Shown here piece after piece: positions 1-64,000 of a DNA stretch of 64,000 nucleotides (positions within the stretch are counted from its first letter, which is position 1; each line of letters opens with the position of its first letter). This DNA comes from Taklimakanibacter lacteus (GTDB taxonomy: Bacteria; Pseudomonadota; Alphaproteobacteria; Rhizobiales; Aestuariivirgaceae). The DNA lies in the NCBI GenBank assembly GCA_003576695.1, contig QOZQ01000005.1:186001-250000 (forward strand), given 5' to 3'. The translations under genes were made by a program, and so were the position numbers. The notes beneath the pieces are model-generated. The model made no database searches. It had not been told where the DNA came from and worked only from the letters and a program-made list of their open reading frames with translations.

Positions 1-24
1 CCTTCTCCTCGATACATTCATAAA

Positions 25-1362
25 ATGACTCAAAAGCTCCTTGACCTCGCCGAAGCCGCTCTCGCCGCCGCAAAACAATCCGGCGCAACATCCGCCGATG
101 CGCTGGTCGTCGATGGAAGCAGCCTCGACGTTGCCGTGCGCGACGGCACGATCGAAAATCTCGAGCAGTCGGAGGCCTGCGAGGTGGGCCTTCGGGTCTT
201 TGTCGGCCAGTCTTCCGCGGCGATCGCCACATCCAAGATCGATGCGGCCGGCATCGCACGCATTGCCGAGCAGGCTGTCGCCATGGCGAAAGCGGCGCCG
301 CCCGATCCCTATGCCGGCCTTGCGGATGCAGACCAGATCGCGAAGACCTGGGCTCAACTCGACATAGCGGGCGATGACATGCCCGACGCCGCGACCTTGC
401 GCGACATGGCGCTCGGCGCCGAGAGCGCTGCGCTCGCCGTCGAAGGGGTGAGCAAATCAGGCGGCGCCGGCGCTTCGGCATCAGCCCGTACCGTCGTGCT
501 CGCCGCCTCCAACGGCTTTGCCGGCAGCTACCGGCGCACCGGACTGTCGCTCAGCGCGACGGCCATCGCCGGCGAAGGCACGGGCATGGAGCGCGATTAC
601 GATTTCTCCTCCGTCATTCACCGCAGTGATCTCAGGTCGCCGGAGGACATCGGCCGCGAGGCCGGGCGGCGCGCGGCGCGCAAGATCAATCCGCGCAAGG
701 TCAGGTCGCAGTCGGTGCCGGTCATCTATGACAACCGCATCGCCTCGAGCCTCGTCGGCCATTTCCTCTCCGCCATCATGGGCTCGGCCATCGCGCGCGG
801 CACGAGCTTCCTGCGCGACAAGCTCGGCCAGCCGGTCTTCGCGCCCACGATCCAGATCTTCGACGATCCGCTGCGGGCGCGCGGCCTCGCCTCGCGGCCC
901 TTCGATGCGGAAGGCATCGCCACCAGGAGGCTCCCGCTCATCGAAGACGGCGTGCTCAAGAGCTGGATCCTCGATCTGGGCTCGGCGCGCCAACTCGGCC
1001 TTGCGACGACCGGCCATGCGGCGCGCGGCCTTGCCGGCCCGCCAGGCCCCTCCTCGTCCAATGTGGAGATGCGGCCGGGCCGCGAGGACCTCGCCCAGAT
1101 GATGAAGGCGATCGGCACCGGCTTTTACGTCACCGAGCTCATCGGCCATGGCCCGAATATCGTGACCGGCGATTACAGCCGGGGTGCGGCGGGCTTCTGG
1201 GTCGAGAATGGCGAGATCGCCTATCCGGTGAGCGAGGTGACACTGGCCGGCAAGCTCGCCGACATGTTCCGCCGTCTCACCCCGGCCAATGACCTCATCT
1301 ACCGCACCTCCCTCACCGCGCCCTCCTGCCTCATCGAAGGGATGACCCTTGGCGGACGCTGA
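25..1362 (+). CDS. pmbA: TldD/PmbA family metallopeptidase, TldE (PmbA) subunit
   Basis: The 445-residue protein matches PmbA/TldE along its whole length. That family partners TldD in a cytoplasmic protease that processes small modified peptides (microcin B17 in E. coli) and degrades unfolded peptides. TldE itself has no zinc HExxxH motif, and none is visible here. The C-terminal half holds the conserved stretch GLAGPPGPSSSNVEMRPG and the GTGFYVTELIGHGPNIVTGD block near residues 370-390. The ATG at 25 gives a full-length N terminus. The last 14 bases overlap the next gene, so the two are probably translationally coupled. TldD is not in the window, and this gene may continue an operon that starts upstream. 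Confidence 0.93.
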   Translation: MTQKLLDLAEAALAAAKQSGATSADALVVDGSSLDVAVRDGTIENLEQSEACEVGLRVFVGQSSAAIATSKIDAAGIARIAEQAVAMAKAAPPDPYAGLADADQIAKTWAQLDIAGDDMPDAATLRDMALGAESAALAVEGVSKSGGAGASASARTVVLAASNGFAGSYRRTGLSLSATAIAGEGTGMERDYDFSSVIHRSDLRSPEDIGREAGRRAARKINPRKVRSQSVPVIYDNRIASSLVGHFLSAIMGSAIARGTSFLRDKLGQPVFAPTIQIFDDPLRARGLASRPFDAEGIATRRLPLIEDGVLKSWILDLGSARQLGLATTGHAARGLAGPPGPSSSNVEMRPGREDLAQMMKAIGTGFYVTELIGHGPNIVTGDYSRGAAGFWVENGEIAYPVSEVTLAGKLADMFRRLTPANDLIYRTSLTAPSCLIEGMTLGGR

Positions 1363-2116
1363 GCTTCTCCACGCCGCGGTGCGCGAAGCGGGCCGTCTGG
1401 CCCGCTCTTTGTTCCAGCAGAAGATCAAGCGCTGGACGAAGAGCGACGGATCGCCGGTGACCGAGGCCGATCTCGCGGTCGACAAGGTCCTGAAGGCGTT
1501 GCTGCATGAGGCGCGTCCCGATTATGGCTGGCTGTCGGAGGAAACACCCGACACGCCGGACCGGCTGGCGCGGCGCCAGGTATGGATCGTCGATCCGATC
1601 GACGGCACCCGCGCCTTCGCGCAAGGCGGCGATGAATGGTGCGTGGCGGCCGCCCTTCTCGTCGACGGGAGGCCTGAGCTTGCCGCCATCTACCGGCCGA
1701 TGGCGGATCAATTCTATGAAGCGCAACGCGGCAAGGGTGCAAGGCTGAATGGCGAGAAGCTGCAGTTGGCCCGACCTTCCGGGCTTGCCGGTGCGCGCGT
1801 ACTCGGCAATGCGAGCGCCATCCGGCAGCTCGAAGCCACGGCGCCGATCGAAGCGATCGCCAGCGGCAACACGCCACTGGCGATGCGCCTTGCGCGGGTG
1901 GCGTCAGGCGAGCTCGAGGCCGCCCTCTCCACCACGCCCAAGCATGACTGGGACCTTGCGGCGGGCGACCTTCTGGTGCACGAAGCGGGCGGAACCGTCA
2001 CCGGGCTCGACGGACAGGTCTTCGCCTATAACCGCGCCGAGACGCGGCAAGCGAATTATGTGGCAACGTCGCACGCTCTTCATGCGGCACTTCTGGAGCA
2101 TCTCGCAGCAACATGA
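1349..2116 (+). CDS. Inositol monophosphatase-family phosphatase, CysQ-like (3'(2'),5'-bisphosphate nucleotidase)
   Basis: The 255-residue protein belongs to the FIG/inositol monophosphatase superfamily of Mg2+/Li+-sensitive phosphatases. The metal-binding motifs are in order: a WLSEETPD segment near residue 67, WIVDPIDGTRAFAQGGDEW near 88, and KHDWDLAAGDLLVHEAGG near 205. CysQ-type members hydrolyse 3'-phosphoadenosine 5'-phosphate; inositol monophosphatase is the alternative. The likely start is TTG at 1349, with a GAAGG ribosome site about 8 bases upstream, inside the end of pmbA. The stop overlaps the next gene as ATGA. Family assignment is firm; the exact substrate is inferred. Confidence 0.88.
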   Translation: MADAELLHAAVREAGRLARSLFQQKIKRWTKSDGSPVTEADLAVDKVLKALLHEARPDYGWLSEETPDTPDRLARRQVWIVDPIDGTRAFAQGGDEWCVAAALLVDGRPELAAIYRPMADQFYEAQRGKGARLNGEKLQLARPSGLAGARVLGNASAIRQLEATAPIEAIASGNTPLAMRLARVASGELEAALSTTPKHDWDLAAGDLLVHEAGGTVTGLDGQVFAYNRAETRQANYVATSHALHAALLEHLAAT

Positions 2117-2373
2117 GCAAGTCACCCAAGAAACAACCGGAGCAGCTTCTCCATCTCGTTTTCGGCGGCGAACTCACCGATCTCGACGGCATCACCTTCA
2201 AGGATGTCGCGGGCCTCGACATCGTCGGCATCTATCCCAATTTCAAGACGGCGCAGAAAGCCTGGTCCGGGAAGGCGCGCGAAACCCTCGACAATGCGCA
2301 GATGCGCTATTTCATCGTGCATCTGCATCGCCTGCTCGATCCCGCGACGGACACGACGAAGAAGAAGAAATAG
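2113..2373 (+). CDS. DUF4170 family small protein
   Basis: This 86-residue soluble protein resembles the alphaproteobacterial DUF4170 family. It has a hydrophobic LLHLVFGGEL start, a central GLDIVGIYPNFKTAQKAW segment, a RYFIVHLHRLLDP end and a lysine-rich tail. The function of the family is not known. Its ATG overlaps the cysQ-like stop by four bases, so it is the third gene of a tightly coupled pmbA-cysQ-DUF4170 run. No signal peptide or membrane segment is visible. Confidence 0.85.
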   Translation: MSKSPKKQPEQLLHLVFGGELTDLDGITFKDVAGLDIVGIYPNFKTAQKAWSGKARETLDNAQMRYFIVHLHRLLDPATDTTKKKK

Positions 2374-2426
2374 TACTCAGAGCCGCAGAGGATTGCTCCA
2401 AGCGAGACTCCGACCCGACCCAATTC

Positions 2427-2765
2427 GTCATCCCGGCGAAAGCCGGGATCCCCTAAATTCCCTCCGAGCCATCAGCGCTGCTCGCGGTGCACTTGTTTAA
2501 TGGATCCCGGCTTTCGCCGCTATCGGATTCACATATCGTAGAGGGGATTGCGACCTTGCCCTCGCCCCGCTTCAGCGGGGAGAGGGAGGGACCCATTGCG
2601 GAAGCAATGGGAGGGTGAGGGGCCTGTATGAAAGTTGCGCGCTGGCCCCTCACCCTTCCCGCCGCTGCGCGGCGGGCCCCTACCCTCTCCCCGCTGAAGC
2701 GGGGCGAGGGTGAAAGGCTCGCCCGCGAATTGTGTGCATATGATCGCGGCTTTCGCCGGGATGAC
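2427..2765. repeat. Outer GTCATCCCGG-type inverted repeat flanking an inner palindromic element
   Basis: The gap between the DUF4170 gene and the convergent SDR gene has no supportable gene and is filled by repeats. A 26-base arm at 2427-2452 (GTCATCCCGGCGAAAGCCGG...) is matched in inverted orientation at 2742-2765, with a third related arm at 2502-2519. The arms resemble REP-like palindromes common in proteobacterial intergenic DNA. A separate 152-base palindrome (2559-2710) is nested inside. Confidence 0.8.
2559..2710. repeat. 152-bp dispersed palindromic element, copy 1
   Basis: The termini are a perfect 28-base inverted repeat (2559-2586 against 2683-2710; core CCCCGCTTCAGCGGGG). Further inverted pairs lie inside: the self-complementary CCCATTGC/GCAATGGG and a GGGTGAGGGGCC/GGCCCCTCACCC pair. 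A near-identical copy in the same orientation lies at 22539-22690. It has no open frame of its own and behaves like a MITE or REP-type element that could fold into a long cruciform or RNA hairpin. Confidence 0.85.
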
Positions 2766-2804
2766 GGATGAGGGAGGGTGCGAAACTTTCTGCGCGCGTG
2801 GTGG

Positions 2805-3863
2805 TTACGGAACGATCCTGCGGCGGCGGAGCTCGGTGAAGAGCTCCAGGAACATTGCCTCCGTATCGACCTGGTCATGGAAGCCGAGGCGGCGGGCCTT
2901 GCTGCCATCGGCGAAGAAATCATAATCCCACGAGAAGACGAAATCGGCGAAGGGCCAGGAGGAGACGTCCTTGTAGGGCGTCGGGGCAAGCCCGTGGCGT
3001 TCGACCATGGCGTTCCAGAGCGGTTCCTTATCGGTCATGACGATGCTGAGCTGCAAAGGCATCGGGCCTGCGACCTCCATGTCGAAGAAGCGGGCAATCC
3101 TCGGCCACATGTCGTTCCAGCGGAAGAGATCGCCATTGTTGATGTTGAAGGCCTGGTTGGCCGCTTTGGGCTCGGTCGCCGCCCATGTGGTCGCGCGCGC
3201 CAGGAGACCGGCATCCGTCACCTCGATGAGCTTGTCATAGGCCTGGGGCTTGCCCGGAAAGCGCAGCGGCAGGCCCAGCTCCTTCGACATCGCGGCATAG
3301 ACCGCAATGGCGATGACGAGATTCATCGGATTGCCGAGTGCTACGCCACCGACCACGCTGGGGCGCAGCGCTGACCAGGTCCAGCTTTTGCCTGTCTGGC
3401 GGGCCTCCAGAAACCTCTGCTGGTCGATATTGAATTCGGGCGGCATGGGCGGCGGATCGGTCTCGCGCGCCGGCGTCTTGAATGGACCCAGATGCGCGCC
3501 ATAGACCTTGTAGCCCTGCATCAGGCTCACATGCCGCAGGTGCTGTGCCGAGGCTTCCATGGCCTCGACGAGATAAGTGAGCATTGCGAGGTTGGGCGCC
3601 ACAAGCTCGGCCCAGCTGCCGCGGTCCTGATAGGCGGCATAGAAGAGATGCGTGACATTGGCGAGGGGACCGAGTTTCGCCTCGACATCGCGGCGATCGA
3701 GAAGATCGACGGCGATGTGGCGCGTGCCCTCTTTCGCCTCGCCGCCCCGCCGTGACAGGCCGATGATGTCCCAGCCGCCTTCCGCCTCGAGATGGGTGAT
3801 GAGATTGCGCCCGATCACACCCTGGGCGCCGGCGACCAGCGCCACCTTGTTCTGCGTTTTCAT
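2805..3863 (-). CDS. SDR oxidoreductase, progesterone 5-beta-reductase/iridoid synthase-like
   Basis: The 352-residue NAD(P)-dependent protein has an N-terminal Rossmann motif GAQGVIG (residues 12-18) and the LSRRG dinucleotide-contact turn. The MQGYKVYG stretch is typical of PRISE-type SDRs (progesterone 5-beta-reductase and iridoid synthase relatives), which reduce enone carbonyl compounds. Bacterial members probably act on diverse enones or sugars; the substrate here is unknown. It starts at an ATG 12 bases after the stop of the MFS gene, so the two form an operon transcribed leftward. Confidence 0.82.
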   Translation of the reverse strand: MKTQNKVALVAGAQGVIGRNLITHLEAEGGWDIIGLSRRGGEAKEGTRHIAVDLLDRRDVEAKLGPLANVTHLFYAAYQDRGSWAELVAPNLAMLTYLVEAMEASAQHLRHVSLMQGYKVYGAHLGPFKTPARETDPPPMPPEFNIDQQRFLEARQTGKSWTWSALRPSVVGGVALGNPMNLVIAIAVYAAMSKELGLPLRFPGKPQAYDKLIEVTDAGLLARATTWAATEPKAANQAFNINNGDLFRWNDMWPRIARFFDMEVAGPMPLQLSIVMTDKEPLWNAMVERHGLAPTPYKDVSSWPFADFVFSWDYDFFADGSKARRLGFHDQVDTEAMFLELFTELRRRRIVP

Positions 3864-3875
3864 GAATTCCTCCGT

Positions 3876-5051
3876 TTATTCGGCCGGGCAAACCGCCAGC
3901 CGCTTCGCGGCATCGAGCCGCAAGGCCAGCAGCGCGACGATGAGACCCGATAAGGTCACCAGCGCTGCGGCCCAGGTGACGGATCCCAAGCCGGGTCCGT
4001 GATCGATGACGACGCCGCCGAGCCACGCACCGCCGGCATTGCCGAGATTGAAGGCGGCGATATTGAAGCTCGAAGCGAGGCTCTGGCCCGCGCCTTCCGC
4101 CTTCTCCAGCACCCACATCTGCAAAGGCGGCACGGTCGCGAAAGCGGACATGCCGAGTAGGAAGACGAAGGCGGCCGCGGCGATGCGGTCATGGATGGCG
4201 AAGCTCATCAGCCCCAGCACGACCGTCAGAGCGATGAGGCTGCCCAACAGCGCCGGTGTCAACCTGCGGTCGGCGAGCCTGCCGCCGAGGAGATTGCCGA
4301 TCATGAGGCCGGCGCCGAAGAGCAGCATCAAGGGCGACACGGCGGCTTCGGAGAAGCCCGACAGGCTCGTCAGGATCGGCGCGATATAGGTGAAGACGGC
4401 AAAGACGCCGGCATAGCCCAGCACCGTCGTCAGAAGCCCGAGCAGAACCTGCGGGCGGCGGAAGACCTTGAGATCGTCCCGGAAGCTGCCCTGCGCGGCG
4501 ACGGCCTTGTTGCGCGGAACGAAGGCCCAGATCACCGCGAGCGCCACGAGACCCACAAAAGTCACGGCCCAGAAGGTCGAGCGCCAGCCGAACATCTGGC
4601 CGAGCCAGGTGCCGAAGGGCACGCCCAATATGGTGGCGACGGTGAGGCCGGTGAACATGATGGCGATGGCTGACGCCTTCCGGTTGGGCGCGACGAGGCT
4701 GGTCGCCACCACCGAGCCCACGCCGAAGAAGGTACCATGGGCGAAGGCGGTGAGAATGCGCGCCGCCATCAAGGTCCAGTAGTCCGGCGCCACCGCAGCG
4801 GCGGCATTGCCAATGGTAAAGATGAGCATGAGGGCGAGAAGCACATTCTTGCGCGGCCAGCGGCTGGTCAAGGCGGTGAGGATCGGCGCGCCGAGCACGA
4901 CGCCTAGGGCATAGCCCGAGATCAGCAGGCCCGCCGCCGGGATCGAGACGCCGAGATCTCCCGACACCTCGATGAGGAGGCCCATGATCACGAATTCGGT
5001 GACGCCTATTCCGAAAGCGCCGGCGGTGAGCGCATAGAGAGCAAGAGGCAT
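3876..5051 (-). CDS. MFS transporter, AraJ/YdhP-like drug:H+ antiporter family
   Basis: The protein is about 391 residues with twelve predicted hydrophobic segments. The N-terminal signature LYALTAGAFGIGVTEFVIMG and the loop RWPRKNVLL after helix 2 are typical of AraJ/YdhP-type DHA1 transporters, which export sugars or drugs by proton exchange. I prefer the ATG at 5051, which has a GGGA ribosome site, over an in-frame GTG at 5063. Its promoter faces away from the PPOX gene in a 107-bp gap. The pairing with the SDR suggests modification or efflux of a small organic compound, but this is inference. Confidence 0.88.
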   Translation of the reverse strand: MPLALYALTAGAFGIGVTEFVIMGLLIEVSGDLGVSIPAAGLLISGYALGVVLGAPILTALTSRWPRKNVLLALMLIFTIGNAAAAVAPDYWTLMAARILTAFAHGTFFGVGSVVATSLVAPNRKASAIAIMFTGLTVATILGVPFGTWLGQMFGWRSTFWAVTFVGLVALAVIWAFVPRNKAVAAQGSFRDDLKVFRRPQVLLGLLTTVLGYAGVFAVFTYIAPILTSLSGFSEAAVSPLMLLFGAGLMIGNLLGGRLADRRLTPALLGSLIALTVVLGLMSFAIHDRIAAAAFVFLLGMSAFATVPPLQMWVLEKAEGAGQSLASSFNIAAFNLGNAGGAWLGGVVIDHGPGLGSVTWAAALVTLSGLIVALLALRLDAAKRLAVCPAE

Positions 5052-5158
5052 GATTTGTCCCACAGCCGGCCCAGATGCCGGCTGCCGGGATAGATGGACG
5101 CCTCGCGGACTATGAACTAGAATGCATAAAGTAACAGGATTTGTGAGTTCAATTCACT

Positions 5159-5728
5159 ATGGCAAAGCAATTCACCCGGATCGAGGACGCCCACCGCAAT
5201 TTCATCGGGCGCCAGCACATCTTCTTCACCGCCTCGGCCGCCGAAGCCACGCGGGTCAATATCTCGCCGCGCCCGACCGACGCCTTGCGGCTCCTCGATG
5301 CCCGTAGCGCGATCTATCTCGACCGGACCGGCAGCGGCAATGAGACGGCGGCGCATCTCAAGGCCGATGGCCGGCTCACCATCATGTTCTGCGCCTTCGA
5401 TGGCCCGCCCGTGATCCTGCGCCTCTATGGCCGAGGCCGCACGATCCGCCGCAACAGCCCGGAATATCTGGCGCTGCTCGACGCCCATTATGGCGGCAGC
5501 GAACCTTTGGGGGCGCGCCAGATCATCCGTCTCGATATCGACCTGGTGCAGACCTCCTGCGGCTATGGCGTACCGCTTTTCGACTATCGCGCCGAGCGGC
5601 CCAATCTCGACCGCTGGGCGGAAGCCAAAAGCGAGGACGGACTCGAAGCCTATTGGCGCGAGAAGAACCTTACCAGCATGGACGGCCTGCCGACCGGGCT
5701 GATCGACGAAGAAGAAATGGTGTCGTGA
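5159..5728 (+). CDS. Pyridoxamine 5'-phosphate oxidase-fold (PPOX) family protein
   Basis: The 189-residue protein has the split-barrel flavin-binding fold of the PPOX family. The IFFTASAA segment (residues 21-28) is followed by NISPRP, by a DRTGSGNETAAHL segment near 56-68 and by LYGRGRTI near 87-94. The motifs match the general FMN-linked oxidoreductase branch rather than true PdxH. It is likely an FMN- or F420-dependent oxidoreductase of unknown substrate. Its stop overlaps the GTG start of the LysR gene, so the regulator is translationally coupled to it. Confidence 0.83.
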   Translation: MAKQFTRIEDAHRNFIGRQHIFFTASAAEATRVNISPRPTDALRLLDARSAIYLDRTGSGNETAAHLKADGRLTIMFCAFDGPPVILRLYGRGRTIRRNSPEYLALLDAHYGGSEPLGARQIIRLDIDLVQTSCGYGVPLFDYRAERPNLDRWAEAKSEDGLEAYWREKNLTSMDGLPTGLIDEEEMVS

Positions 5729-6645
5729 GCCGGCTCGAGGTCAACCGCTCCGGCGAGATCGAGGTCTTCGTCCGCGTCGTCGACCTGGGCGGCTTCTCCG
5801 CCGCCGCCCGCGCCTTCAAGATGACGCCCTCGGCGGTGAGCAAGCTCGTCGCACGCCTCGAGAGCCGCCTCGGCACGCGCCTCATCAACCGCTCGACGCG
5901 CAAATTGCAACTCACCGCGGAAGGTGCGGCCTTCCATGAGCGCGGCCTGCGCATCCTCGAAGACATGGCGACGGCCGAGCGCGAAGCGGCGAGCGGTGCC
6001 GAGCCGCAGGGGCGGCTTCGCATCAACAGCAATGTCCCCTTCGGCCTCCACTATCTCCTGCCGTTGCTGCCGGGCTTCCTCGACCGGTTTCCGCAGATCA
6101 AGGTCGATGTCGGGCTCACCGACCGGGTGGTGGACCTGATCGAAGAGCGCGCCGATGTCGCCATCCGCTCCGGGCCCTTGCGCGAATCGCGCCTCATAGC
6201 GCGCAAGCTCGGCGACAGCCGGTTGATCGTCGTCGCTTCACCCGACTATCTCGCCAGGCATGGCGAGCCCAGGACGCTTGCCGATCTCGACCGGCACAAT
6301 CAGCTCGGCTTCTGCTTCACCCGCCATATCGCCGGCTGGCCTTTCGTCGATGGCAAAGGCGTGAGCATGACCCGCAATCTCAATGGCAATGCGCTGGTCA
6401 GCGACGGCGAGGCGCTGCGCCGGCTCGCTCTGTCAGGACTGGGCCTGGTGCGGCTGTCGAGCTTCCACATCACGCCCGATATCAAGGCCGGGCGTCTCGT
6501 GCCGGTGCTCGAAAAATACAATCCCGGCGACATCGAGACGATGTTCGCGGTCTATGTCGGCCAGGGCGGACACTTGCCGGCACGCGTGCGGGCATTCCTC
6601 GACTATCTGAGCGCCCAGGTGCGTTTTCCGCCGATCGATGCTTAA
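5725..6645 (+). CDS. LysR-family transcriptional regulator
   Basis: The 306-residue regulator has an N-terminal winged HTH (FVRVVDLGGFSAAARAFKM, then PSAVSKLVARLESRLG) and a LysR substrate-binding domain from about residue 90. The start is taken as GTG at 5725, giving a four-base GTGA overlap with the PPOX stop. An upstream TTG at 5653 would add a tail without homology. The HTH places it in the large LysR group that often controls a neighbouring oxidoreductase; PPOX or the divergent MFS/SDR pair are plausible targets. Its stop overlaps the convergent ribF stop by 4 bp. Confidence 0.92.
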   Translation: MSRLEVNRSGEIEVFVRVVDLGGFSAAARAFKMTPSAVSKLVARLESRLGTRLINRSTRKLQLTAEGAAFHERGLRILEDMATAEREAASGAEPQGRLRINSNVPFGLHYLLPLLPGFLDRFPQIKVDVGLTDRVVDLIEERADVAIRSGPLRESRLIARKLGDSRLIVVASPDYLARHGEPRTLADLDRHNQLGFCFTRHIAGWPFVDGKGVSMTRNLNGNALVSDGEALRRLALSGLGLVRLSSFHITPDIKAGRLVPVLEKYNPGDIETMFAVYVGQGGHLPARVRAFLDYLSAQVRFPPIDA

Positions 6646-7652
6646 AGTATTCCGTTTCTCTGCGCCTGCGCCAGCGGAAAGCCCGACAGAGGATCGGCGG
6701 CATCCTCGGCGGCGAGGCGGCGCTCGACCGCGGCGCAATCAAGCTTCATCTGCGCCACCAGGTCATCGATGGTGTCGAAGCGGCGGTCGGGCCGGATGAG
6801 GTCGATGAAATCGACCAGCATCGTCTTGCCATAGAGATCGCCGTCGAAGCCGAGAAGATGCACTTCGAGGAAGGTCTTCTCGCTGGCGAAAGTGGGCCTG
6901 CGGCCGAAATAGCCGGCACCTTTCCAACGTGTCATGCCCCGAACAGCAGCGTCGCGCACGCGCACGGCATAGATGCCCTGGAACGGTTCCGATCCGTCGG
7001 GCAGCACGATATTGAGGGTCGGGAAGCCGATGGTGCGGCCGCGCTGGTCGCCATGCACGACCTCGCCCATCACCGTCCAGTGATAGCCGAGCTGGCGCGA
7101 CGCCTCGCTCACATGGCCGTGGCGCAGCGAATCGCGAATGGCGCTCGAGGAGAAGGGTGCGTAACCGTCATCATCGGTCACCTGGTCGATCACCGTGACG
7201 CCGAAGCCCAGCTGCCGGCCCAGAGCGCGCATGGTTTCCGGTGTGCCCTTGCGGCCATGGCCGAAATGGAAGTCATAGCCGGTGACGACATGCGCGACGC
7301 CGAGCCTTTCGCTCAATTGCCTGCGGACGAAATCCTCAGGCGTCATCGCGGCAAAGGCGGCATCGAAAGCGAGAACCGCGGTGAAGCTCGCGCCCAGCGC
7401 CGCGACGAGGCGCGCCTTCAGGGGCAAGGGTGTCAGGCGGAAGACGGGCTCGGCCGGCCGGAAGAAGCTGCGCGGATGCGGCTCGAAAGTGACGAGCGCC
7501 CAATTCGTGTTGCGGCGGCGGGCCTCGGCCTGGGTCTCGGCCAGCAATTGCTGATGGCCGCGATGGATTCCGTCGAAATTGCCGATGGCGATGACAGCGC
7601 CGCGCAATTCCTGCGGCAGCGGCGCGCCGGCCTCGATGATCATGCTGGTCAT
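6642..7652 (-). CDS. ribF: Bifunctional riboflavin kinase / FMN adenylyltransferase (FAD synthetase)
   Basis: The 336-residue enzyme makes FMN and FAD from riboflavin and ATP in the cytoplasm. The N-terminal nucleotidyltransferase domain shows GNFDGIHRGHQQLL (residues 23-36), with the adenylyl-transfer HxGH-type site, followed by GYDFHFGHGRKG and the SSSAIR motif near 170. The C-terminal flavokinase domain shows GRTIGFPTLNI near 205. The length fits standard RibF. It ends the leftward HAD-MaoC-ribF run. No FMN riboswitch is visible upstream. Confidence 0.96.
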   Translation of the reverse strand: MTSMIIEAGAPLPQELRGAVIAIGNFDGIHRGHQQLLAETQAEARRRNTNWALVTFEPHPRSFFRPAEPVFRLTPLPLKARLVAALGASFTAVLAFDAAFAAMTPEDFVRRQLSERLGVAHVVTGYDFHFGHGRKGTPETMRALGRQLGFGVTVIDQVTDDDGYAPFSSSAIRDSLRHGHVSEASRQLGYHWTVMGEVVHGDQRGRTIGFPTLNIVLPDGSEPFQGIYAVRVRDAAVRGMTRWKGAGYFGRRPTFASEKTFLEVHLLGFDGDLYGKTMLVDFIDLIRPDRRFDTIDDLVAQMKLDCAAVERRLAAEDAADPLSGFPLAQAQRNGIL

Positions 7653-7728
7653 AGGACGATTCTAGAGAAGGATTCTTTCTTGCGCATCGGATTATCCGAA
7701 AACCGCTTCACACTTTTCGGTCCGATGC

Positions 7729-8154
7729 TTAGGCGCGGGAAGGCACCAGGACAAGCGCCTCGCCTTCCAGCACCACCTTGTCGCCGACCGAGACCGAGCA
7801 GTCGAGCGAGGCGCGGCGCTTGTCGCGGTCGAGCGACGAGATGCGGGCAAGCGCACGCACCGTGTCGCCGATCCTCACCGGCGCCTTGAAGCGCAAGGTC
7901 TGGGAGAGGTAGATGCAGCCATAGCCCGGCAGCTTGGTGCCGAGGATGGTGGAGATGAAGCTCGCGGTCAGCATGCCATGGGCGATGCGGGCCTTGAACG
8001 GCGATCTGGCGGCAAAGTCGGCGTCGAGATGGACGGGATTGTTGTCGCCCGAAAGCTCGGCGAAGGTCTCGATGTCATTGCCGGTCACCACGCGTTCGTG
8101 GGCCGCCTCCATGCCGACCTCGAGATCCTCGATGCAATAATGGGCGCCGGACAT
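7729..8154 (-). CDS. MaoC-family (R)-hydratase / hot-dog fold dehydratase
   Basis: The 141-residue hot-dog protein resembles the MaoC/PhaJ type (R)-specific enoyl-CoA hydratases. The hydratase signature is visible: SGDNNPVHLDADFAARSPFK (catalytic Asp and His) followed by RIAHGMLTASFIS. The start is the ATG at 8154 with a GGAG ribosome site; the longer frame to 8277 would include unconserved sequence. It lies between the HAD hydrolase and ribF on the same strand, 75 bp from ribF. It could feed PHA or fatty-acid metabolism, but the acyl-CoA substrate cannot be read from sequence. Confidence 0.88.
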   Translation of the reverse strand: MSGAHYCIEDLEVGMEAAHERVVTGNDIETFAELSGDNNPVHLDADFAARSPFKARIAHGMLTASFISTILGTKLPGYGCIYLSQTLRFKAPVRIGDTVRALARISSLDRDKRRASLDCSVSVGDKVVLEGEALVLVPSRA

Positions 8155-8277
8155 TGCCGCACTCCTTTTGGTTGCAGGTGCTAAATAACCATATTGCGAC
8201 GCACAAGAAAAGCTCTCCCAAAGTCGCAGCGCCGAGCCTGCGGGAACTTTGGTTAATCCTTTGAATCCAATGGGCAA

Positions 8278-9102
8278 TCAACTCCAGGCCAGATGCGGAA
8301 GGCTGCGCATGATGCGGGCCCGGGGCACGATCTGGCGGATTTCGGCCTCCAGATGGGCCGGATCGATGCCTTCCTCGGAAATGCCGCCGGCGATCAGGAC
8401 GACATCGAGACCGTAATCGGCAGCCCCCTTGATGTCGGTTTCCGGACCATCTCCGATAGCGAGGATGCTCGCCTTGCCGATCCCCGGACGCCGCTCGGCG
8501 ACACGCGCCAGCGCCAGATCGTAAATGGGCCTGTAGGGCTTGCCGGCCATGGTCACCTCGCCGCCCAGCGCCGCATAGCGCTCGGCAAGGGCGCCGGCGC
8601 AATAGATCAGCCGGCTGCCGCGGCGCACCACCTTGTCGGGATTGGCGCAGACCATAGGCAATCGCCGCGCCGCCAGGGTGGCCAGCAGCTCGGCATAATC
8701 ATCGGGCGTCTCGGTGTCGTCATGAACCAGGCCGACGCACAGCACGACCTCGGCTTTGTCGGGCGATGATTTCTCGATCCTCAGATCATCGAGCACGCCC
8801 AGGTCGCGCTCCGGCCCCAGGTAATAGATGCGGTGCCCGTCATAGGGGCGCATCAGCTCATGGGTGACATCGCCCGAAGTGACGATGAGATCATAGTGAT
8901 CGCCGGTGACGCCCAGATGGGCAAGATGGCCCGCCACCTTGGCGGCGCTGCGCGGCGCATTGGTCAGGAGTACGACAAACCCGCCCTGAGCGCGATGGCG
9001 TTGCAGAGCTTCAACGGCCGGGGGGAAGTGTTCCACGCCATTATGCACCACGCCCCAGATGTCGCAGAACCAGACCGGATAGCGCGCCGACAGATCTTTC
9101 AT
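8278..9102 (-). CDS. TIGR01459-type HAD-superfamily (subfamily IIA) hydrolase
   Basis: The 274-residue protein is a NagD-like class IIA HAD phosphatase. Motif I is CDIWGVVHNG (Asp14 nucleophile), motif II LLTNAPRS, and motifs III/IV lie around AGKPYRPIYDLAL and IGDGPETDIKGA. Tryptophan replaces the usual second aspartate of the DxD motif (residue 16), as I recall for the TIGR01459 family. These genes commonly sit beside ribF in alphaproteobacteria, so a role in flavin or pyridoxal phosphate dephosphorylation is possible but unproven. It heads the run HAD-MaoC-ribF. Confidence 0.87.
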   Translation of the reverse strand: MKDLSARYPVWFCDIWGVVHNGVEHFPPAVEALQRHRAQGGFVVLLTNAPRSAAKVAGHLAHLGVTGDHYDLIVTSGDVTHELMRPYDGHRIYYLGPERDLGVLDDLRIEKSSPDKAEVVLCVGLVHDDTETPDDYAELLATLAARRLPMVCANPDKVVRRGSRLIYCAGALAERYAALGGEVTMAGKPYRPIYDLALARVAERRPGIGKASILAIGDGPETDIKGAADYGLDVVLIAGGISEEGIDPAHLEAEIRQIVPRARIMRSLPHLAWS

Positions 9103-9126
9103 GATGTCCTGATATGTCCGAAGGGT

Positions 9127-10335
9127 TCAGGCGGCCGAGCGGATCCGGTCGATCGACACGGCATCGCCCTTGACGCGGCGCGGCGGTGCGAAGACCGGGC
9201 CGCTGCCGAGCTCGGCCCAGCGGCCGGCGATATCGACCTGCTCGGGATAGAAGAGCCCCTGCACGCCGATGCTGAAGCCATAATCGCGGGCGGAGCGCGA
9301 TGTCTCGGCCCAGGCCGGAACGGCGTGGGCTTCCGGCAGGGCCGCGGCGCTGAAGGAGATGCAGCGGAACTGCAGGTCACGCAGCGCATCGAGATCGATG
9401 CCCATGCCATGCGCCCGGCTGAGGGCGAGGCCGGAGCCGAAGCGGGCGATGCGGGCCAGGCCCTCGATGCCGCGCGGACTCAGGGCCGCCATGGTGGCGT
9501 GGTCGATCTCGAAGATGATGCCGGCGGCCCGGTCGCCGGCCTGGGTCATCTGCCATTCGATGGCCGAGAGCGCTTCGCGGGAAGCGAGCGTCTCGGGTCC
9601 CACCGGCACGAAGACGCAAGTGTCCGGCCGCTTGGCCGCCAGCCGGTGGCCGACGCTCAAGGCGCGGCTCACCGCATGGCCGTCGAGATCGGGACGCAAG
9701 CCATTGGCCGCGGCCTGGCGGGTGAGCTCCTCATAGGCAACGCGGTGGCCCTGGCCCTCGAGCACCAGCGAGGCGCGGTAATGGCGCGTCACGTCGTCAT
9801 TGAGAGACACGATCGGCTCGAGATAGAATTCGAGCTGATGGGCGACGGCGGGCCGCTCTTCCGCATCACGCCGCGGTTCCTCGCGGCGTTGCTCGTCATC
9901 GCGCTGCGGCGGAAGTGCGGGCTCGCGGCGCTGGCTGGCGGCGGGCGTGGCCTTGACATATTCCCCGGCAAGCCGCTCGATCGACCGGCGCAGCTCCTCG
10001 AATTCCCGGTTGAAGTCCGACGCCTCCGCCGAGCGTGCTGCCGGGCGTTCATCGCGGCTGCCTTCCAGCACATCGACGCGCGTGGTGAGCGCCGCCAGGC
10101 GCTCGGCCAGCTTGCGGCCGCGCTGATGCAGCTCGCCCATGGCGGCGAGCCGGCGCCGGTAATAGAGGTCGCGATAAAGAAAGATCACCAGCTGGGTGGC
10201 CGCAAGCACGAGGCCCGCAAGCGCCAGAGCAAACTCGATGCGCTGGCCCGAATAGATCACGCCGCCACCGGCCGCGGCGCTCATCGCCACGGCCAGGATC
10301 GCAGCAACCCCCAAGGGTAGCGCGGGCCGCGTCAT
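9127..10335 (-). CDS. Membrane-anchored degenerate EAL-domain protein
   Basis: The 402-residue protein has two N-terminal hydrophobic segments (about residues 5-25 and 35-55), a charged coiled-coil region (60-165) and a C-terminal EAL-like domain (170-390). The domain has lost its catalytic signatures. EAL is replaced by YRA in FYLEPIVSLNDDVTRHYRAS, and the DDFG-type motif is RFGSGLALSRA. It should therefore not hydrolyse cyclic-di-GMP and may act as a sensor or scaffold. It is 24 bp upstream of the HAD gene on the same strand. Confidence 0.8.
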   Translation of the reverse strand: MTRPALPLGVAAILAVAMSAAAGGGVIYSGQRIEFALALAGLVLAATQLVIFLYRDLYYRRRLAAMGELHQRGRKLAERLAALTTRVDVLEGSRDERPAARSAEASDFNREFEELRRSIERLAGEYVKATPAASQRREPALPPQRDDEQRREEPRRDAEERPAVAHQLEFYLEPIVSLNDDVTRHYRASLVLEGQGHRVAYEELTRQAAANGLRPDLDGHAVSRALSVGHRLAAKRPDTCVFVPVGPETLASREALSAIEWQMTQAGDRAAGIIFEIDHATMAALSPRGIEGLARIARFGSGLALSRAHGMGIDLDALRDLQFRCISFSAAALPEAHAVPAWAETSRSARDYGFSIGVQGLFYPEQVDIAGRWAELGSGPVFAPPRRVKGDAVSIDRIRSAA

Positions 10336-10498
10336 AAGATGTACGTTCCCCGAATCACTCTAGCCCGACACTAACAAAGAAAGTCAACTGCCGGAAACAC
10401 CTTAAGACGTGACGGCAGAAAACGAAATAGCCATCACGCCCCAATCTGGCGCGCATCCACGCTTTTCTTCAAACGGGCTTTAGAGAGCCGGCCGCGGC

Positions 10499-11845
10499 TC
10501 AGATTGCGGCGAGGACTTTCGGCAGCTTGTCCTCGAAGATTTCCGAGATCTGCTCTTCCTTGATGATGAGCGGCGGCGACAGGGCGATCGTATCGCCGGT
10601 GATGCGCAGCATGATGCCATGATCATGGAAGCCCTTCTCCATGGCATCATAGCCGCGCTTGCCGGGCGAACCATCGATCGGGTTGAGATCGATGGCGGCG
10701 ACGAGGCCCATGGTGCGGATGTCAGCGACATGAGGCTTGCCCCTGAGCGACATGGCGGCATCGGCCCATTTGTCCTCGAGCTTGAGCGCACGCTCGAACA
10801 GGCCTTCTTCCTTGTAGGTCTCGAGCGTGGCCACGCCCGCGGCCGCGGCGATCGGATGACCGGAATAGGTATAGCCGTGGAAGAGCTCGATCACGTGATC
10901 GGGGCCGTTCATGAAGGCATCATAGATGTGCTGGCGCGCCATGACGCCGCCCATCGGAATGGCGCCCGAGGTGACGCCCTTGGCGAAGGTGATCATGTCG
11001 GGAATGACGCCGAAACGCTCGGCGGCGAAGGGATGGCCAAGGCGGCCGAAGCCGGTGATGACCTCGTCGAAAATCAGCAGGATACCGTATTTGTCGCAGA
11101 TCTGGCGCAGCTTCTTGAGATAGCCGACGGGCGGCGGCAGCACGCCGGTCGAGCCCGCCATCGGCTCGACGATGACGGCCGCGATGGTGGAGGCATCATG
11201 CAGGGCGACGAGACGCTCGAGCTCATCGGCGAGATGAGCGCCCCATTTTGGCTCACCCTTGGTGAAAGCCTGCTCGGCGCGGTTATAGGTATGCGGCAGG
11301 TGATCGACGCCGGCGAGCATCGTGCCGAAGAACTTGCGGTTGGCGACCATGCCGCCAACGCTGATGCCGCCGAAATTCACGCCATGATAGCCCCGCTCGC
11401 GGCCGATGAGGCGGGTGCGCGAGGCCTCGCCCTTGGCGCGGTGATAGGCGAGCGCGATCTTGAGCGCGGTGTCGGCGGCTTCCGATCCCGAATTGCAGAA
11501 GAAGGCGTAGTTGAGGTCGCCGGGCGCCAGCGTGGCGAGGCGGGACGACAGCTCGAACACCTTGGGGTGGCCGAACTGGAAGGTCGGGGCGAAATCGAGC
11601 TCGGCCGCCTGCTTCTGGATCGCCTCGACGATGCGGTCGCGGCAATGTCCCGCATTGGAACACCACAGGCCCGCCGTCGCGTCGAGCACCGGGCGGCCGG
11701 TCATGTCGTAATAATGCATGTCCTTGGCGCGGGCGATGAGGCGCGGCTTCTTCTTGAAAGCGCGGTTCGGGGTGAAGCCCATCCAGAAGGGTTCAAGATT
11801 ATTGGGTGACGGGTCCCACTGGGCAGCGCCCGCGTGCTTGTTCAT
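10499..11845 (-). CDS. Class III omega-amino acid:pyruvate aminotransferase
   Basis: The 448-residue fold-type I PLP enzyme has the class III signatures CNSGSEAADTALKIAL (cofactor phosphate contacts), LLIFDEVITGFGRLG (PLP ring aspartate) and TFAKGVTSGAIPMGG (Schiff-base lysine). The N terminus NNLEPFWMGFTPNRAFKKKPRL is typical of beta-alanine:pyruvate or omega-amine transaminases. The ATG at 11845 with an AGGAG ribosome site is preferred over an upstream ATG at 11926. It is likely a catabolic enzyme for beta-alanine or related amines. It is a single gene, downstream of the HigBA-like pair on the same strand. Confidence 0.92.
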   Translation of the reverse strand: MNKHAGAAQWDPSPNNLEPFWMGFTPNRAFKKKPRLIARAKDMHYYDMTGRPVLDATAGLWCSNAGHCRDRIVEAIQKQAAELDFAPTFQFGHPKVFELSSRLATLAPGDLNYAFFCNSGSEAADTALKIALAYHRAKGEASRTRLIGRERGYHGVNFGGISVGGMVANRKFFGTMLAGVDHLPHTYNRAEQAFTKGEPKWGAHLADELERLVALHDASTIAAVIVEPMAGSTGVLPPPVGYLKKLRQICDKYGILLIFDEVITGFGRLGHPFAAERFGVIPDMITFAKGVTSGAIPMGGVMARQHIYDAFMNGPDHVIELFHGYTYSGHPIAAAAGVATLETYKEEGLFERALKLEDKWADAAMSLRGKPHVADIRTMGLVAAIDLNPIDGSPGKRGYDAMEKGFHDHGIMLRITGDTIALSPPLIIKEEQISEIFEDKLPKVLAAI

Positions 11846-11975
11846 GGAAGAGCTCCTCGGTTTCGGTCGCGTGATACCTAGCAGAAAGGCCGGCCCCGAG
11901 GAAATGCCAGGGGGCGGAATTGGCACATACCAGATGCGCCGGGGCTGCCGGACATCTTCAAATCACCAGTTTTGG

Positions 11976-12269
11976 TCAGGCGGCCATTTTCGGCTTGCGA
12001 ACGGCAATATGGACTTCATCGCCCATACGCTCGACAAAGATAAGCAGCGTGTCCAGGGAGAACTTGCTGAGCTTGCCGCGAACGAGATCGGAGACGCGTG
12101 GCCGACTGATGCCAAGCATCTTGGCAACTTCAGGCTGGCTCCACTTGCCCTTTTCTATCTTGTCTTGGACAAGGCGCATGAGATTGGCGCGGCGCTCCAA
12201 AGCGCGAGCTTCAATGGGATCGTCCTCAAGGGCATCCCAAACGCTGTCAAATGCTTCGATCTTGACCAT
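11976..12269 (-). CDS. HigA-type XRE-family antitoxin
   Basis: The 97-residue protein has a lambda-repressor HTH around residues 43-75 (WSQPEVAKMLGISRPRVSDLVRG). The N-terminal FDSVWDALEDDPIEARALERRANLM resembles the long HigA/HTH_37 subgroup. It lies 18 bp after the RelE/HigB-like toxin on the same strand. The toxin-first order is typical of HigBA. It would neutralise the toxin and autorepress the shared promoter upstream of the toxin gene. Confidence 0.86.
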   Translation of the reverse strand: MVKIEAFDSVWDALEDDPIEARALERRANLMRLVQDKIEKGKWSQPEVAKMLGISRPRVSDLVRGKLSKFSLDTLLIFVERMGDEVHIAVRKPKMAA

Positions 12270-12287
12270 CCGGTCTTAACTCCTGTT

Positions 12288-12611
12288 TCAGGCGATTTCA
12301 CGCAAGCGCTGCTTGGCGAGATCAAGGTCTTTCTTGGCCGTCTGTTGAGTCTTCTTCTGGAAAGCATGCAGCACATGGACTTTTTCCGCTATCTTGACGA
12401 CATAGATCACGCGGAATGCGCCGCTGGCCTCCTGCGTCCTCAACTCCCGGACACCGGCACCAATCGACGGCATGGGCTTCCAGTCTTTCGGCTCCCGGTC
12501 GTTCTGGACATCCCAGAGCATCTGGCCAAGGTCAATCCGCGCGTCCATCGGGAAGGCTTTCATGTCTTTGCGGGCGGAACCAATGAAATAGACCTTCCGC
12601 CGAGCTTTCAT
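12288..12611 (-). CDS. RelE/HigB-type (Gp49 family) toxin
   Basis: The roughly 107-residue basic protein resembles PF05973 (phage Gp49-like, HigB), ribosome-dependent mRNA interferases. The pattern WDVQNDREPKDWKPMPSIG, then GVRELRTQEASGAFRVIYVVK and HVLHAFQKKTQQTAKKDL, is diagnostic. The start is taken at the ATG at 12611 (MKARRKVYF); an upstream ATG at 12647 lacks conserved sequence. A TTGACA hexamer at 12642-12647 (reverse strand) could be the -35 box of the operon. There is no clear Shine-Dalgarno sequence, so translation may be weak or leaderless. Confidence 0.86.
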   Translation of the reverse strand: MKARRKVYFIGSARKDMKAFPMDARIDLGQMLWDVQNDREPKDWKPMPSIGAGVRELRTQEASGAFRVIYVVKIAEKVHVLHAFQKKTQQTAKKDLDLAKQRLREIA

Positions 12612-12766
12612 GGCAATTTTCGTATCAATATTTATACCTATTGTCAATCGGGACGGCTCAAAATGCGAGCCATTCCAATGCGCGCTTCAGCACGGCTGGA
12701 TGCCGCAATTCCTTCGCAAAGGCCGGCAATCCTGCTAAATGAGACGGGCTGCGGAGCACTCCATCT

Positions 12767-13495
12767 ATGTCAGCATTTTCCAGGGTTATCGCCGGCGGCC
12801 TGATCGGTCTCGGCGTCGCATGCGGCGGCTTTCTGGCCGGTGAATCTCTCGTCAAAAGCCGGCTCGGCTTCCGGACCGTCACGGTCAAGGGCCTGTCCGA
12901 GCGCGAGGTCAAGGCCGATCTCGGCTTCTGGCCGATCCGCTTCGTGGCCACGGGGCCGACGCTCGAAGCGGCGCGCTCTTCGCTCGAAACCAGCGAAAAC
13001 TCGGTCAAGTCCTTCCTGAAAGGCCGCGGCTTCGCCGACACCGACTACAATGTCCAGAACATCCAGGTCGAAGACCGCATGGCGGGCTACAATGCCCAAC
13101 AGACACCGGAGACCACGCGCTTCGTCCTCACCGAGGACATCCTGGTGAAATCATCGGATGTGCAGAAGCTCGCCGATTCATCGCGCGCCATCGGCGACCT
13201 CTTGAGATCGGGCGTCGTATTCTCGTCCGATTCCTATAATGCCGGGCCTTCCTTCATCTTCACCAAGATCGCCGATCTCAAGGGCGAGATGCTGACCGAG
13301 GCGACCAAGCGGGCGCGCGAGGCGGCGGAGAAATTCGCTCAAGAATCAGGCGCCAGGGTCGGCGACATCCAGAGCGCCAATCAGGGCATCATCGAAGTCA
13401 GTCCGGCGGTCGAGATCCCCAATGATCGGCCGGAAAAGCAGATCGACAAGAAGGTGCGCGTCGTCACCACGATTACCTATTTTCTCGGGAATTGA
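12767..13495 (+). CDS. SIMPL-domain (DUF541) periplasmic/membrane-anchored protein
   Basis: The 242-residue protein has an N-terminal hydrophobic segment (residues 8-28), either a membrane anchor or an uncleaved signal. The rest is a SIMPL/DUF541 domain (BP26/OMP28 family): RTVTVKGLSEREVKADLGFW, then the helix-rich middle and the C-terminal DIQSANQGIIEVSP and KKVRVVTTITYFL. The family is periplasmic and of uncertain function, with some members linked to stress or outer-membrane integrity. It is a single gene; an imperfect GGAG site lies about 10 bases before the ATG. Confidence 0.85.
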   Translation: MSAFSRVIAGGLIGLGVACGGFLAGESLVKSRLGFRTVTVKGLSEREVKADLGFWPIRFVATGPTLEAARSSLETSENSVKSFLKGRGFADTDYNVQNIQVEDRMAGYNAQQTPETTRFVLTEDILVKSSDVQKLADSSRAIGDLLRSGVVFSSDSYNAGPSFIFTKIADLKGEMLTEATKRAREAAEKFAQESGARVGDIQSANQGIIEVSPAVEIPNDRPEKQIDKKVRVVTTITYFLGN

Positions 13496-13648
13496 CGTCA
13501 TCAGAGCCTGACGATTTTTGTCACCCTCACCCTGAGGGGTATCTACAGAAACAGCCTGGGCTCCGGATCCGGCTTCGCTCAAACCGGGGGAGACCAGGCT
13601 GCAGGTCACGCGGCAGGGTAGACCGCGCGGGGGGAGCTCGCAAAAGGG

Positions 13649-13903
13649 TTACTTGTGCCGCAGGCCGCGGCTCATGGGTTTCACCCTGAGCAATTCGGAC
13701 ACCGGATCGACGGCGAGCGGCACGCGCTGGACACGGATAAGCTCGTCACGCGTGAGACCGATATCCATCAGGACATGGTCATCGAGTTGCTCGAGCTGGC
13801 GCAGCTGCCGGCGCTTGCGCCAATTCGCTACGATCCTGTTCAGCGCCGGAAACGTGAAGGTCTTATCAGCGGTTTCAGCCTGGTTCAGAATATAATCGCG
13901 CAT
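13649..13903 (-). CDS. DUF1127 family small protein
   Basis: The 84-residue basic protein carries the DUF1127 signature LRQLEQLDDHVLMDIGLTRDEL (cited in part; it begins near residue 38). Short DUF1127 proteins in alphaproteobacteria often affect sRNA-linked carbon metabolism and stress responses, but the function here is unknown. The start is taken at the ATG at 13903, which has an AGGTG ribosome site six bases upstream; a second in-frame ATG lies at 13915. It faces away from the MocR gene, so the 205-bp gap holds promoters for both. Confidence 0.84.
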   Translation of the reverse strand: MRDYILNQAETADKTFTFPALNRIVANWRKRRQLRQLEQLDDHVLMDIGLTRDELIRVQRVPLAVDPVSELLRVKPMSRGLRHK

Positions 13904-14078
13904 GGCACACCTCATCGAACGGGTTTCGGACAGTCAAAAGGATACGACAGGGGTCGACCCGATTGTGTCAGCAGCGGACATCCTGCTGACATTGCATTCA
14001 CAAGAAATTGTCTCGATTGTATCTGGCGGATGACAATTAACTTGCCAATTGCAGTGGTTGTTGTAATACAATGCACCC

Positions 14079-14108
14079 ATTGTCACCGTCAAATGGATTA
14101 TTGTCACC
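14079..14108 (+). promoter_or_regulatory. Two direct repeats ATTGTCACC abutting the mocR start
   Basis: ATTGTCACC occurs at 14079-14087 and 14100-14108, 21 bases apart (two helical turns) on the same face. The second copy ends right at the ATG. MocR/GntR regulators are known to bind direct repeats spaced by about two turns, so this is a plausible autoregulatory site. A TTGCCA / TACAAT pair at 14042-14072 (19-base spacer) could be the promoter. No Shine-Dalgarno sequence precedes the start, so a leaderless mRNA is possible. Confidence 0.6.
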
Positions 14109-15500
14109 ATGACAAATTGGATGCCGACACTTTCTCCCGAGAAACCGCGCTATGTCGCCATTGCCGATGCCATTGCCGCGGATCTGACCGGCGGAAAGCT
14201 CAAGGCAGGGGACCGCCTGCCGCCGCAGCGCGAGCTCGCCTGGAAGCTCGGCGTCACCATCGGCACCGTGACAAGGGCCTATCAGGAAGCCTCGAAACGC
14301 GGCCTGCTGTCAGGCGAGGTCGGGCGCGGCAGCTATCTGCGCGATCCGCGCCCCAATTATGCGGCGGCGCAAAGCATCTCCAACGGCGTCGAGCCCGGGC
14401 TCCTCGACATGCAGATGTCGGCGCCGCCCCGGGTGACGCAAGCCGCCGATTTCGAAGCGGGCCTCACCGAGATCATGCGCGATCCGGGCTGGATCGAGCT
14501 TCTCGACTATCCGTCCGCCCAGGGCTTTGCGCTGCACCGCGCCGCCGGCGTCAAATGGCTCAAGAAATCCGGCATCGACATTTCATCCGACCAGGTGGTG
14601 CTGAGCTCGGGCGCGCAATCCTCCCTCATCTCCGTCCTCTCCACCATCACCACGCCCGGCGAGCGCTTCCTCATCGAGCCTCTGACCTATCCGACCATGC
14701 AGCCGATCTGCCGGCAATTCGGCCTGCAGATGCGCACGCTGCAGAACGACGCCGAAGGTGTCACACCCGACTCGCTCGAGCACTATGCCAGGCGCGGCGA
14801 AGCGCGCATCGTCTATATCGTGCCGACGCTGCAGAACCCGACGACGGCCACGCTGTCGATGGAACGACGACAGGCGATCGCCGACATCGCCCGGCACTAT
14901 GATCTCACCATCATCGAAGACGACGTCTTCCGCCTGCTCGCCGATGACGCGCCGCCCCCCATCCAGTCGATGGCGCCGGAGCGCACCTATCACATCACCA
15001 GCCTGTCGAAGACGACGGCGCCCGGCCTGCGCATGGCCTTCATGGCGCCGCCGCCCGGCGCCACTGAAGCGCTCAACCGCCAGCAGATGATCATCGGCGG
15101 AAGGCCCAATGCGCTCTCCGCCGAGCTGGCGCGGCGCTGGATCGAGACCGGCGTCGCCGACCGGGCGCTCACGGCGATCAGGCAGGAACTTGGCGTGCGG
15201 CGCGACATCGCGATGCAATATCTGGGCGGGCTTCAGGTGCGCTGCGCGCCGGGCTCGATGTTCGCCTGGATTACGCTGCCGCCCTATTGGCGCCCGAGCG
15301 ATTTCGCCGCGGCGGCGCTCGCCATCGGCATCAAGGTGACACCCGGCAGCGCTTTCGCGATGGACCCTTCGGTGCAGCAGAATGCCATTCGCGCCTGTTT
15401 CGGACCGGCGCCCTCGCGCGAAATGGTGGGCGATGCCTTCGAGAGGCTGCGCGCGCTCATCGACAAGTGCCCGGTCGAAGACTGCCATACGATGGCGTGA
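14109..15500 (+). CDS. MocR-family (GntR-HTH plus aminotransferase fold) regulator
   Basis: The 463-residue protein fuses an N-terminal GntR winged HTH (residues 12-80, with AGDRLPPQRELAWKLGVTIG) to a fold-type I PLP domain. Visible PLP features are LQNPTTATL, the IIEDDVFRL aspartate and SLSKTTAPGLRMAF with the internal-aldimine lysine. MocR proteins use PLP or an amino-substrate adduct as a signal and often control a divergent gene; here that is the DUF1127 gene. The target is inferred. A plain aminotransferase is unlikely because the HTH is complete. Confidence 0.92.
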   Translation: MTNWMPTLSPEKPRYVAIADAIAADLTGGKLKAGDRLPPQRELAWKLGVTIGTVTRAYQEASKRGLLSGEVGRGSYLRDPRPNYAAAQSISNGVEPGLLDMQMSAPPRVTQAADFEAGLTEIMRDPGWIELLDYPSAQGFALHRAAGVKWLKKSGIDISSDQVVLSSGAQSSLISVLSTITTPGERFLIEPLTYPTMQPICRQFGLQMRTLQNDAEGVTPDSLEHYARRGEARIVYIVPTLQNPTTATLSMERRQAIADIARHYDLTIIEDDVFRLLADDAPPPIQSMAPERTYHITSLSKTTAPGLRMAFMAPPPGATEALNRQQMIIGGRPNALSAELARRWIETGVADRALTAIRQELGVRRDIAMQYLGGLQVRCAPGSMFAWITLPPYWRPSDFAAAALAIGIKVTPGSAFAMDPSVQQNAIRACFGPAPSREMVGDAFERLRALIDKCPVEDCHTMA

Positions 15501-15524
15501 GCCAGGTCAATGCAAGGTCGGTTA

Positions 15525-15635
15525 CAGGGAATTACAGGGATTATCAGGGAATTTTGGCGAGAAAAACTTCCGCCCTGAATGATATCAATGACTTGCGAAT
15601 CCGAGCAGGGAATTTCAGATCTGCAGCAGGGAATT
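15525..15635. repeat. Phased CAGGGAATT repeats downstream of mocR
   Basis: CAGGGAATT or a close variant occurs at 15525, 15535 (CAGGGATT), 15545, 15606 and 15627. Spacings are 10, 10, 61 and 21 bases, close to whole helical turns. The surrounding 15501-15726 has no supportable gene. Similar CAGGGAA-rich stretches are, from memory, common in Hyphomicrobiales intergenic DNA, but I cannot name a defined element. It could be a degenerate repeat or a protein-binding array. Confidence 0.6.
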
Positions 15636-15726
15636 TGCGGGTGCGGCCCAAATTTCCAGCGCGCTTCACGCCACTCTGATATTTCCCAACTTCGCACGCG
15701 CCCGCCCGCAACAGCAAGGCGACAAA

Positions 15727-16011
15727 TCAATTCTGCAGCCGTCCCAGCACGTCCATGAGCTCGGCGATCTTCTGGCGCTGCTCGTCCTTCTTGCCCGACA
15801 CGATGGCGTGCTCGACGCAATGGGCGACATGGTCCTTCAGCACTTCCTCCTCGACGCGCTTGAGGGCGGCGCGAATGGCGGAGATCTGCGTCATCACATC
15901 GATGCAGTAACGGTCCTCCTCGACCATGCGCGACACGCCGCGCACCTGGCCTTCGATCCGTCCCAGCCGCTTGAGGCAAGATTGCTTGGTGTCGTTTTTC
16001 ATGCTTGCCAT
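15727..16011 (-). CDS. csoR: CsoR/RcnR-family copper-sensing repressor
   Basis: The 94-residue all-helical repressor has the CsoR-type Cys-His-Cys ligands: YCIDV (first Cys), then HVAHCVEH (His and second Cys). It starts KQSCLKRLGRIEGQVRGVSRM. These proteins bind Cu(I) and release a G-tract palindrome. Two such palindromes lie between it and copA. An ATG at 16011 abuts the first operator and another at 16002 is equally plausible. With copA on the opposite strand, this is a self-contained copper-export control unit. Confidence 0.91.
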   Translation of the reverse strand: MASMKNDTKQSCLKRLGRIEGQVRGVSRMVEEDRYCIDVMTQISAIRAALKRVEEEVLKDHVAHCVEHAIVSGKKDEQRQKIAELMDVLGRLQN

Positions 16012-16028
16012 ATACCCTATGGGGGTAT
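16012..16028. promoter_or_regulatory. CsoR operator 1 (near csoR)
   Basis: ATACCCTATGGGGGTAT is a 17-base palindrome-like site with the G-tract typical of CsoR boxes (TACCC-N-GGGGGTA). It directly precedes the csoR start. It pairs with a nearly identical site at 16046-16062, differing only in the central TAT/TAA. Confidence 0.8.
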
Positions 16029-16045
16029 ATAGGGCAAGCGAGAAG

Positions 16046-16062
16046 ATACCCTAAGGGGGTAT
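16046..16062. promoter_or_regulatory. CsoR operator 2 (near copA)
   Basis: ATACCCTAAGGGGGTAT is the second CsoR box, 34 bases from the first and 15 bases before the copA start. It therefore overlaps the expected copA promoter or leader. The two boxes suggest separate control of csoR and copA. Confidence 0.8.
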
Positions 16063-16077
16063 GCCAGCGGAGACCTC

Positions 16078-18540
16078 ATGCATAAGAAAGAAGACCACGG
16101 CGCCCACGCCCATCACGGCCATGACCATCATGGCGAACAGGGCTCGTGCTGCTCGGGCAAGGCCAAGACCGGCGCCGTCCCGCACCAGCATCAGGCGGCA
16201 GAGGCCCATTCCTGCTGCTCCGGCCCCAAGGCCGCCGGGACATCCGCCGATCATCTGGCAAAAGATCCCGTCTGCGGCATGAGCGTCACCAAGGCGACCG
16301 CCAAGCACACGATCAGCCACAAAAGCGAGACCTTCTATTTCTGCTCGGCCGGCTGCAAGGCGAAATTCGAGGCGGATCCTGAGCGCTATCTGAAGCCCAA
16401 GACGGAAGCGCCGGAAGCCGATCCTTCCGCCATCTATACCTGCCCGATGCATCCCGAGATCCGCCAAATCGGGCCGGGCTCCTGCCCGATCTGCGGCATG
16501 GCGCTCGAGCCCGAGATCGCCAGCGCCGACAGCGGACCGAATCCTGAGCTCGCCGATATGACGCGGCGCTTCCGGATCGGCCTCGTCCTCACCCTGCCGG
16601 TCCTCGTCCTGGAAATGGGCCGCCATCTCTTCCCGGCGCTGATGCATGCCGTGCCGGGGAATGTCTCGAACTGGCTGCAGCTCATTTTCGCAACGCCTGT
16701 CGTGCTGTGGGCGGGCCTGCCCTTCTTCGAGCGCGGCTGGCGCTCGCTGGTGACCGCCAGGCTCAACATGTTCACGCTCATCGCCATGGGCACCGGCGTG
16801 GCCTGGATCTATAGCGTGATCGCCACGCTGCTTCCCGGCATTTTCCCCGAGTCCCTGCGCAGCCACGATGGCAGCGTGCCGGTCTATTTCGAAGCCGCCG
16901 CCGTTATCACGGTGCTCGTGCTTCTGGGACAGGTGCTGGAGCTGCGCGCCCGCGACCAGACCTCGGGCGCCATCAAGGCCCTGCTCGGCCTCGCCCCCAA
17001 GACCGCGCGCCGCATCAGCACCAATGACAAAGAGGAAGAGATCGCGCTCGATCTCGTCCAGGCGGGCGACATATTGCGCGTGCGCCCCGGCGAGAAAGTG
17101 CCCGTCGATGGCGAGGTCATCGACGGGCGCTCGACGGTCGATGAATCGATGATCACCGGCGAAGCCATGCCGGTGAGCAAGGCGGCAGGCGCCCATGTGA
17201 CCGGCGGCACGCTCAACCAGACAGGCGCCCTCACTTTGCGCGCCGTCAAGGTCGGGCGCGAGACGATGCTGGCGCGCATCGTACAGATGGTGGCGGAAGC
17301 GCAGCGCTCGCGCGCCCCCATCCAGCGCCTGGCGGATCAGGTCTCCGGCTGGTTCGTGCCGCTTGTCATCGCAGTGGCGGCGATCGCCTTCGCCGCCTGG
17401 ATGCTGCTGGGGCCGGAGCCCCGCTTCTCCTATGCGCTGCTGGCGGCGGTCTCCGTCCTCATCATCGCCTGCCCCTGCGCGCTCGGCCTCGCCACGCCCA
17501 TGTCGATCATGGTGGGCGTCGGCAAGGGTGCCGAGAGCGGCATATTGATCAAGAATGCCGAGGCGCTGGAGCGGCTGGAGAAGGCCGATGCGCTGGTCGT
17601 CGACAAGACCGGCACGCTCACCGAAGGCAAGCCGAAAGTGACACGCATCATCGCCGCATCGGGCCTTGAAGAAAACGACGTCCTGCGTCTCGCGGCCAGC
17701 GTCGAGCGCGCCTCCGAGCACCCGCTCGCTCATGCGATCGTCGCCGCCGCGGAAGAGAGGAAGCTCAGCCTGCCGAAGGTCGCGGATTTCGATTCACCGA
17801 CCGGCAAGGGCGCCAGGGGCAAGGTCGAGGGCAAGATGGTCGTCCTCGGCAATGCCAGATTCCTCAGCTCCGAGGGGATCGACGCGGGATCGCTGGCGAG
17901 CCCGGCGGAGCAATTGCGGCAGGACGGCGCCACCGTCATCTTCGCCGGCGCCGACGGCCGGATGCTGGGCGCCATCGCGATCGCCGATCCGATCAAGGCG
18001 ACGACGCCCGAGGCGTTGAAAACATTGCGCGAGGCCGGAATCCGCATCGTCATGCTGACCGGCGACAACCGCACCACGGCGGAAGCGGTGGCGCGCCAGC
18101 TCGGCATCGGCGAAATCGAGGCCGATATCCTGCCCGACCAGAAGGCCAAGGTCGTCAAGCGCCTGCAAAGCGAAGGCCTGGTCGTCGCCATGGCGGGCGA
18201 TGGCGTCAATGACGCGCCGGCGCTCGCCGCCGCCGAGATCGGCATCGCCATGGGCAAGGGCACCGATGTCGCTATCGAAAGTGCCGGCTTGACCCTGCTC
18301 AAGGGCGACCTGATGGGCATCGCCCATGCCCGGCGGCTGTCACGCGCGACGATGCGCAATATCCGGCAGAACCTGCTCTTCGCGTTTCTCTATAATGCGG
18401 CGGGCGTGCCGGTGGCGGCGGGCCTGCTCTATCCGACCTTCGGGCTCCTGCTGTCGCCGGTGATCGCGGCGGCGGCCATGGCGCTGTCTTCGGTGAGCGT
18501 CATCGGCAATGCGCTCAGGCTGCGGGCGATGAAGCTGTAG
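16078..18540 (+). CDS. copA: Copper-translocating P1B-type ATPase (CopA-like)
   Basis: The 820-residue heavy-metal exporter starts with a His/Cys-rich stretch ([15 protein letters not shown]), followed by a YHS domain ([29 protein letters not shown]) and an HMBD motif ([20 protein letters not shown], near 120-145). The P-type core shows the TGEA actuator motif, the [11 protein letters not shown] transport site, DKTGTLTEG with the phosphorylated Asp, SEHPLAHAI and [16 protein letters not shown]. The CPC site indicates a Cu(I) (or Ag(I)) pump. It exports copper to the periplasm under CsoR control. Confidence 0.95.
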
Positions 18541-18805
18541 CCATCGAGTACATCTGATGCCGTTCATTTACTGCTGACATCGCAGCTCTTTACATTGTGT
18601 GCGCAAGCGTGAGATTCGGGAAATATCAGGATTGAAGACTTTGCGACCGGGTTCAACCCGGCCATATCGCCCGGTGCTGCCGGGTTGGCATGCAGGGCTC
18701 ATATAGCTCGCCAGCGTTCTGATGCCTCTATCGGAACTACTGCTCCACTCTTCGATCATGAGCCGGCCTCGCGGCCACCTACGATAGTCCGCCCTGAAAG
18801 GATCA
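18541..18805. other. Intergenic gap between copA and the YcbK-like gene; no gene seen
   Basis: This 265-base gap has no supportable frame. A partly complementary ACCGGGTTCAACCCGG-like segment at about 18648-18663 and a GCCCGGTGCTGCCGGGT segment further on are short hairpin candidates, possibly the copA transcript end. The AAAGGA ribosome site of the next gene lies at its right end. Confidence 0.5.
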
Positions 18806-19504
18806 ATGCACATGGTACTCGATCGCCGAATCGCAAATCAAATCGCGCGCGCACTGGAATATGCGGAGAACAGAAGGAGGGGCGAGATTGACGCCCCCGA
18901 TGGGACTGCCCAGACCAGCGCGGCCTCGGGCGACAATGGCGCAAGCCAGCTTGTGCCGACGCCGCGTCCTCACCCCTTCCGCGATCCGTCGCGCTTCACT
19001 TTCAGCGGCGAACTTGCCGGAATGGCGCGGAAGAACGGCGTTCCTGCCTACGAACAGCTCGTTCAAAATGTTGCGCCCAGCACGTTGTCGCGCCTGGCCA
19101 ATCTTCAGACGATGTCCGGCAGGCCGTTTGACGTCTATGGCGCATACAACCCGGACGAACATGCAGATAACTCCGCACACAAGTTGGGCAAGGCCTTTGA
19201 CATAAATCTCTCTACCTCCATTCCCGAGAGAGCACGCCTCATCGAGGATGCAACACGGATGGGTTTTGCCGGCACCGGGACTTATGACGAGAACAAGCCG
19301 GGCATTCGCAATCCGGGCGTTCATATTGACGTTGGGCGGCAGCGCAGCTGGGGCGGGCACACAAAAAAGACCGGGAGCCTGCCCACTCCCGGCTGGCATA
19401 AAGCGGCCATCAAGCGCGGCCTCGCTGCCGGTGAGCCGGATATGGAGGCGATCGCCGCAAAGGCGGCGGCAGGATATCCGATATTCCGCCGACGAGGTCA
19501 GTGA
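18806..19504 (+). CDS. M15/YcbK (DUF882)-like LAS-family metallopeptidase-related protein
   Basis: The 232-residue protein carries the LAS/M15 zinc signature: SAHKLGKAFDINL (His125, Asp132) and PGVHIDVGRQRSW (His173). The HIDVGRQRSW end closely resembles YcbK-type DD-endopeptidases (MepK) that cut peptidoglycan cross-links. I see no obvious signal peptide or anchor. The glutamate usually three residues before the last His in VanX-type enzymes is replaced by Pro170, as expected for the YcbK branch but leaving the catalytic base uncertain. It is a single gene; the next small gene lies on the opposite strand. Confidence 0.72.
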   Translation: MHMVLDRRIANQIARALEYAENRRRGEIDAPDGTAQTSAASGDNGASQLVPTPRPHPFRDPSRFTFSGELAGMARKNGVPAYEQLVQNVAPSTLSRLANLQTMSGRPFDVYGAYNPDEHADNSAHKLGKAFDINLSTSIPERARLIEDATRMGFAGTGTYDENKPGIRNPGVHIDVGRQRSWGGHTKKTGSLPTPGWHKAAIKRGLAAGEPDMEAIAAKAAAGYPIFRRRGQ

Positions 19505-19567
19505 TATCCGCCCTTGGCCTTCCCCATAGTCTCGGAGGGGGCGCGGCTGAAACATGCCTCCTCCGGA

Positions 19568-19903
19568 TCAGAACCGGTCATGCTCCGTGCAAGGCCAGAA
19601 GACCCGACTCTTGTAGAGTACGATGTCCTGGTCGCGGTAGTCGGTGCCTTCGCTCCAGTAGTCAATCTTGCCGAAAGTTATGTGCTCCACCCAGAATGGG
19701 TCTTCTGCCAAGTTTGTTGTCTTACCTCTAAGGCGAAATTCCGGGCCCTTCTCAAAGAAGACGAGTTCAGCGGGGGGGCCGGTCTCGTCAAATCCATAGG
19801 AACAATATTTGGAAGTTGGGGATTTGGCGTAGCAGGTTGCCGCACCGAATATCAATGCTACCGAGGCCAAAGCCAATCGCATGATGTGGGTATCCAATAC
19901 CAT
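19568..19903 (-). CDS. Small secreted protein of unknown function
   Basis: The frame encodes 111 residues. An ATG at 19882 would give a clean signal peptide (MRLALASVALIFGAATCYA), cut before about residue 20, and a mature part with two cysteines (KYCSYGF and WPCTEHDRF), possibly a disulfide. The ATG at 19903 adds seven residues. No family is recognised, and the overlapping + strand frame has no comparable features. It lies alone in a lightly coded stretch. Confidence 0.55.
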   Translation of the reverse strand: MVLDTHIMRLALASVALIFGAATCYAKSPTSKYCSYGFDETGPPAELVFFEKGPEFRLRGKTTNLAEDPFWVEHITFGKIDYWSEGTDYRDQDIVLYKSRVFWPCTEHDRF

Positions 19904-20256
19904 GACGGTCTCCGGTCCGAGCTTTCTTCTCTGTGATCAACATCGATGACAGATCAGACGAAGTCCACCGCCAGCTTCCGTCGGTCGATCTGACTGTGCA
20001 GCAGAATTGCAACCTCTGCCTCTCAAAGAGCTGCCAAGATGGTGCGATCTTCTCCATGTCATGAGAAAGTCTGTTACAATTATAAATTGTATATTTAGTT
20101 TCGACAAACTACAGTAGCATATGAAAAGAGCGGCCCAAAGAAAAAAGGAAGACATGAGCGAAGGCTCGGCCCGGCGATCCAGCCCTCAACACCACACAGT
20201 CGTTGCACGGATTGACTGGATGGCTGCTGCAAGGGCGGCCATGACGAGTGGGGAGA
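19904..20256. other. Intergenic gap with a solitary repeat arm; no gene seen
   Basis: This gap of about 350 bases is AT-rich near 20080-20115. I see no frame with homology support. Its right end, 20216-20248, is a single 33-base arm of the inverted repeat seen complete at 27479-27574. Confidence 0.6.
20216..20248 (+). repeat. Single arm of the GGCCATGACGAG inverted repeat
   Basis: Thirty of 33 bases match the right arm of the pair at 27542-27574 (start CTGGATGGC, end GGCGGCCATGACGAG). Only one arm is present, directly downstream of the pfkB stop. It may be a decayed element or a one-arm REP-like unit acting as a transcript end. Confidence 0.7.
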
Positions 20257-21219
20257 CTAGGCTGCCACGCCAGCCTTCGCCCGTGTCGGGTTGTGCTTCA
20301 TGAAGTTGAGCGTGTGCTCGAAGGATGTGACGCCGGCTTGCGAGCCGAGGCCGGTGGCGTTGAGCGCCGATGTCGCCTGGGCGAAGCGCACCGTGGTCTC
20401 GGGATCGAAGCCGCGGCAGAGGCCGACGGCGAAGCCGGCATTGAAGGCATCGCCGCAGCCGCAGGTGCATTTGACCTTCACCTCGAAGGCGGGCACCTGG
20501 AAATGCCGGCCCTGGGCGTCGTGGTAATAGGCGCCATCGGCGCCGCGCGTGAAGACGCAGGCGCCAACGCCCAGATCGATGAAATGGCGGGCATTGTCGG
20601 CGAGGCCTGAGAGCCCGGTGAGCGCGCTCGCTTCCTCGATCGAGGGCATGAAGTAATCGATATGCGGCAGCACCTGTGCCACCGCCGGCAGGTCGGCTGG
20701 TGAGCTGGCAAAGACATCGAGCGTCGTGGTGGCGCCATGCGCCTTGGCCGCCTTCATCAATTCGGCATTGCGTCCCTTGTCCATCCTGTCCATGAGGCCG
20801 ATGCCGCCAATATGGACGACGCTTGCATCGATCACTTGCTTGAGAAGCTGATCGTCGACGAAGAAATCGCCCGTCGCGCCCTTCATGTGAAGCGCCGGGC
20901 GGGTACCGTCGGCACGGGTCGTCACGATCGAGGATGAAGTGCGCGAGCCTTCGATCTTCTGCATGGCGGAAGTGTCGACGGAGAAGCTGTTCAGGCGCTG
21001 CAGCACCCAGTCGCCCATGAGGTCGGGGCCGACGCCGCCGACGGCCAGGACCTTGAGCCCCATCTTGGCGGCGGCGATCGCCGCCGTGCCGGCCGCACCC
21101 GACACCGCGAGCGTCAGCTCGTCGATGAAATGCGTGCCGCCGCCTTCCGGCACCGAGGTGAAGGGCCAGCCGAGACAGTCGAAAGTGTAGAAGCCGATCG
21201 ATGAATAATCGTATCGCAT
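20257..21219 (-). CDS. PfkB-family carbohydrate kinase
   Basis: The 320-residue kinase is a ribokinase/PfkB fold protein. It shows AVGGVGPDLMGDWVLQRL in the N-terminal half and CTCGCGDAFNAGFAVG at the C-terminal PfkB signature, with the catalytic Asp in GCGD. The usual GAGD reads GCGD, a mild deviation. It is the last gene of the leftward locus A run (COG4091 oxidoreductase, E1alpha, E1beta, E2, kinase), 48 bp after E2. It probably phosphorylates the imported sugar or a downstream intermediate; the specific substrate is unknown. Confidence 0.88.
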   Translation of the reverse strand: MRYDYSSIGFYTFDCLGWPFTSVPEGGGTHFIDELTLAVSGAAGTAAIAAAKMGLKVLAVGGVGPDLMGDWVLQRLNSFSVDTSAMQKIEGSRTSSSIVTTRADGTRPALHMKGATGDFFVDDQLLKQVIDASVVHIGGIGLMDRMDKGRNAELMKAAKAHGATTTLDVFASSPADLPAVAQVLPHIDYFMPSIEEASALTGLSGLADNARHFIDLGVGACVFTRGADGAYYHDAQGRHFQVPAFEVKVKCTCGCGDAFNAGFAVGLCRGFDPETTVRFAQATSALNATGLGSQAGVTSFEHTLNFMKHNPTRAKAGVAA

Positions 21220-21267
21220 GCCCAGGTTCTCTGCCCTCGCCGAAGAAGCGACAGCCTATTCAAAAAC

Positions 21268-22512
21268 TCACGCCAGCATCAAGGCCGGTTCTTCAATGAA
21301 GGATCTGAAGGCCGCCAGAAGCTCGGCCCCCAGTGCGCCATCGACCGCGCGATGATCGCAGGAGAGCGTGCAGGTCATCTGCGTCCGCAGCACGATCTCG
21401 CCATCGACCGCCGCCGGGCGCTCGATGCCGGCGCCGACCGCGAGGATGGTGGCATGCGGCGGGTTGATGATCGCCGAAAACTGCTCGATCCCATACATGC
21501 CGAGATTGGAGACGGCCGTCGTGCCACCCTGATATTCGGAAGGTGTCAGGCGACGGGCGCGGGCGCGCGCGGCGAGGTCCTTCATCTCGAGCGAAATCTG
21601 CGACAGTGTTTTCGTCTCGGCCGAGCGGATGACCGGCGTGAAGAGACCGCCTTCGACCGCCACCGCGACGCCGACATCGCAAGTCCGGTGCCTGAGAATG
21701 CCGGCATCCGTCCAGGTGACATTGGCACGGGGCACGCGCTGCAGAGCGAGCGCCAGCGCCTTGATGACGAAATCATTGACCGAGAGCTTCCAGGCCGGCT
21801 GCTTGTCACCACCGCGTGGCGCACTTTCATTGAGGCGCGCGCGGATCGCCAGGAGCTGGCCCAGGTCGCAAGTGAGGGTGAGATAGAAATGCGGCACCGT
21901 CTGCTTCGACTGGACCAGGCGCTCGGCAATGATGCGGCGCATACCGCTCAGAGGCTCGATGTCGTAGCTGCCCGGCGGATAGAGGCTCGACACATCCGCG
22001 GCCGGCAGCCGCTCCGCCGGCGCGGGCTCGCCGCGGAAGTTCTTCACATCCTCGGCCTGGATGCGGCCATGGGGGCCGGTGCCCGAGATCGACGGCAAGG
22101 ACAGCCCGCGCTCGCGCGCCAGGCGGCGGGCGAGCGGTGTGGCGCGGGGCAGGCCGGATGGCGAGACCGTCCTCGATTCATTCACCGGTGCCATCGGCGC
22201 GGCCACACTATCCTGGCGGGCCGGCGCGCTGACGGCGGGCTTGGCCGGCTGCGGCGCGGCTGACACCGTCTCGCCGGCGCCATAGATGAAGGCAACCGGC
22301 GTGCCGACCGGGATGTCGACGCCTTCGCCCACGGTGATGTTGCGGATCACGCCGTCGCCCGGCGCCTCCACTTCCATCGCGGCCTTGTCGGTCTCGATCT
22401 CGAAGATCGGCTTGCCCTTGGCGACGGTCTCGCCTTCCTTGACATACCACTTGCTGATCTTGCCCGTGGCCATGTCCATATCGACACGCGGCAGGATGAC
22501 CTCAACCGGCAT
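21268..22512 (-). CDS. 2-oxo acid (pyruvate/acetoin) dehydrogenase E2, dihydrolipoamide acyltransferase
   Basis: The 414-residue E2 has one lipoyl domain (residues 1-78; Lys43 in ETDKAAMEVEA), an E1/E3-binding domain (RATPLARRLARERGLSLPS, then GTGPHGRI) near 130-165, and a C-terminal acyltransferase domain ending with the catalytic SCDHRAVDGALG motif. It transfers the acyl group to CoA. ATG at 22512 (MPVEVILP) is preferred over ATG at 22524. It follows E1beta on the same strand but is separated from it by a palindromic element at 22539-22690. This is a normal catalytic E2, unlike the AcoC-type E2 of locus B. Confidence 0.93.
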   Translation of the reverse strand: MPVEVILPRVDMDMATGKISKWYVKEGETVAKGKPIFEIETDKAAMEVEAPGDGVIRNITVGEGVDIPVGTPVAFIYGAGETVSAAPQPAKPAVSAPARQDSVAAPMAPVNESRTVSPSGLPRATPLARRLARERGLSLPSISGTGPHGRIQAEDVKNFRGEPAPAERLPAADVSSLYPPGSYDIEPLSGMRRIIAERLVQSKQTVPHFYLTLTCDLGQLLAIRARLNESAPRGGDKQPAWKLSVNDFVIKALALALQRVPRANVTWTDAGILRHRTCDVGVAVAVEGGLFTPVIRSAETKTLSQISLEMKDLAARARARRLTPSEYQGGTTAVSNLGMYGIEQFSAIINPPHATILAVGAGIERPAAVDGEIVLRTQMTCTLSCDHRAVDGALGAELLAAFRSFIEEPALMLA

Positions 22513-22538
22513 GGCACGCCACATAGACCGCCGTGTTG

Positions 22539-22690
22539 CCCTCTCCCCGCTTCAGCGGGGAGCGGGAGGGACCCGTTGCGGAGCAATGGGAGGGTGAGGG
22601 GCCTGTATGAAAACTACGCGCAGGCCCCTCACCCTTCCCGCCGCTGCGCGGCGGGCCCCTACCCTCTCCCCGCTGAAGCGGGGCGAGGGT
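22539..22690. repeat. Dispersed palindromic element, copy 2, within the locus A operon
   Basis: This is a near-identical copy of the 2559-2710 element in the same orientation, with the same terminal CCCCGCTTCAGCGGGG / CCCCGCTGAAGCGGGG arms and inner palindromes. It lies between the E1beta stop (22728) and the E2 start (22512). In RNA it would fold into a strong hairpin that could change the ratio of E1 to E2 by termination or processing. No gene is present in 22525-22727. Confidence 0.85.
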
Positions 22691-22727
22691 AATAGTTGAC
22701 GAACGATGCGTGAGATCTTGCATCCGA

Positions 22728-23714
22728 CTAGATCCTGCCGGTGACGAGGCTGCGGACCGAGGCGACGATGCCGTCGCTCTGCGGCACGGCGGCTTTTTCG
22801 AGCACCGGATTGTAGGGGATCGGCGCTTCCACGCCGCCCAGGCGGACGATCGGCGCGTCGAGATAGTCGAAGGCCTCGCTCTCTGCGATCATGGCGCTGA
22901 TCTCGGCGCCGATGCCCAGCGTCTTCACGCCTTCATAGACGCAGACCAGGCGGCTCGTCTTCTTGACGCTGTCGATGATGGTCTGCGTGTCCAACGGGCG
23001 CAAGGTGCGCAGGTCGATGACTTCGGCCTCGATGCCTTCGCCCTTCAGCACTTCGGCGGCTTCGAGGGCCCGATGCACCATGATGGCGGTGGCAACGATG
23101 GTCACATGCCGGCCTTCGCGCCTGACCACGGCCTTGCCGATCGGCACGCGATAGGCCTCTTCCGGCACATCACCCTTGGTCTTGTAGAGAAGCTTGTGCT
23201 CGAAGACCATGACCGGATCGGGATCGTCGATGGCCGCGAGCAGCAGGCCCTTGGCGTCATGCGGCGTCGAGGGCTGCACCACCTTGAGGCCCGGCACATG
23301 GGCGAACCAGGCATCGAGCGACTGGCTGTGCTGGGCCGCGGCGCCGGTGCCCGAGCCCGCCGGAAAGCGCATGACCAGGGGCACCGAGACCTTGCCGCCG
23401 AGCATGAAGCGGATCTTCGCCGCCTGGTTGACGATCTGCTCCATCGCCAAAGTGGCAAAATCGGAGAACTGGAATTCGAAGACCGGCCGGCAGCCGGCGA
23501 GCGCCGCGCCGACCGCGACGCCGGCCGCGCCCAATTCGGCGATCGGCGTGTCCATCACCCGGTCCTCGCCGAAGCGATGGACGAGATCGCCCGTCACCTG
23601 GAAGGCGCCGCCATAGACGCCAATATCCTCGCCCATGAGGAAGACTCGGCTATCGGCTTCCATGGCCTGGGCCAGCGCCTCCTGCACCGCCTGGGCATAG
23701 CTCAATTCGCGCAT
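22728..23714 (-). CDS. Acetoin/pyruvate dehydrogenase E1 beta subunit (AcoB-like)
   Basis: The 328-residue beta subunit shows [15 protein letters not shown] (cofactor-site glutamate in GED), [21 protein letters not shown] and the C-terminal transketolase domain with DLRTLRPLD and SLVTGRI. It pairs with E1alpha to form the thiamine-diphosphate decarboxylating or cleaving enzyme. The start overlaps the E1alpha stop by one base (TGATG). The alpha2beta2 layout is of the acetoin/branched-chain/pyruvate type; the substrate cannot be assigned from sequence. Confidence 0.92.
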
Positions 23715-24739
23715 CAGGAGGCTCCGCCGGTATAGACATCGCGCGCGACTTCGGCGGGCGAGGGATCGGTGCCGTTGCGGGCGAATTCGATGCCGGCCGC
23801 GATCTCGGCCTCGGCAGCGAGGCGGATCGCCTCCACCTCGTCCTTGCCGAGAATGCCGAAGGTCTCGAGATTGGCCTCGAAGTGACCGATCGGGTCACGC
23901 GTCTTCCATTCCTCGATCTCTTCCCTGGTGCGGTAGCGGTTGCGGTCGCTCTTGGAATGGCCGCGGATGCGATAGGTCTTGGTTTCGATGAGGGTCGGGC
24001 CTTCGCCGTTGCGGGCACGCGCGGTGGCGCGCATGACCGCTTCCGAGACATCCTCGATGCGGTTGCCGTCGACGATCTCACCCGGCATGTTGTAGGCGGA
24101 GGCGCGGTCGGCGACATTGCGCACCGCCATCGAGCGCTCGGTCGATACCGACATGCCGTATTTGTTGTTCTCGCAGATGAAGAGCACCGGCAATTTCCAG
24201 ATCGCCGCCATGTTCAGCGCCTCATGGAAGGCGCCTTCATTGGAGGCGCCGTCGCCGAAGAAGCATACCGCCACATCGTCACGCTTCTGCTTGCGGATGG
24301 CAAGGGCGGCGCCCACCGCGATCGGCAGGCCGCCGCCGACAATGCCATTGGCGCCGAGATTGCCGCTTTCGACATCGGCAATATGCATCGAGCCGCCGCG
24401 GCCGCGGCAATAGCCTTCTTCCTTGCCGAAGAATTCGGCGAACATCAGCGCAGGGTTGGCGCCCTTGGCGATGCAATGGCCGTGGCCCCGATGAGTGGAG
24501 GTGATGTAATCGGTCTTGCGCAGATCCATGCAGGAGCCGACCGCGCTCGCCTCCTGGCCGATCGAGAGATGCATGGTGCCGTGGATGAGGCCGCGGGTAT
24601 AGGCTTCCTCCGCCCCTTCCTCGAAGCGGCGGATCAGATACATGCGGCGCAAGGCGTCACGCAGCGCATCGCCATCGAAATGGCGGTAGAACTCGCGCAG
24701 GTTCGAGACGGCGGCGGCTTCCTTGACGGCCCGGGTCAT
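23714..24739 (-). CDS. Acetoin/pyruvate dehydrogenase E1 alpha subunit (AcoA-like)
   Basis: The 341-residue alpha subunit carries the thiamine-diphosphate motif [20 protein letters not shown], ending at ENN, with the normal GDG. The [20 protein letters not shown] loop precedes it, and the phosphate-site [14 protein letters not shown] follows. It is closest in style to AcoA. Acetoin dehydrogenase cleaves acetoin to acetyl-CoA and acetaldehyde, which suggests an alpha-hydroxyketone or deoxyketose as substrate here. The stop is shared with the E1beta start, and the start overlaps the upstream oxidoreductase stop (ATGA). Confidence 0.92.
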
Positions 24740-26082
24740 GCGGTTGCCTTGCTCAGCATCTCGTCCTGGCGGCGGCGCAAGGCCACGATGCGCGAGCCCT
24801 GATCGAGCGCCACATTGTCATGGGTCAGCAATTCGCCCTTGCGGATGGGCTTCACGACCTTGCCCTGCTCGAGCAGGCCGCAGGGTAGCGCCCCGGCCTC
24901 GGCGGCACCCTCATAGGTCATGATCCAGGCGCGATAGGTGTATTCGCCGATCGCATCGAGCGTGTCGCCGACATGGAGATCCTTCTTGGCGACGGCGCAG
25001 ACTTCCGCCGAGGGACGGTCGAGCGGCTGCATGTCGGCCGTGCCATAGAGAACGGCACGGGCGCAGGAGAGCGGCACTTCCAGGCTGGTGAGATGATAGG
25101 GCCGGTAGAAGGTGTAATAGGGGCCCGCTCCGAGCTTCAGGTCATGCATGCGCTCGCGCACGCGCGGATGCGCCATCTCGGCAATCACGAAGACGCCGGG
25201 CGCCACGCCCTTGCCGATGGAATAATCGACGACGCCCTTGCGCGACAGCACGCCGCCATCCGCCTTCGGGCACAATACTTTTTCGAGCTCGGGCAAAGTG
25301 GCCTGCGGGCCGTGCATGCCGGGGCAATCGGGAACGAGGCCCGTGGCATTGGCGATGGCCGCCATTTCGACCATGGTCTTGGAGCCGTCGACGAATTCGA
25401 CCAGCATGCGCGGATTCATGTTGCGCCGCTTCGCCTCGTCCATATAGGCGTCGGGCGTGGCCGCGATATTGAGCGGGTTGTTCTTGCCCTTGCCGGCGGC
25501 GACGATCGGATAGCCGAGGCTCGAGACGAAATTGATGAGCTCCATGCAGGAGCTCGGCTCATCGCCCGCCCCCAGCGTATAGACGACGCCGAGGCGCTTC
25601 GCCTCGCGCTGCAAATAGGCGCCGATGGTGACGTCGGCCTCGACATTCATCATCACCAGATGCTTGCCATGCTCCATGGCGAGGAGGCCGATCTCGGCGC
25701 CGACCGCCGGGCGGCCGGTGGCATCGATGATCACATCGATCGCCTCGCTGGTGCAGACGGTCTGCGCATCATCGGTGATGGCGGTGCGGCCCTTGTTCAG
25801 CGCCTCTTCGAAGGCCGCCTTGCCGCCCGCGACCACGTGGCTCTCGTCCGGCCTGCCGGCGATCGACAGAGCGCGTTCCGCCGCCTTGATGTTGATCTCG
25901 GCAATGGCGGCAACGGTGATGCCCGCCATCTGGTCGCATTGGGTGACGATATCGGTGCCCATCTCGCCCGATCCGATCAGGCCGATCCGGATCGGCCGGC
26001 CTTCCGCCGCCTGGCGGCGGGCCAGATCAGCGGCAAGCGAGCCGGAAAAGCTGCCTCGATTTTGACGGGCTGCGACAGCCAT
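24736..26082 (-). CDS. SAF-domain NAD(P)-dependent oxidoreductase (COG4091, homoserine-dehydrogenase-like)
   Basis: The 448-residue protein has a Rossmann motif GLIGSGEMGTDIV (residues 33-45), a GFO/homoserine-dehydrogenase-like middle and a C-terminal SAF domain (about 360-440, KKDLHVGDTLDAIGEYTYRAW to LLTHDNVALDQGSRIVAL). COG4091 members occur in sugar and polyol loci; the reaction is unknown, likely oxidation of a polyol or aldehyde. It is the first gene of the leftward locus A run. A promoter and a 17-bp palindrome lie upstream. Confidence 0.85.
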   Translation of the reverse strand: MAVAARQNRGSFSGSLAADLARRQAAEGRPIRIGLIGSGEMGTDIVTQCDQMAGITVAAIAEINIKAAERALSIAGRPDESHVVAGGKAAFEEALNKGRTAITDDAQTVCTSEAIDVIIDATGRPAVGAEIGLLAMEHGKHLVMMNVEADVTIGAYLQREAKRLGVVYTLGAGDEPSSCMELINFVSSLGYPIVAAGKGKNNPLNIAATPDAYMDEAKRRNMNPRMLVEFVDGSKTMVEMAAIANATGLVPDCPGMHGPQATLPELEKVLCPKADGGVLSRKGVVDYSIGKGVAPGVFVIAEMAHPRVRERMHDLKLGAGPYYTFYRPYHLTSLEVPLSCARAVLYGTADMQPLDRPSAEVCAVAKKDLHVGDTLDAIGEYTYRAWIMTYEGAAEAGALPCGLLEQGKVVKPIRKGELLTHDNVALDQGSRIVALRRRQDEMLSKATA

Positions 26083-26124
26083 TCTGCCTCCCCATGAGTT
26101 CTTGTCGGTTATCTTGGTCGAGAA

Positions 26125-26152
26125 TAGATACTTTTATACTCCTGATTGTCAA
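26125..26152 (-). promoter_or_regulatory. Putative sigma-70-type promoter for the COG4091-E1-E2-pfkB run
   Basis: On the minus strand TTGACA (26147-26152) is followed by a 16-base spacer and TATCTA (26125-26130), about 43-48 bases upstream of the COG4091 ATG. The candidate SorC site (26167-26183) lies 14 bases upstream of the -35 box, a usual activator position. The match is visual only. Confidence 0.55.
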
Positions 26153-26166
26153 TATGTAATGGTATT

Positions 26167-26183
26167 TTGCTGCTTTGCAGCGT
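26167..26183. promoter_or_regulatory. Candidate SorC operator, locus A copy 1
   Basis: TTGCTGCTTTGCAGCGT is an imperfect palindrome with CTGC...GCAG arms. It is a 14/17 match to ATGCTGCTTTGCAGCAT at 32491-32507. Both lie in promoter gaps of the same sugar locus, and nothing else in the window carries the full palindrome. The gap 26083-26378 has no gene. Confidence 0.55.
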
Positions 26184-26378
26184 CGGATTTGTGCAGAGCG
26201 GCACGGACTCTCGGCAAGAAACCGCAGCATTCTTTGCCATTTTAGCCCCAGAGATCTAATGGAACAAATGATCTTTCTGGTAGAAAGTGTTGCATTTTCA
26301 GGCTGGCGGTATAGTGTTTGCGCCGCCAAGCGCAGAACAACAATATGAGATGGGAGACGCGGCAGATGCAGGGACGCC

Positions 26379-27428
26379 ATGGCTGAAATCAAACTGCGCG
26401 GAGTGTCGAAGTCTTGGGGCGACTTCATCGGCGTCGACAATATCGACCTCGATATCAGGGATAAGGAGTTCATGGTCTTCCTCGGCCCCTCGGGCTGCGG
26501 CAAGACCACGACCATGCGCATGATCGCCGGCCTCGAGGACCCGACCCAGGGCGATATCAGCATCGATGGCGAGAGCGTCAATGACGTCGATGCGCGCGAC
26601 CGCGACGTCGCCATGGTGTTCCAGAGCTATGCGCTCTATCCGAACATGTCGATCTACGACAATATCCGCTTCCCCCTGAAGATGCGCGGCATCCCTGCCG
26701 GCGATCACGACCGGCTGGTGCGCAAGGCCGCCCAGATGGTGGAGCTCGGCGATTATCTCGACCGCAAGCCGCGCGCTTTGTCGGGCGGCCAGCGCCAGCG
26801 CGCCGCACTGGCGCGCGCCATCGTGCGCCAGCCGCAAGTGTTCCTGATGGACGAGCCGCTGTCCAATCTCGATGCGAAACTGCGCCTCACCATGCGGGCC
26901 CAGCTCAAGCATATCCAGCGCCAGCTCGAGACGACGACGATCTATGTGACGCATGACCAGATCGAGGCGATGACGCTGGCCGACCGCATCGCGGTCATGA
27001 ACAAGGGCAAGATCCAGCAGCTCGGCACGCCGGACGAGGTCTATAACAACCCCAACCATCTGTTCGTCGCGGGCTTCATCGGCTCACCGCCGATGAACCT
27101 CATTCCGGGCGCACTCGAGAATGGCGATTTCGTCGGGCCCGATACGCGCGTCACGGGCGCAGGCCAGGGCAATCATGCGAAAGTGGTCTTGGGCATAAGG
27201 CCGGAAGACATGCAGATCGTCGCGGCGAAGGACGGAAATCTGGTCTCCAAGCTCTATTCGCTCGAGCCGACCGGCGATGTGACGCTGGTGACCGCCTGGG
27301 CCGGCGAGCAGCTCGTCGTCGCCAAGGGCGCGCGCACGTTCCGGCAAGAAGTCGACACGCCGATCGCGTTCAATTTCGCCAAGGGCCGCGTGTTCCTGTT
27401 CGATGGTGAGGGCGGGAATCGGATCTAA
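26379..27428 (+). CDS. ABC transporter ATP-binding protein, UgpC/MalK-type sugar importer
   Basis: The 349-residue ATPase has Walker A GPSGCGKTTTMRM, a normal Q-loop VFQSYALYP, the signature LSGGQRQRAALARA, Walker B VFLMDEPLSNLDAKLR and H-loop YVTHDQIEAMT, followed by a C-terminal TOBE-type regulatory domain (NHAKVVLGIRPEDM onward). It powers import with the MalFG-type permeases and binding protein at 28684-32212, although it lies on the opposite strand, convergent with them. An AGGGA ribosome site precedes the ATG. Confidence 0.93.
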   Translation: MAEIKLRGVSKSWGDFIGVDNIDLDIRDKEFMVFLGPSGCGKTTTMRMIAGLEDPTQGDISIDGESVNDVDARDRDVAMVFQSYALYPNMSIYDNIRFPLKMRGIPAGDHDRLVRKAAQMVELGDYLDRKPRALSGGQRQRAALARAIVRQPQVFLMDEPLSNLDAKLRLTMRAQLKHIQRQLETTTIYVTHDQIEAMTLADRIAVMNKGKIQQLGTPDEVYNNPNHLFVAGFIGSPPMNLIPGALENGDFVGPDTRVTGAGQGNHAKVVLGIRPEDMQIVAAKDGNLVSKLYSLEPTGDVTLVTAWAGEQLVVAKGARTFRQEVDTPIAFNFAKGRVFLFDGEGGNRI

Positions 27429-27478
27429 GGCAGTGCATCGATTTTTTATGTATCGAGCGACAAGCGCATCTACCGCCA

Positions 27479-27574
27479 CTCGTCATGGCCGGGCTTGACC
27501 CGGCCATCCAGACGACGCCAGTCAGCTGATGCATGGAAAGGCTGGATGGCCGCCTCAAGGGCGGCCATGACGAG
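27479..27574. repeat. Inverted repeat of two 33-base arms (GGCCATGACGAG family)
   Basis: Arms at 27479-27511 (CTCGTCATGGCCGGGC...) and 27542-27574 (...GGCGGCCATGACGAG) are inverted with a 30-base spacer. The element sits between the convergent ATPase and AbrB-like genes, where a bidirectional transcript end would be expected. A solitary related arm lies at 20216-20248. Confidence 0.75.
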
Positions 27575-27611
27575 AGAGGAAAACGGACGTATCGCGGTTC
27601 GGTGTTGTGAG

Positions 27612-27836
27612 TCAGATGCCGCGCATCAAAGCCATGATTTCATCGGTAGATAGGCCCACGCCGGCGTGACCACGCTGCTTTGCAAACCGGCTCAATGGGC
27701 GCTTTCCATCGGCTCGGATGAGCACGACATTTCCATCGGAACCTCGGCGAAATTCGACCGTGCTGCCTGCGGTAATTCCCAGCAGATCACGGACCGCCTT
27801 TGGAATGGTTACTTGACCTCTGGCATTTACGATCAT
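27612..27836 (-). CDS. AbrB/MazE/SpoVT-type DNA-binding protein (orphan antitoxin-like)
   Basis: The 74-residue swapped-hairpin protein begins MIVNARGQVTIPKAVRDLLG and continues ITAGSTVEFRR. Its C-terminal tail (GVGLSTDEIMALMRGI) is typical of VapB-like antitoxins. The start ATG (27836) comes two bases after the stop of the upstream 278-residue gene; an in-frame TTG at 27842 is the alternative. No PIN or MazF toxin follows, so it is an orphan. It may regulate the sugar operon it ends, or be a relic. Confidence 0.85.
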   Translation of the reverse strand: MIVNARGQVTIPKAVRDLLGITAGSTVEFRRGSDGNVVLIRADGKRPLSRFAKQRGHAGVGLSTDEIMALMRGI

Positions 27837-27838
27837 GC

Positions 27839-28675
27839 TCAATACATCCCCTGTATCTCGGCCAGTTCCCGGGCGAGGCCTGCGACGTCGCGCTTGGCGA
27901 CGAGGCTCTCGATCACCGGCAGGCGCGGCGCGATCAATGCGCCGACGACGGCGAAGAACTGATCCTCGTCGAGCTCGTCCGCGGGCTTGCCCTGCTCGGC
28001 GAAGAGAAGCGCTATGCAGGCAATGGCGTAGACGGTGAGATTCTGGTCATCGGTGCGGGCGATGACGGATGCGTCGCGGGGCTTTCCGGCGCGCGCGATC
28101 GGCGCGACTTCGACCAATGCCATGATCGCATGGGCGAGGAAATCGGGCTCAGAGCCGTTCAGGCCGGCGCCGATGTCGGCCAGCAAAGTGCGGCGCGCCG
28201 CATCGACGCGGTGCTCGAGGACGAGAAAGGGCGGGGTGCGGTAGCGCCGCAGGATGTGGATGGCGGCGCGGTAGAAATAGGCATTGAACAGCGGGTTGAC
28301 GAGGAAGCTGTCGGCGCGGATGGCGGCCGCCACCTCGTTCATGATGCCATGGGTGAAAGGCGAGGGCAGCTTGCGCCATTCCGGCGCGAAGAGCGTGATC
28401 GACAGATTGACCGACCAGGTGGTGAGCCGGTCGGCGATGCGCGCCAGCCGCGATACGAGGGCGGCAAGCAGATAGCCGCCGGGGCGGATATCGGCCGGCG
28501 GCGCGGCGGGGCGCGCAGGCGCCTGCCCGGCCGCCTCGAGCGGGCGGCCCCAATATTCGGCGCCCGACAGGATGCGCATGAAGAATTGCGCGGTGCGCAC
28601 GCTGTCGCGGGCGCCTGCGGCAGCGCAAACGGCATGCGAGGCGAGCGTGTCCTGGTGGCGCGAAGCAGTGGTCAT
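27839..28675 (-). CDS. Uncharacterised alpha-helical protein in sugar ABC operon
   Basis: The 278-residue protein has no recognised domain. It looks soluble and helical, with a Pro/Ala-rich linker near residues 50-62, a WSVNLSITLF stretch and a long helical C terminus (HAIMALVEVAPIARAG, IACIALLFAEQGKPADELDEDQFFAV). It starts 8 bases after the MalG-type permease stop and ends right at the AbrB gene, so it is part of the importer operon. A substrate-processing or regulatory role is only inference. Confidence 0.75.
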   Translation of the reverse strand: MTTASRHQDTLASHAVCAAAGARDSVRTAQFFMRILSGAEYWGRPLEAAGQAPARPAAPPADIRPGGYLLAALVSRLARIADRLTTWSVNLSITLFAPEWRKLPSPFTHGIMNEVAAAIRADSFLVNPLFNAYFYRAAIHILRRYRTPPFLVLEHRVDAARRTLLADIGAGLNGSEPDFLAHAIMALVEVAPIARAGKPRDASVIARTDDQNLTVYAIACIALLFAEQGKPADELDEDQFFAVVGALIAPRLPVIESLVAKRDVAGLARELAEIQGMY

Positions 28676-28683
28676 AGGCCTAT

Positions 28684-29529
28684 TCAGCCCTTAACGGCGC
28701 CCATCGTCAAGCCGCGCGAGAGATGCTGCTGGATGGCGACAACCAGGAGCATGGCCGGCACGAAGGCAATGAAGGCGACCATGGCGATGGCATTATATAT
28801 GATGCCGTCGGAGCCTCCGGTAAAGTTGGCGAGCGCCACCGAAAGCGTATAGGCGTTCTGTGTCGAGGCGATGAGCAATGTGAACAAAAATTCATTGATG
28901 GCGAAGATGACGGCAATGACACCCGCGGTGATGATGCCCGGAAGGCACATCGGCACGATGATCGACACCAGGATGCGCAGGTCGGAGGCGCCGTCGGTCC
29001 TCGCCGCATCCTCGATCTCGGGCGGGATGTCGAGCATATAGGAGCGCACGATCCAGGTGACGAGCGAGAGGTTCATCGCCGCATAGATCAGCATCAGCGC
29101 CCAGACCGAATCGAGCAGGCCCATCGTCTTGAACAGGAAGAAGATCGGAATGGCGACGACGGCCGGCGCCATCATGCGGGTGGAGAGGATGTAGAAGCCG
29201 ATATCCTCGCGGAAGCGGTATTTGTAGCGCGCCAGCGAATAGGCGGCGGGAATGGCGAGCAGGAGATCGATCAGGACGCTGCCGAAGATGGCGATGAGCG
29301 AATTGCGCAAATAGGCACCCATCGGCCAGGACGACCAGATCATGTTCCAGGCATCGAGCGTGAAGGTGGGGAAATAGAGCGGCTGCGGCAGGACGATCTC
29401 GGTGCGCGGGCGCAGGCCGATGGTGAGGAACCAGATGATCGGGGCGACGCAGAACAGCGCCCAGGAGCCGAGCACCAGATAGCGCAGCAGCAGCGATCCG
29501 GCATTGCCCGTCTTGCGGCGTCTGGCCAT
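28684..29529 (-). CDS. Carbohydrate ABC transporter permease (MalG-type)
   Basis: The 281-residue inner-membrane protein has about six hydrophobic segments. The EAA loop DAARTDGASDLRILVSIIVP lies near residues 179-198, where it contacts the ATPase. It starts three bases after the MalF-type gene stop, so the two are translationally linked. The family moves mono- and oligosaccharides and polyols; the substrate is not predictable from the permease. Confidence 0.93.
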   Translation of the reverse strand: MARRRKTGNAGSLLLRYLVLGSWALFCVAPIIWFLTIGLRPRTEIVLPQPLYFPTFTLDAWNMIWSSWPMGAYLRNSLIAIFGSVLIDLLLAIPAAYSLARYKYRFREDIGFYILSTRMMAPAVVAIPIFFLFKTMGLLDSVWALMLIYAAMNLSLVTWIVRSYMLDIPPEIEDAARTDGASDLRILVSIIVPMCLPGIITAGVIAVIFAINEFLFTLLIASTQNAYTLSVALANFTGGSDGIIYNAIAMVAFIAFVPAMLLVVAIQQHLSRGLTMGAVKG

Positions 29530-29532
29530 GGT

Positions 29533-30468
29533 CTAGTCTCTCCCCGAACGGAAGAAGCGCTTCACGAAGCTCTGGGCGATGATCACGGTGAGCGCCAGCA
29601 GCAGCACGGAAGCGGCCGAGGCATAGCCGAAGTCAAAGCGCTTGAAGCCGGTGCGGTAGATGAAATAGCTCATCGTCTCGGTGGCGCCGCCCGGCGTGCC
29701 GCCGGTGATGATGAAGATCGAGGTGAACATGGTGACGATGTCGATGCCGCGCAGCACCAGGGCGACCGCGATGATCGGGCGCAGCATCGGCAGCGAGATG
29801 TTCCAGAAAATCTGCGACCAGCGGGCGCCGTCGAGGCGCGCCGCCTCCTCGATCTCGGCATCCTGGCCCTGCAGTGCGGCGACGAAGATGACGAACAGGA
29901 AGGGCGTCCACTGCCAGACATCGGTGATGATGAGGGAGAGGCGGGCGAGCCAGACATCGCCCAGAAAATCGAGCGGCTGACCGATGAGGCCGATGCGCAT
30001 CAGGAGATCGGACACCACGCGCCCGTCATTGAAAGCGAGCTTCCAGATGAAGGAGACCGCCGAGGGCATGAACAGCATCGGCAGGAGAAAGACGATGCGC
30101 CAGCTGCGGATGAAGGGATCGCGGTAAGCGAGGGCGGCCAGCGTCAGCGCGATGAGGAATTCAAGCAGGAGCGCGCCCGAGCCCATGAGGAAGGTGTTCC
30201 ACAGGCTGGCCCAGAACTCATTGTCGGCGAGAAGCTTGCTGTAGTTGTCGAGCCCGATGAAGGTCCAGCTGTTGAAGCGGACGCGGAACAGGCTCTGATA
30301 TATCGCATAGAGGCCGGGATAGAAGGTGATGCCCAGAAGGTAGATCACCGCCGGCGCGACCAGCAGATAGGGAAAGGCCTTGCGCTGCAGCGGGCTGCGG
30401 CGCCTCCTGAGAGGCGAACGGGCGACCTGCGCCGCCCGTCCGGAGTTCAGTGTGATGGCTTGAGCCAT
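29533..30468 (-). CDS. Carbohydrate ABC transporter permease (MalF-type)
   Basis: The 311-residue permease has an N-terminal arginine-rich cytoplasmic tail (RSPLRRRRSPLQRK), about six membrane segments and an EAA loop AARLDGARWSQIFWNISLP near 209-227. It follows the binding-protein gene after a 163-bp gap filled by a repeat. It forms the channel with the MalG-type partner. Confidence 0.92.
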   Translation of the reverse strand: MAQAITLNSGRAAQVARSPLRRRRSPLQRKAFPYLLVAPAVIYLLGITFYPGLYAIYQSLFRVRFNSWTFIGLDNYSKLLADNEFWASLWNTFLMGSGALLLEFLIALTLAALAYRDPFIRSWRIVFLLPMLFMPSAVSFIWKLAFNDGRVVSDLLMRIGLIGQPLDFLGDVWLARLSLIITDVWQWTPFLFVIFVAALQGQDAEIEEAARLDGARWSQIFWNISLPMLRPIIAVALVLRGIDIVTMFTSIFIITGGTPGGATETMSYFIYRTGFKRFDFGYASAASVLLLALTVIIAQSFVKRFFRSGRD

Positions 30469-30478
30469 TCTGTCGAAA

Positions 30479-30594
30479 CATCCTCATGCTGAGGTGCGAG
30501 CGAAGCTAGCCTCGAAGCATCCATCAGGATAAAGCGAGACTGTTGCACCAGACCCTTCGAGGGCCGCTACGCGGCCACCTCAGGGTGAGGGTGA
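30479..30594. repeat. REP-like repeat between binding-protein and permease genes
   Basis: The 163-base gap between the binding-protein stop (30632) and the permease start (30468) holds CATCCTCATGCTGAGGTGCGA...CTCGAAGCATCC, with a second related half ending CCACCTCAGGGTGAGGGTGA. The halves are inverted relatives able to form RNA hairpins. Such repeats often stabilise the 5' transcript so that binding protein is made in excess over permease. A similar-looking half lies at about 13518-13535. Confidence 0.65.
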
Positions 30595-30631
30595 CAGGCC
30601 GAACAAAGCCTATCACGCCTCGTTACCCAAG

Positions 30632-32212
30632 TCAGACCGGCGGCGTCTTGCCCTTGCCGACCCAGGTCGCATCCACCACGGCGGCATAATCGATGGGCGG
30701 CGTTCCGGAATAGAAGCCGTTCTTGTCCATGATCTCGCGCCAGGCCTTGACGCCGGCATCGAGCGCCTCCTTCGGCGTCGTCTGGCCGACGACCGCCTTG
30801 TTGATCTCGTTGCCGAGCACCTGCTCCATCTCGAACATGCCGGGCAAACGCGGGGCGCACCAGGCATAATCGAGCTCGGTGCCCCAGACTTCGGCAGGCT
30901 GCGAGACCTTCTTCAGATTGGGATTGGTGAGGACCGAGCGATAGCCCGGCGCCACGCCATTGGCGTTGGCCTCGTTCATCGCCATGATCGAGGCGGTGGT
31001 GAGGAAGGCCAGCATCAGGAAGGCGCCTTCCGGATTCTTCGACGAGGCGGTGACGACCGAGGTCGAGCCCGCGATGTTGGGCGGCGCGAAACGGCCGCCT
31101 TCGACGCGCGGCTCATAGATGGTGATCACGTCGCCGACGATCTTGCTCTGGTCGGGACGCGTCGCCTGGGTGCCGGAATCCTGCCAGGAGATGTTGCTGG
31201 CGAGCTGGCCGCCGAGCCAGGCGGCGCGGTTCTCGCCCCAGCCCCAGCCGGCGACACCGGCCGGCGCGTTCTTCTGCAGCGCCAGGATGGTCTCGATCGC
31301 CTTGACGCCGGCATCGGAATTGAACACCGGCTCCCATTTGTCGTTGAAGAGATCGACGCCGAACTGGGCGGCGAGATGCTCCCAGGTATAGGTCGACCAG
31401 AAGCCGCGGGCCGCCATGAAGCCGACGCCGGCAACGCCCTTGTCGGTCTTGTTGAGCTCGGCCGAGAAGCGGATCAGGTCGTCATAGGTCTTGATGGTGC
31501 TCTTGGCGTCGACATCGCCGCCGGTGACTTCCTTGAAGTATTTCGAGCGGACATGGATCTGCTGGATGTCGCAGTCGAAGGGAATGCCATAGAGCCCCTT
31601 GCCGCCCCACATGCCGTAATTGAGCTTGTAGGTGTCATAGAAGTCATCGATCGGCAGCTTCCACTTGGCCGCATAATCGTCGAGCTTGGCGAGGAAGCCA
31701 GGGGCGGCGAAATCGCCGAGCCAGGGCGAGAAGAACTGCAGCGCATCGAAGCTCGCATTGCCGGAAATGAATTCGGCGACCACCTTGTCATAGAGCGAGT
31801 CGTCCGGGATCGGCACCAGCTCGACCGTCATGCCGGAGAGCTCCTGGAACGGCTTCAGGCCGTCGGCGGCGGATTCGGCATCGGCGGCGCCGATCGCGAA
31901 TTTGACCGTCTTGCCGGCGAATTCCTTGCGCACCTGCTCCCAGTCGACGGTACGGATCCAGTCCTTGCCGGGATCCCACAACTGCTCGTCATCGGCGAGC
32001 TTGTACAGCTCGCGATAGTCCTTCTTCACGTAATTGCCGACATTGATCTTGGCGAGCACGCTCGCCGGATCCGGCAGCTCGGCCGCGAGGCTGCGGCGCA
32101 CATTGAACAGGCTGACGCCGCCCGTGCCCACGAGGCCCGCGGCGCCGAAGGCCGTGGCCGATTTCAGCAAGGACCGGCGCGACAGACGACCGGCTGGTTT
32201 GTGCAACATCAC
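30632..32212 (-). CDS. Tat-exported sugar ABC transporter substrate-binding protein
   Basis: The 526-residue binding protein is of the extracellular solute-binding family 1 type. Its N terminus has a twin-arginine signal (SRRSLLKSATAFGAAGLVG), so it is predicted to fold before export through Tat. It is about 100 residues longer than MalE. It is the first gene of the importer operon. The TTGCAT/TACTCT promoter at 32432-32460 and the candidate SorC site (32491-32507) lie upstream. The substrate is unknown. Confidence 0.92.
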   Translation of the reverse strand: MMLHKPAGRLSRRSLLKSATAFGAAGLVGTGGVSLFNVRRSLAAELPDPASVLAKINVGNYVKKDYRELYKLADDEQLWDPGKDWIRTVDWEQVRKEFAGKTVKFAIGAADAESAADGLKPFQELSGMTVELVPIPDDSLYDKVVAEFISGNASFDALQFFSPWLGDFAAPGFLAKLDDYAAKWKLPIDDFYDTYKLNYGMWGGKGLYGIPFDCDIQQIHVRSKYFKEVTGGDVDAKSTIKTYDDLIRFSAELNKTDKGVAGVGFMAARGFWSTYTWEHLAAQFGVDLFNDKWEPVFNSDAGVKAIETILALQKNAPAGVAGWGWGENRAAWLGGQLASNISWQDSGTQATRPDQSKIVGDVITIYEPRVEGGRFAPPNIAGSTSVVTASSKNPEGAFLMLAFLTTASIMAMNEANANGVAPGYRSVLTNPNLKKVSQPAEVWGTELDYAWCAPRLPGMFEMEQVLGNEINKAVVGQTTPKEALDAGVKAWREIMDKNGFYSGTPPIDYAAVVDATWVGKGKTPPV

Positions 32213-32431
32213 TCTTTCTCCTCCCTAGGATTGGCCTGATGAGGCTTGATTGGGCGCAATGTCAGGCCGGACATCGCGCCAGTTCTCCGCAACCTCGCGG
32301 TCGCGCAACAGAATCCCGGAAAAATGCGGCAAGAACCGATCAAGGCGAGCGGCAAGATATTGCTGCTGGCAGACGGCACCATGCTCCTCCCACACCCGTT
32401 TCGTGACGGTGATTATTCTTCGATTGGAGTG

Positions 32432-32460
32432 AGAGTACTAAACTACAATTTCGAATGCAA
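32432..32460 (-). promoter_or_regulatory. Putative promoter of the locus A importer operon
   Basis: On the minus strand TTGCAT (32455-32460) precedes TACTCT (32432-32437) with a 17-base spacer. The candidate SorC palindrome begins 30 bases further upstream. The leader to the binding-protein ATG is about 200 bases. Confidence 0.5.
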
Positions 32461-32490
32461 ATGTTTCGTAATTCATTCGCGGCAAAAATA

Positions 32491-32507
32491 ATGCTGCTTT
32501 GCAGCAT
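32491..32507. promoter_or_regulatory. Candidate SorC operator, locus A copy 2
   Basis: ATGCTGCTTTGCAGCAT is a perfect palindrome of 7-base arms around TTT. It closely matches 26167-26183 and lies in the divergent gap next to the SorC gene. Confidence 0.6.
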
Positions 32508-32721
32508 GAAACATGCCGTCTGCGCGAGTTTTCGCGTTAAATCATGCTGATGACGGCCTTTATCGCCCCGCTCCGTGGCTCAAAATTGGACAATTACAGG
32601 ATACAATCGTATACTCGCTTCGCATTTTGTATCTCTGTCACCTTGAACATAAAGGCGAGACGAACACATTATGCTAAGCTATTCCCCCTGAGGACCAGCC
32701 GGAGGATAAGCAACAGGCGAC

Positions 32722-33714
32722 ATGCTCGAGAAGACGCCAACACGAAGAGGCAAAGCCGCCGCCGGCGAAGCCAGCCCCGGACGGGTGGCGCGCAACCGCA
32801 TGCGCATTGCCTGGATGTATTATGTCGAGGGCCTGACCCAGAACGAGATCGCCGACCGGCTCGGCATCGGGCGCGTCACGGTGGTGCGCAATATCAATGA
32901 AGCGATCCGCCAGCGCGAAGTGAAGATCTGGATCGAGGGCGATGTCGCCGAATGCCTGGAGCTCGAAGGCCAGCTCAAGGAAGCCTTCGGCTTCAAGGAG
33001 GCGATGGTGGTGCCCGAGCCCTCCAATCCGGCGCTGACCACCAAGGCGATCGGGGTCGCCGCCGGCATGTATATCACCGACAATCTCACCGACGACATGT
33101 CGATCGGCGTCGGCTGGGGCGCCACACTCTATGAATCGCTGCAGACACTGGCCCCGCGCGAGCTCGAGAATGTCCAGGTGATCTCGCTCTTGGGCGGCAT
33201 CGTGCAGGCGCGCCGCTACAACCCGTCCGAATTCGCCTGGCAGGTGGCGCGCATGGTGGGCGCCGACTGCTATCTCCTCACCGCGCCGGCCGTGGTCGAT
33301 TCACCCGAGACGCGGGAAACGCTGATCGAGAAATGCGGCCTGCGCGACGTGCTGCGCCGCGCCGACCGGCTCGACATGGCGGTGCTCAGCTGCGGGACGA
33401 TGGCGCCCGATTCCACCGCCTTCCGCTTCGATCTGCTTTCCGACGAGGACCGCACCGCCTTGATCCGGCTCGGCGCCGTCGGCGACATCTTGTTCAATTT
33501 CTTCGATCGCGAGGGCCGGTTGGTCGATCACCCGATCAATAAAAGAGTGATGTCGATCCCGATCGACCAGCTGCGCGACGTGCCGAAGCGGATGATCGCG
33601 TCCGGCGGCAACGAAAAGGTCGACACGCTGCTCGGGGCCATCAAGCTCATCGATTGCAATGTGCTGATCACCAACGAGGCGACGGCCCGCGAGCTGCTGA
33701 TCAGGAGGACGTGA
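32722..33714 (+). CDS. SorC/DeoR-type sugar-binding transcriptional regulator
   Basis: The 330-residue regulator has an N-terminal HTH (NEIADRLGIGRVTVVRNINEA, near residues 39-58) and a SorC-type sugar-phosphate-binding domain (GWGATLYESLQTL, LLGGIVQARRYNPSEFAWQVA, NVLITNEATARELL). EryD and SorC are relatives that respond to phosphorylated sugars or polyols. It is divergent from the importer operon and lies in the same region as the E1/E2/kinase operon, so it is the likely regulator of locus A. The 206-residue gene follows at 7 bp. Confidence 0.92.
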   Translation: MLEKTPTRRGKAAAGEASPGRVARNRMRIAWMYYVEGLTQNEIADRLGIGRVTVVRNINEAIRQREVKIWIEGDVAECLELEGQLKEAFGFKEAMVVPEPSNPALTTKAIGVAAGMYITDNLTDDMSIGVGWGATLYESLQTLAPRELENVQVISLLGGIVQARRYNPSEFAWQVARMVGADCYLLTAPAVVDSPETRETLIEKCGLRDVLRRADRLDMAVLSCGTMAPDSTAFRFDLLSDEDRTALIRLGAVGDILFNFFDREGRLVDHPINKRVMSIPIDQLRDVPKRMIASGGNEKVDTLLGAIKLIDCNVLITNEATARELLIRRT

Positions 33715-33721
33715 CCCCGCC

Positions 33722-34342
33722 ATGATGCTGACCCCGCTCAAGCCGGAAGTGCTCAAGGTCGACGACCTCAGCCATGAGGCGCGGCGCTTCCGCACCATCG
33801 TCTGGTCGTTCCAGCGCAATCTCGACCTGCTGTTCAAGGGCACGGGCCTCACCGCCAAGGTCGATCATGCCGCCCTCGCCGAAGCCTTTGCGCGCTGGCG
33901 GCAGAAATTCGACCAGTCGAAGCACCTGGCCGATGTCAACCGCAACGACTATGTGATCTATGCGGCAGGCCTCATGTTGCGCGAGCTGATCGTCGCCGCG
34001 CCCTTGAAGGCAAGCCAGGGGGAAGAGCTGCCGACGCTGCCGGGCGGCATCGATCATCCGCTGGCGCGCTGGCCCGAAGGCTATGCCTATACGAGCTTCT
34101 GCCTGTCGGTGGCGGCCGCCATCCTCAAGGAACTGGGCGATGACGAGCCGACGCCGGCCGAGGTCACCGATGATCCGGGCTTCTGGAACTCGTTCCGCGA
34201 GAACACGCATGAGGACCCCGAAACCGCGGTCGGCTTCTTCGACCTCGTCTGCGGGCGCGAGCCCAACTGGGCAGCGCCCGGCGTGCTGTGGCTGCGCAAG
34301 GCCTTCGCCCAGCACGGCAAGCTCCTCGACGACAAGGTGTAG
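33722..34342 (+). CDS. Uncharacterised protein cotranscribed with the SorC regulator
   Basis: The 206-residue protein is acidic and soluble. Its start lies seven bases after the sorC-like stop. The visible layout is a helical N-terminal half (FQRNLDLLFKGTGLTAKVDHA, cited in part) and a C-terminal half rich in WPEGYAYTSFCLSVAAAILK and ENTHEDPETAVGFFDLVCG. No family is recognised. Its position suggests a role in the SorC-controlled sugar pathway. Confidence 0.75.
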   Translation: MMLTPLKPEVLKVDDLSHEARRFRTIVWSFQRNLDLLFKGTGLTAKVDHAALAEAFARWRQKFDQSKHLADVNRNDYVIYAAGLMLRELIVAAPLKASQGEELPTLPGGIDHPLARWPEGYAYTSFCLSVAAAILKELGDDEPTPAEVTDDPGFWNSFRENTHEDPETAVGFFDLVCGREPNWAAPGVLWLRKAFAQHGKLLDDKV

Positions 34343-34671
34343 AGCGTGATCCGATAACATCCGATTTCTCCCTCCGCCGCGCGCAGCGCGGGGAGGGTGG
34401 CGCGCGGAACGCGCGACGGGTGGGGTGTCTACGCAAGAGAGATTTTGCAAGCAGCGCACTCACGCCAATCATTAGATCCGCCGCGGCGGCAAGACCCCAC
34501 CCGTCCGCCCTCTCGCTTTCGCGAAGCCGAGGCTTCGCTTCGGCGGAGCAAGGTCGGGCGGCCACCCTCCCCGCGCTGCGCGCGGCGGAGGGAGGTTCCT
34601 TCCCAACCCGGTTTTAACGATCTGTATACCGAATCAGCTACGCTCGTTCTCCTACCTTCGGGAGGAGTCCC
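34343..34671. other. Intergenic gap with a palindromic element; no gene seen
   Basis: The 329-base gap between the 206-residue gene and asmA carries the palindromic element listed at 34368-34594. After it come 70 bases that include the asmA ribosome site (GGGAGGAGT). No frame is supported. Confidence 0.7.
34368..34594. repeat. Third palindromic intergenic element (34-base arms)
   Basis: A perfect 34-base inverted repeat flanks it (34368-34401 against 34561-34594; outer CTCCCTCCGCCGCGCG). A second inverted pair GACGGGTGGGGT / ACCCCACCCGTC lies inside. It has the same architecture as the 2559 and 22539 elements (long outer arms, inner G-rich pair, unique centre) but a different sequence. It may be another family of the same kind. 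Confidence 0.75.
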
Positions 34672-36681
34672 ATGAAGCGGGTACTGGCATTCGGCGGCGC
34701 GTTCCTGACATTGCTCATTGCCGGCGTGCTGGCGCTGCCCTTCATCATCCCGCATGATTTCATCGGCGGCCAGCTCAAGCAGGCGATCAAGGCCGAGACC
34801 GGCCGCACACTGACGATCGGGGAGGCGCCGAAGCTCGTCTTCTGGCCGGATTTCGCGGTGACCCTCAAGGATGTCCGGCTCTCCAATCCGCCCGGCATGT
34901 ATGAGGGCCAGTTCGCGCAGATGGACGAGATGCGCATCCGCGTCGAAGTCGCGTCACTGTTCGATCGCCGGCTCGACATCAAGGAGCTGCATTTCATCCG
35001 CCCGAAGCTCTCGCTCGTCATCGACGGCGAGGGCCGGCCGAACTGGGCAATGTCGAATGGCGAGACGGAACAGACCGGCGGCAGCGGTCCCGGCATCAAG
35101 ACGGGATCGATCGCGCCCATCACCATCGAGGACGGCGATGCGCGCTTCCTCGATGAGCGCTCCGGCAAGGCCTTCATGGCGCAGAATGTCGACCTCGTCG
35201 TGACACTCGATTCGCTGACCGGCCCGGTCGCGGTCAAAGGCTCGCTCGAGACCCTGGGCGATGAAATCACGCTGGCTTTCGCCGTCAGGGCGCCGACCGC
35301 GCTGGCGACGGAAGGCTCGCCCCTGTCGCTTGCGGTCAAGAGCAAGCGGCTCGATTTCGGCTTCACAGGCGAGGCCGTCATGCGCGACGGCCTGACGCTC
35401 GACGGCACGATCACTGCGGCGACGGGATCGCTGCGCGAGCTGGCCCGCTGGGCCAGGATCGCCGTGCCGGACGGACCGGGCTTCGGTCCCGCCCGGATCA
35501 ATGGCCGCATCGCCTTTGGCGGCAAGAGCCTCAAGCTCAGCAAGGCCAAGATCACGCTCGATGGGCTCGCCGCGCAAGGCGATGTGGCGCTCGACCTCAC
35601 GAGCAGGCCTGAGGTGAGCGCCAGCCTCGGTTTCGACACGATCGATGTGAACCGCTATCTGCCGCCACAGGACGCAACAGCGCAGGCAAAGGCCGGGACC
35701 GGCTGGAGCACGGCCCCCATTGCATTCCAAGGCCTCGGCGTGATCGATGCCAAGCTCAAGCTCAGCGCCAACCAGCTCATCTATCGCGACCTCACCACCG
35801 GCAAGATCGCCATCGACGCGACGCTGAAGAACGGCCGGCTCGATGCCAGGCTGGGCCAGATCGCGCTCTATGGCGGCAGGGCGCAAGGCCGCCTGGTGCT
35901 TGACGGCGGCGGCAAGGTGCCGGCGCTGCAGATGACCCTCGACGCCCGGGGCTTCGATGGCCTGCGCCTGCTCAGAGACTATGCCGGGCTCGAGCGTTTC
36001 GAGGGAACAGCAGGCGCCCGCCTCGCTCTCGCCGCCAAGGGCCACTCGCAGCGGGAGCTCATCGCCTCGCTCAATGGGACAGCTGCGCTCAGCTTCACCA
36101 AAGGCGCCGTGCGCGGCATCGATATCGAGGCGATGGTCAGAAGCCTCGGCACCAATATCCTGACCGGCTGGCGCCAGGATGGCGATGCCAGGACGCCCTT
36201 CGAGGGGTTGAGCGCTAGCTTCACGGTGGTGAACGGCCTCGCCAACACCAATGACATCAATTTCGTCAGCCCGGTCCTGTCGGTGAGCGGCGGCGGCATC
36301 ATCGACCTGCCGCGCCAGGCGCTCAATCTCAAGGTGAGCCCGACGCTCACCATGGCGGCGGCGCAGGGGCTCGATCTCGCCGGCCTGTCGGTGCCCATCA
36401 TCGCCAAGGGCCCGTGGGCCAACCCCAAGATCTATCCCGATGTCAAAGGCATACTGGACAATCCGCAGGCCGCCTATGACACGCTGCGCAGGCTGGTCGG
36501 CGAGGGCAATACCGCGAGCATCGAGCAGGCGGGCCAGGCCGTCAAAACCCAGATCAAGGACAAGGTCTCGGGCGAGATCGGCAAGGTGCTGGGCAATGAG
36601 GAGGCCGGCCGGGAAGCCGGCCAGATGATCGAGGACCAGGGCCAGAAGCTGCTCAAGGGGCTGTTCGGCGACAGTCAATAG
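34672..36681 (+). CDS. AsmA-family protein
   Basis: The 669-residue protein has an N-terminal membrane anchor (residues 3-25, VLAFGGAFLTLLIAGVLALP) and a long periplasmic body. The AsmA signature is near the start: PHDFIGGQLKQAIKAETGRT. The C-terminal domain has GNATAALSF-like repeats (LNGTAALSFTKGAVRGID) and DLAGLSVPIIAKGPWANP. The family affects outer-membrane assembly and lipid transport between membranes. A GGAGG ribosome site is present. It is a single gene, ahead of the exonuclease fusion by about 70 bases. Confidence 0.9.
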   Translation: MKRVLAFGGAFLTLLIAGVLALPFIIPHDFIGGQLKQAIKAETGRTLTIGEAPKLVFWPDFAVTLKDVRLSNPPGMYEGQFAQMDEMRIRVEVASLFDRRLDIKELHFIRPKLSLVIDGEGRPNWAMSNGETEQTGGSGPGIKTGSIAPITIEDGDARFLDERSGKAFMAQNVDLVVTLDSLTGPVAVKGSLETLGDEITLAFAVRAPTALATEGSPLSLAVKSKRLDFGFTGEAVMRDGLTLDGTITAATGSLRELARWARIAVPDGPGFGPARINGRIAFGGKSLKLSKAKITLDGLAAQGDVALDLTSRPEVSASLGFDTIDVNRYLPPQDATAQAKAGTGWSTAPIAFQGLGVIDAKLKLSANQLIYRDLTTGKIAIDATLKNGRLDARLGQIALYGGRAQGRLVLDGGGKVPALQMTLDARGFDGLRLLRDYAGLERFEGTAGARLALAAKGHSQRELIASLNGTAALSFTKGAVRGIDIEAMVRSLGTNILTGWRQDGDARTPFEGLSASFTVVNGLANTNDINFVSPVLSVSGGGIIDLPRQALNLKVSPTLTMAAAQGLDLAGLSVPIIAKGPWANPKIYPDVKGILDNPQAAYDTLRRLVGEGNTASIEQAGQAVKTQIKDKVSGEIGKVLGNEEAGREAGQMIEDQGQKLLKGLFGDSQ

Positions 36682-36750
36682 ACCGGGGCGGAAACCGGTT
36701 TCCCGGCGATCCCGATCCATGCCAACATCCGCTGGCGGAGAACCCAGCGG

Positions 36751-38856
36751 ATGAGACCCCACGCATTATCGCCAGGCGCCAATTTGCTGACGGTGCCGGC
36801 CGTCGCCATCGACACGGAGACGACCGGGCTCGACCCGCGCCAGGCGCGCATCATCGAGCTTGCGGCGGTCAGGATCCATCGCGGCCACATCGTCAAGGAC
36901 GAGACTTTCTCGTGCCTGGTCAATCCGGGGATCGCCGTGCCGGAGGACTCCCGGCGCATCCATGGGATAAACACGGAAGACCTCGCCGGCGCCCCGGAGT
37001 TCGGAGAGGCCGGGCGAAGCTTCTCGGCCTTCGCCGGCCACAGGCTGATCATCGGCTATGCCCTGGGCTTCGATCTGGCGATGCTCGAGCGCGAGTTCAG
37101 CCGCGCCGGCTTGCCGTGGCAGGCACCACGCGCGCTCGATCTGCGCCATCTCGTCCGCCTCGCCATGCCGGAATTTGCCGAGCATTCCCTCGAGGGGCTG
37201 GCGGGGCGGCTCGGCATCGCCGTCAGCGATCGCCACCGGGCCCTGCCCGACGCGAAGCTCGCCGCCCGCATCTATCTTCGTCTCGTGCCCCTCCTGCGCG
37301 ACCGCCACATCCGCCTGCTGGGCGAAGCCGAGGCGGCCTGCCGCAAGCTTGCGCCGCGCGCCGTGGAGGAAGCGGCGGCGGGCTGGCATTCGCTAGAGCC
37401 CCCGGCCGCCGATCCGACCCTGGTGCGCATCGACAGCTATCCCTACCGGCATGTGGCCGCCGACATCATGGCGAGCCCCCCTGCGACCGTGGCGCGCGTG
37501 CAAAGCCTGCGCGAGGTGCTGGCCGCGTTTGCGCAAAGCCAGATCAGCTCGATCTTCGTGCGGCCGGATGGGCCGGAGACACGCTGGGGCATCATCACCG
37601 AGCGTGACGCGCTGCGCGCCATCGCCGCCGACCCGCAAACCGCGCTCGAGCGCCCGGCCGCCGACATAGCGAGCTTCCCGCTCAAGACCGTGCAGGCGGG
37701 CGATTTCGTCTATCGCGCCATTTCGCGCATGAACCGGTGGCAGTTCCGCCATCTGGGCGTCGCCGACGAGGACGGCAATATCGTCGGCGCCCTGTCGGCG
37801 CGCGATCTCCTGCGCCAGCGGGCCCAGGACGCGGTGGCGCTCGGCGATGCGATCGAGGAAGCGCGCACCGCCCGCGCTTTGGGCGAAGCATGGTCGCGGC
37901 TGACGCTCGTCGCCGCGGCGCTGGTGCGCGAGGAAGTCGATGTCCGCGACATCGCCGCCGTCATTTCAGGCGAGCTGCGCGATCTCACCCGGCGCGCCGC
38001 CAAGATCGCCGAGGACGAATTCCGCGCGGCCGGCCGGGGATCCGCGCCTTGCTCCTACTGCTATCTGGTCCTCGGTTCCGGCGGGCGCGGAGAGAGCCTG
38101 CTCGCTCTCGATCAGGACAACGCGATCGTCTTTGCCGAGGGCGAGCCCGGCGGCGAAGCGGATCAATGGTTTGCCGCTCTCGGCGAACGCGTCTCGGCCA
38201 TCCTCAACGCCGCGGGCGTTCCGCTGTGTGCCGGCGGCGTGATGGCAAGCAAAAGCGGGTGGCGCATGTCGCTCGCCCAGTGGCGCCGCAAGGTCGGCAC
38301 GTGGATGGGACGGCTCGACCCCGAGGACCTGTTGAGCGTCGATATCTTCTTCGATGCCGCCCCCGTTCATGGCGATCTCGCGCTGGGACGGTCACTGCTC
38401 GAGGAAAGCCGCAGGGCGGCCGCCCAGGCGCCCGAGCTCACCAAGTTCCTGGCGCTCAGGGCCAGCTCCTTTCAGTCGCCGCTCGGCTGGTTCGGACGTC
38501 TGCGCGGCCACGAAGGGCGTGTCGATCTCAAGCTCGGCGGGCTGATGCCGCTGTTCTCGACGGCGCGCGTCCTCGCCCTGCAGAACGGGCTTGACGAAAG
38601 ATCGACGCCCGCCCGTCTCGAAGCCGCCCGCGATCTGGGCGCGCTGGCGCCCGAGCTCGCATCCGCCCTCATCGCCGCGCACCGGATCCTTCTCGATGCC
38701 GTCCTGGCCCAGCAATTGCGCGATATCCGCAGCGGCGTGCCGCTTTCCAACCGCGTCGCGCCCGCAGACCTTCAGGCCGAGCAGCGCGACCGCCTGCGCT
38801 GGGCCCTGAAGCAAGTGCCGGATGTGGCAAATGCGCTGGGCGATCCCCTCGCCTGA
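36751..38856 (+). CDS. DEDDh exonuclease - CBS pair - DUF294 nucleotidyltransferase-like fusion
   Basis: The 701-residue protein has a DEDDh 3'-5' exonuclease domain (about 15-190: DTETTG at 21-26, GYALGFDLAML, HRALPDAKLAARIY). Two CBS repeats follow (235-375: DIMASPPATVARVQSLREVL and DIASFPLKTVQAGDFVYRAI). The last part is a GlnD-like DUF294 nucleotidyltransferase domain (LGSGGRGESLLALDQDNAI) with a DUF294 C-terminal domain. DUF294/CBS proteins are associated with the VC_2705-type Na+/acetate symporter, which follows downstream. The exonuclease probably replaces a separate neighbouring gene; its substrate is unknown. Confidence 0.85.
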   Translation: MRPHALSPGANLLTVPAVAIDTETTGLDPRQARIIELAAVRIHRGHIVKDETFSCLVNPGIAVPEDSRRIHGINTEDLAGAPEFGEAGRSFSAFAGHRLIIGYALGFDLAMLEREFSRAGLPWQAPRALDLRHLVRLAMPEFAEHSLEGLAGRLGIAVSDRHRALPDAKLAARIYLRLVPLLRDRHIRLLGEAEAACRKLAPRAVEEAAAGWHSLEPPAADPTLVRIDSYPYRHVAADIMASPPATVARVQSLREVLAAFAQSQISSIFVRPDGPETRWGIITERDALRAIAADPQTALERPAADIASFPLKTVQAGDFVYRAISRMNRWQFRHLGVADEDGNIVGALSARDLLRQRAQDAVALGDAIEEARTARALGEAWSRLTLVAAALVREEVDVRDIAAVISGELRDLTRRAAKIAEDEFRAAGRGSAPCSYCYLVLGSGGRGESLLALDQDNAIVFAEGEPGGEADQWFAALGERVSAILNAAGVPLCAGGVMASKSGWRMSLAQWRRKVGTWMGRLDPEDLLSVDIFFDAAPVHGDLALGRSLLEESRRAAAQAPELTKFLALRASSFQSPLGWFGRLRGHEGRVDLKLGGLMPLFSTARVLALQNGLDERSTPARLEAARDLGALAPELASALIAAHRILLDAVLAQQLRDIRSGVPLSNRVAPADLQAEQRDRLRWALKQVPDVANALGDPLA

Positions 38857-38863
38857 TCCCGCC

Positions 38864-39241
38864 TTACTCCATCATGGCGACCAGGAACGGCAGCACCAAG
38901 GCCGTCACCAGCAAAAGGGCGGCTACGGTCGCGGTCGATCGCGCATACCAGAAATAGGCATCCCGCAGCGCCAGGCCTATGACCTGCTGGGCGACATGGG
39001 CCGACGGACGCTGCGAGACTTCGAGCATCAACCAGGTTTCCGTCTTCGCATAAGGCCGTCGCGGCGCGGATAGAGCGCGCATCACCAGAATGGCGGTCAT
39101 CAGCATGGTCAAAAGACCACCGGATCTGGCGGCGAGATTCGGATCGTAGCTCAGTCCGACCATGGAGCAGAATATGGCAAGGGCGCCGAAGCCACAGGCG
39201 CGTCCGACCGAGAGATAGGCGGCTTGCTCGACAGCTTGCAT
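38864..39241 (-). CDS. Small integral membrane protein of unknown function
   Basis: The 125-residue protein has hydrophobic segments near residues 15-30, 42-56 and 105-122. Its stop is 8 bases from the convergent stop of the fusion gene. No family is recognised. It is the leftmost of several small membrane genes on the minus strand before the symporter. Confidence 0.65.
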   Translation of the reverse strand: MQAVEQAAYLSVGRACGFGALAIFCSMVGLSYDPNLAARSGGLLTMLMTAILVMRALSAPRRPYAKTETWLMLEVSQRPSAHVAQQVIGLALRDAYFWYARSTATVAALLLVTALVLPFLVAMME

Positions 39242-39298
39242 CCCAGGACCTTATCATCGCAGCCGCCCCATGCAGCTCACATTCGCATGATGCCCGGA

Positions 39299-39616
39299 TC
39301 AGAGACCCAGGGCCTTCATGATCCCCGGCAATGACGGCAATGTCAGGACCAGAACGCCGGCCAGCCAGACATAGCCCGCCACGGCCGACCGAGATTGTCC
39401 GGAGAGACGCTCGTAGAGAGCCGCCGGCACGCCGCCGATCATCAAGGTCAGCGTGGCCGTGATCAGCGAGCTGAGCAGGAAGAGAAGCGGCACGATCACC
39501 GGCAGGAACGACGGGTACCATACCGGATGAAGGGCAAAGACGGCGATCAGCGCCGGTGAAAAAATGCCGTTCAGGATGGCAAGGCCGACGATGACGACCA
39601 GATGGTGCTGGCTCAT
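39299..39616 (-). CDS. Small integral membrane protein of unknown function
   Basis: The roughly 105-residue protein has three to four hydrophobic segments (HHLVVIVGLAILNGIFSPAL, LPVIVPLLFLLSSLITATLT, YVWLAGVLVLTL). The start is taken at 39616; an ATG at 39631 would overlap the YggT-like gene. No family is recognised. Confidence 0.6.
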   Translation of the reverse strand: MSQHHLVVIVGLAILNGIFSPALIAVFALHPVWYPSFLPVIVPLLFLLSSLITATLTLMIGGVPAALYERLSGQSRSAVAGYVWLAGVLVLTLPSLPGIMKALGL

Positions 39617-39623
39617 TCCACTC

Positions 39624-39938
39624 TCACCCATTGGAAATGTCCGGCAGCAATCCGAAATGACCGAACAAGGCGACGAGCGCCAGGCGCAGCAGCATGAGCC
39701 AAAGCACCGAGAAGATGATCACCACGATGCCCGGCAGCACGGCCGGCGTCACCAGACGCACGGTGCCGACGACCGGCCGGGTGATCGCGACGAAGGCCCG
39801 CCAGATATAGTTGGTCCAGTTCTCCGGCACGAAGAACGAAAGCAAGAGCCGGCCGATCAGCGTATACATCACCGCGGCCAGGACGAAGTTCGGCAGATGG
39901 AAATACCAATAGGGAAGCAGGGAACTCATCGCGTCCAT
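39624..39938 (-). CDS. YggT-like integral membrane protein
   Basis: The 104-residue protein resembles YggT-type membrane proteins. It has two hydrophobic regions around a polar, aromatic loop (PENWTNYIWRAFVAITRP) and a VRLVTPAVLPGIVVII second half. The function of YggT is poorly known (osmotic or divisome links in some species). It is close to the next small membrane gene on the same strand. The assignment rests on layout, not a full motif match. Confidence 0.6.
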   Translation of the reverse strand: MDAMSSLLPYWYFHLPNFVLAAVMYTLIGRLLLSFFVPENWTNYIWRAFVAITRPVVGTVRLVTPAVLPGIVVIIFSVLWLMLLRLALVALFGHFGLLPDISNG

Positions 39939-39955
39939 TCAATCATGGCAAGCGC

Positions 39956-39984
39956 AAAAAGAAAACGGGGCCCTGAGGCCCCGT
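39956..39984 (-). terminator. Rho-independent terminator of the symporter operon
   Basis: An 8-bp GC stem (ACGGGGCC / GGCCCCGT with a four-base loop) at 39965-39984 is followed on the minus strand by TTTTCTTTTT. It lies 20 bases after the symporter stop. Confidence 0.85.
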
Positions 39985-40003
39985 CTCGTGTCATGCACCG
40001 GGT

Positions 40004-42202
40004 TCAGTGGACTTCCCGAACCAGGTTGCCGCCTTCCATGAGCTCCTTGCCCTTCGGGCGGCGGATCTCATCGATGAAGTCCTGCATCTGCTTCGAGGGC
40101 GCGGCCGTCAGCAGGCTCACCACGATCATGGCGATGAAGCCGGCAGGCAGGCCGAACAGGGCCGAAGAGATATTGCGGACACCGAACCAGTTGGCAATCG
40201 CCTGGGCATGCGTATCGAGCGCTTTCCAGGCGGCTGCCTTGGCCTCGGGCGCGGCGCCTTCAAAGGCCGCCTTGAGGTCGTTGAACTTGGTGACCGCCGC
40301 TTCCGAGGCGCCCGACAATCCACTCCACATCTCGTAGAAGCCGACCGCATAGTAGCGGGTGCCGACGAGATAATAGACGCAGATACCGAAGCCCGCGATG
40401 ATGCCGGCGATGGCGCCCCATTTGTTGGCGCGCTTCCACCACACGCCGAGGACGAGAGCCGGGAACAGCCCCGCCGCGGCGAGAGAGAAGGCCCAGGAGA
40501 CCATCGCCAGGATATCGGCGGGCCTGGTGCTTGCCGTATAGGCGGCAGCCACGGCCACGCCGAAGAGCAGGATGCGCGCCACGACGAGGCGACGCGCCGT
40601 CGGCGCATGCGTGTCGATCATCTTGTAGTAGACGTCGTGCGACAGCGCGTTGGCGATGGCGAGCAGCAAGCCGTCCGCCGTCGACAGAGCCGCCGCGAGT
40701 CCGCCCGCCGCCACAAGGCCCGCGATGACATAGGGCATGCCCGCGATCTCAGGGGTCGAGAGCACGATCACGTCATTGTCGATCGACAGGCCGGAATGGC
40801 CGAGGAGGCCCGAGGTGTTGCCGGCGGCGGTCGAGGCGGCATGGATCGCCGGATTGAATATCTCCTGCGCCGTTATCGCCGCATTGGCCTTGACGGCATC
40901 GAACACCACCGCCTTGACCGGATCGACATTGGCGGACCATGCCGCAAGCTCGCTCGTCAGGCCCTTGGACTGCAGCGTCGCCGCGACGCTCGCCATGTCG
41001 GCGGCGCCTGCGGCAATCGCCGCCTTCACCGCGCCGATGGTGCCGGCGAGACCTTGCAGCGTGACACCGTAGATCTTCACCAGTCCGAGATTGGAATAGG
41101 TGCTGATCCAGGCGGGCAGCTGATCGAGGCTCTGGCCGATCACATTGGTGTAGACTTCGAGCTTCGCGAAGGCCGCGTAGGATGGCGCCGTGAAGTAGAG
41201 CAGGAAGATGAAGAACAGCGACCACGCCACCGATTTGCGCGCATCACGCACCGAGGGCGTGGTGAAGTAGCGCATCAGGATGTGCGGCAGCGATGCCGTG
41301 CCCACCATCAGGCAGAGGATGAGCGCGAAGTAGTTGAGCTTGTCGTAGGTGAGGAAAGGTGTGATATGCGGCTTCAATGTGTTGGCGACATTGAGGCCCT
41401 GCGCCACGATCTCCTGCTCGCGCGCCGTGATGTCCTGCAAAGCCTGGCCGTAGGTGAGCTGCGGAATGGGAATGCCGTAGTTCTTGGCCGACAGGATGAC
41501 CACCGGGGTGAGATAGGCGACGATCAGCACGATATACTGGGCGACCTGCGTCCAGGTCACCGCGCGCATGCCGCCCAGCATCGAGCAGAGCAGGATGCCG
41601 CCGAGGCCGGCATAGACCGCGATCTGGAAGTCGAGGCCGAGGAAGCGCGAGGCGATGATGCCGGTGCCGTAGATCTGCGCCACCACATAAGTGAAGGAGC
41701 AGGCGGCGAGCACGATGACGCCCAGGAAGCGCACGAGGTTGCCGTTATAGCGGGCGGCGAGGAAATCCGGCACCGTATAAGCACCGAACTTGCGCAAGAA
41801 CGGCGCCAGCAGCACCGACACCAGCACATAGCCGCCGGTCCAGCCGAGAACGAAGGCCAGACCGTCATAGCCGAGAGCATAGAGGGTTCCGGCCATGCCG
41901 ACGAAGGACGCGGCCGACATCCAGTCGGCGCCGGTCGCCATGCCGTTGTAGAAAGCCGGGACCTTGCGGCCGGCCACATAATACTCGGATACCTGCGCCG
42001 TGCGCGACAATACGCCGATGACGGCATAGACGAGGATGGTGAAGCCGACGAACAAATAGCCGAGCACGCGGTCCGGAAGGCCCAGTTGCTCGAGGATCGC
42101 CAGCAGGATCACGAAGCCCAGGAAGCCGCCGGCATAAATGCCGTAGACCTTGCCGAGGTTGTTGAGAAAGTCGCCGGAGGCGGTTTTTGATTCAGTTGCC
42201 AT
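40004..42202 (-). CDS. Sodium:solute symporter, VC_2705-type large subunit (acetate/organic acid)
   Basis: The 732-residue, multi-span Na+ symporter of the SSS family has YYVAGRKVPAFYNGMATGADWMSAASFVG early and the core TVPDFLAARYNGN and LSTADGLLLAIANALSHDV. The VC_2705-type subgroup is paired with a small DUF4212 subunit and usually with a DUF294/CBS protein; both are present here. Likely substrates are acetate, pyruvate or another monocarboxylate. It starts 11 bases after the small-subunit stop. A clear terminator follows. Confidence 0.92.
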   Translation of the reverse strand: MATESKTASGDFLNNLGKVYGIYAGGFLGFVILLAILEQLGLPDRVLGYLFVGFTILVYAVIGVLSRTAQVSEYYVAGRKVPAFYNGMATGADWMSAASFVGMAGTLYALGYDGLAFVLGWTGGYVLVSVLLAPFLRKFGAYTVPDFLAARYNGNLVRFLGVIVLAACSFTYVVAQIYGTGIIASRFLGLDFQIAVYAGLGGILLCSMLGGMRAVTWTQVAQYIVLIVAYLTPVVILSAKNYGIPIPQLTYGQALQDITAREQEIVAQGLNVANTLKPHITPFLTYDKLNYFALILCLMVGTASLPHILMRYFTTPSVRDARKSVAWSLFFIFLLYFTAPSYAAFAKLEVYTNVIGQSLDQLPAWISTYSNLGLVKIYGVTLQGLAGTIGAVKAAIAAGAADMASVAATLQSKGLTSELAAWSANVDPVKAVVFDAVKANAAITAQEIFNPAIHAASTAAGNTSGLLGHSGLSIDNDVIVLSTPEIAGMPYVIAGLVAAGGLAAALSTADGLLLAIANALSHDVYYKMIDTHAPTARRLVVARILLFGVAVAAAYTASTRPADILAMVSWAFSLAAAGLFPALVLGVWWKRANKWGAIAGIIAGFGICVYYLVGTRYYAVGFYEMWSGLSGASEAAVTKFNDLKAAFEGAAPEAKAAAWKALDTHAQAIANWFGVRNISSALFGLPAGFIAMIVVSLLTAAPSKQMQDFIDEIRRPKGKELMEGGNLVREVH

Positions 42203-42213
42203 AGGTCATCCCC

Positions 42214-42471
42214 TCAATCGTCTTCGGCGACGCCAAACTGGCGATCGATCTGATCCTGCCTCCTGGCGAACCAGAAGAGCAGCACGACGAAAGCGATGAG
42301 CGATCCCTGCGCGGCCATGTAGAAGCCGAGTGGGAAGCCCAATATGACGATGCTGTTGAGTGAATTGACGAAGAAGTGGATCACGAAGGAGAAGAAGGCC
42401 CAGACCGCCAGTGCGATCCACATGAGCCTCGATGTCGCTCCCCAGTGACCTTCGGTATCCGGACCTGCCAT
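42214..42471 (-). CDS. DUF4212 small subunit of the sodium:solute symporter
   Basis: The 85-residue protein has two hydrophobic segments (LMWIALAVWAFFSFVIHFFV and GSLIAFVVLLFWFARRQDQI). It is the typical small partner (DUF4212/TIGR03647) of VC_2705-type symporters and precedes the large subunit by 11 bases. The promoter lies in the gap to 42633. Confidence 0.9.
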   Translation of the reverse strand: MAGPDTEGHWGATSRLMWIALAVWAFFSFVIHFFVNSLNSIVILGFPLGFYMAAQGSLIAFVVLLFWFARRQDQIDRQFGVAEDD

Positions 42472-42632
42472 TGGCGGTTCCTCCCATTTCCGTGGTCGTT
42501 GCGCCCGCGTTCCCCTTTTTCGGGCGGCATTACAACTAACACCAATGACGCAACGGCCTTATTCAACTTTGGACTCATGCGAGAAATCCGTCGGCGCAGG
42601 GCAAGGTGGCGGCTTCAACTTTCAGATCATAA

Positions 42633-43262
42633 ATGCCATCATGGCGCATGAGCCTGTGGTCGACCGTCAAAGGCCTTTTCGCTCCCGAGCCCGTCGCAAG
42701 CCGTGATCAGCTCAGGGAATTTCTCGCCAGCCGGGCAGCGTTCCTGGTGCAGAAATCGATCATGGAATATGCCCAGGCGCGCGCCAACATGATGTTCTCG
42801 ACGCTTCTGTCGGAGCCCGCTTTCCTCGCCGCCTATGAGCGCTCGCGCTGGGCCTCCTATCCGGCGGCCTATTCGATGCTGACGGAAATGGCGGAGGGAC
42901 TGATTCGTCCCCATGCGATACAGCCCCTGCCCGAACTCCATGCGGCCTTCGTCGAGCTCGCGCGTGGCGTATTCGCCGAATATCCCCTCCCGCCCGGCCA
43001 GGAGCCGAATTTCTGGCAGGCCGCCATCGAGGCCCTCGATCATGATCTCGGCGCTGCCGGCCTGGGTCCGCCCAAGCCGGTCCATGCAATCCCCGATGCC
43101 CGCGCCCGCGAGATTTTCGATCACCTCCCCGTTCACGAGATTCTGCGCCAGCATGACTTCATCATGTTCCGCAACACCTTGCGTTTCCACATGACCGAGA
43201 TCGGCACCGAATTCACCGAACGCGCGGACATAAAAGGATTGGCGAAGGCGCTTGTCGGCTGA
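42633..43262 (+). CDS. Uncharacterised soluble protein
   Basis: The protein is about 209 residues (or 204 from the in-frame ATG at 42648) with no recognised family. It is probably alpha-helical (LREFLASRAAFLVQKSIMEY, MMFSTLLSEPAFLAAYERSR) with no membrane segment. It lies alone between the symporter and locus B. Neither start has a strong ribosome site. Confidence 0.7.
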   Translation: MPSWRMSLWSTVKGLFAPEPVASRDQLREFLASRAAFLVQKSIMEYAQARANMMFSTLLSEPAFLAAYERSRWASYPAAYSMLTEMAEGLIRPHAIQPLPELHAAFVELARGVFAEYPLPPGQEPNFWQAAIEALDHDLGAAGLGPPKPVHAIPDARAREIFDHLPVHEILRQHDFIMFRNTLRFHMTEIGTEFTERADIKGLAKALVG

Positions 43263-43373
43263 CGGCAGCGCGCAACAGTGCCGCGGCGATACCCCTACGA
43301 CGGACGCACGACCATGGTTGATCCGGTGATGCGCGTCTCGTCGCCAAGACCTGAGCGATCATCGCATGACAAA

Positions 43374-43398
43374 CAGGCCGGCGGCATCTGCCGCCCGG
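43374..43398 (-). terminator. Possible terminator at the end of the gph-AcoC-transaldolase-E1 run
   Basis: An imperfect GCCGGCGGCATCTGCCGCCCGG hairpin lies just after the gph stop; on the minus strand it is followed by CCTGTTTGTC. The stem has one bulge, so confidence is moderate. Confidence 0.5.
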
Positions 43399-43405
43399 TT
43401 TCGTT

Positions 43406-44083
43406 TCATGATCGACACAGACCTTCGACCAGCGCCGGCACCTGGTCGAAGCGATCGGCCAGGCCGTCAGGCGAGAGCTCGGCCAGAGGCCGCTTGGCAT
43501 AGCCATAGGTGACGGCGATGACCGGCACGCGCGCAGCCTTGGCCACCGCGACGTCCACCTCGGAATCGCCCACCATCACCGCCGGCCGGCCGGGAGCATC
43601 CGACGCCTGGATGGTGCGCAACAGCTGGCGCGGATCGGGCTTCGCCACGCCGAAGGTGTCAGGCCCCGAAACCACCGCAAAGCGGGCGATGAGGCCGAGA
43701 TCGGCGAGGATCTGGCGCGCATAGGCCTCGAGCTTGTTGGTGCAGACGGCCAGCCGCCATCCTTGGTCGCCGAGTCCGGCAAGCGCCGCCACGACGCCGT
43801 CATAGGGCCGGGTGCGGCGCGACAATCTTGCCGCATAGATTTCGCGGAACCGGTCGGCCAAGTGACGCAGCCCGTCGTCTTCAACCGTCACGCCACGCCG
43901 CGCCAGGCCCTGGCGCACCAGATTGTCCATGCCGTGACCGATCAAAGCGCGGGCAACATCGAGGCCCAGAGCTTCGCGGCCGTTCTCGATCAGGAGATCA
44001 TCGAGCGCATCGGCGAGATCGGGCGCGCTGTCGACCAGCGTGCCGTCGAGATCGAAGACGACGATGCCGCGGGGCCGTGCCAT
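43406..44083 (-). CDS. HAD phosphatase, phosphoglycolate phosphatase-like (Gph)
   Basis: The 225-residue HAD-IA phosphatase has motif I FDLDGTLVDSAPDLADAL (nucleophile Asp11 or so), motif II CTNKLEAYARQIL, motif III KPDPRQLL and motif IV VMVGDSEVDVAVAKAA. The start ATG (44083) overlaps the AcoC stop by four bases (ATGA), so they are coupled. Longer upstream frames lack homology. In locus B it may remove phosphate from glycolate- or sugar-type products; the substrate is inferred. Confidence 0.88.
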   Translation of the reverse strand: MARPRGIVVFDLDGTLVDSAPDLADALDDLLIENGREALGLDVARALIGHGMDNLVRQGLARRGVTVEDDGLRHLADRFREIYAARLSRRTRPYDGVVAALAGLGDQGWRLAVCTNKLEAYARQILADLGLIARFAVVSGPDTFGVAKPDPRQLLRTIQASDAPGRPAVMVGDSEVDVAVAKAARVPVIAVTYGYAKRPLAELSPDGLADRFDQVPALVEGLCRS

Positions 44084-45339
44084 CAACCGGCCGCCCTGAC
44101 CGTCTCGGCGACCAGGCGGCCGACCAGCGCCGCCGCTTCGATCTGCGGCAGATGGCCGACGCCGGCGAGCCGGTGAAGCGCCACATGGCCCGGAAGGTTT
44201 GTCGCCTGAGCCGCCGGGATGATGGCGTCCTCGACGCCGACAATCACGCGGCATGGCCCGTCAAAATGATCGAGCGCCTCGCGAATGGAGAAGAGCTGGG
44301 TCGAGCCTTCGAACAGTTTCGCCGCGGCGCGCCTCTGGCCGGCCGCGAGCCCGCTTCCCGCCCGCGCCGCCAGCGTCGCCCTGACCATCGCCTGGGGCAT
44401 TCCGGCGCGATCATGGAAGAGGCTGCCAAGCCAGCTGGCGAGCGCCGCCTCCGTCTGCGCGGCGAGGAAGCCGGCGATGAACTCGCCATCGATCCGGGGC
44501 CCGAGGCCGGCCGGCGCCAGAAGCGTCAGCGAGCGCACTTTGGGCTTGCCGCGCCGGGCGATGGCGGCCGCCACGGCGGCGCCCAGCGAATGGCCGACGA
44601 GGTGAATGCCGGCCTCTCCCTGCGCCGCCAGGGCCTGGCCGACCTGCGCCACGATGGTTGCGAAATCGGCATCCTCCAGCGGCGGCGAGGCGCCATGTGC
44701 CGGCAGATCGAGGCCGCGCATCGGATTGGCGAGGGTCAGATTGCCCAGGAAGGACCGCCACGAGGAAAGATCGGAACCAAAGCCGTGAATGAAGACGATG
44801 GGATCGCCCGTGCCGGCCTTGAGATCGCGAAAGGCGATCGCTGCCGCGGCCGTTGGCGTCGCATCAACCACTCCCCTGCGTCCGGCGAGTGCCGCCTCGA
44901 TGTCACGGCGAATGACGGCGCCCTTGGGACCGCTGCCCATGATGCGCCGGAGCTCGAGCCCGTTGCTTCGGGCGAGCCGGCGCGCCAGCGGTGATGACCT
45001 CAGAATTCCGTCAGTTGACGCCGCCGGCATGGCGGCCGGCGCCGATATTGCCGGAGCCGCGGCCGCCGGCATCGTGTTGTCGGCGGCATCGACCGCCTCA
45101 CCCGGCTCACCCAGAAGCAGCAGGGGCGTCAGCACGGTCGCGACGTCGCCCAGCCTGTAGGGCATATGGATGACCGTTCCGGCGGCGAAGGCCTCCACCT
45201 CGAAGCTTGCCTTTTCCGACTCCACCTCGGCGACGAGATCGCCCTTCTTCACCTTGTCGCCGAGCTTCACATGCAAGGCGACGATCTTGGCCTCGGTCAA
45301 ATCCTGCCCGACCTGAGGAACGAGTACTGGTTCGGCCAT
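44083..45339 (-). CDS. AcoC-type E2: lipoyl domain fused to alpha/beta-hydrolase
   Basis: The 418-residue protein has a lipoyl domain (Lys43 in VESEKASFEVEA), an E1/E3-binding domain (RSSPLARRLARSNGLELRRI, 114-133) and an alpha/beta-hydrolase domain. The hydrolase shows the GHSLGAAVAA elbow (Ser251), a VEDAIIP acid and a VGHLPQI His. It lacks the HxxxDG acyltransferase site, matching the AcoC type of acetoin dehydrogenase. The ATG at 45339 has a GGGAG ribosome site; GTG at 45348 is the alternative. No E3 gene is nearby. Confidence 0.9.
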   Translation of the reverse strand: MAEPVLVPQVGQDLTEAKIVALHVKLGDKVKKGDLVAEVESEKASFEVEAFAAGTVIHMPYRLGDVATVLTPLLLLGEPGEAVDAADNTMPAAAAPAISAPAAMPAASTDGILRSSPLARRLARSNGLELRRIMGSGPKGAVIRRDIEAALAGRRGVVDATPTAAAAIAFRDLKAGTGDPIVFIHGFGSDLSSWRSFLGNLTLANPMRGLDLPAHGASPPLEDADFATIVAQVGQALAAQGEAGIHLVGHSLGAAVAAAIARRGKPKVRSLTLLAPAGLGPRIDGEFIAGFLAAQTEAALASWLGSLFHDRAGMPQAMVRATLAARAGSGLAAGQRRAAAKLFEGSTQLFSIREALDHFDGPCRVIVGVEDAIIPAAQATNLPGHVALHRLAGVGHLPQIEAAALVGRLVAETVRAAG

Positions 45340-45360
45340 AAAGCTCACTCCCGAATTGCG

Positions 45361-46578
45361 TCACGCCGCCCGGCGTTCGGACTGCTCGACGGCGCGTGCC
45401 ACGAAGTCCACCGTCTTGCGGGTGGCGCCGGCGAATTCCGCGGCGGTAGCGACGAAGGCGCCGAACTGGCTGAACTCCTCCGGCTTCATGCCGTCCGGCT
45501 CATAGGCCTGGCGGAAATAGGGAATGCGCATCAGCCGGTCGAGCACATCCGACGGCGCCTCTTCATCGATCGCGGCGGGATCGAAGGGTGGGAGGCGATC
45601 CTCGACCTGCATGAGCTGGGCGATATAGCCGGGTGGGCAGGTATAGACGAAATCGCCGCCGGCGAGCTTGGCGATATGCCAGCTCGATGCCGCATGGTCC
45701 GGCCCCGGATCGACGACGCGCATCGAGCATTGCAGCATCTTGCTCGGATGGCCCTGCCGCTTGCCCAGATGATAGGCGCGCTTCATTACCGCGAGCTCGC
45801 CATGCAGGACATCTTCCGGCGAGAGAGCTATTCCACGCGCGTCGGCCTGCGCCTTGAGATCGCCGACATTGCCGAGGCGGGCCGACATGTGGGTGATGAC
45901 CGAGCGCCAGCGGGCGAGATTGATGCCGGCGGCCCTGGCGCGCTTGCGGCCGCGCGACACCGCATTCATGCAGGCGATATATTGCGCGACGGTGAAGGAC
46001 GTCGTGTTGTTGGTGGAGATGCCGCGCGCGGTCAGCTCCTCGATGACCTGATAGCCCGCCTCGGAACCCGGAATCTTGACCATCACATTGGGGCCCAAGG
46101 CCGCGAGCTCGAGTCCCTGCTCCAGCATGCGCCGGCCATTCGACACGAGACGCGGATCGACCTGGCCCGAGAGGAAACCATATTTGCCGCCCGATTTCTC
46201 GTAGACGGGCGCGATCATCCGGGCGCCGCGGCGCACGATCTCGAGATAGAGCGCCCAATAGACCGTCTCGACGTCCCGTGTGGAACGCTCGGCGGCGATG
46301 CGGCGGATCTCGGCCATCCAGAAATCGGGATCGGCCTGGATCGCCTGCAGCGACAGCGGCGGGTTGGTGGTGACGCCGCGAAATCCCATGACGCCGTCCT
46401 GCGCAGCATCGGCATCGAACAGGCGGGTGAGCTGGTCGGTCCAGATCTCACGCTTGCCGGCGGGGGCGCCCTTCAGGAAATCGGCCTTCCAGCCAGGATA
46501 GACCAGCGGCGATGAATCCCACCAGATCTCACTGTCGGGATTCGTGGCGGCGAGCCTTTCGAGAACATGCAGCGTCAT
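45361..46578 (-). CDS. Transaldolase family enzyme
   Basis: The 405-residue protein is longer than TalB but carries the family core: FRGVTTNPPLSLQAI (67-80), SGQVDPRL, VMVKIPGSEAG with the Schiff-base Lys168, and GISTNNTTSFTVAQY. It would transfer or cleave a dihydroxyacetone unit. The ATG at 46578 follows a strong AGGAGAAGG ribosome site; the GTG at 46602 is less likely. It sits between the E1beta gene and the AcoC gene in the locus B run. Confidence 0.9.
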   Translation of the reverse strand: MTLHVLERLAATNPDSEIWWDSSPLVYPGWKADFLKGAPAGKREIWTDQLTRLFDADAAQDGVMGFRGVTTNPPLSLQAIQADPDFWMAEIRRIAAERSTRDVETVYWALYLEIVRRGARMIAPVYEKSGGKYGFLSGQVDPRLVSNGRRMLEQGLELAALGPNVMVKIPGSEAGYQVIEELTARGISTNNTTSFTVAQYIACMNAVSRGRKRARAAGINLARWRSVITHMSARLGNVGDLKAQADARGIALSPEDVLHGELAVMKRAYHLGKRQGHPSKMLQCSMRVVDPGPDHAASSWHIAKLAGGDFVYTCPPGYIAQLMQVEDRLPPFDPAAIDEEAPSDVLDRLMRIPYFRQAYEPDGMKPEEFSQFGAFVATAAEFAGATRKTVDFVARAVEQSERRAA

Positions 46579-46598
46579 CTTGCCTTCTCCTCGCGCGG

Positions 46599-47606
46599 TC
46601 ACTTTGCCGCGATGGCCATGGGCTGGATATGCAGCGCGCGCCGCGCCGCCCTGATCACATCGTCCTTCTGCGGCACGCTGGCTTTCTCGAGCTCGAGATT
46701 GAACGGGATCGGTATGTTGAGGCCGGCCACGATCTCGATCGGCGCATCGAGATCATAGAAGGCCTCTTCCTGGATGATCGAGGCGATATCCGAGGCGACG
46801 CCGCCGCGGCGCACCGCCTCCTGCACGATGACGGCGCGGTTCGTCCGGGCAACGGAGGCAAGGATCGTGTCCTTGTCGAGCGGCACCAGCGTGCGCGGAT
46901 CGACGACCTCGGCCTCGATCCCTTCCTCGGCGAGCGCAGCGGCGGCTTCCAGCGCGCGCGGGACCATGTTCGACCAGGCGATGATGGTGACATCCTTGCC
47001 GGGGCGCTTGATGTCGGCCTTGCCGAATTCGACGATATGCTCGCCTTCCGGCACCGGGCCCTTGGTCATGTAGAGATGCTTGTGCTCGAGGAACATCACC
47101 GGATCGTCCTGGCGCAATGCGTATTTAAGCAGGCCCTTGGCATCGGCGGGCACCGAGGGCATCACCACCTTGAGGCCCGGTATGTGATAGAAGAGCGCCT
47201 CGAGGCTCTGCGAATGCTGGGCGGCGACACCGCCCCCGGCGCCGCCTTGGGTGCGCATCACGAAAGGCACGCGCCCGTCGCCGCCGGTCATCAGGCGGAA
47301 CTTCGCCGCCTGGTTGACGAGCATGTCCATGCCGAGCATGGCGAAATCGACATAGAGAATCTCGACGATGGGCCTGGCGCCGGCAATGGCGGCGCCGACA
47401 CCGACGCCGATCATGCCGGCCTCGGCGATCGGCGTGTCGCGCACCCGCTTCGGCCCGTATTTCGCCAGGAGGCCCTCGGTCACCTTGTAGGAGCCGCCGC
47501 GCTCGGCGATGCCCTCGCCGATGATGAAGACATCGCCGTTGCGCTGCATTTCCTCATCGATGGCCTCGCGCAAGGCCTCGCGATACATGATCTCCCGCAT
47601 TGTCAT
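46599..47606 (-). CDS. Acetoin/pyruvate dehydrogenase-type E1 beta subunit, locus B
   Basis: The 335-residue E1beta shows the GEGIAERGGSYKVTEGL segment, RVRDTPIAEAGMIGVGVGAAI, and the C-terminal LVPLDKDTILASV. The locus A copy at 22728-23714 is a paralogue. The gap to the E1alpha stop is 18 bases. The neighbouring transaldolase and AcoC indicate an alpha-ketol cleavage role, but the substrate is not known. Confidence 0.91.
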   Translation of the reverse strand: MTMREIMYREALREAIDEEMQRNGDVFIIGEGIAERGGSYKVTEGLLAKYGPKRVRDTPIAEAGMIGVGVGAAIAGARPIVEILYVDFAMLGMDMLVNQAAKFRLMTGGDGRVPFVMRTQGGAGGGVAAQHSQSLEALFYHIPGLKVVMPSVPADAKGLLKYALRQDDPVMFLEHKHLYMTKGPVPEGEHIVEFGKADIKRPGKDVTIIAWSNMVPRALEAAAALAEEGIEAEVVDPRTLVPLDKDTILASVARTNRAVIVQEAVRRGGVASDIASIIQEEAFYDLDAPIEIVAGLNIPIPFNLELEKASVPQKDDVIRAARRALHIQPMAIAAK

Positions 47607-47624
47607 GATCCTTTCGGCTTTGCG

Positions 47625-48608
47625 TCAGTAAGCGGCCACGAATTCCCGGAACTCGGCGGGCGTGATCTCGCGGCTCTCCTTCGCGAAGCCGACGGCTTCG
47701 GCGAATTCGGCCGCGATCTCCGCCTCGATCGCAGCGATGTCGGCCTTGTCGGCGCCGGACATCTCGATGAGCGCGGTGCGCGCCCGGTCGATCGGATCGC
47801 GCGCCTTGTAATAAGCGAGGCGCTCCTCCGGCATGTATTTGCCGGGATCGTTCACGTGATGGCCCATATGGCGGAAAGTCTTCGCTTCGATGAGGATCGG
47901 TCCCTTGCCGGCGCGGCATTTCTCCACCGCCTCGCGGGTGAGGTGATAGACGGCGAGCGGATCGTTGCCGTCGACCTGATGGCTTTCGACGCCGATGCTC
48001 AGGCCGCGCTTGTAGAGATCGGGATCGCGTGTCGCCTCCTCGATCGGCGTCGAGACGGCATACTGGTTGTTCTCGATGACGAGGATGAAGCTCAGATTCC
48101 AGATGGCGGCAAGATTGAGCGATTCGAGGAAGGTGCCGTTGTTGGAGGCGCCATCGGTGGTGAAGGTGACGGTCACCGCATCGGACCCCCGAATCTGGGC
48201 GGCCAGCGCCGCGCCGACACCGAGCGGCGTGCCGGCCCCGACAATGCCGTTGGCGCCGAGATTGCCCCTGGCGATATCGGCGATGTGCATCGAGCCGCCA
48301 TAGCCGCGGCAATAGCCCGACTCCTTCTGGAGAAGCTCGGCGACCATGCGCTTCACATCCGCCCCCCAGGCTATGCAATGGCCGTGACCCCTGTGGGTCG
48401 AGGCGATGTAGTCGCCCTCCTGCAGGGCCGCGCAGACGCCGGTCGCGATGCCCTCCTGGCCGAGATAGGGGTGGAAATAGCCACGGATCAGACCCTGGCG
48501 GTAGAGCTTGATTCCCTCCGTCTCGAAGACCCTGATCCGATAGGCCGTGCGGAAAATTTTCTCCAGAAACTCACGTGAAGGCGCGTTTCTCTTGGCCGCC
48601 TCGTCCAT
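47625..48608 (-). CDS. Acetoin/pyruvate dehydrogenase-type E1 alpha subunit, locus B
   Basis: The 327-residue E1alpha shows the [20 protein letters not shown] loop and the ThDP motif, which reads FTTDGASNNGTFLESLNL to ENN at 180-181. The usual GDG is TDG here (Thr151-Asp152-Gly153). The locus A E1alpha has the normal GDG. It is the first gene of the leftward run E1alpha-E1beta-transaldolase-AcoC-gph. A candidate RpiR site lies 88 bases upstream. Confidence 0.91.
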   Translation of the reverse strand: MDEAAKRNAPSREFLEKIFRTAYRIRVFETEGIKLYRQGLIRGYFHPYLGQEGIATGVCAALQEGDYIASTHRGHGHCIAWGADVKRMVAELLQKESGYCRGYGGSMHIADIARGNLGANGIVGAGTPLGVGAALAAQIRGSDAVTVTFTTDGASNNGTFLESLNLAAIWNLSFILVIENNQYAVSTPIEEATRDPDLYKRGLSIGVESHQVDGNDPLAVYHLTREAVEKCRAGKGPILIEAKTFRHMGHHVNDPGKYMPEERLAYYKARDPIDRARTALIEMSGADKADIAAIEAEIAAEFAEAVGFAKESREITPAEFREFVAAY

Positions 48609-48926
48609 TTTCGCGCTCTCCCCGTATTGCCGTTTCTGTGCGAAAACATATGGTTGATGCGATATCTCCTACAACTGAACTGGCGGGCTTGTCGAGAAAA
48701 TTTTTTGCAAAGAATCATTTTGCCCAAGGTGATGCCCCATCCCCTTCCACAACCTTCAAATGCATCCCAAATGTGAAAAATTCTTTTAACATATTGATTT
48801 TAAACAACTATCATGCCTATAGCTGCAAATATTCACAAAAGATGTGGGGTTCTGCGGAGGAAAATTGCTTTCTTGCAATCCCGGCGCTAAGTTGCGGCCA
48901 TCACCACGCGCTCACTTACCCAGCTG
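48609..48926. other. Divergent promoter gap of the E1 run and rpiR; no gene seen
   Basis: The 318-base gap is strongly AT-rich, with TTTTAAC, TGAAAAATTC and GATTTTAAAC stretches. It contains the candidate RpiR site at 48696-48711. Two promoters pointing outwards are expected; no frame is supported. Confidence 0.7.
48696..48711. promoter_or_regulatory. Candidate RpiR operator 1
   Basis: GAAAATTTTTTGCAAA, 13/16 identical to the reverse complement of TTTGCAAATTTTTTTC at 54401-54416. It lies in the E1alpha/rpiR divergent gap. RpiR-family sites are often GAAA-T-rich palindromes, so the match is plausible but visual. Confidence 0.5.
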
Positions 48927-49835
48927 ATGACCGATACACATTCGACGGCAGCGACACCCAACGGCGACCTGCTGCACCGCATCCAGGAGCGCTACGGAAA
49001 TCTGAGGAAATCGGAGCGCGTGGTCGCCGACTATCTGCGCGAGCATTCCGGCAGCCGGCTCAATGCGTCGATCACCGAGCTCGGGCAATTGCTGGGCGTC
49101 AGCGAGGCGACGATCAGCCGGGTCAGCCGGGCGCTCGGCTATCAAGGCTATCCCGATCTCAAGCTGTCGCTGGCCGAAGGGTCGCGCCATCGCACCGCCT
49201 TCGCCAATGTCCCGGTCGAGATCGACGAGAACGACTCGCTCGTCACCACCAGCGGCAATCTTGCAGCCCTCCTCGCCGCGAGCCTGCAGGGCACGCAGCG
49301 CATGCTCGACGGCGCCCGGCTCGAGCGGGCCGTCGAGGCGCTGTGCGCGGCGCGGCGCATCCTGTTCGTCGGCGTCGGCGGTGCCGCCTCCATTTGCGAC
49401 GAGGCGGCGCATCTCTTCATCAAGGCCGGGCTCGACGCGATCTCCTATCGCGACGGCTATACCCAGACGATCGGCGCCGCCAATATGACGCCGAACGACG
49501 TCATGGTCGGCGTCTCGCATACCGGCAAGACCGACACCGTCGCGGTGGCGCTCGATATCGCGCGCGAGAATGGCGCCACCACCATCGCGATCACCAGCGA
49601 CGCCACATCGCCCGTCGCCAAGGCGGCGCATGTCACGCTCACCACCTGGAACTCCTCGACCCCCTCGATCCCGCTCTATGGCGACTTCCTCGAGGGCCGC
49701 ATCAGCCAGCTGTTCCTGATCGACCTGCTCTATCTGGGTCTTCTGTTCCGCCTCGGCGCCAAGACCGCCAAGCACCTCAAGGCCACCGGCCAGGCGCTGG
49801 AAAAGCATTACCGCCTGCGCGGCGGCGAGCGCTGA
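48927..49835 (+). CDS. RpiR/MurR-family sugar-phosphate-responsive regulator
   Basis: The 302-residue regulator has the RpiR HTH (ITELGQLLGVSEATISRVSR, near 49-68; RALGYQGYPDLK) and a SIS domain (FVGVGGAASICDEAAHLF and VGVSHTGKTDTVAVAL). The SIS domain binds a phosphosugar. It is divergent from the E1 run and convergent with the HAD gene (stops abut). It is the natural regulator of locus B. Confidence 0.92.
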   Translation: MTDTHSTAATPNGDLLHRIQERYGNLRKSERVVADYLREHSGSRLNASITELGQLLGVSEATISRVSRALGYQGYPDLKLSLAEGSRHRTAFANVPVEIDENDSLVTTSGNLAALLAASLQGTQRMLDGARLERAVEALCAARRILFVGVGGAASICDEAAHLFIKAGLDAISYRDGYTQTIGAANMTPNDVMVGVSHTGKTDTVAVALDIARENGATTIAITSDATSPVAKAAHVTLTTWNSSTPSIPLYGDFLEGRISQLFLIDLLYLGLLFRLGAKTAKHLKATGQALEKHYRLRGGER

Positions 49836-50546
49836 TCAATACCGCTCCACCAGCGCCCGGCAGTGGGCCAGACCGATCCCGACATCGAGATCCGGCACGA
49901 CGATGTCCGCCAGGCGGAAATCCTCATCCGCGGTATAGGCCGAGCGAGTGACGATGCAGCGCATGCCGGCGGCCCTGGCGGCGGTGAGGCCGATATGGCT
50001 GTCCTCGACGACGACGCAGCGGCGCGGATCGAGCGCCAGCGTCCTCGCCGCGAGATTATAGATCGCCGGATCCGGCTTCTTGGCGGCGACAATGTCGCCG
50101 GCGAAGATCGATATGTGCCGGGCGCGCGATGAGCCCAGCATCACCTCGACCAGCCGCGTCACCGCGCGCTCGTTGGAGGTCGAGCATACGGCAAGGCGAA
50201 GGCCGGCCGCGATCGCCTCATCCGCCAGCCGGGCGATGCCGGGGCGCAGCGGCAGGCTTCCCGCCTCGATCAATTCCATGAAGAGGTCGGTCTTGCGCTT
50301 ATGCAGCGCCTTGATCAGGCCATCGCGCTCCGCCGCGGCAACGGACCAGCCGGTCTCGTCGAAATGACGGATCATGCGCTCCTTGCCGCCGGCGGTGGAG
50401 AGCAGCTCGGCATAGCGCTCGACCGACCATTGCGCGGCGACGCCCTGCTCGGCGAAGGCGCGGTTGAAGGCGACACGGTGGCCGTCGCGCTCGGTATCGA
50501 CGAGCACACCGTCGCAATCGAAGATCACCGCGGCAATGGCGCTCAT
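49836..50546 (-). CDS. CbbY-like HAD-IA phosphatase
   Basis: The 236-residue HAD protein starts VIFDCDGVLVDTERDGHRVAF, very similar to CbbY, which dephosphorylates xylulose-1,5-bisphosphate. Asp11 and Asp13 are the catalytic pair, and motif IV KKPDPAIYNLAARTL precedes VVVEDSHIGLTAARAAG. Here it is in a sugar operon, one base after the aldolase stop, so a sugar-bisphosphate or bypass phosphatase role is likely. A beta-phosphoglucomutase is the alternative. Confidence 0.85.
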   Translation of the reverse strand: MSAIAAVIFDCDGVLVDTERDGHRVAFNRAFAEQGVAAQWSVERYAELLSTAGGKERMIRHFDETGWSVAAAERDGLIKALHKRKTDLFMELIEAGSLPLRPGIARLADEAIAAGLRLAVCSTSNERAVTRLVEVMLGSSRARHISIFAGDIVAAKKPDPAIYNLAARTLALDPRRCVVVEDSHIGLTAARAAGMRCIVTRSAYTADEDFRLADIVVPDLDVGIGLAHCRALVERY

Positions 50547-50547
50547 C

Positions 50548-51411
50548 TCAGGCCCCCGCCCTGCCGACCGAGCCGAAAGCGCGCACCATCGCGCTCACAT
50601 CGTGCTTCATGGCCTCATACTGGCGGATGATGAAGGGCAAGGGCTCGCCGAGCTTCGGCTTCTCGGTCTTGAGATCGGCGAAGCCATCGATGAAGCAGCG
50701 CTTGTGCATGGTCGAGATATTGACCTTGGCGCAGCCGCCGGCGATGCAGCGGTCGAACTGCTCCTGGCTGAGGCCGGTACCGCCATGCAGCGCGATCGGG
50801 ATATCGACGCGCCGGGTGATGGCGCGCAGCAGGTCATAGGCGATCTTGGGCTCGCCCTTGTAGAAGCCATGCGCCGTGCCGATCGCCGGCGCGAAGACGG
50901 CGAGCTTCGGCATCTCCTTGCAGAAGGCGACGCATTCATCGAGATCGGCGAGCAGCGCCTTGTCCTCGGCGACGAATTTGTCGTCCTCGGTGCCGCCAAT
51001 GGCGCCCATCTCGGCCTCAAGCCCGATGCCGGCCGCTTCGGTCAAACGATAGACTTCGAGCGAGCGCTCGAGATTCTGAGCGAAGGGCAGCGCCGAGCCG
51101 TCGAACATCACCGAAGTCCAGCCGGCATCGATGCAGCGCCGGATGACATCGATGTCGCTGCAATGGTCGAGATGAAGGGCGACCGGGATATCGACGCCCT
51201 CGGCCAGCATGCGGACCCAGGCGGCAACCGGCGCATAACCCCAATGGCGCACCGTCTTGACCGATACCTGGACGATCACCGGCGCCTTGAGGTCGGCGGC
51301 GCCTTCGACGATCGAGCGGGCGCTGTTGTAGTCGATCATGTTGTAGGCGGCGACGCCGTAGCGGCCTGCCTGCGCTTGCTTGAGCATGGGCCGCATCGAT
51401 ATGAGGGGCAT
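50548..51411 (-). CDS. Class II fructose-bisphosphate/tagatose-bisphosphate-type aldolase
   Basis: The 287-residue zinc aldolase has VALHLDHCSDIDVIRR (Asp and the first Zn His), EAEMGAIGGTEDD (Glu), VFAPAIGTAHGFYKGEP (His) and PIALHGGTGLSQE (last His). It cleaves ketose-1-phosphate or bisphosphate to dihydroxyacetone phosphate plus an aldehyde. It is 1 base from the HAD gene and 81 bases from the VOC gene, with a hairpin in the gap. The preferred sugar is not evident. Confidence 0.91.
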   Translation of the reverse strand: MPLISMRPMLKQAQAGRYGVAAYNMIDYNSARSIVEGAADLKAPVIVQVSVKTVRHWGYAPVAAWVRMLAEGVDIPVALHLDHCSDIDVIRRCIDAGWTSVMFDGSALPFAQNLERSLEVYRLTEAAGIGLEAEMGAIGGTEDDKFVAEDKALLADLDECVAFCKEMPKLAVFAPAIGTAHGFYKGEPKIAYDLLRAITRRVDIPIALHGGTGLSQEQFDRCIAGGCAKVNISTMHKRCFIDGFADLKTEKPKLGEPLPFIIRQYEAMKHDVSAMVRAFGSVGRAGA

Positions 51412-51442
51412 TCGACCTCTCCTCTGAAATAAAACATGGACG

Positions 51443-51472
51443 AGCCGAGGCGGGAGGCGACCCGCCTCGGCT
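51443..51472 (-). terminator. Intra-operon hairpin between VOC and aldolase genes
   Basis: A perfect 12-bp stem (AGCCGAGGCGGG / CCCGCCTCGGCT, loop of 6) is followed on the minus strand, after 8 bases, by TTTTATTT. It lies in the 81-base gap before the aldolase. It may attenuate the aldolase/HAD part of the operon or end a shorter transcript. Confidence 0.65.
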
Positions 51473-51492
51473 GGGTTTCGGCCGTCGTCCGG

Positions 51493-52044
51493 TCAGATCT
51501 TCGTCTCTTCCAGATATTTGGGGTGGAACAACCGCGTCTTGCCCGACTTCTTGGCTTCATCGTCATAGACGGTGCCCTTCGGCGCCGAGACGATCTCGAG
51601 CTGCTGGCCCCAGGGCGCCATGAAGTAGCACCAGGTCAGGCCGAGATTGGGCCCGTCGGTATAGGAAGTCGGCTCGCCCAGCACCTTGACGCCGTTCTTC
51701 CTCAGGAAGGCGACCGCTTCCGCCATGTCGTCGACATAGAAGGCGAGGTGATGGCCGCCGATGTCGCTGTTCTTGGGCGGCAGCGGATTCTGGTCGGGCG
51801 CCTCATACTGGAAGACCTCGAGATTGGTGCCGTTGCCGCAGCGCAGATAGCGGAACTCGGTGATGACGCAACGCGGATCGACATTGAGATGAACCTTCAT
51901 CCAGTCGCCATCGGCCTTGAAGTTGGTGGCGGCGGTGAACAGGACTTCGGCTCCCAGGATCTTCTCGAAGAAGTCGCAGGCTTCGTTGATGTCGGGCACC
52001 GTGAAGCCGATATGCTCCATGCCGCGCATTCCCGGAATTGGCAT
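51493..52044 (-). CDS. VOC-family (glyoxalase-like) metal-dependent enzyme
   Basis: The 183-residue VOC protein has two beta-alpha-beta-beta-beta units, EHIGFTVPDINEACDFFEK and GGHHLAFYVDDMAEAVAF, with His11 and a second His in HH, and Glu in TNLEVF and QQLEIVS as likely metal ligands. It could be a lactoylglutathione-lyase-like isomerase, an epimerase or a dioxygenase. In a sugar operon with a kinase and aldolase, an epimerase or isomerase acting on a ketose phosphate is a reasonable guess. Confidence 0.85.
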   Translation of the reverse strand: MPIPGMRGMEHIGFTVPDINEACDFFEKILGAEVLFTAATNFKADGDWMKVHLNVDPRCVITEFRYLRCGNGTNLEVFQYEAPDQNPLPPKNSDIGGHHLAFYVDDMAEAVAFLRKNGVKVLGEPTSYTDGPNLGLTWCYFMAPWGQQLEIVSAPKGTVYDDEAKKSGKTRLFHPKYLEETKI

Positions 52045-52070
52045 TGTGATCTCCTTTTCGTTGCGATGTT

Positions 52071-53636
52071 TCAGTAGTGGCGCGCCACGAAATCGGCGAG
52101 CTGCTGATATTGTCCGGCGGCGGCGATCGCCTCATAGAAGCCGCGATAGATCTGATGCTGGTCGTTGTAGAGATTGCCGGTCTTGCCATTGGGCTCGAAC
52201 TCGGCCTCGACCTGAACCATGGCGCCGACCGCCTCGTCGATCGTGGCGAAGGCGCCCGAGCCGAAGGCGCCCAGGATCGCAGCGCCGAGAACGGTGCATT
52301 CCCTTTCACGGGTGACCCGCGCGGGCTTGCCGATGATATCGGTCATGATCTGCACGAAGCCGTCCGACTTGGTGCCGCCGCCGGTCAGGCGGAAATCATT
52401 GATGCCGCCATCGATGTCGCTGTCGAAGGCATCGACCACCATGCGCATCTCATGCGCGCAGCCTTCGAGCAGCGCCCGGATCATGTCCTGACGGTCGTGA
52501 TAGAGGCCGAGGCCCAGGAAGCCGCCGCGCGAGGCGGCGTCGTAATAGGGCGTGACCTGGCTGGTCAGGAAGGAATGGAAGATCGCTCCCTTGGCGCCGG
52601 GCGGCGACTTGCCGGCCTGCTCGACCATGATCGAATAGGGGCTGCGGCCCTGGCGCGAGCTTTCATCGAGCTCGTTGCGGCCGAGATTGTTGCGCCACCA
52701 TTTGAGACAGGCGCCGAGGCTGAAGGCGGCACCCTCGATATCCCAGGCGCCCGGCACGCCATGGCCGCCCCACCACAGATTGCGCCCCTTGATGCGATCG
52801 AGGCTGTCGAGATGCGCTACCATCACGCCCGATGTTCCGACGGTGAACTCGGCCATGCCCTGGCGGATCACGCCGGCGCCGATCGCGGCGCATTGCTGGT
52901 CGCCGGCGCCGCGGCATAAAGTGATGCCGGCCGGCAGGCCGGTCGCCTCGGCCGCTTCCTTCGACAGGACACCCGCCTCGCCCGACGGGATGCCGACCGG
53001 CGGCAGCCGGTCGCGCCCGATGCCGCACAGGGAGAGGATGCGGTCGCTCCAGTCGAGCTTGCGGATATCCATCATGCCGTTGAGCGTCAGCGAGGCCGGA
53101 TCGGTAACCCATTCCTCGGCGCCGAGCCGGCGCAGGAAATATTCCTGGCCATTGGCGAACCAGCGCGTCTTGCCGAACAGAGCGGGCTCATTGTCGCGCA
53201 GCCAGGCGATCTTCGCCGCCGCCCAGATCGGGCTCAGCTGCATGCCGGTATGGGTCTGATGCTCTTCCGGCGAAATTTCCCTGGCAAAGATGTCGCGATA
53301 TTTGAGGGCGCGCCCGCAATTCCACACGATCGAATTGGCGAGCGGCCGCTTGTCGTCGTCGAGCATCAGGAACGTGCCGCGCTGGCTCGACAGGCCGACC
53401 GAGCGATAGGCCTCGGCCGGCAGATCGGCGTTCTTTACGGCCTGGCGCGAGGCCGAACAGATGCCGGCCCAGACCAATTCGACATCCTGCTCGCTCCAGC
53501 CCGGCTTGGGCGATACGCAAGGATATTCCTCGTAGCCATGGCCCAAGGCATTGCCGCGCTCGTCGAAGATCATCACGGTGCAGCCGGTCGTTCCGGCATC
53601 GATGCCGACAAACGCCTTGACGCGTCCCTTTGGCAT
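52071..53636 (-). CDS. FGGY-family carbohydrate kinase
   Basis: The 521-residue kinase has the phosphate-1 motif FVGIDAGTTGCTVMIFDERG at the N terminus, FTVGTSGVMVAHLDSL, and the adenosine motif RLTGGGTKSDGFVQIMTDII near 430. The family phosphorylates xylulose, ribulose, erythritol, gluconate or glycerol; which one cannot be read. The ATG at 53636 has an AGGAGG ribosome site. An upstream frame to 53666 is not conserved. It is 8 bases after the transglutaminase-like gene. Confidence 0.92.
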   Translation of the reverse strand: MPKGRVKAFVGIDAGTTGCTVMIFDERGNALGHGYEEYPCVSPKPGWSEQDVELVWAGICSASRQAVKNADLPAEAYRSVGLSSQRGTFLMLDDDKRPLANSIVWNCGRALKYRDIFAREISPEEHQTHTGMQLSPIWAAAKIAWLRDNEPALFGKTRWFANGQEYFLRRLGAEEWVTDPASLTLNGMMDIRKLDWSDRILSLCGIGRDRLPPVGIPSGEAGVLSKEAAEATGLPAGITLCRGAGDQQCAAIGAGVIRQGMAEFTVGTSGVMVAHLDSLDRIKGRNLWWGGHGVPGAWDIEGAAFSLGACLKWWRNNLGRNELDESSRQGRSPYSIMVEQAGKSPPGAKGAIFHSFLTSQVTPYYDAASRGGFLGLGLYHDRQDMIRALLEGCAHEMRMVVDAFDSDIDGGINDFRLTGGGTKSDGFVQIMTDIIGKPARVTRERECTVLGAAILGAFGSGAFATIDEAVGAMVQVEAEFEPNGKTGNLYNDQHQIYRGFYEAIAAAGQYQQLADFVARHY

Positions 53637-53644
53637 GTTTCCTC

Positions 53645-54250
53645 CTATGCTTCCTCTGGCATCCATTTCGTCAGGAGTTCGAGAAAACTCCGGCGATCTT
53701 TTCGTTGTTGCTCGGACAAGGTCGCGACGAGCTTCGCCTTGTGTTCGATCACATCCTCGGCGCGCGATATGTGGCCGTCGGGGGTGAGCGCGATCAACGT
53801 ATCGCCGCTGCCGTCCCAGGCCGCATTCACCGGAAAGCCCAAGGGCGCCAGAGCATCGGGCCAGGTGGCGTCGAGTTTTTTCTCGCGCATGCCGTCATGC
53901 CAGACGACATAGCAATGGAAATCGCGGATGCCGCCGGCGCGCACCCAGCGGGCAAGCGCCTCAGGCATCGAGGCGACCGCCGGCATGCCCCTGGCGAAAT
54001 CTCCCGCGGCGAATTCGACATCGGCGTGCCAGCCGACGCGGCGCAGAAGGTCGCGCAATAAGATGTGCTTGCCGGTGCAGGCGCCCCTGCCCGTCTTCAG
54101 GACGATGGCGGGATCGCGATTGCCGTCGGATGCATAAATAAGATTGCGCACGGCATGATAGATCGCCGGCACGGAAGGCAGGCTCAGCCCGCCGGCATGG
54201 CGGGCAAGGAAGGCATCAAGCTGTTGCGGATAGGACGCTTCTGCTCTCAT
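53645..54250 (-). CDS. Transglutaminase-like (papain-fold) protein in sugar operon
   Basis: The 201-residue protein has a visible Cys-His-Asp triad of the transglutaminase-like superfamily: GRGACTGKHILLRDLLRRVG (Cys58), IRDFHCYVVWHD (His112) and KKLDATW (Asp127). I see no signal peptide. It lies between the importer ATPase and the FGGY kinase on the same strand, and probably heads the kinase-VOC-aldolase transcript, with a promoter in 54251-54511. A role as an amidase or peptidase for a modified sugar or for control is inference. Confidence 0.8.
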   Translation of the reverse strand: MRAEASYPQQLDAFLARHAGGLSLPSVPAIYHAVRNLIYASDGNRDPAIVLKTGRGACTGKHILLRDLLRRVGWHADVEFAAGDFARGMPAVASMPEALARWVRAGGIRDFHCYVVWHDGMREKKLDATWPDALAPLGFPVNAAWDGSGDTLIALTPDGHISRAEDVIEHKAKLVATLSEQQRKDRRSFLELLTKWMPEEA

Positions 54251-54400
54251 GACCGTTCCAGCGCAGCTGCGCTTGCCCGGCTCGGCGTGCGGCGCGTCCC
54301 GCCCATGATGGATGCCTCCCTGAAAGCAATTTTCTTATTTTCTGTCTTTCCGAGAACTATGCACGAAGGGTCCAGCAGCGTCCAGCAGGATTCACCTATA

Positions 54401-54416
54401 TTTGCAAATTTTTTTC
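54401..54416. promoter_or_regulatory. Candidate RpiR operator 2
   Basis: TTTGCAAATTTTTTTC; its reverse complement matches the site at 48696 in 13 of 16 bases. It lies in the 54251-54511 gap (261 bases, no gene) before the transglutaminase-kinase-aldolase genes. A second, weaker AT-rich stretch follows. Confidence 0.5.
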
Positions 54417-54511
54417 ATGAATTGCGCTGACATTCTAGGAGAAACCACCTCCGTCCGGAACGTCTTCAGGTGCCTGCGCCGCAGCCTGAAAATTTCCTTC
54501 GGAGACTCCGC

Positions 54512-55606
54512 CTAGAAAAAAGCCTTGCCGGTGACGGCGTCGAAGGCGTGCCATTTGTCACGATTGACGGTGACATAGCAAGCCTCGCCCGGGGCGCCGG
54601 CGAATTCCGGCGCCGTCTTGACCCTTATGCGGGCATCGGCGAGCTCAACCTCGACGATCATGTCGCCGCCCAGGAGCTCATTGACGAAGACCTTGCCGGT
54701 GATCGCAGGCTCGGCCGGGCGCGTCATCGATATTGCGAGCGCATCGGGCCTGACCCCCATGCGCACGGTGGCCGCGGTCCCGGCTCCGTTCAGGCATTTC
54801 ATCTGCTCCGGCTTCAGTGCCAGCGCGAAATCGGGGTGGGTGAGCATGAGCTTGCCGCCGGCATTGGTGATCTCGCAGGTGAGGAAATTCATCGCCGGCT
54901 CGCCGACGAATCCCGCCACCCAGGCATTGACCGGCTTGTTGTAGACCTCGCGCGGGGAGCCAAGCTGCTGCAGCTCGCCCTCATGCATGACCGCGATCTG
55001 ATCGGCCATCGACATGGCTTCGAGCTGGTCATGGGTGACATAGACCATGGTGGTGCCGAGCGTGCGCTGCATGTGCTTGATCTCGCCGCGCATATGCGCC
55101 CTGAGCTTGGCGTCGAGATGGGCGATCGGCTCGTCGAACAGGAAGAGCTTGGGCTCGCGTACGATGGCGCGACCGATGGCGACGCGCTGCTTCTGGCCGC
55201 CCGACAGTTCCTGCGGCCGGCGCTCCAGCAAATGGCCGATCTCGAGAAGCTTTGCCGCCTGGGTGACGCGGTCCTTGATGCGCGCCCCTTCCTGGCCCCT
55301 GAGCTTCAGGGGGTTGGCCATGTTCTCGAACACGGATTTATGCGGATAGAGCGCGTAGTTCTCGAAGACCATGGCGACGTCGCGGTCCTTCGGCGCCAGG
55401 TCATTGATGCGCCGGTCGTCGAACAGGATGTCGCCGGCGCTGATATGCTCGAGGCCCGCCACCATGCGCATGGTCGAGGACTTGCCGCAGCCGGAGGGGC
55501 CCAGGATCGACAGGAAGCTCCCATCCGGACAATCGATGTTCAGGTCCTTCACGGCGGCGAACTCGCCGTATTTCTTCCACACATTGCGGAACGTTACTCT
55601 GGCCAT
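54512..55606 (-). CDS. ABC transporter ATP-binding protein, UgpC-type sugar importer, locus B
   Basis: The 364-residue ATPase has Walker A GPSGCGKSSTMRM, signature LSGGQKQRVAIGRA, Walker B LFLFDEPIAHLDAKLR and H-loop YVTHDQLEAMS, plus a TOBE-type C-terminal domain. The Q-loop reads MVFENYALYP (Glu82), where Gln is usual, as in the locus A copy MVFQSYALYP. It is 12 bases after the MalG-type permease. Confidence 0.92.
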   Translation of the reverse strand: MARVTFRNVWKKYGEFAAVKDLNIDCPDGSFLSILGPSGCGKSSTMRMVAGLEHISAGDILFDDRRINDLAPKDRDVAMVFENYALYPHKSVFENMANPLKLRGQEGARIKDRVTQAAKLLEIGHLLERRPQELSGGQKQRVAIGRAIVREPKLFLFDEPIAHLDAKLRAHMRGEIKHMQRTLGTTMVYVTHDQLEAMSMADQIAVMHEGELQQLGSPREVYNKPVNAWVAGFVGEPAMNFLTCEITNAGGKLMLTHPDFALALKPEQMKCLNGAGTAATVRMGVRPDALAISMTRPAEPAITGKVFVNELLGGDMIVEVELADARIRVKTAPEFAGAPGEACYVTVNRDKWHAFDAVTGKAFF

Positions 55607-55618
55607 GAAATTCTCCGA

Positions 55619-56497
55619 TTATTCCTTGACCGCGCCCATGGTCAGGCCGGTGACGAGATATCTTCTGATGACGAGGCCGAGCAGCATCATCGGCAATGTG
55701 GTGACGACGCCCGCCGCCATGATCGAGCCCCACTGGATATTCTGCGGCTGGACCAGCTCGCGCGTCGCCACCGGGAGCGTCTTGGCGCCGCCCGAGCCGA
55801 TGATCGCGGCAAACAGGAAATCGTTCCAGGCGAAGAGGATGCACAGCACGATGAAGGCGCCGATGCCGGGCGCCACCAGAGGCAGGATCGCCATGAAGGC
55901 CTGGAAGCGCGTGGCGCCATCGACCATCTGGGCCTCCTCGATCGCATAGGGCACGTTGTCGAAGAAGCCCTTCAGGATCCAGATGGCGAAAGGCAGGTTG
56001 AAGGTGGTGTAGGCGAGGATCAGCCCCGGCAGAGTGCCGACGAGATCGAGCGAGCGGAAGATGGCATAGAGCGGCACCATCACCGCGACCACCGGCGCCA
56101 TGCGGGTCGAGATGATCCAGAAGAACAGGTCGCTCTTGCCCTTGAAGTCGATGCGCGACAGCGAATAGGCGGCCATCGAGCCCAGGATCACCGAGATCAC
56201 CGCCGAGCCGCCGGCCGCCACCAGGCTGTTCGCCATGTAGCGGCTGAAGTCGAGATTGAGGAAGAGATCGCGATAATGCTTGAGCGTCGGGGTGAAATCG
56301 AAGAAGACGCCGATGCCCGACCAGTCGCCGACCGCAGGGATCTTGAAGGCCTCGAGCAGGTCCTTGAAGGACGACACGAACATCACGAAGATCGGCAGCA
56401 GCGTCCAGACGAGATAGAGCGCGATGAACACGGCCGAAAACCAGCGGAAGCCGCGGGTGAGCGGTGTCTCATATCGGACGACGTCGCGGGAGGCCAT
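55619..56497 (-). CDS. Carbohydrate ABC transporter permease (MalG-type), locus B
   Basis: The 292-residue permease has about six membrane segments and an EAA loop EEAQMVDGATRFQAFMAILP near 188-207. Its start is 3 bases after the MalF-type stop. It forms the import channel with the neighbour below. Confidence 0.92.
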   Translation of the reverse strand: MASRDVVRYETPLTRGFRWFSAVFIALYLVWTLLPIFVMFVSSFKDLLEAFKIPAVGDWSGIGVFFDFTPTLKHYRDLFLNLDFSRYMANSLVAAGGSAVISVILGSMAAYSLSRIDFKGKSDLFFWIISTRMAPVVAVMVPLYAIFRSLDLVGTLPGLILAYTTFNLPFAIWILKGFFDNVPYAIEEAQMVDGATRFQAFMAILPLVAPGIGAFIVLCILFAWNDFLFAAIIGSGGAKTLPVATRELVQPQNIQWGSIMAAGVVTTLPMMLLGLVIRRYLVTGLTMGAVKE

Positions 56498-56500
56498 GGC

Positions 56501-57499
56501 TCAGGATTTCCTCGTCTGCTGGCGGTCGAAGACCTTCACCAGGATCATGCCCAGAATGATGGTGACGACGAGCAGCGTCAGAGCGATCGCCGCGCCGCGG
56601 CCGAGCTTGAAGAACTTGAACGACACTTCGAACAGATAGATCGGCAATATCTTGGTGGCATTGCCGGGGCCGCCGCCGGTGAGGACGAGGGCCGAATCGA
56701 TGAAGCGGAAATTGTCCATGAAGCGCAGCATCACCGCGATCAGCAGCACCGGATAGAGATTGGGCAGCGTGATCGAGAAGAAGTTGCGCAGGGGCGAGGC
56801 GCCATCGACCATATTGGCCTCGAGCTGGTCCTGCGGAACGCGCTTGAGGCCGGCAAGCGTGATCAGTGTGATGAGCGGCGTCCATTGCCACACATCGACC
56901 AGCACGATGCCCAACATCGCCGTGCCGGGGCTGGCGAGGATCGACTTGGCGTCGAGCAGGCCGACGCTCTGGAACAGCCAGTGATACCAGCCGAAGGTGC
57001 CGTTATAGAGGAAGTACCAGACGAGACCGGCGACAATCGGCGCCATCATCATCGGCATCAACAGGGTGGTGACGAGGATCTTCTCGAAGCGAGACCCGTT
57101 GAGCACGACGGCGAGGAACACGCCGATGCCGATCTGCAAGGCGAGGCACATGAGGCTGTACTGGAAGAGCAGCGTCCAGCCCTTGAGGTATCGCGTGTCG
57201 GTGACGAGCCTGGTGAAGTTCTCGAAATTGTTCCAGGTGGCCGAGCCGATCTCCACATCGTGGAGGCTCATATAGATCATCCAGAAGAACGGATAGAGCG
57301 AGATGCAGGCGAGCAGCAGGATGGCGGGCGCCATCAGCCAGAAGAAATAGGCCTTGGACGGCGGCGGGTTGAGCTTCGCCGGCTCGGCGATGAGGGACGG
57401 CGCCGGGCGCGCCTCGACATTGTCGAGGAGCTGGCGGACGCGAAACAGGCCTTCGCTTTGCCGCAAGGATGGTTCAGGTGAAAGCAAGGTGTCGGTCAT
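56501..57499 (-). CDS. Carbohydrate ABC transporter permease (MalF-type), locus B
   Basis: The protein is about 332 residues with a cytoplasmic N-terminal tail and about six membrane segments (YFFWLMAPAILLLACISLYP first). The EAA loop ANMVDGASPLRNFFSITLP is present. Starts at 57499 or 57523 are both plausible, and neither has a strong ribosome site. A perfect hairpin (57566-57597) precedes it. It forms the channel with the MalG-type partner. Confidence 0.9.
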   Translation of the reverse strand: MTDTLLSPEPSLRQSEGLFRVRQLLDNVEARPAPSLIAEPAKLNPPPSKAYFFWLMAPAILLLACISLYPFFWMIYMSLHDVEIGSATWNNFENFTRLVTDTRYLKGWTLLFQYSLMCLALQIGIGVFLAVVLNGSRFEKILVTTLLMPMMMAPIVAGLVWYFLYNGTFGWYHWLFQSVGLLDAKSILASPGTAMLGIVLVDVWQWTPLITLITLAGLKRVPQDQLEANMVDGASPLRNFFSITLPNLYPVLLIAVMLRFMDNFRFIDSALVLTGGGPGNATKILPIYLFEVSFKFFKLGRGAAIALTLLVVTIILGMILVKVFDRQQTRKS

Positions 57500-57565
57500 C
57501 GATCTCGTGTCGGCAGCCGTCATCGACGCGGCAGGTCGGAACGGCAGGGGCTTGCAGCCGGAAAA

Positions 57566-57597
57566 CCGGTCCGGCGGCCGTGACGCCGCCGGACCGG
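57566..57597 (-). terminator. Hairpin between binding-protein and permease genes, locus B
   Basis: A perfect 13-bp stem (CCGGTCCGGCGGC / GCCGCCGGACCGG, loop of 6) lies 16-47 bases after the binding-protein stop (57613), followed on the minus strand by TTTTCC. It probably ends or stabilises part of the transcript so binding protein exceeds permease. The equivalent gap in locus A carries a repeat. Confidence 0.7.
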
Positions 57598-57612
57598 CAG
57601 GTTTGAGGAAAC

Positions 57613-59142
57613 TTAGCCCGCCCCATTCAGCTCGTCGAGCTGCGACTGGAGCGACTTGCACGTGTCCTCCGGCGACTGCTCCCCAGAACAGCATTTCTGC
57701 ACTTCGGCGGCGAGGATCGAGTGATATTCGTTGGCCTGCGGAATCTTGGGGCCAAGCACGAAGTGCGGATCCTTGATGCCGTAGTCATAGACGGGCTCGA
57801 AGGTGAGCGCGTTCGGCATGGTGGTGGGACGCACCCTGGCCTTCTTCACCTCGTCCATCGCCAGCACCGACTTGCGGGTCGGCGTGCCGCCGAGGCCCTT
57901 CAGCACGTTGAACTGGTTTTCGCGCGACACCGACCAGATGGCGAAGATATAGGCGGCGCGCTTCAGATCCTCGGAGGCATTGTTGTTGATGCCGATGCCG
58001 CCGATGCCGCAATTGGTGCCGTTGACGGCCTCGCCGCCATTCTTGATCCAGCTCGCCTCGCCCTTCGGACAGACCGCATAGGCCGTCTTGCCCCCGGCCG
58101 CGCGCGATTTCGTCTCGTCCTCGATCGATGCGGCAAATTCGTGATACTGGACCTGCATCGCGATATTGCCGGACTGGTAGACGGTGTTCAGCTCGAGCGT
58201 GCCGTTGGCCAGGTTGTCGGGATGCGACACATCGGCCAGCTCCTTGAACCTGGTCATGGTGAGGATCGACTGCTCGTCGCCCCAATTGGTCTTGCCGGGC
58301 GTCTTGGAGCCAAGCTTGTCGTCGACCGGCCAGTCGATCCAGCGGCCATTGGCGAAGAGCATGCGCTGGATGTCGAGCTGCGTCGTCCAGGCGAAGGACC
58401 CCTGATGCTGGGCGTAGCCATAGGGCACGTCCTTGCCGGCTTCCTTGGCCTTCTTGAAGAAGGCGGCCATGTCGGTCACCTGCTTCCAGGTCGTGTCCTT
58501 GGTGAATTCGAGACGGTAGCCATATTCGGCCTCGAAATCCTTGCTGTTCGCCTCGAACAGATCCTGGCGATAGAAGGTGCAGGCGATGGCGGCGTCATAG
58601 GGGAGTGCGATGATCTTCCCTTCAGTGTAGAAACGGCCGCAGGCGGAGAGGAAATTCTCGAACCAGGCGTCGTCGCCATAGCCATCGGCATCCTGCGGCA
58701 AGGTGTTGTCGCCGAACATGGGCGTGAGGTCGGCGTAGAAATCGGCGAAGGGCGCCCCGATCGGCTTGTCCTGGACATAGTTGAGCACATAGTCCGACTT
58801 GCCGCCGCGCAGGTCGATGCCGACCTTCTGCTGCACGACCGGCAGGTCGTCGGTGAGAATGGTGACATCGATGCCGGTCAGATCGGTGAAGGCCTTGATA
58901 TTGTCGCGGATGGCGAAGGAGGGCGGCGTGTTCTCCGACATGAAGACGAGCTTGGAGCCCGAATATTGCTTCCACTTGGCGTCATCGGAAGACGCGGCCT
59001 GGACGCGGCTGCGGGTGACGGTCGATCCGAGGCCCAGCGTCAGCGAGCCGACGCCCAGAGCGGAAGCTGCACCGCCGCCGAGCTCGAGAAATTTGCGGCG
59101 GCTGACACGGCTATAGACTGCGTCTTTCGGCACATAAAACAT
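57613..59142 (-). CDS. Tat-exported sugar ABC transporter substrate-binding protein, locus B
   Basis: The 509-residue binding protein has a twin-arginine signal (SRRKFLELGGGAASALGVGS). It belongs to the family 1 extracellular solute-binding proteins (NIKAFTDLTGIDVTILTDDL, FLSACGRFYTEGKIIALPYD). It is first in the importer operon, with a 595-base promoter gap upstream. The substrate is not known. Confidence 0.92.
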   Translation of the reverse strand: MFYVPKDAVYSRVSRRKFLELGGGAASALGVGSLTLGLGSTVTRSRVQAASSDDAKWKQYSGSKLVFMSENTPPSFAIRDNIKAFTDLTGIDVTILTDDLPVVQQKVGIDLRGGKSDYVLNYVQDKPIGAPFADFYADLTPMFGDNTLPQDADGYGDDAWFENFLSACGRFYTEGKIIALPYDAAIACTFYRQDLFEANSKDFEAEYGYRLEFTKDTTWKQVTDMAAFFKKAKEAGKDVPYGYAQHQGSFAWTTQLDIQRMLFANGRWIDWPVDDKLGSKTPGKTNWGDEQSILTMTRFKELADVSHPDNLANGTLELNTVYQSGNIAMQVQYHEFAASIEDETKSRAAGGKTAYAVCPKGEASWIKNGGEAVNGTNCGIGGIGINNNASEDLKRAAYIFAIWSVSRENQFNVLKGLGGTPTRKSVLAMDEVKKARVRPTTMPNALTFEPVYDYGIKDPHFVLGPKIPQANEYHSILAAEVQKCCSGEQSPEDTCKSLQSQLDELNGAG

Positions 59143-59737
59143 GAATTCCTCCCATCCGGCAGCGTGCGCGCTGAGACCGGCGTTCTGTTTTCGGTTTCGC
59201 GGGGCGCATTCGATTGACGCCCTTGTTCCATCGCGTGGTCCGCTGTCGATGGCGCGACCGCGCGCTGGTGGTGCGACGAGGCTTCGTTCCCGTCGAGGAA
59301 AGCCTAGCCGTAAACGCCCGATCTTGTAAATTATTTTTTTCTTTTTTCGGGTTTTTCCGATCTCGTTCTGGTTGAAAATTTATCATATTGATTTCAAATA
59401 CTTTTATTGATCAAATATTTTCAGGAATCCGAAATGGCGTAAAGATCGGCCGCCTTTCCAAGCTGCCGGACGCAATGCTCACGCAAATTTGCGAGCGCCT
59501 TTCCGGGCGGCCCAGCTTCGAATCAAGCAAGTGCCGACAACGCGTCTTTCGGCAGCGCCGATCATTCTCTTTCATATAAAAGCATCGGCGAAGCGGCGGC
59601 TCATGGCGCGCCAAAGCGGGTTTTACGAAGCGATCAAACCACCATCCGGAACGAGATTTTGAAACTGGACATGGCCAAAACCCTCGCCTATAAACCGGCC
59701 CGCTTCTCGTGAGGCCTCGCTTTCGAGGCCCTTCGGC
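59143..59737. other. Long promoter gap upstream of locus B importer; no gene seen
   Basis: The gap is AT-rich at 59320-59430, with TGAAAATTTATCA and TGATCAAATATTTTCAGG, relatives of the candidate RpiR motif. A perfect CGCAAATTTGCG palindrome lies at 59482-59493. No frame has support. The tRNA gene follows at 59738. Confidence 0.65.
59374..59424. promoter_or_regulatory. Candidate RpiR operator region 3
   Basis: GAAAATTTATCA and, further on, TCAAATATTTTCA (reverse TGAAAATATTTGA) resemble the sites at 48696 and 54401. The match is looser than between the first two. Confidence 0.35.
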
Positions 59738-59813
<76 letters not shown>

Positions 59814-59872
59814 TTTCCTGTAGAATGGAAAGCCAGGAAGTCCGGCTCACGCGCCAGCGGAGTGCGAAAACC

Positions 59873-60328
59873 ATGACGATCGAAACCAGCCTTGCGCTTG
59901 GCCGCAGCGCCACCATCCCCGCTTCACCCGAAGAGGCCAAGCTCGATGTGGTGCCCAATCCGCAAGGGGGTACGCTCTATCTCACCCGCTTCACCTGCCC
60001 CGAATTCACCTCGCTGTGCCCGGTGACCGGGCAGCCCGATTTCGGCCACCTGGTCATCGACTATGCGCCCGACAAGCTGCTGGTTGAATCGAAGTCGCTG
60101 AAGCTCTTCCTGCACAGCTTCCGAAATCACGGCGCCTTCCATGAGCATTGCACCGTCTATGTGGCGAAGCGCTTCTGCGAAGCGGCCAGGCCGATCTGGC
60201 TGCGCATCGGCGGCTACTGGTATCCGCGCGGCGGCATCCCGATCGATGTGTTCTGGCAGACCGCTGAGCCGCCCAAGGGACTGTGGATCCCGGACCAGGG
60301 AGTTCCCGGCTATCGCGGCCGCGGCTGA
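59873..60328 (+). CDS. queF: NADPH-dependent 7-cyano-7-deazaguanine (preQ0) reductase
   Basis: The 151-residue type I QueF reduces preQ0 to preQ1 in the queuosine pathway. [16 protein letters not shown] holds the catalytic Cys49 and Asp56, and [20 protein letters not shown] is the QueF motif. The ATG at 59873 gives a clean start. The downstream VUT-family transporter fits queuosine precursor uptake. The queuosine tRNAs are Tyr, His, Asn and Asp, so the adjacent tRNA-Phe is not a target. Confidence 0.95.
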
Positions 60329-60342
60329 AGAAAGAGACCACC

Positions 60343-60912
60343 ATGAATGACGACCTTAAAACATTGCGCCAGCGTGAGGGCGTCACCTTTCTCATCGCCT
60401 TCGCTCTATGCATTCCGGCAGCGAACTGGCTCATCCTGCATGTGGGAACGACCTGCGCGCCTGACGGCCCATGCCTCATTCCGGTGGCGCCGGGACTGCT
60501 GGCACCTTCCGGCGTGCTGATGGTCGGACTCACTTTGGTGCTGCGCGATCTCATCCAGCGCCGCCTCGGCGTCAAGGTGGCGGCGGCCGGCATCATCGCC
60601 GGCGCCCTGCTTTCGGCCCTCTTCGCGCCGCCGCAACTTGTCATCGCCTCGGCGGCGGCGTTCCTTCTGTCGGAGACCGCCGACCTTCTCGTCTATACGC
60701 CGCTGCAGAGGAAGGGGCTGGTGCTCGCGGTGGCGGCGAGCAGCGTTGTGGGCCTCATCATCGACAGCCTCGTCTTCCTTTATCTGGCTTTCGGCAGCCT
60801 CGCTTTCCTCGAAGGCCAGGTGATCGGCAAGGCGTGGATGGTGCTGCTGTCCCTGCCGGTGATCGCCTGGCTCAGACGGCGGGATGAGAGGCTGGGGCTT
60901 ACGCCGGCATAG
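60343..60912 (+). CDS. VUT/YhhQ-family probable queuosine-precursor transporter
   Basis: The 189-residue membrane protein has about six hydrophobic segments, with the VLRDLIQRRLG and AFLLSETADLLVYTPLQRKG motifs of the VUT family (PF02592), which in YhhQ moves preQ0 or preQ1. It starts 14 bases after queF. It is a likely importer of a queuosine precursor; the substrate is inferred from its partner. Confidence 0.9.
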   Translation: MNDDLKTLRQREGVTFLIAFALCIPAANWLILHVGTTCAPDGPCLIPVAPGLLAPSGVLMVGLTLVLRDLIQRRLGVKVAAAGIIAGALLSALFAPPQLVIASAAAFLLSETADLLVYTPLQRKGLVLAVAASSVVGLIIDSLVFLYLAFGSLAFLEGQVIGKAWMVLLSLPVIAWLRRRDERLGLTPA

Positions 60913-60973
60913 GCTTTTTCAGCTTCGCGAGATTCTTGTCGGAAAACCGGCATCCACTTTTCCGGATCATGCG

Positions 60974-62377
60974 TTACGTCCCGATAAAATAGCGCTGGAA
61001 CTCGAAATCGGTGATCTGCGCCGCCATCCAGCTGTCGAAGGCTTCCTGCTCGGCCTCGCGGCTCAGCAGGTAATGCGCCTTGAACTCCTCGCCGAAAATT
61101 TCCGCAATGAAATCCGACTGGCGGAAGGCCTCGATCGAGCCGCGCAAGCTGCGGGCCAGTGGCGGGCGGCCAAGGCTTGCGGGATTGCCGGGTGCGGCGG
61201 GCTCCAGCGCCATTTTCCGCTCGATGCCGTCGAGGCCCGAGGCCAGCATCGCGGCAACGCTCAGATAGGGATTGATGTCGGCGCCAGGCACGCGATGCTC
61301 GAGGCGCACCGCCTCGTCGGTCGGCGTGGTGATCGCCCTGATCGCGGCGGTGCGGTTCTCATAGCCCCAGGAGGCATCTTCCGGCGACCAGGCGCCGCGG
61401 TCGAAGCGGCGATAGGAATTGATCGTCGGGCGGTACAGCAGATGCGTCTCCGGCAGATGCGCCAAAAGCCCCGCGGTATAATGCTGCGCCAGCGCCGACA
61501 ATTTACCGGGGGCTTGCGCGAAGCCGTTGCGGCCGTCGCGCCACAGGCTCTGGTGATGGTGCCCGCCGCAGGCGCTTTCGCGCCCCGGCGGCTGGAAGCG
61601 CGTCATGAAGGTCGCGACCAGGCCGCGCTCGGCGCAGAACTCGCGCAAATGCAGTTTGGCGCGCATGGCGTCATCGGCAGCCGCCAGCGCCGATTTCGGC
61701 GCCAGCGCGAATTCATACATGCCATAGCCATATTCGGTGACCATGGAGGAGACGCCGATATCGAGGCTCTCCATGCGGGTGATGAAGTCGGCGATGAAGG
61801 ACTGGTAATTGCCGCCGCGCACCAGGTCGTAATTGACATAGGAATGACCCCAGGGCTTCAGCTCGCGATAGCGCCCGGCGCGCATCAGGTCCTCATCGGC
61901 ATGGAAGATGCCGAATTCATATTCGAGCGCGAAACGCGGCTCATAGCCCAGCTTCAGGCAGCGCTCCTCCTGCCGCTTCAGAATGGCGCGCGGGTCGAGC
62001 CCGCAGACGCTGCCGTCGAGATTGAAGGAGTTGAGGATCACCGAGGCAAAGCGCGGGTCCCAGCCATGCTGGCGCACGGTGTCGGGATCAGGCAGCGCCA
62101 TGATGTTCGGATAGCCATTGTCGTCATTGCTGATCGGACCCGGAAACACCGGAATGCCGGTCGGCGCGCCGTCGCTATGGGCCACGCAATAGAGAATGGC
62201 GTTCAGCGCATCGCCATTATAGGAGAGCTTGAAGGGAGCGGTCTTCGAGCGGAAGACGCCATTGACCTCCGCCATATGCACATTGATGAAGCGGGCGCCC
62301 TTGCCGGCAAGCTCCTTATGGAGCTGCTGCAGCCTTTGCTTGCGCTCGGCCACCGCTTTGGCGAAATCCGTCGTCAT
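60974..62377 (-). CDS. Glutamine synthetase family protein (amide/amine ligase-like)
   Basis: The 467-residue protein is a glutamine synthetase fold enzyme. ALEYEFGIF (metal Glu pair) and the SACGGHHHQSLW (nucleotide/metal His) motif are present, and ENRTAAIRAI then LEHRVPGADINPYLSVAAML follow. It is closer to gamma-glutamyl-amine ligases than to GlnA. It overlaps the LivM-type permease stop by four bases, so it likely serves the transported amino or amine compound. The exact amine is unknown. Confidence 0.85.
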   Translation of the reverse strand: MTTDFAKAVAERKQRLQQLHKELAGKGARFINVHMAEVNGVFRSKTAPFKLSYNGDALNAILYCVAHSDGAPTGIPVFPGPISNDDNGYPNIMALPDPDTVRQHGWDPRFASVILNSFNLDGSVCGLDPRAILKRQEERCLKLGYEPRFALEYEFGIFHADEDLMRAGRYRELKPWGHSYVNYDLVRGGNYQSFIADFITRMESLDIGVSSMVTEYGYGMYEFALAPKSALAAADDAMRAKLHLREFCAERGLVATFMTRFQPPGRESACGGHHHQSLWRDGRNGFAQAPGKLSALAQHYTAGLLAHLPETHLLYRPTINSYRRFDRGAWSPEDASWGYENRTAAIRAITTPTDEAVRLEHRVPGADINPYLSVAAMLASGLDGIERKMALEPAAPGNPASLGRPPLARSLRGSIEAFRQSDFIAEIFGEEFKAHYLLSREAEQEAFDSWMAAQITDFEFQRYFIGT

Positions 62378-63471
62378 ATGGGCTTTCCTTCCGTGATGGC
62401 GCGCGGCTGCCGGCGCGCAAAGAGCCGCCAGAGCAGTTCATCCAGCTCCAGCCTTACAAAAATACCGCGCGGGCGAAAGGTCATGCCGAGAACGATGATG
62501 GCGCCCATCGCGAGCCCTGAGAGCCCCAGAAGCGGGGGAAGCTGGAAGCCCGCAACGGCGATGCCGCTTTCGACGCTGCGGATCGCCTCGAGCAGCAGCG
62601 CCAGCGCGATGCAGCCGAAGACCGCTCCCGACACGGTGCGCATGCCGCCCAGGATCAGCATGGCGAGCGTCGTCATCACCAGCTCGAAATGGAAGGCGCG
62701 CGCATTGATCGTGCCCATGAAGAAGGCATAGAGAATGCCGCCCGAGGCGCATATCACGGCGCCGAGGATCCAGGCCAGAAGGCGCAGGCGGAAGACATCG
62801 ACGCCGAACGCGCGGGCCGCGAGCAGACTTTCGGCACTGGCTCGGAGATGCAATCCCGAGGCGCTGTCCTTGAAGAGGCGCGCAATGATCGTGGCCAGCG
62901 TCGCCGCGCCGATGGCGGTCGCAAGGCCGACCACTTGCGGAATGCCGAAGAAGGCCTGGGCGCCCTTGAACAGGTCGGTCCACTGGATGAAGATCGAATG
63001 CACCACCATCATCAGGCTGAAGGTCACGATGGTGGCAGCCTCGCCCGAAAGCCTGGCGATGACGAGGCCAGTGAGGGCGGCGATGAGGCCGGTAATGCCG
63101 AGGCCCGCTCCCGCGGCGAGCGCCGGGTGCAATACGATATCAGCGAGACCGAAGGGTGCGTCAGGGATGGAAAGCTTCTTCATCGCCACCGGGGTCGCCA
63201 GGATCGCCACCGAATAGGCGCCGATGCCGACAAAGGCCCCCTGCCCCAGATTGGCGACCATGGAATTGCCCATGAATATCTGGAGACCCAGCACGATCAG
63301 GAGATTGACATAGGCGGCAAAGGCGACGCGCACCAGATAGGCCGGAGCGAAGAGAAGAATGACGATGCCGATGAGGATGACCGGCAGCGCCGTCACCAGC
63401 CCGCCGACCAGCGAGCGCATCCACGGGGCCAAGGTTTTCTGCGCTGATCTGGTCTGGGTGGTGACGGACAT
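62374..63471 (-). CDS. Branched-chain amino acid-type ABC permease (LivM)
   Basis: The 365-residue permease of the LivM type has about eight to ten membrane segments. GNSMVANLGQGAFVGIGAYS and the C-terminal GGMRTVSGAVFG are typical. The start ATG (63471) is five bases after the LivH stop. It forms the channel with LivH; the ATPases and binding protein are not in the window. Confidence 0.9.
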   Translation of the reverse strand: MSVTTQTRSAQKTLAPWMRSLVGGLVTALPVILIGIVILLFAPAYLVRVAFAAYVNLLIVLGLQIFMGNSMVANLGQGAFVGIGAYSVAILATPVAMKKLSIPDAPFGLADIVLHPALAAGAGLGITGLIAALTGLVIARLSGEAATIVTFSLMMVVHSIFIQWTDLFKGAQAFFGIPQVVGLATAIGAATLATIIARLFKDSASGLHLRASAESLLAARAFGVDVFRLRLLAWILGAVICASGGILYAFFMGTINARAFHFELVMTTLAMLILGGMRTVSGAVFGCIALALLLEAIRSVESGIAVAGFQLPPLLGLSGLAMGAIIVLGMTFRPRGIFVRLELDELLWRLFARRQPRAITEGKPI

Positions 63472-63476
63472 GCGTC

Positions 63477-64000
63477 TCAGATCTCCTTGTCGCCGAGCTC
63501 GATCCGCCGGGTGAGCAATCCCTCCGGCCGCCACACCAGCAGGCCTGCGATGATGCTGTAGGCGATCGCGTCACGCAGGCCGCCATATTCCTGCGGCAAC
63601 AGGACGATGATCGCCACATCGAGGAAGCCCAGGAGCATGCCGCCCAGAACGGCGCCGCCGAGCGAGCCGAAGCCGCCGATCACGCAGGCGATGAAGGCCT
63701 TGATCACCGGCTGGAAGCCGAAGGTCGGGTCGATGCTGCCACGCCTGGCGATGATGAAGATCGCGGCAATGCCGGCGAGGAGGCCCGACAGAGCGAAGGC
63801 CGTGGCGATCACCCGGTTGGCCCTGATGCCCATCAGGCGGACGGTGGAGAATTCGCGCGTCGCCGCCCTGATCGCAAGGCCGAGAGTGGAGTGCTTGAGG
63901 AACAGGACGAGGCCGCCGATCGCCAGCGCCACCACGGCAAGCTCGAGGAGCTGCAGCAGCGAAATGGCATAGGGGCCGATGAAGATGGTGCGGCTCAGCT
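63477..64000 (-). CDS. Branched-chain amino acid-type ABC permease (LivH), partial
   Basis: The frame continues past the window end (its last codons read IFIGPYAISLLQLLELAVVA before a GTG at 63935), so only the C-terminal part is seen. LivH features are IGGFGSLGGAVLGG and GLRDAIAYSIIAGLLVWRPEG. The true start is beyond 64000. Confidence 0.88.
   Translation of the reverse strand, partial: LSRTIFIGPYAISLLQLLELAVVALAIGGLVLFLKHSTLGLAIRAATREFSTVRLMGIRANRVIATAFALSGLLAGIAAIFIIARRGSIDPTFGFQPVIKAFIACVIGGFGSLGGAVLGGMLLGFLDVAIIVLLPQEYGGLRDAIAYSIIAGLLVWRPEGLLTRRIELGDKEI

Follow-up and report, generated by a model that had tools for sequence, protein, structure and literature searches.

The genes named in an earlier sequence-only reading (importer, kinase, VOC, aldolase, HAD, transaldolase, E1/E2 and transglutaminase-like genes) were all found as open reading frames within positions 43406-59142 of the window, the 64,000-nucleotide stretch of Taklimakanibacter lacteus DNA analyzed here (Locus B; Table 1). 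They lie in two blocks on either side of an RpiR-family regulator gene, which is divergent from the E1 alpha gene and end-to-end with the HAD phosphatase gene. The first block is comprised of genes for the binding protein, two permeases, the ATPase, the transglutaminase-like protein, the FGGY kinase, the VOC protein, the aldolase and the HAD phosphatase; the second contains E1 alpha, E1 beta, transaldolase, E2 and Gph. By family assignment, the locus holds an ABC importer, an FGGY kinase, a class II aldolase of the DHAP type, a CbbYA-type phosphatase and an E1/E2 set of AcoABC architecture, i.e., E1 alpha and beta with an E2 that has the same three domains as that of acetoin dehydrogenase. The genes around RpiR form one real unit. 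The twin-arginine motif of the binding protein was read by eye as SRRKFL; the AlphaFold model of this protein has a pLDDT of 34.6, and a comparison with PDB sequences gave no match at E <= 1e-5.

Table 1. Genes and candidate operator sites of Locus B, with positions in the window
Feature	Position	Strand	Remark
ABC-type sugar-binding protein (SBP_bac_8), twin-arginine motif	57613..59142	-	four orthologues at 73-89% identity (alignment)
ABC permease 1	56501..57466	-	
ABC permease 2	55619..56497	-	
UgpC/MalK-like ABC ATPase	54512..55606	-	422 bits vs cut-off 432
Candidate operator, weak copy (2 mismatches), upstream of transglutaminase-like gene	54487..54498	.	
Transglutaminase-like protein	53645..54250	-	
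FGGY sugar kinase, no named subfamily	52071..53636	-	top model XylB, 290 bits vs cut-off 380
VOC (glyoxalase-fold) protein, possible isomerase	51493..52044	-	
Class II ketose-bisphosphate aldolase (F_bP_aldolase)	50548..51411	-	
CbbYA-type HAD phosphatase	49836..50546	-	61% to Arabidopsis At3g48420
MurR/RpiR-family regulator	48927..49835	+	HTH_6 and SIS domains
Candidate RpiR operator AAAAAATTTTCT (1 mismatch vs AGAAAATTTTCT)	48695..48706	.	87-98 bp before E1 alpha
ThDP E1 alpha, own clade	47625..48608	-	
ThDP E1 beta	46599..47606	-	
Long transaldolase, about 405 aa	45361..46578	-	start probably 46578 (corrected)
AcoC-type E2: lipoyl, E3-binding and alpha/beta-hydrolase domains	44083..45348	-	
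Gph-like HAD, phosphoglycolate phosphatase family	43406..44083	-	start near 44083 (corrected)

The conservation of the unit was examined by order-wide searches (397 genomes per query), in which up to five (E1 alpha), three (kinase) or seven (HAD) best candidates were scored per genome. The three queries returned the identical five genomes, from three genera, and the grouping is therefore not due to chance; at the thresholds used, each genome had all three genes or none. The importer, transglutaminase-like, kinase, VOC, aldolase, HAD, RpiR, E1 and E2 genes were clustered in all five. In a class-wide sample, E1 alpha was found in one of 385 genomes, that of T. lacteus itself; the gene cluster is rare in bacteria. 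The coupling proposed in the sequence-only reading, in which a sugar importer and kinase linked to RpiR work with a ThDP/lipoyl complex of the AcoC type, is supported. That reading knew of no named pathway with this exact set, and none was found among the literature matches listed.

The long transaldolase was at first assumed to be the core of the cluster. This assumption was dropped, as transaldolase is an optional member: it was present in three of the five clusters found without it as a query and missing from two. Counts over 34 E1 alpha-bearing loci, retrieved with a transaldolase query, consequently overstate its linkage. Among these loci transketolase occurs in 13, lpdA in 17 and Tpi2 in eight; neither lpdA nor transketolase is present in the window cluster. 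The aldolase and HAD genes are missing from 10 of the 34, mostly on cut contigs, unlike in L029, L034 and L058, where they are absent from the stretch examined.

The intergenic regions between rpiR and E1 alpha were compared among 36 relatives, and a palindrome, AGAAAATTTTCT, was present before E1 alpha in 24 of them at no more than one mismatch (shuffled control: mean 0.25, maximum 2); the palindrome was chosen from the same regions as those counted, some of which are near-copies. The window has three matches at no more than two mismatches, against a chance mean of 0.65; the one at 48551-48562 is coding (within E1 alpha) and was set aside. In Stagnihabitans (one mismatch) and Shinella (two mismatches) the palindrome also separates a GlpD-like gene from the kinase/ABC block, and it lies before both the aldolase and the binding protein genes in Metarhizobium (two mismatches each). 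Outside the rpiR/E1 alpha regions, a match at no more than one mismatch precedes another block in L058 only. At no more than two mismatches the palindrome is absent from L026, L110, L131 and L134, and none of the six matches in L130 falls between the GlpD-like and kinase genes. With moderate confidence, the locus is regarded as a single RpiR-linked sugar regulon with this palindrome as candidate operator.

The architecture of the E1/E2 set raises the possibility that it is an acetoin or pyruvate dehydrogenase placed by chance in a sugar operon. E2 passes the AcoC-type NCBIfam model NF011457, albeit narrowly (313.6 bits against a cut-off of 307; the acetoin-type E2 of L035 scores 473.4), with K46, S254, D374 and H399 near-invariant in 30 sequences, and E1 beta passes the pyruvate dehydrogenase E1 beta subfamily model NF006667 (408 bits, cut-off 321). 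Against this, the 13 cluster-B E1 alpha rows form one group with 100/100 support, apart from two AcoA-like rows to which E1 alpha is 43% identical; these two were assigned by their neighbor genes and passed no model for AcoA. A separate set lies elsewhere in the same genome, where a NAD_kinase-domain gene, which we take to be acoX, precedes AcoA-like and AcoB-like genes and the start of an E2. The acetoin dehydrogenase system comprises AcoABC with acoX and acoR. The gene acoX is typical of aco operons according to PMC3543383, whereas no acoX-like gene is among the called genes of Locus B, whose partners are instead an RpiR neighbor and sugar transport, kinase, aldolase and transaldolase genes. 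Conservation with acetoin genes, which the sequence-only reading had said would speak against it, is not the general pattern; an acoXABC-like set does lie directly downstream of the cluster in L035. The separate acoXAB-like set, the distinct E1 alpha clade and the sugar partners led to the rejection of acetoin catabolism as the main reading, and, given also the all-or-none occurrence of kinase, HAD and E1 alpha, a chance placement is decidedly improbable.

The sequence-only reading had also suggested a sugar or deoxyketose as the imported compound, noting that the AcoC-type E2 works on an alpha-ketol in acetoin dehydrogenase. In the deoxyketose version, E1/E2 would split a 1-deoxyketose phosphate into acetyl-CoA and an aldose phosphate. 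The AcoC-type assignment stands, and E1 alpha has the same GIV stretch as the acetoin- and pyruvate-type enzymes. A related E1 group also adjoins a DRL-domain oxidoreductase, where DXP would be a natural substrate. However, E2 is of the AcoC type in the DRL-linked set of Terrarubrum and of the CAT type in those of Rhizobium, S. meliloti and the window; E2 type is therefore swappable between like sets and says little about substrate. Family searches found no DRL gene in Locus B, its E1 alpha is in a separate clade from the DRL-linked E1 alpha (43-46% identity), and the transaldolase, transketolase and Tpi partners use 1-hydroxy ketoses, which makes ordinary ketose phosphates the likelier substrates. 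A deoxyketose is kept as an improbable alternative for Locus B; the idea fits the other E1 cluster of the window (Locus A, with the DRL-domain enzyme) better. In 10 outgroup rows Tyr44 of E1 alpha is replaced by F, T, P or M, and in six Tyr85 of E1 beta is replaced by F; these two residues, chosen from 35 and 61 clade-fixed positions and located by alignment rather than structure, suggest a more polar E1 pocket.

The aldolase (PF01116, 7.4e-80; HLDH and HGGTG motifs in alignments) passes the subfamily model TIGR00167 for ketose-bisphosphate aldolases (229.6 bits, cut-off 215.6) and falls under all equivalog cut-offs for named specificities. The adjoining HAD is 61% identical to Arabidopsis CbbYA over 216 aa, and its second-best solved match is CbbY (154.5 bits). 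CbbYA is the xylulose-1,5-bisphosphate (XuBP) phosphatase. As the HAD is of this type, a C1 phosphatase of ketose bisphosphates, the aldolase probably works in the direction of condensation, not cleavage; together the pair would convert an aldehyde phosphate and DHAP to a ketose bisphosphate and then a ketose phosphate. This, and the lack of transaldolase in two of the five clusters, speaks against the order given in the sequence-only reading, in which cleavage by aldolase and transaldolase precedes oxidation. XuBP is formed from DHAP and glycolaldehyde phosphate and loses phosphate 1 to CbbY, according to passages of PMC10212915. Orthologues were believed absent outside photosynthetic organisms in a review consulted in part (PMC9833046). 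Locus B differs from CbbYA and Rhodobacter CbbY in that its HAD adjoins an aldolase in a sugar-catabolic cluster. A Rubisco-family protein was matched in nine of 14 E1-cluster genomes (246.8 bits in T. lacteus, above 450 in two), where the HAD may have a repair role; none was found in the other five, four of which have the HAD in the cluster, or in either DhaK/DhaL-type genome tested.

These families suggest that the E1 substrate is a ketose phosphate, a proposition about evenly balanced between right and wrong. In the type I arrangement of the window a ketose would be imported and then phosphorylated, and in type II (Shinella) a polyol would be imported, phosphorylated and oxidized by the GlpD-like enzyme. 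E1 would attack the carbonyl of the ketose phosphate in the manner of transketolase, releasing an aldehyde phosphate, and E2/E3 would hand the two-carbon unit to CoA to form glycolyl-CoA and NADH. The aldolase would condense the aldehyde phosphate with DHAP, after which the CbbYA-type phosphatase would take off phosphate 1; with glycolaldehyde phosphate as the aldehyde, the resulting ketose monophosphate would be xylulose 5-phosphate, which could return to E1 or pass via transaldolase/transketolase, DHAP being regenerated by triose-phosphate isomerase. There is roughly an even chance that the E1/E2 set works in this way, with an acyl-CoA (probably glycolyl-CoA) as product and xylulose 5-phosphate as the recycled form. 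The most economical input would be a tetrulose 4-phosphate of the erythrulose type, giving two glycolyl-CoA per C4. A C4 ketose is the best fit, and this version balances when computed (two C2 per C4, all five steps needed); it is nonetheless rather unlikely to be the form used. No glycolyl-CoA-using enzyme was recognized in the cluster. Phyllobacterium has the type II import genes together with a different ThDP enzyme, which directly follows the kinase; its type II proteins are 89% (binding protein), 62% (kinase) and 60% (GlpD-like) identical to those of Shinella.

An alternative is that E1/E2 acts on fructose 6-phosphate (F6P), sedoheptulose 7-phosphate (S7P) and xylulose 5-phosphate (X5P) in a phosphoketolase-like cycle, with aldolase and HAD forming an FBP/SBP route by which trioses are converted wholly to C2-CoA. 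A linear programme yielded 1.5 C2 per DHAP with aldolase and HAD and without transaldolase or transketolase if E1 takes all three substrates, or with E1 on X5P or F6P alone given both enzymes; X5P alone without them was infeasible. The transketolase and Tpi2 counts above are consistent with such a cycle, as are XylA and XylB downstream in L034 and L040. However, FBP is a far poorer substrate than XuBP for CbbY-type enzymes, in the part of PMC9833046 consulted. The genome already has a phosphoketolase, on another contig than the window (six of 14 cluster genomes have one), and a PFK-family protein (eight of 14), so the cluster fills no obvious gap, which also weighs against the main scheme; no XFP enzyme is in the cluster itself. 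The cycle is considered unlikely, though not negligibly so. It would amount to engineered non-oxidative glycolysis in an oxidative form.

It is highly improbable that the direct E1 substrate is instead a small alpha-ketol that is branched or carries no phosphate (dihydroxyacetone, erythrulose or apulose 4-phosphate), with aldolase and HAD serving another branch of the regulon. DhaK/DhaL kinases lie beside the aldolase-HAD pair, without E1, in L077, L095 and L134, where the pair may have an FBP or SBP role, and a xylose-isomerase-like TIM protein (PF01261) occurs in 13 of the 34 loci; against this, the kinase is present in all five clusters of the order-wide search. Apiose or apulose is a chemically possible substrate and is not named among the literature matches listed.

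Non-oxidative glycolysis combines ThDP-dependent C2 release from ketoses with recycling, and XuBP is a misfire product of Rubisco. Tentatively, and with somewhat more doubt than confidence, the proposed ketose phosphate scheme would be a natural lipoyl-dependent, oxidative counterpart of transketolase/phosphoketolase, converting ketose phosphates to glycolyl-CoA and an aldehyde phosphate and coupled to aldolase/CbbYA with XuBP as a normal catabolic intermediate. Phosphoketolase and the artificial phosphoketolase pathway, as described in excerpts of PMC10547157, likewise release C2 from ketoses with ThDP, and the artificial pathway recycles by phosphatase, isomerase or aldolase, and transaldolase/transketolase; in contrast, Locus B is natural, a single cluster, lipoyl-dependent and CoA- and NAD-linked, and its probable product is glycolyl-CoA rather than an acetyl unit. 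Transketolase and transaldolase steps are also combined in a sulfosugar pathway, where the portion of the source consulted mentions no E1/E2 (PMC11659671). Sulfoquinovose, raised by this pairing, was rejected, as no sulfosugar gene was recognized in Locus B by eye or by family searches.

If correct, the scheme would be a new sugar-breakdown route, add ketose phosphates to 2-oxo acids and acetoin as a substrate class of 2-oxo-acid-type dehydrogenase complexes and extend the role of XuBP phosphatase beyond carbon fixation. It would also be a natural CO2-free, NADH-yielding conversion of sugar to C2-CoA, of interest for carbon-conserving metabolic engineering. The alphaproteobacterial E1/E2 family now named after acetoin or pyruvate can be checked accordingly.

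The transaldolase matches PF00923 (TAL_FSA, 113.7 bits) and passes no named transaldolase model (best NCBIfam 105 bits, cut-off 367). Its K168, near-invariant in 78 sequences, is presumably the Schiff-base lysine. It is probably an ordinary transaldolase, since the long form is the sole TAL_FSA match in six of eight sphingomonad genomes tested. Gph narrowly passes PGP_bact (182.1 bits against 180). The transglutaminase-like and VOC proteins have no part in the proposed scheme. The former has no Pfam or NCBIfam match and found nothing as a query in a plasmid search; its model is confident (pLDDT 91.5), and Foldseek ranks a putative cysteine protease, the isopeptidase PeiP and TglA highest (E 2.7e-4 to 9.1e-4, TM about 0.4). 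An alignment of 10 sequences shows no variation at its C58, H112 and D127.

Locus B comprises 15 genes, among them a centrally placed RpiR-type regulator, in a genome of 5.78 Mb, and the gene list drawn up from the sequence-only reading was borne out, as the listed genes were found within the locus with their family assignments (table). Neither lpdA nor a transketolase gene is present in the window cluster itself. A tRNA-Phe gene lies upstream of the binding-protein gene.

Features of the window and of related loci (unprefixed coordinates are window positions; L-numbers denote loci of relatives in other genomes)
Feature	Position	Strand	Content
Locus B	43406-59142		15 genes
Locus B, first block		minus	In transcription order: binding protein (twin-arginine motif), permease, permease, ATPase, TGase-like protein, FGGY kinase, VOC protein, class II aldolase, HAD phosphatase
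Locus B, rpiR		plus	After the HAD gene
Locus B, second block		divergent from rpiR	E1 alpha, E1 beta, long transaldolase, AcoC-type E2, Gph-like phosphatase
Palindrome	48695-48706		Candidate operator
Palindrome, weak copy	54487-54498
tRNA-Phe	59738-59813
Locus A	20257-33714		PfkB kinase, CAT-type E2, E1 beta, E1 alpha, DRL-domain (PF21135) oxidoreductase, ABC transporter, SorC-type regulator
DRL-linked E2 genes	L107:7964-9265 versus L108:7965-9248 and L109:7995-9284		AcoC-type in one record, CAT-type in two
acoXABC-like set, Xanthobacteraceae MAG	L035:12762-17233		Directly downstream of cluster B
Cryobacterium plasmid module	L134:7117-15064		Aldolase, CbbY-like HAD, DhaL, DhaK, aquaporin, heme-binding protein, tpiA, rpiB, split transketolase
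HAD match in locus L142	G529:C2:438406-439101		One in-frame TGA
ThDP enzyme, Phyllobacterium zundukense	L130:13593-15368		Acetolactate-synthase-like

Relatives were initially collected with the transaldolase as query, which returned at least 80 loci and biases the set accordingly; 34 of the 80 listed loci carry E1 alpha at 60% identity or more (the per-gene identity thresholds being our own choice), many of them on contigs that are cut. E2 is present in all 34, E1 beta in 33 and RpiR in 32, while the aldolase and the HAD phosphatase each occur in the same 24 loci and Gph in 25. The kinase and the TGase-like protein (17/34 each), the VOC protein (14/34), lpdA (17/34), transketolase (13/34), a xylose-isomerase-like TIM protein (13/34) and a second triose-phosphate isomerase (8/34) are also found. 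In four Rhodobacterales loci (L038, L046, L048 and L050) the gap between the HAD gene and rpiR holds an ABM-domain protein, a metallo-beta-lactamase-fold hydrolase and a protein with no Pfam match.

An order-wide search of 397 genomes, the same for each query and with scoring limited in each genome to a few top candidates, was made with E1 alpha (E <= 1e-100), the kinase (E <= 1e-180) and the HAD phosphatase (E <= 1e-60). Each query matched the same five genomes, from three genera and including the window's own. Such agreement is computed to be vanishingly unlikely under independence, a condition that related genomes do not meet, and the claim is therefore limited to the parts of Locus B travelling together across genomes. 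RpiR, the importer, the TGase-like protein, kinase, VOC protein, aldolase, HAD phosphatase, E1 and E2 are present in all five clusters; the long transaldolase is present in three, and transketolase lies in the stretch in two. The E1 alpha clade is rare, being found in a class-wide sample in 1 of 385 genomes, the window's own. Locus B is a genuine sugar cluster, rare and inherited as a unit, whose ThDP/lipoyl complex is distinct and whose CbbYA-type phosphatase was unexpected. No description of this gene set was found among the literature matches listed, which were covered as titles and abstract starts with subscription papers mostly outside the scope, and this is weak evidence for novelty.

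The 36 intergenic regions between rpiR and E1 alpha were searched for palindromes. The best, AGAAAATTTTCT, was counted in the same 36 regions, some of which are near-copies, and occurs with at most one mismatch in 24 (shuffled mean 0.25, maximum 2) and with at most two in 32 (shuffled mean 2.33, maximum 6). Its start lies 85-115 bp ahead of E1 alpha in 23 of the 24 regions and 312 bp ahead in the remaining locus, L057. When whole loci were scanned, a further copy with at most one mismatch was found in Stagnihabitans (L058), between the GlpD-like gene and the kinase-ABC block. Copies with two mismatches were found in the same gap and inside a GntR gene in Shinella (L020), and before the aldolase and the binding protein in Metarhizobium (L039); the chance means for these loci were 0.11-0.43. 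At up to two mismatches the palindrome was not found in L026, L110, L131 or the Cryobacterium plasmid, and the Phyllobacterium zundukense locus gave six two-mismatch matches, none of them between the GlpD-like and kinase genes. We infer that RpiR binds this palindrome.

The E1 alpha of cluster B is 43-46% identical both to acetoin-type E1 and to the E1 of DRL-linked sets. Its 13 cluster-B rows formed one group with 100/100 support, the deeper branching being unsure because of long branches. Among 38 clade sequences, 35 fixed residues of E1 alpha are lacking in 10 outgroup rows and 61 of E1 beta are lacking in 6. Three of these positions were picked out by us: alpha Tyr44, which is phenylalanine in pyruvate- and acetoin-type rows, alpha His251, and beta Tyr85, which is phenylalanine in all 6 outgroup rows; all three presumably line the E1 pocket. 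The E2 keeps Lys46 and the Ser-Asp-His set. Of the DRL-linked sets, that of Terrarubrum has an AcoC-type E2 and three others have the CAT type, a mixture indicating that E2 types have been exchanged, so that little can be concluded from the type of E2 by itself. In a separate set of the window's genome, an NAD_kinase-domain gene resembling acoX is grouped with E1 genes of the AcoA-like and AcoB-like kinds and with the first part of an E2; the genome also carries a phosphoketolase and a PFK-family protein. The acoXABC-like set beside cluster B in the Xanthobacteraceae MAG consists of an NAD_kinase-domain gene, E1 alpha, E1 beta and an E2 scoring 473 bits to the AcoC model.

The window's other E1 cluster, Locus A, belongs with the DRL-linked sets. 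In S. meliloti pRM41A the DRL-domain enzyme, E1 and E2 are again found together, there accompanied by a sugar ABC transporter, lpdA and lipA; Terrarubrum and Rhizobium have the same trio beside glucitol-type PTS genes. DRL-domain enzymes are divided, in PMC3847144, into an active DXR-II clade and DLO relatives. Locus A may degrade methylerythritol-type compounds via MEP and DXP to acetyl-CoA and GAP.

The best solved relative of the Locus B HAD phosphatase is Arabidopsis At3g48420 (4uav; 282.6 bits, 61% identity over 216 aa), followed by CbbY (4uar; 154.5 bits). According to PMC10212915, CbbY/CbbYA enzymes remove phosphate 1 from xylulose 1,5-bisphosphate, which arises by aldol addition of DHAP and glycolaldehyde phosphate; PMC9833046 describes fructose bisphosphate as a far poorer substrate and CbbY orthologues as believed absent outside photosynthetic organisms. 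A Rubisco-family protein was not found in 5 of 14 E1-cluster genomes, 4 of which have the HAD gene in the cluster. Matches exceed 450 bits in two genomes and reach 69-255 bits in seven, including the window's own; we take these weaker matches to be Rubisco-like proteins. The aldolase-HAD pair also lies beside DhaK/DhaL in L077, L095 and the Cryobacterium plasmid, the last of which has tpiA, rpiB and a split transketolase nearby, and neither of the two DhaK/DhaL-type genomes tested gave a Rubisco-family match. The pair is best read as converting an aldehyde phosphate and DHAP to a ketose 1,n-bisphosphate and then to a ketose n-phosphate.

The import modules vary while the core is kept. In the window, Aestuariivirga and Rhodobacterales the module is the TGase-like/kinase/VOC set (type I); a type I importer follows the E1 block in Metarhizobium (L039). 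In Shinella, Rhizobium and Mesorhizobium it is a glycerol-type ABC transporter (type II) with, where the stretch extends that far, an XylB-like kinase and a GlpD-like dehydrogenase. The type II genes of Phyllobacterium zundukense resemble those of Shinella (binding protein 89%, kinase 62%, GlpD-like 60%); E1/E2 are absent from the 25.5 kb of that locus read, and the acetolactate-synthase-like ThDP enzyme directly follows the kinase inside the import operon. In Pleomorphomonas, genes for the kinase, the GlpD-like enzyme and the ABC transporter occur without E1/E2 and without that enzyme. That importers of one kind are paired with two unrelated ThDP enzymes points to the product of the kinase and GlpD-like enzyme, a ketose phosphate, as the substrate of the ThDP enzyme.

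As the general function of the complex, we judge oxidative ketose-phosphate cleavage more likely than any rival, and we infer the identities of its substrate and acyl-CoA. If E1/E2 acts on a tetrulose 4-phosphate, it would yield a glycolyl unit and glycolaldehyde phosphate, from which the aldolase/HAD pair would make Xu5P. Cleavage of Xu5P by E1/E2 would release GAP along with a second glycolyl unit, and DHAP would be restored by triose-phosphate isomerase. The Gph-like protein could remove phosphoglycolate arising from glycolaldehyde phosphate. In computation this scheme balances at two C2 per C4 and is infeasible with any single step omitted. A rival cycle over F6P, S7P and X5P balances too, at 1.5 C2 per DHAP without transaldolase or transketolase; both balances are consistency checks and no evidence that the reactions occur.

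The long transaldolase keeps Lys168 and scores below the named transaldolase models. In 6 of the 8 sphingomonad genomes tested no other protein matches TAL_FSA, and it is therefore probably an ordinary transaldolase despite failing those models. The two order-wide clusters that lack it belong to genomes that each have one ordinary transaldolase elsewhere. In L059-L094 and other sphingomonad loci it occurs without E1/E2, often near genes resembling those of protocatechuate/gallate 4,5-cleavage (names assigned by eye).
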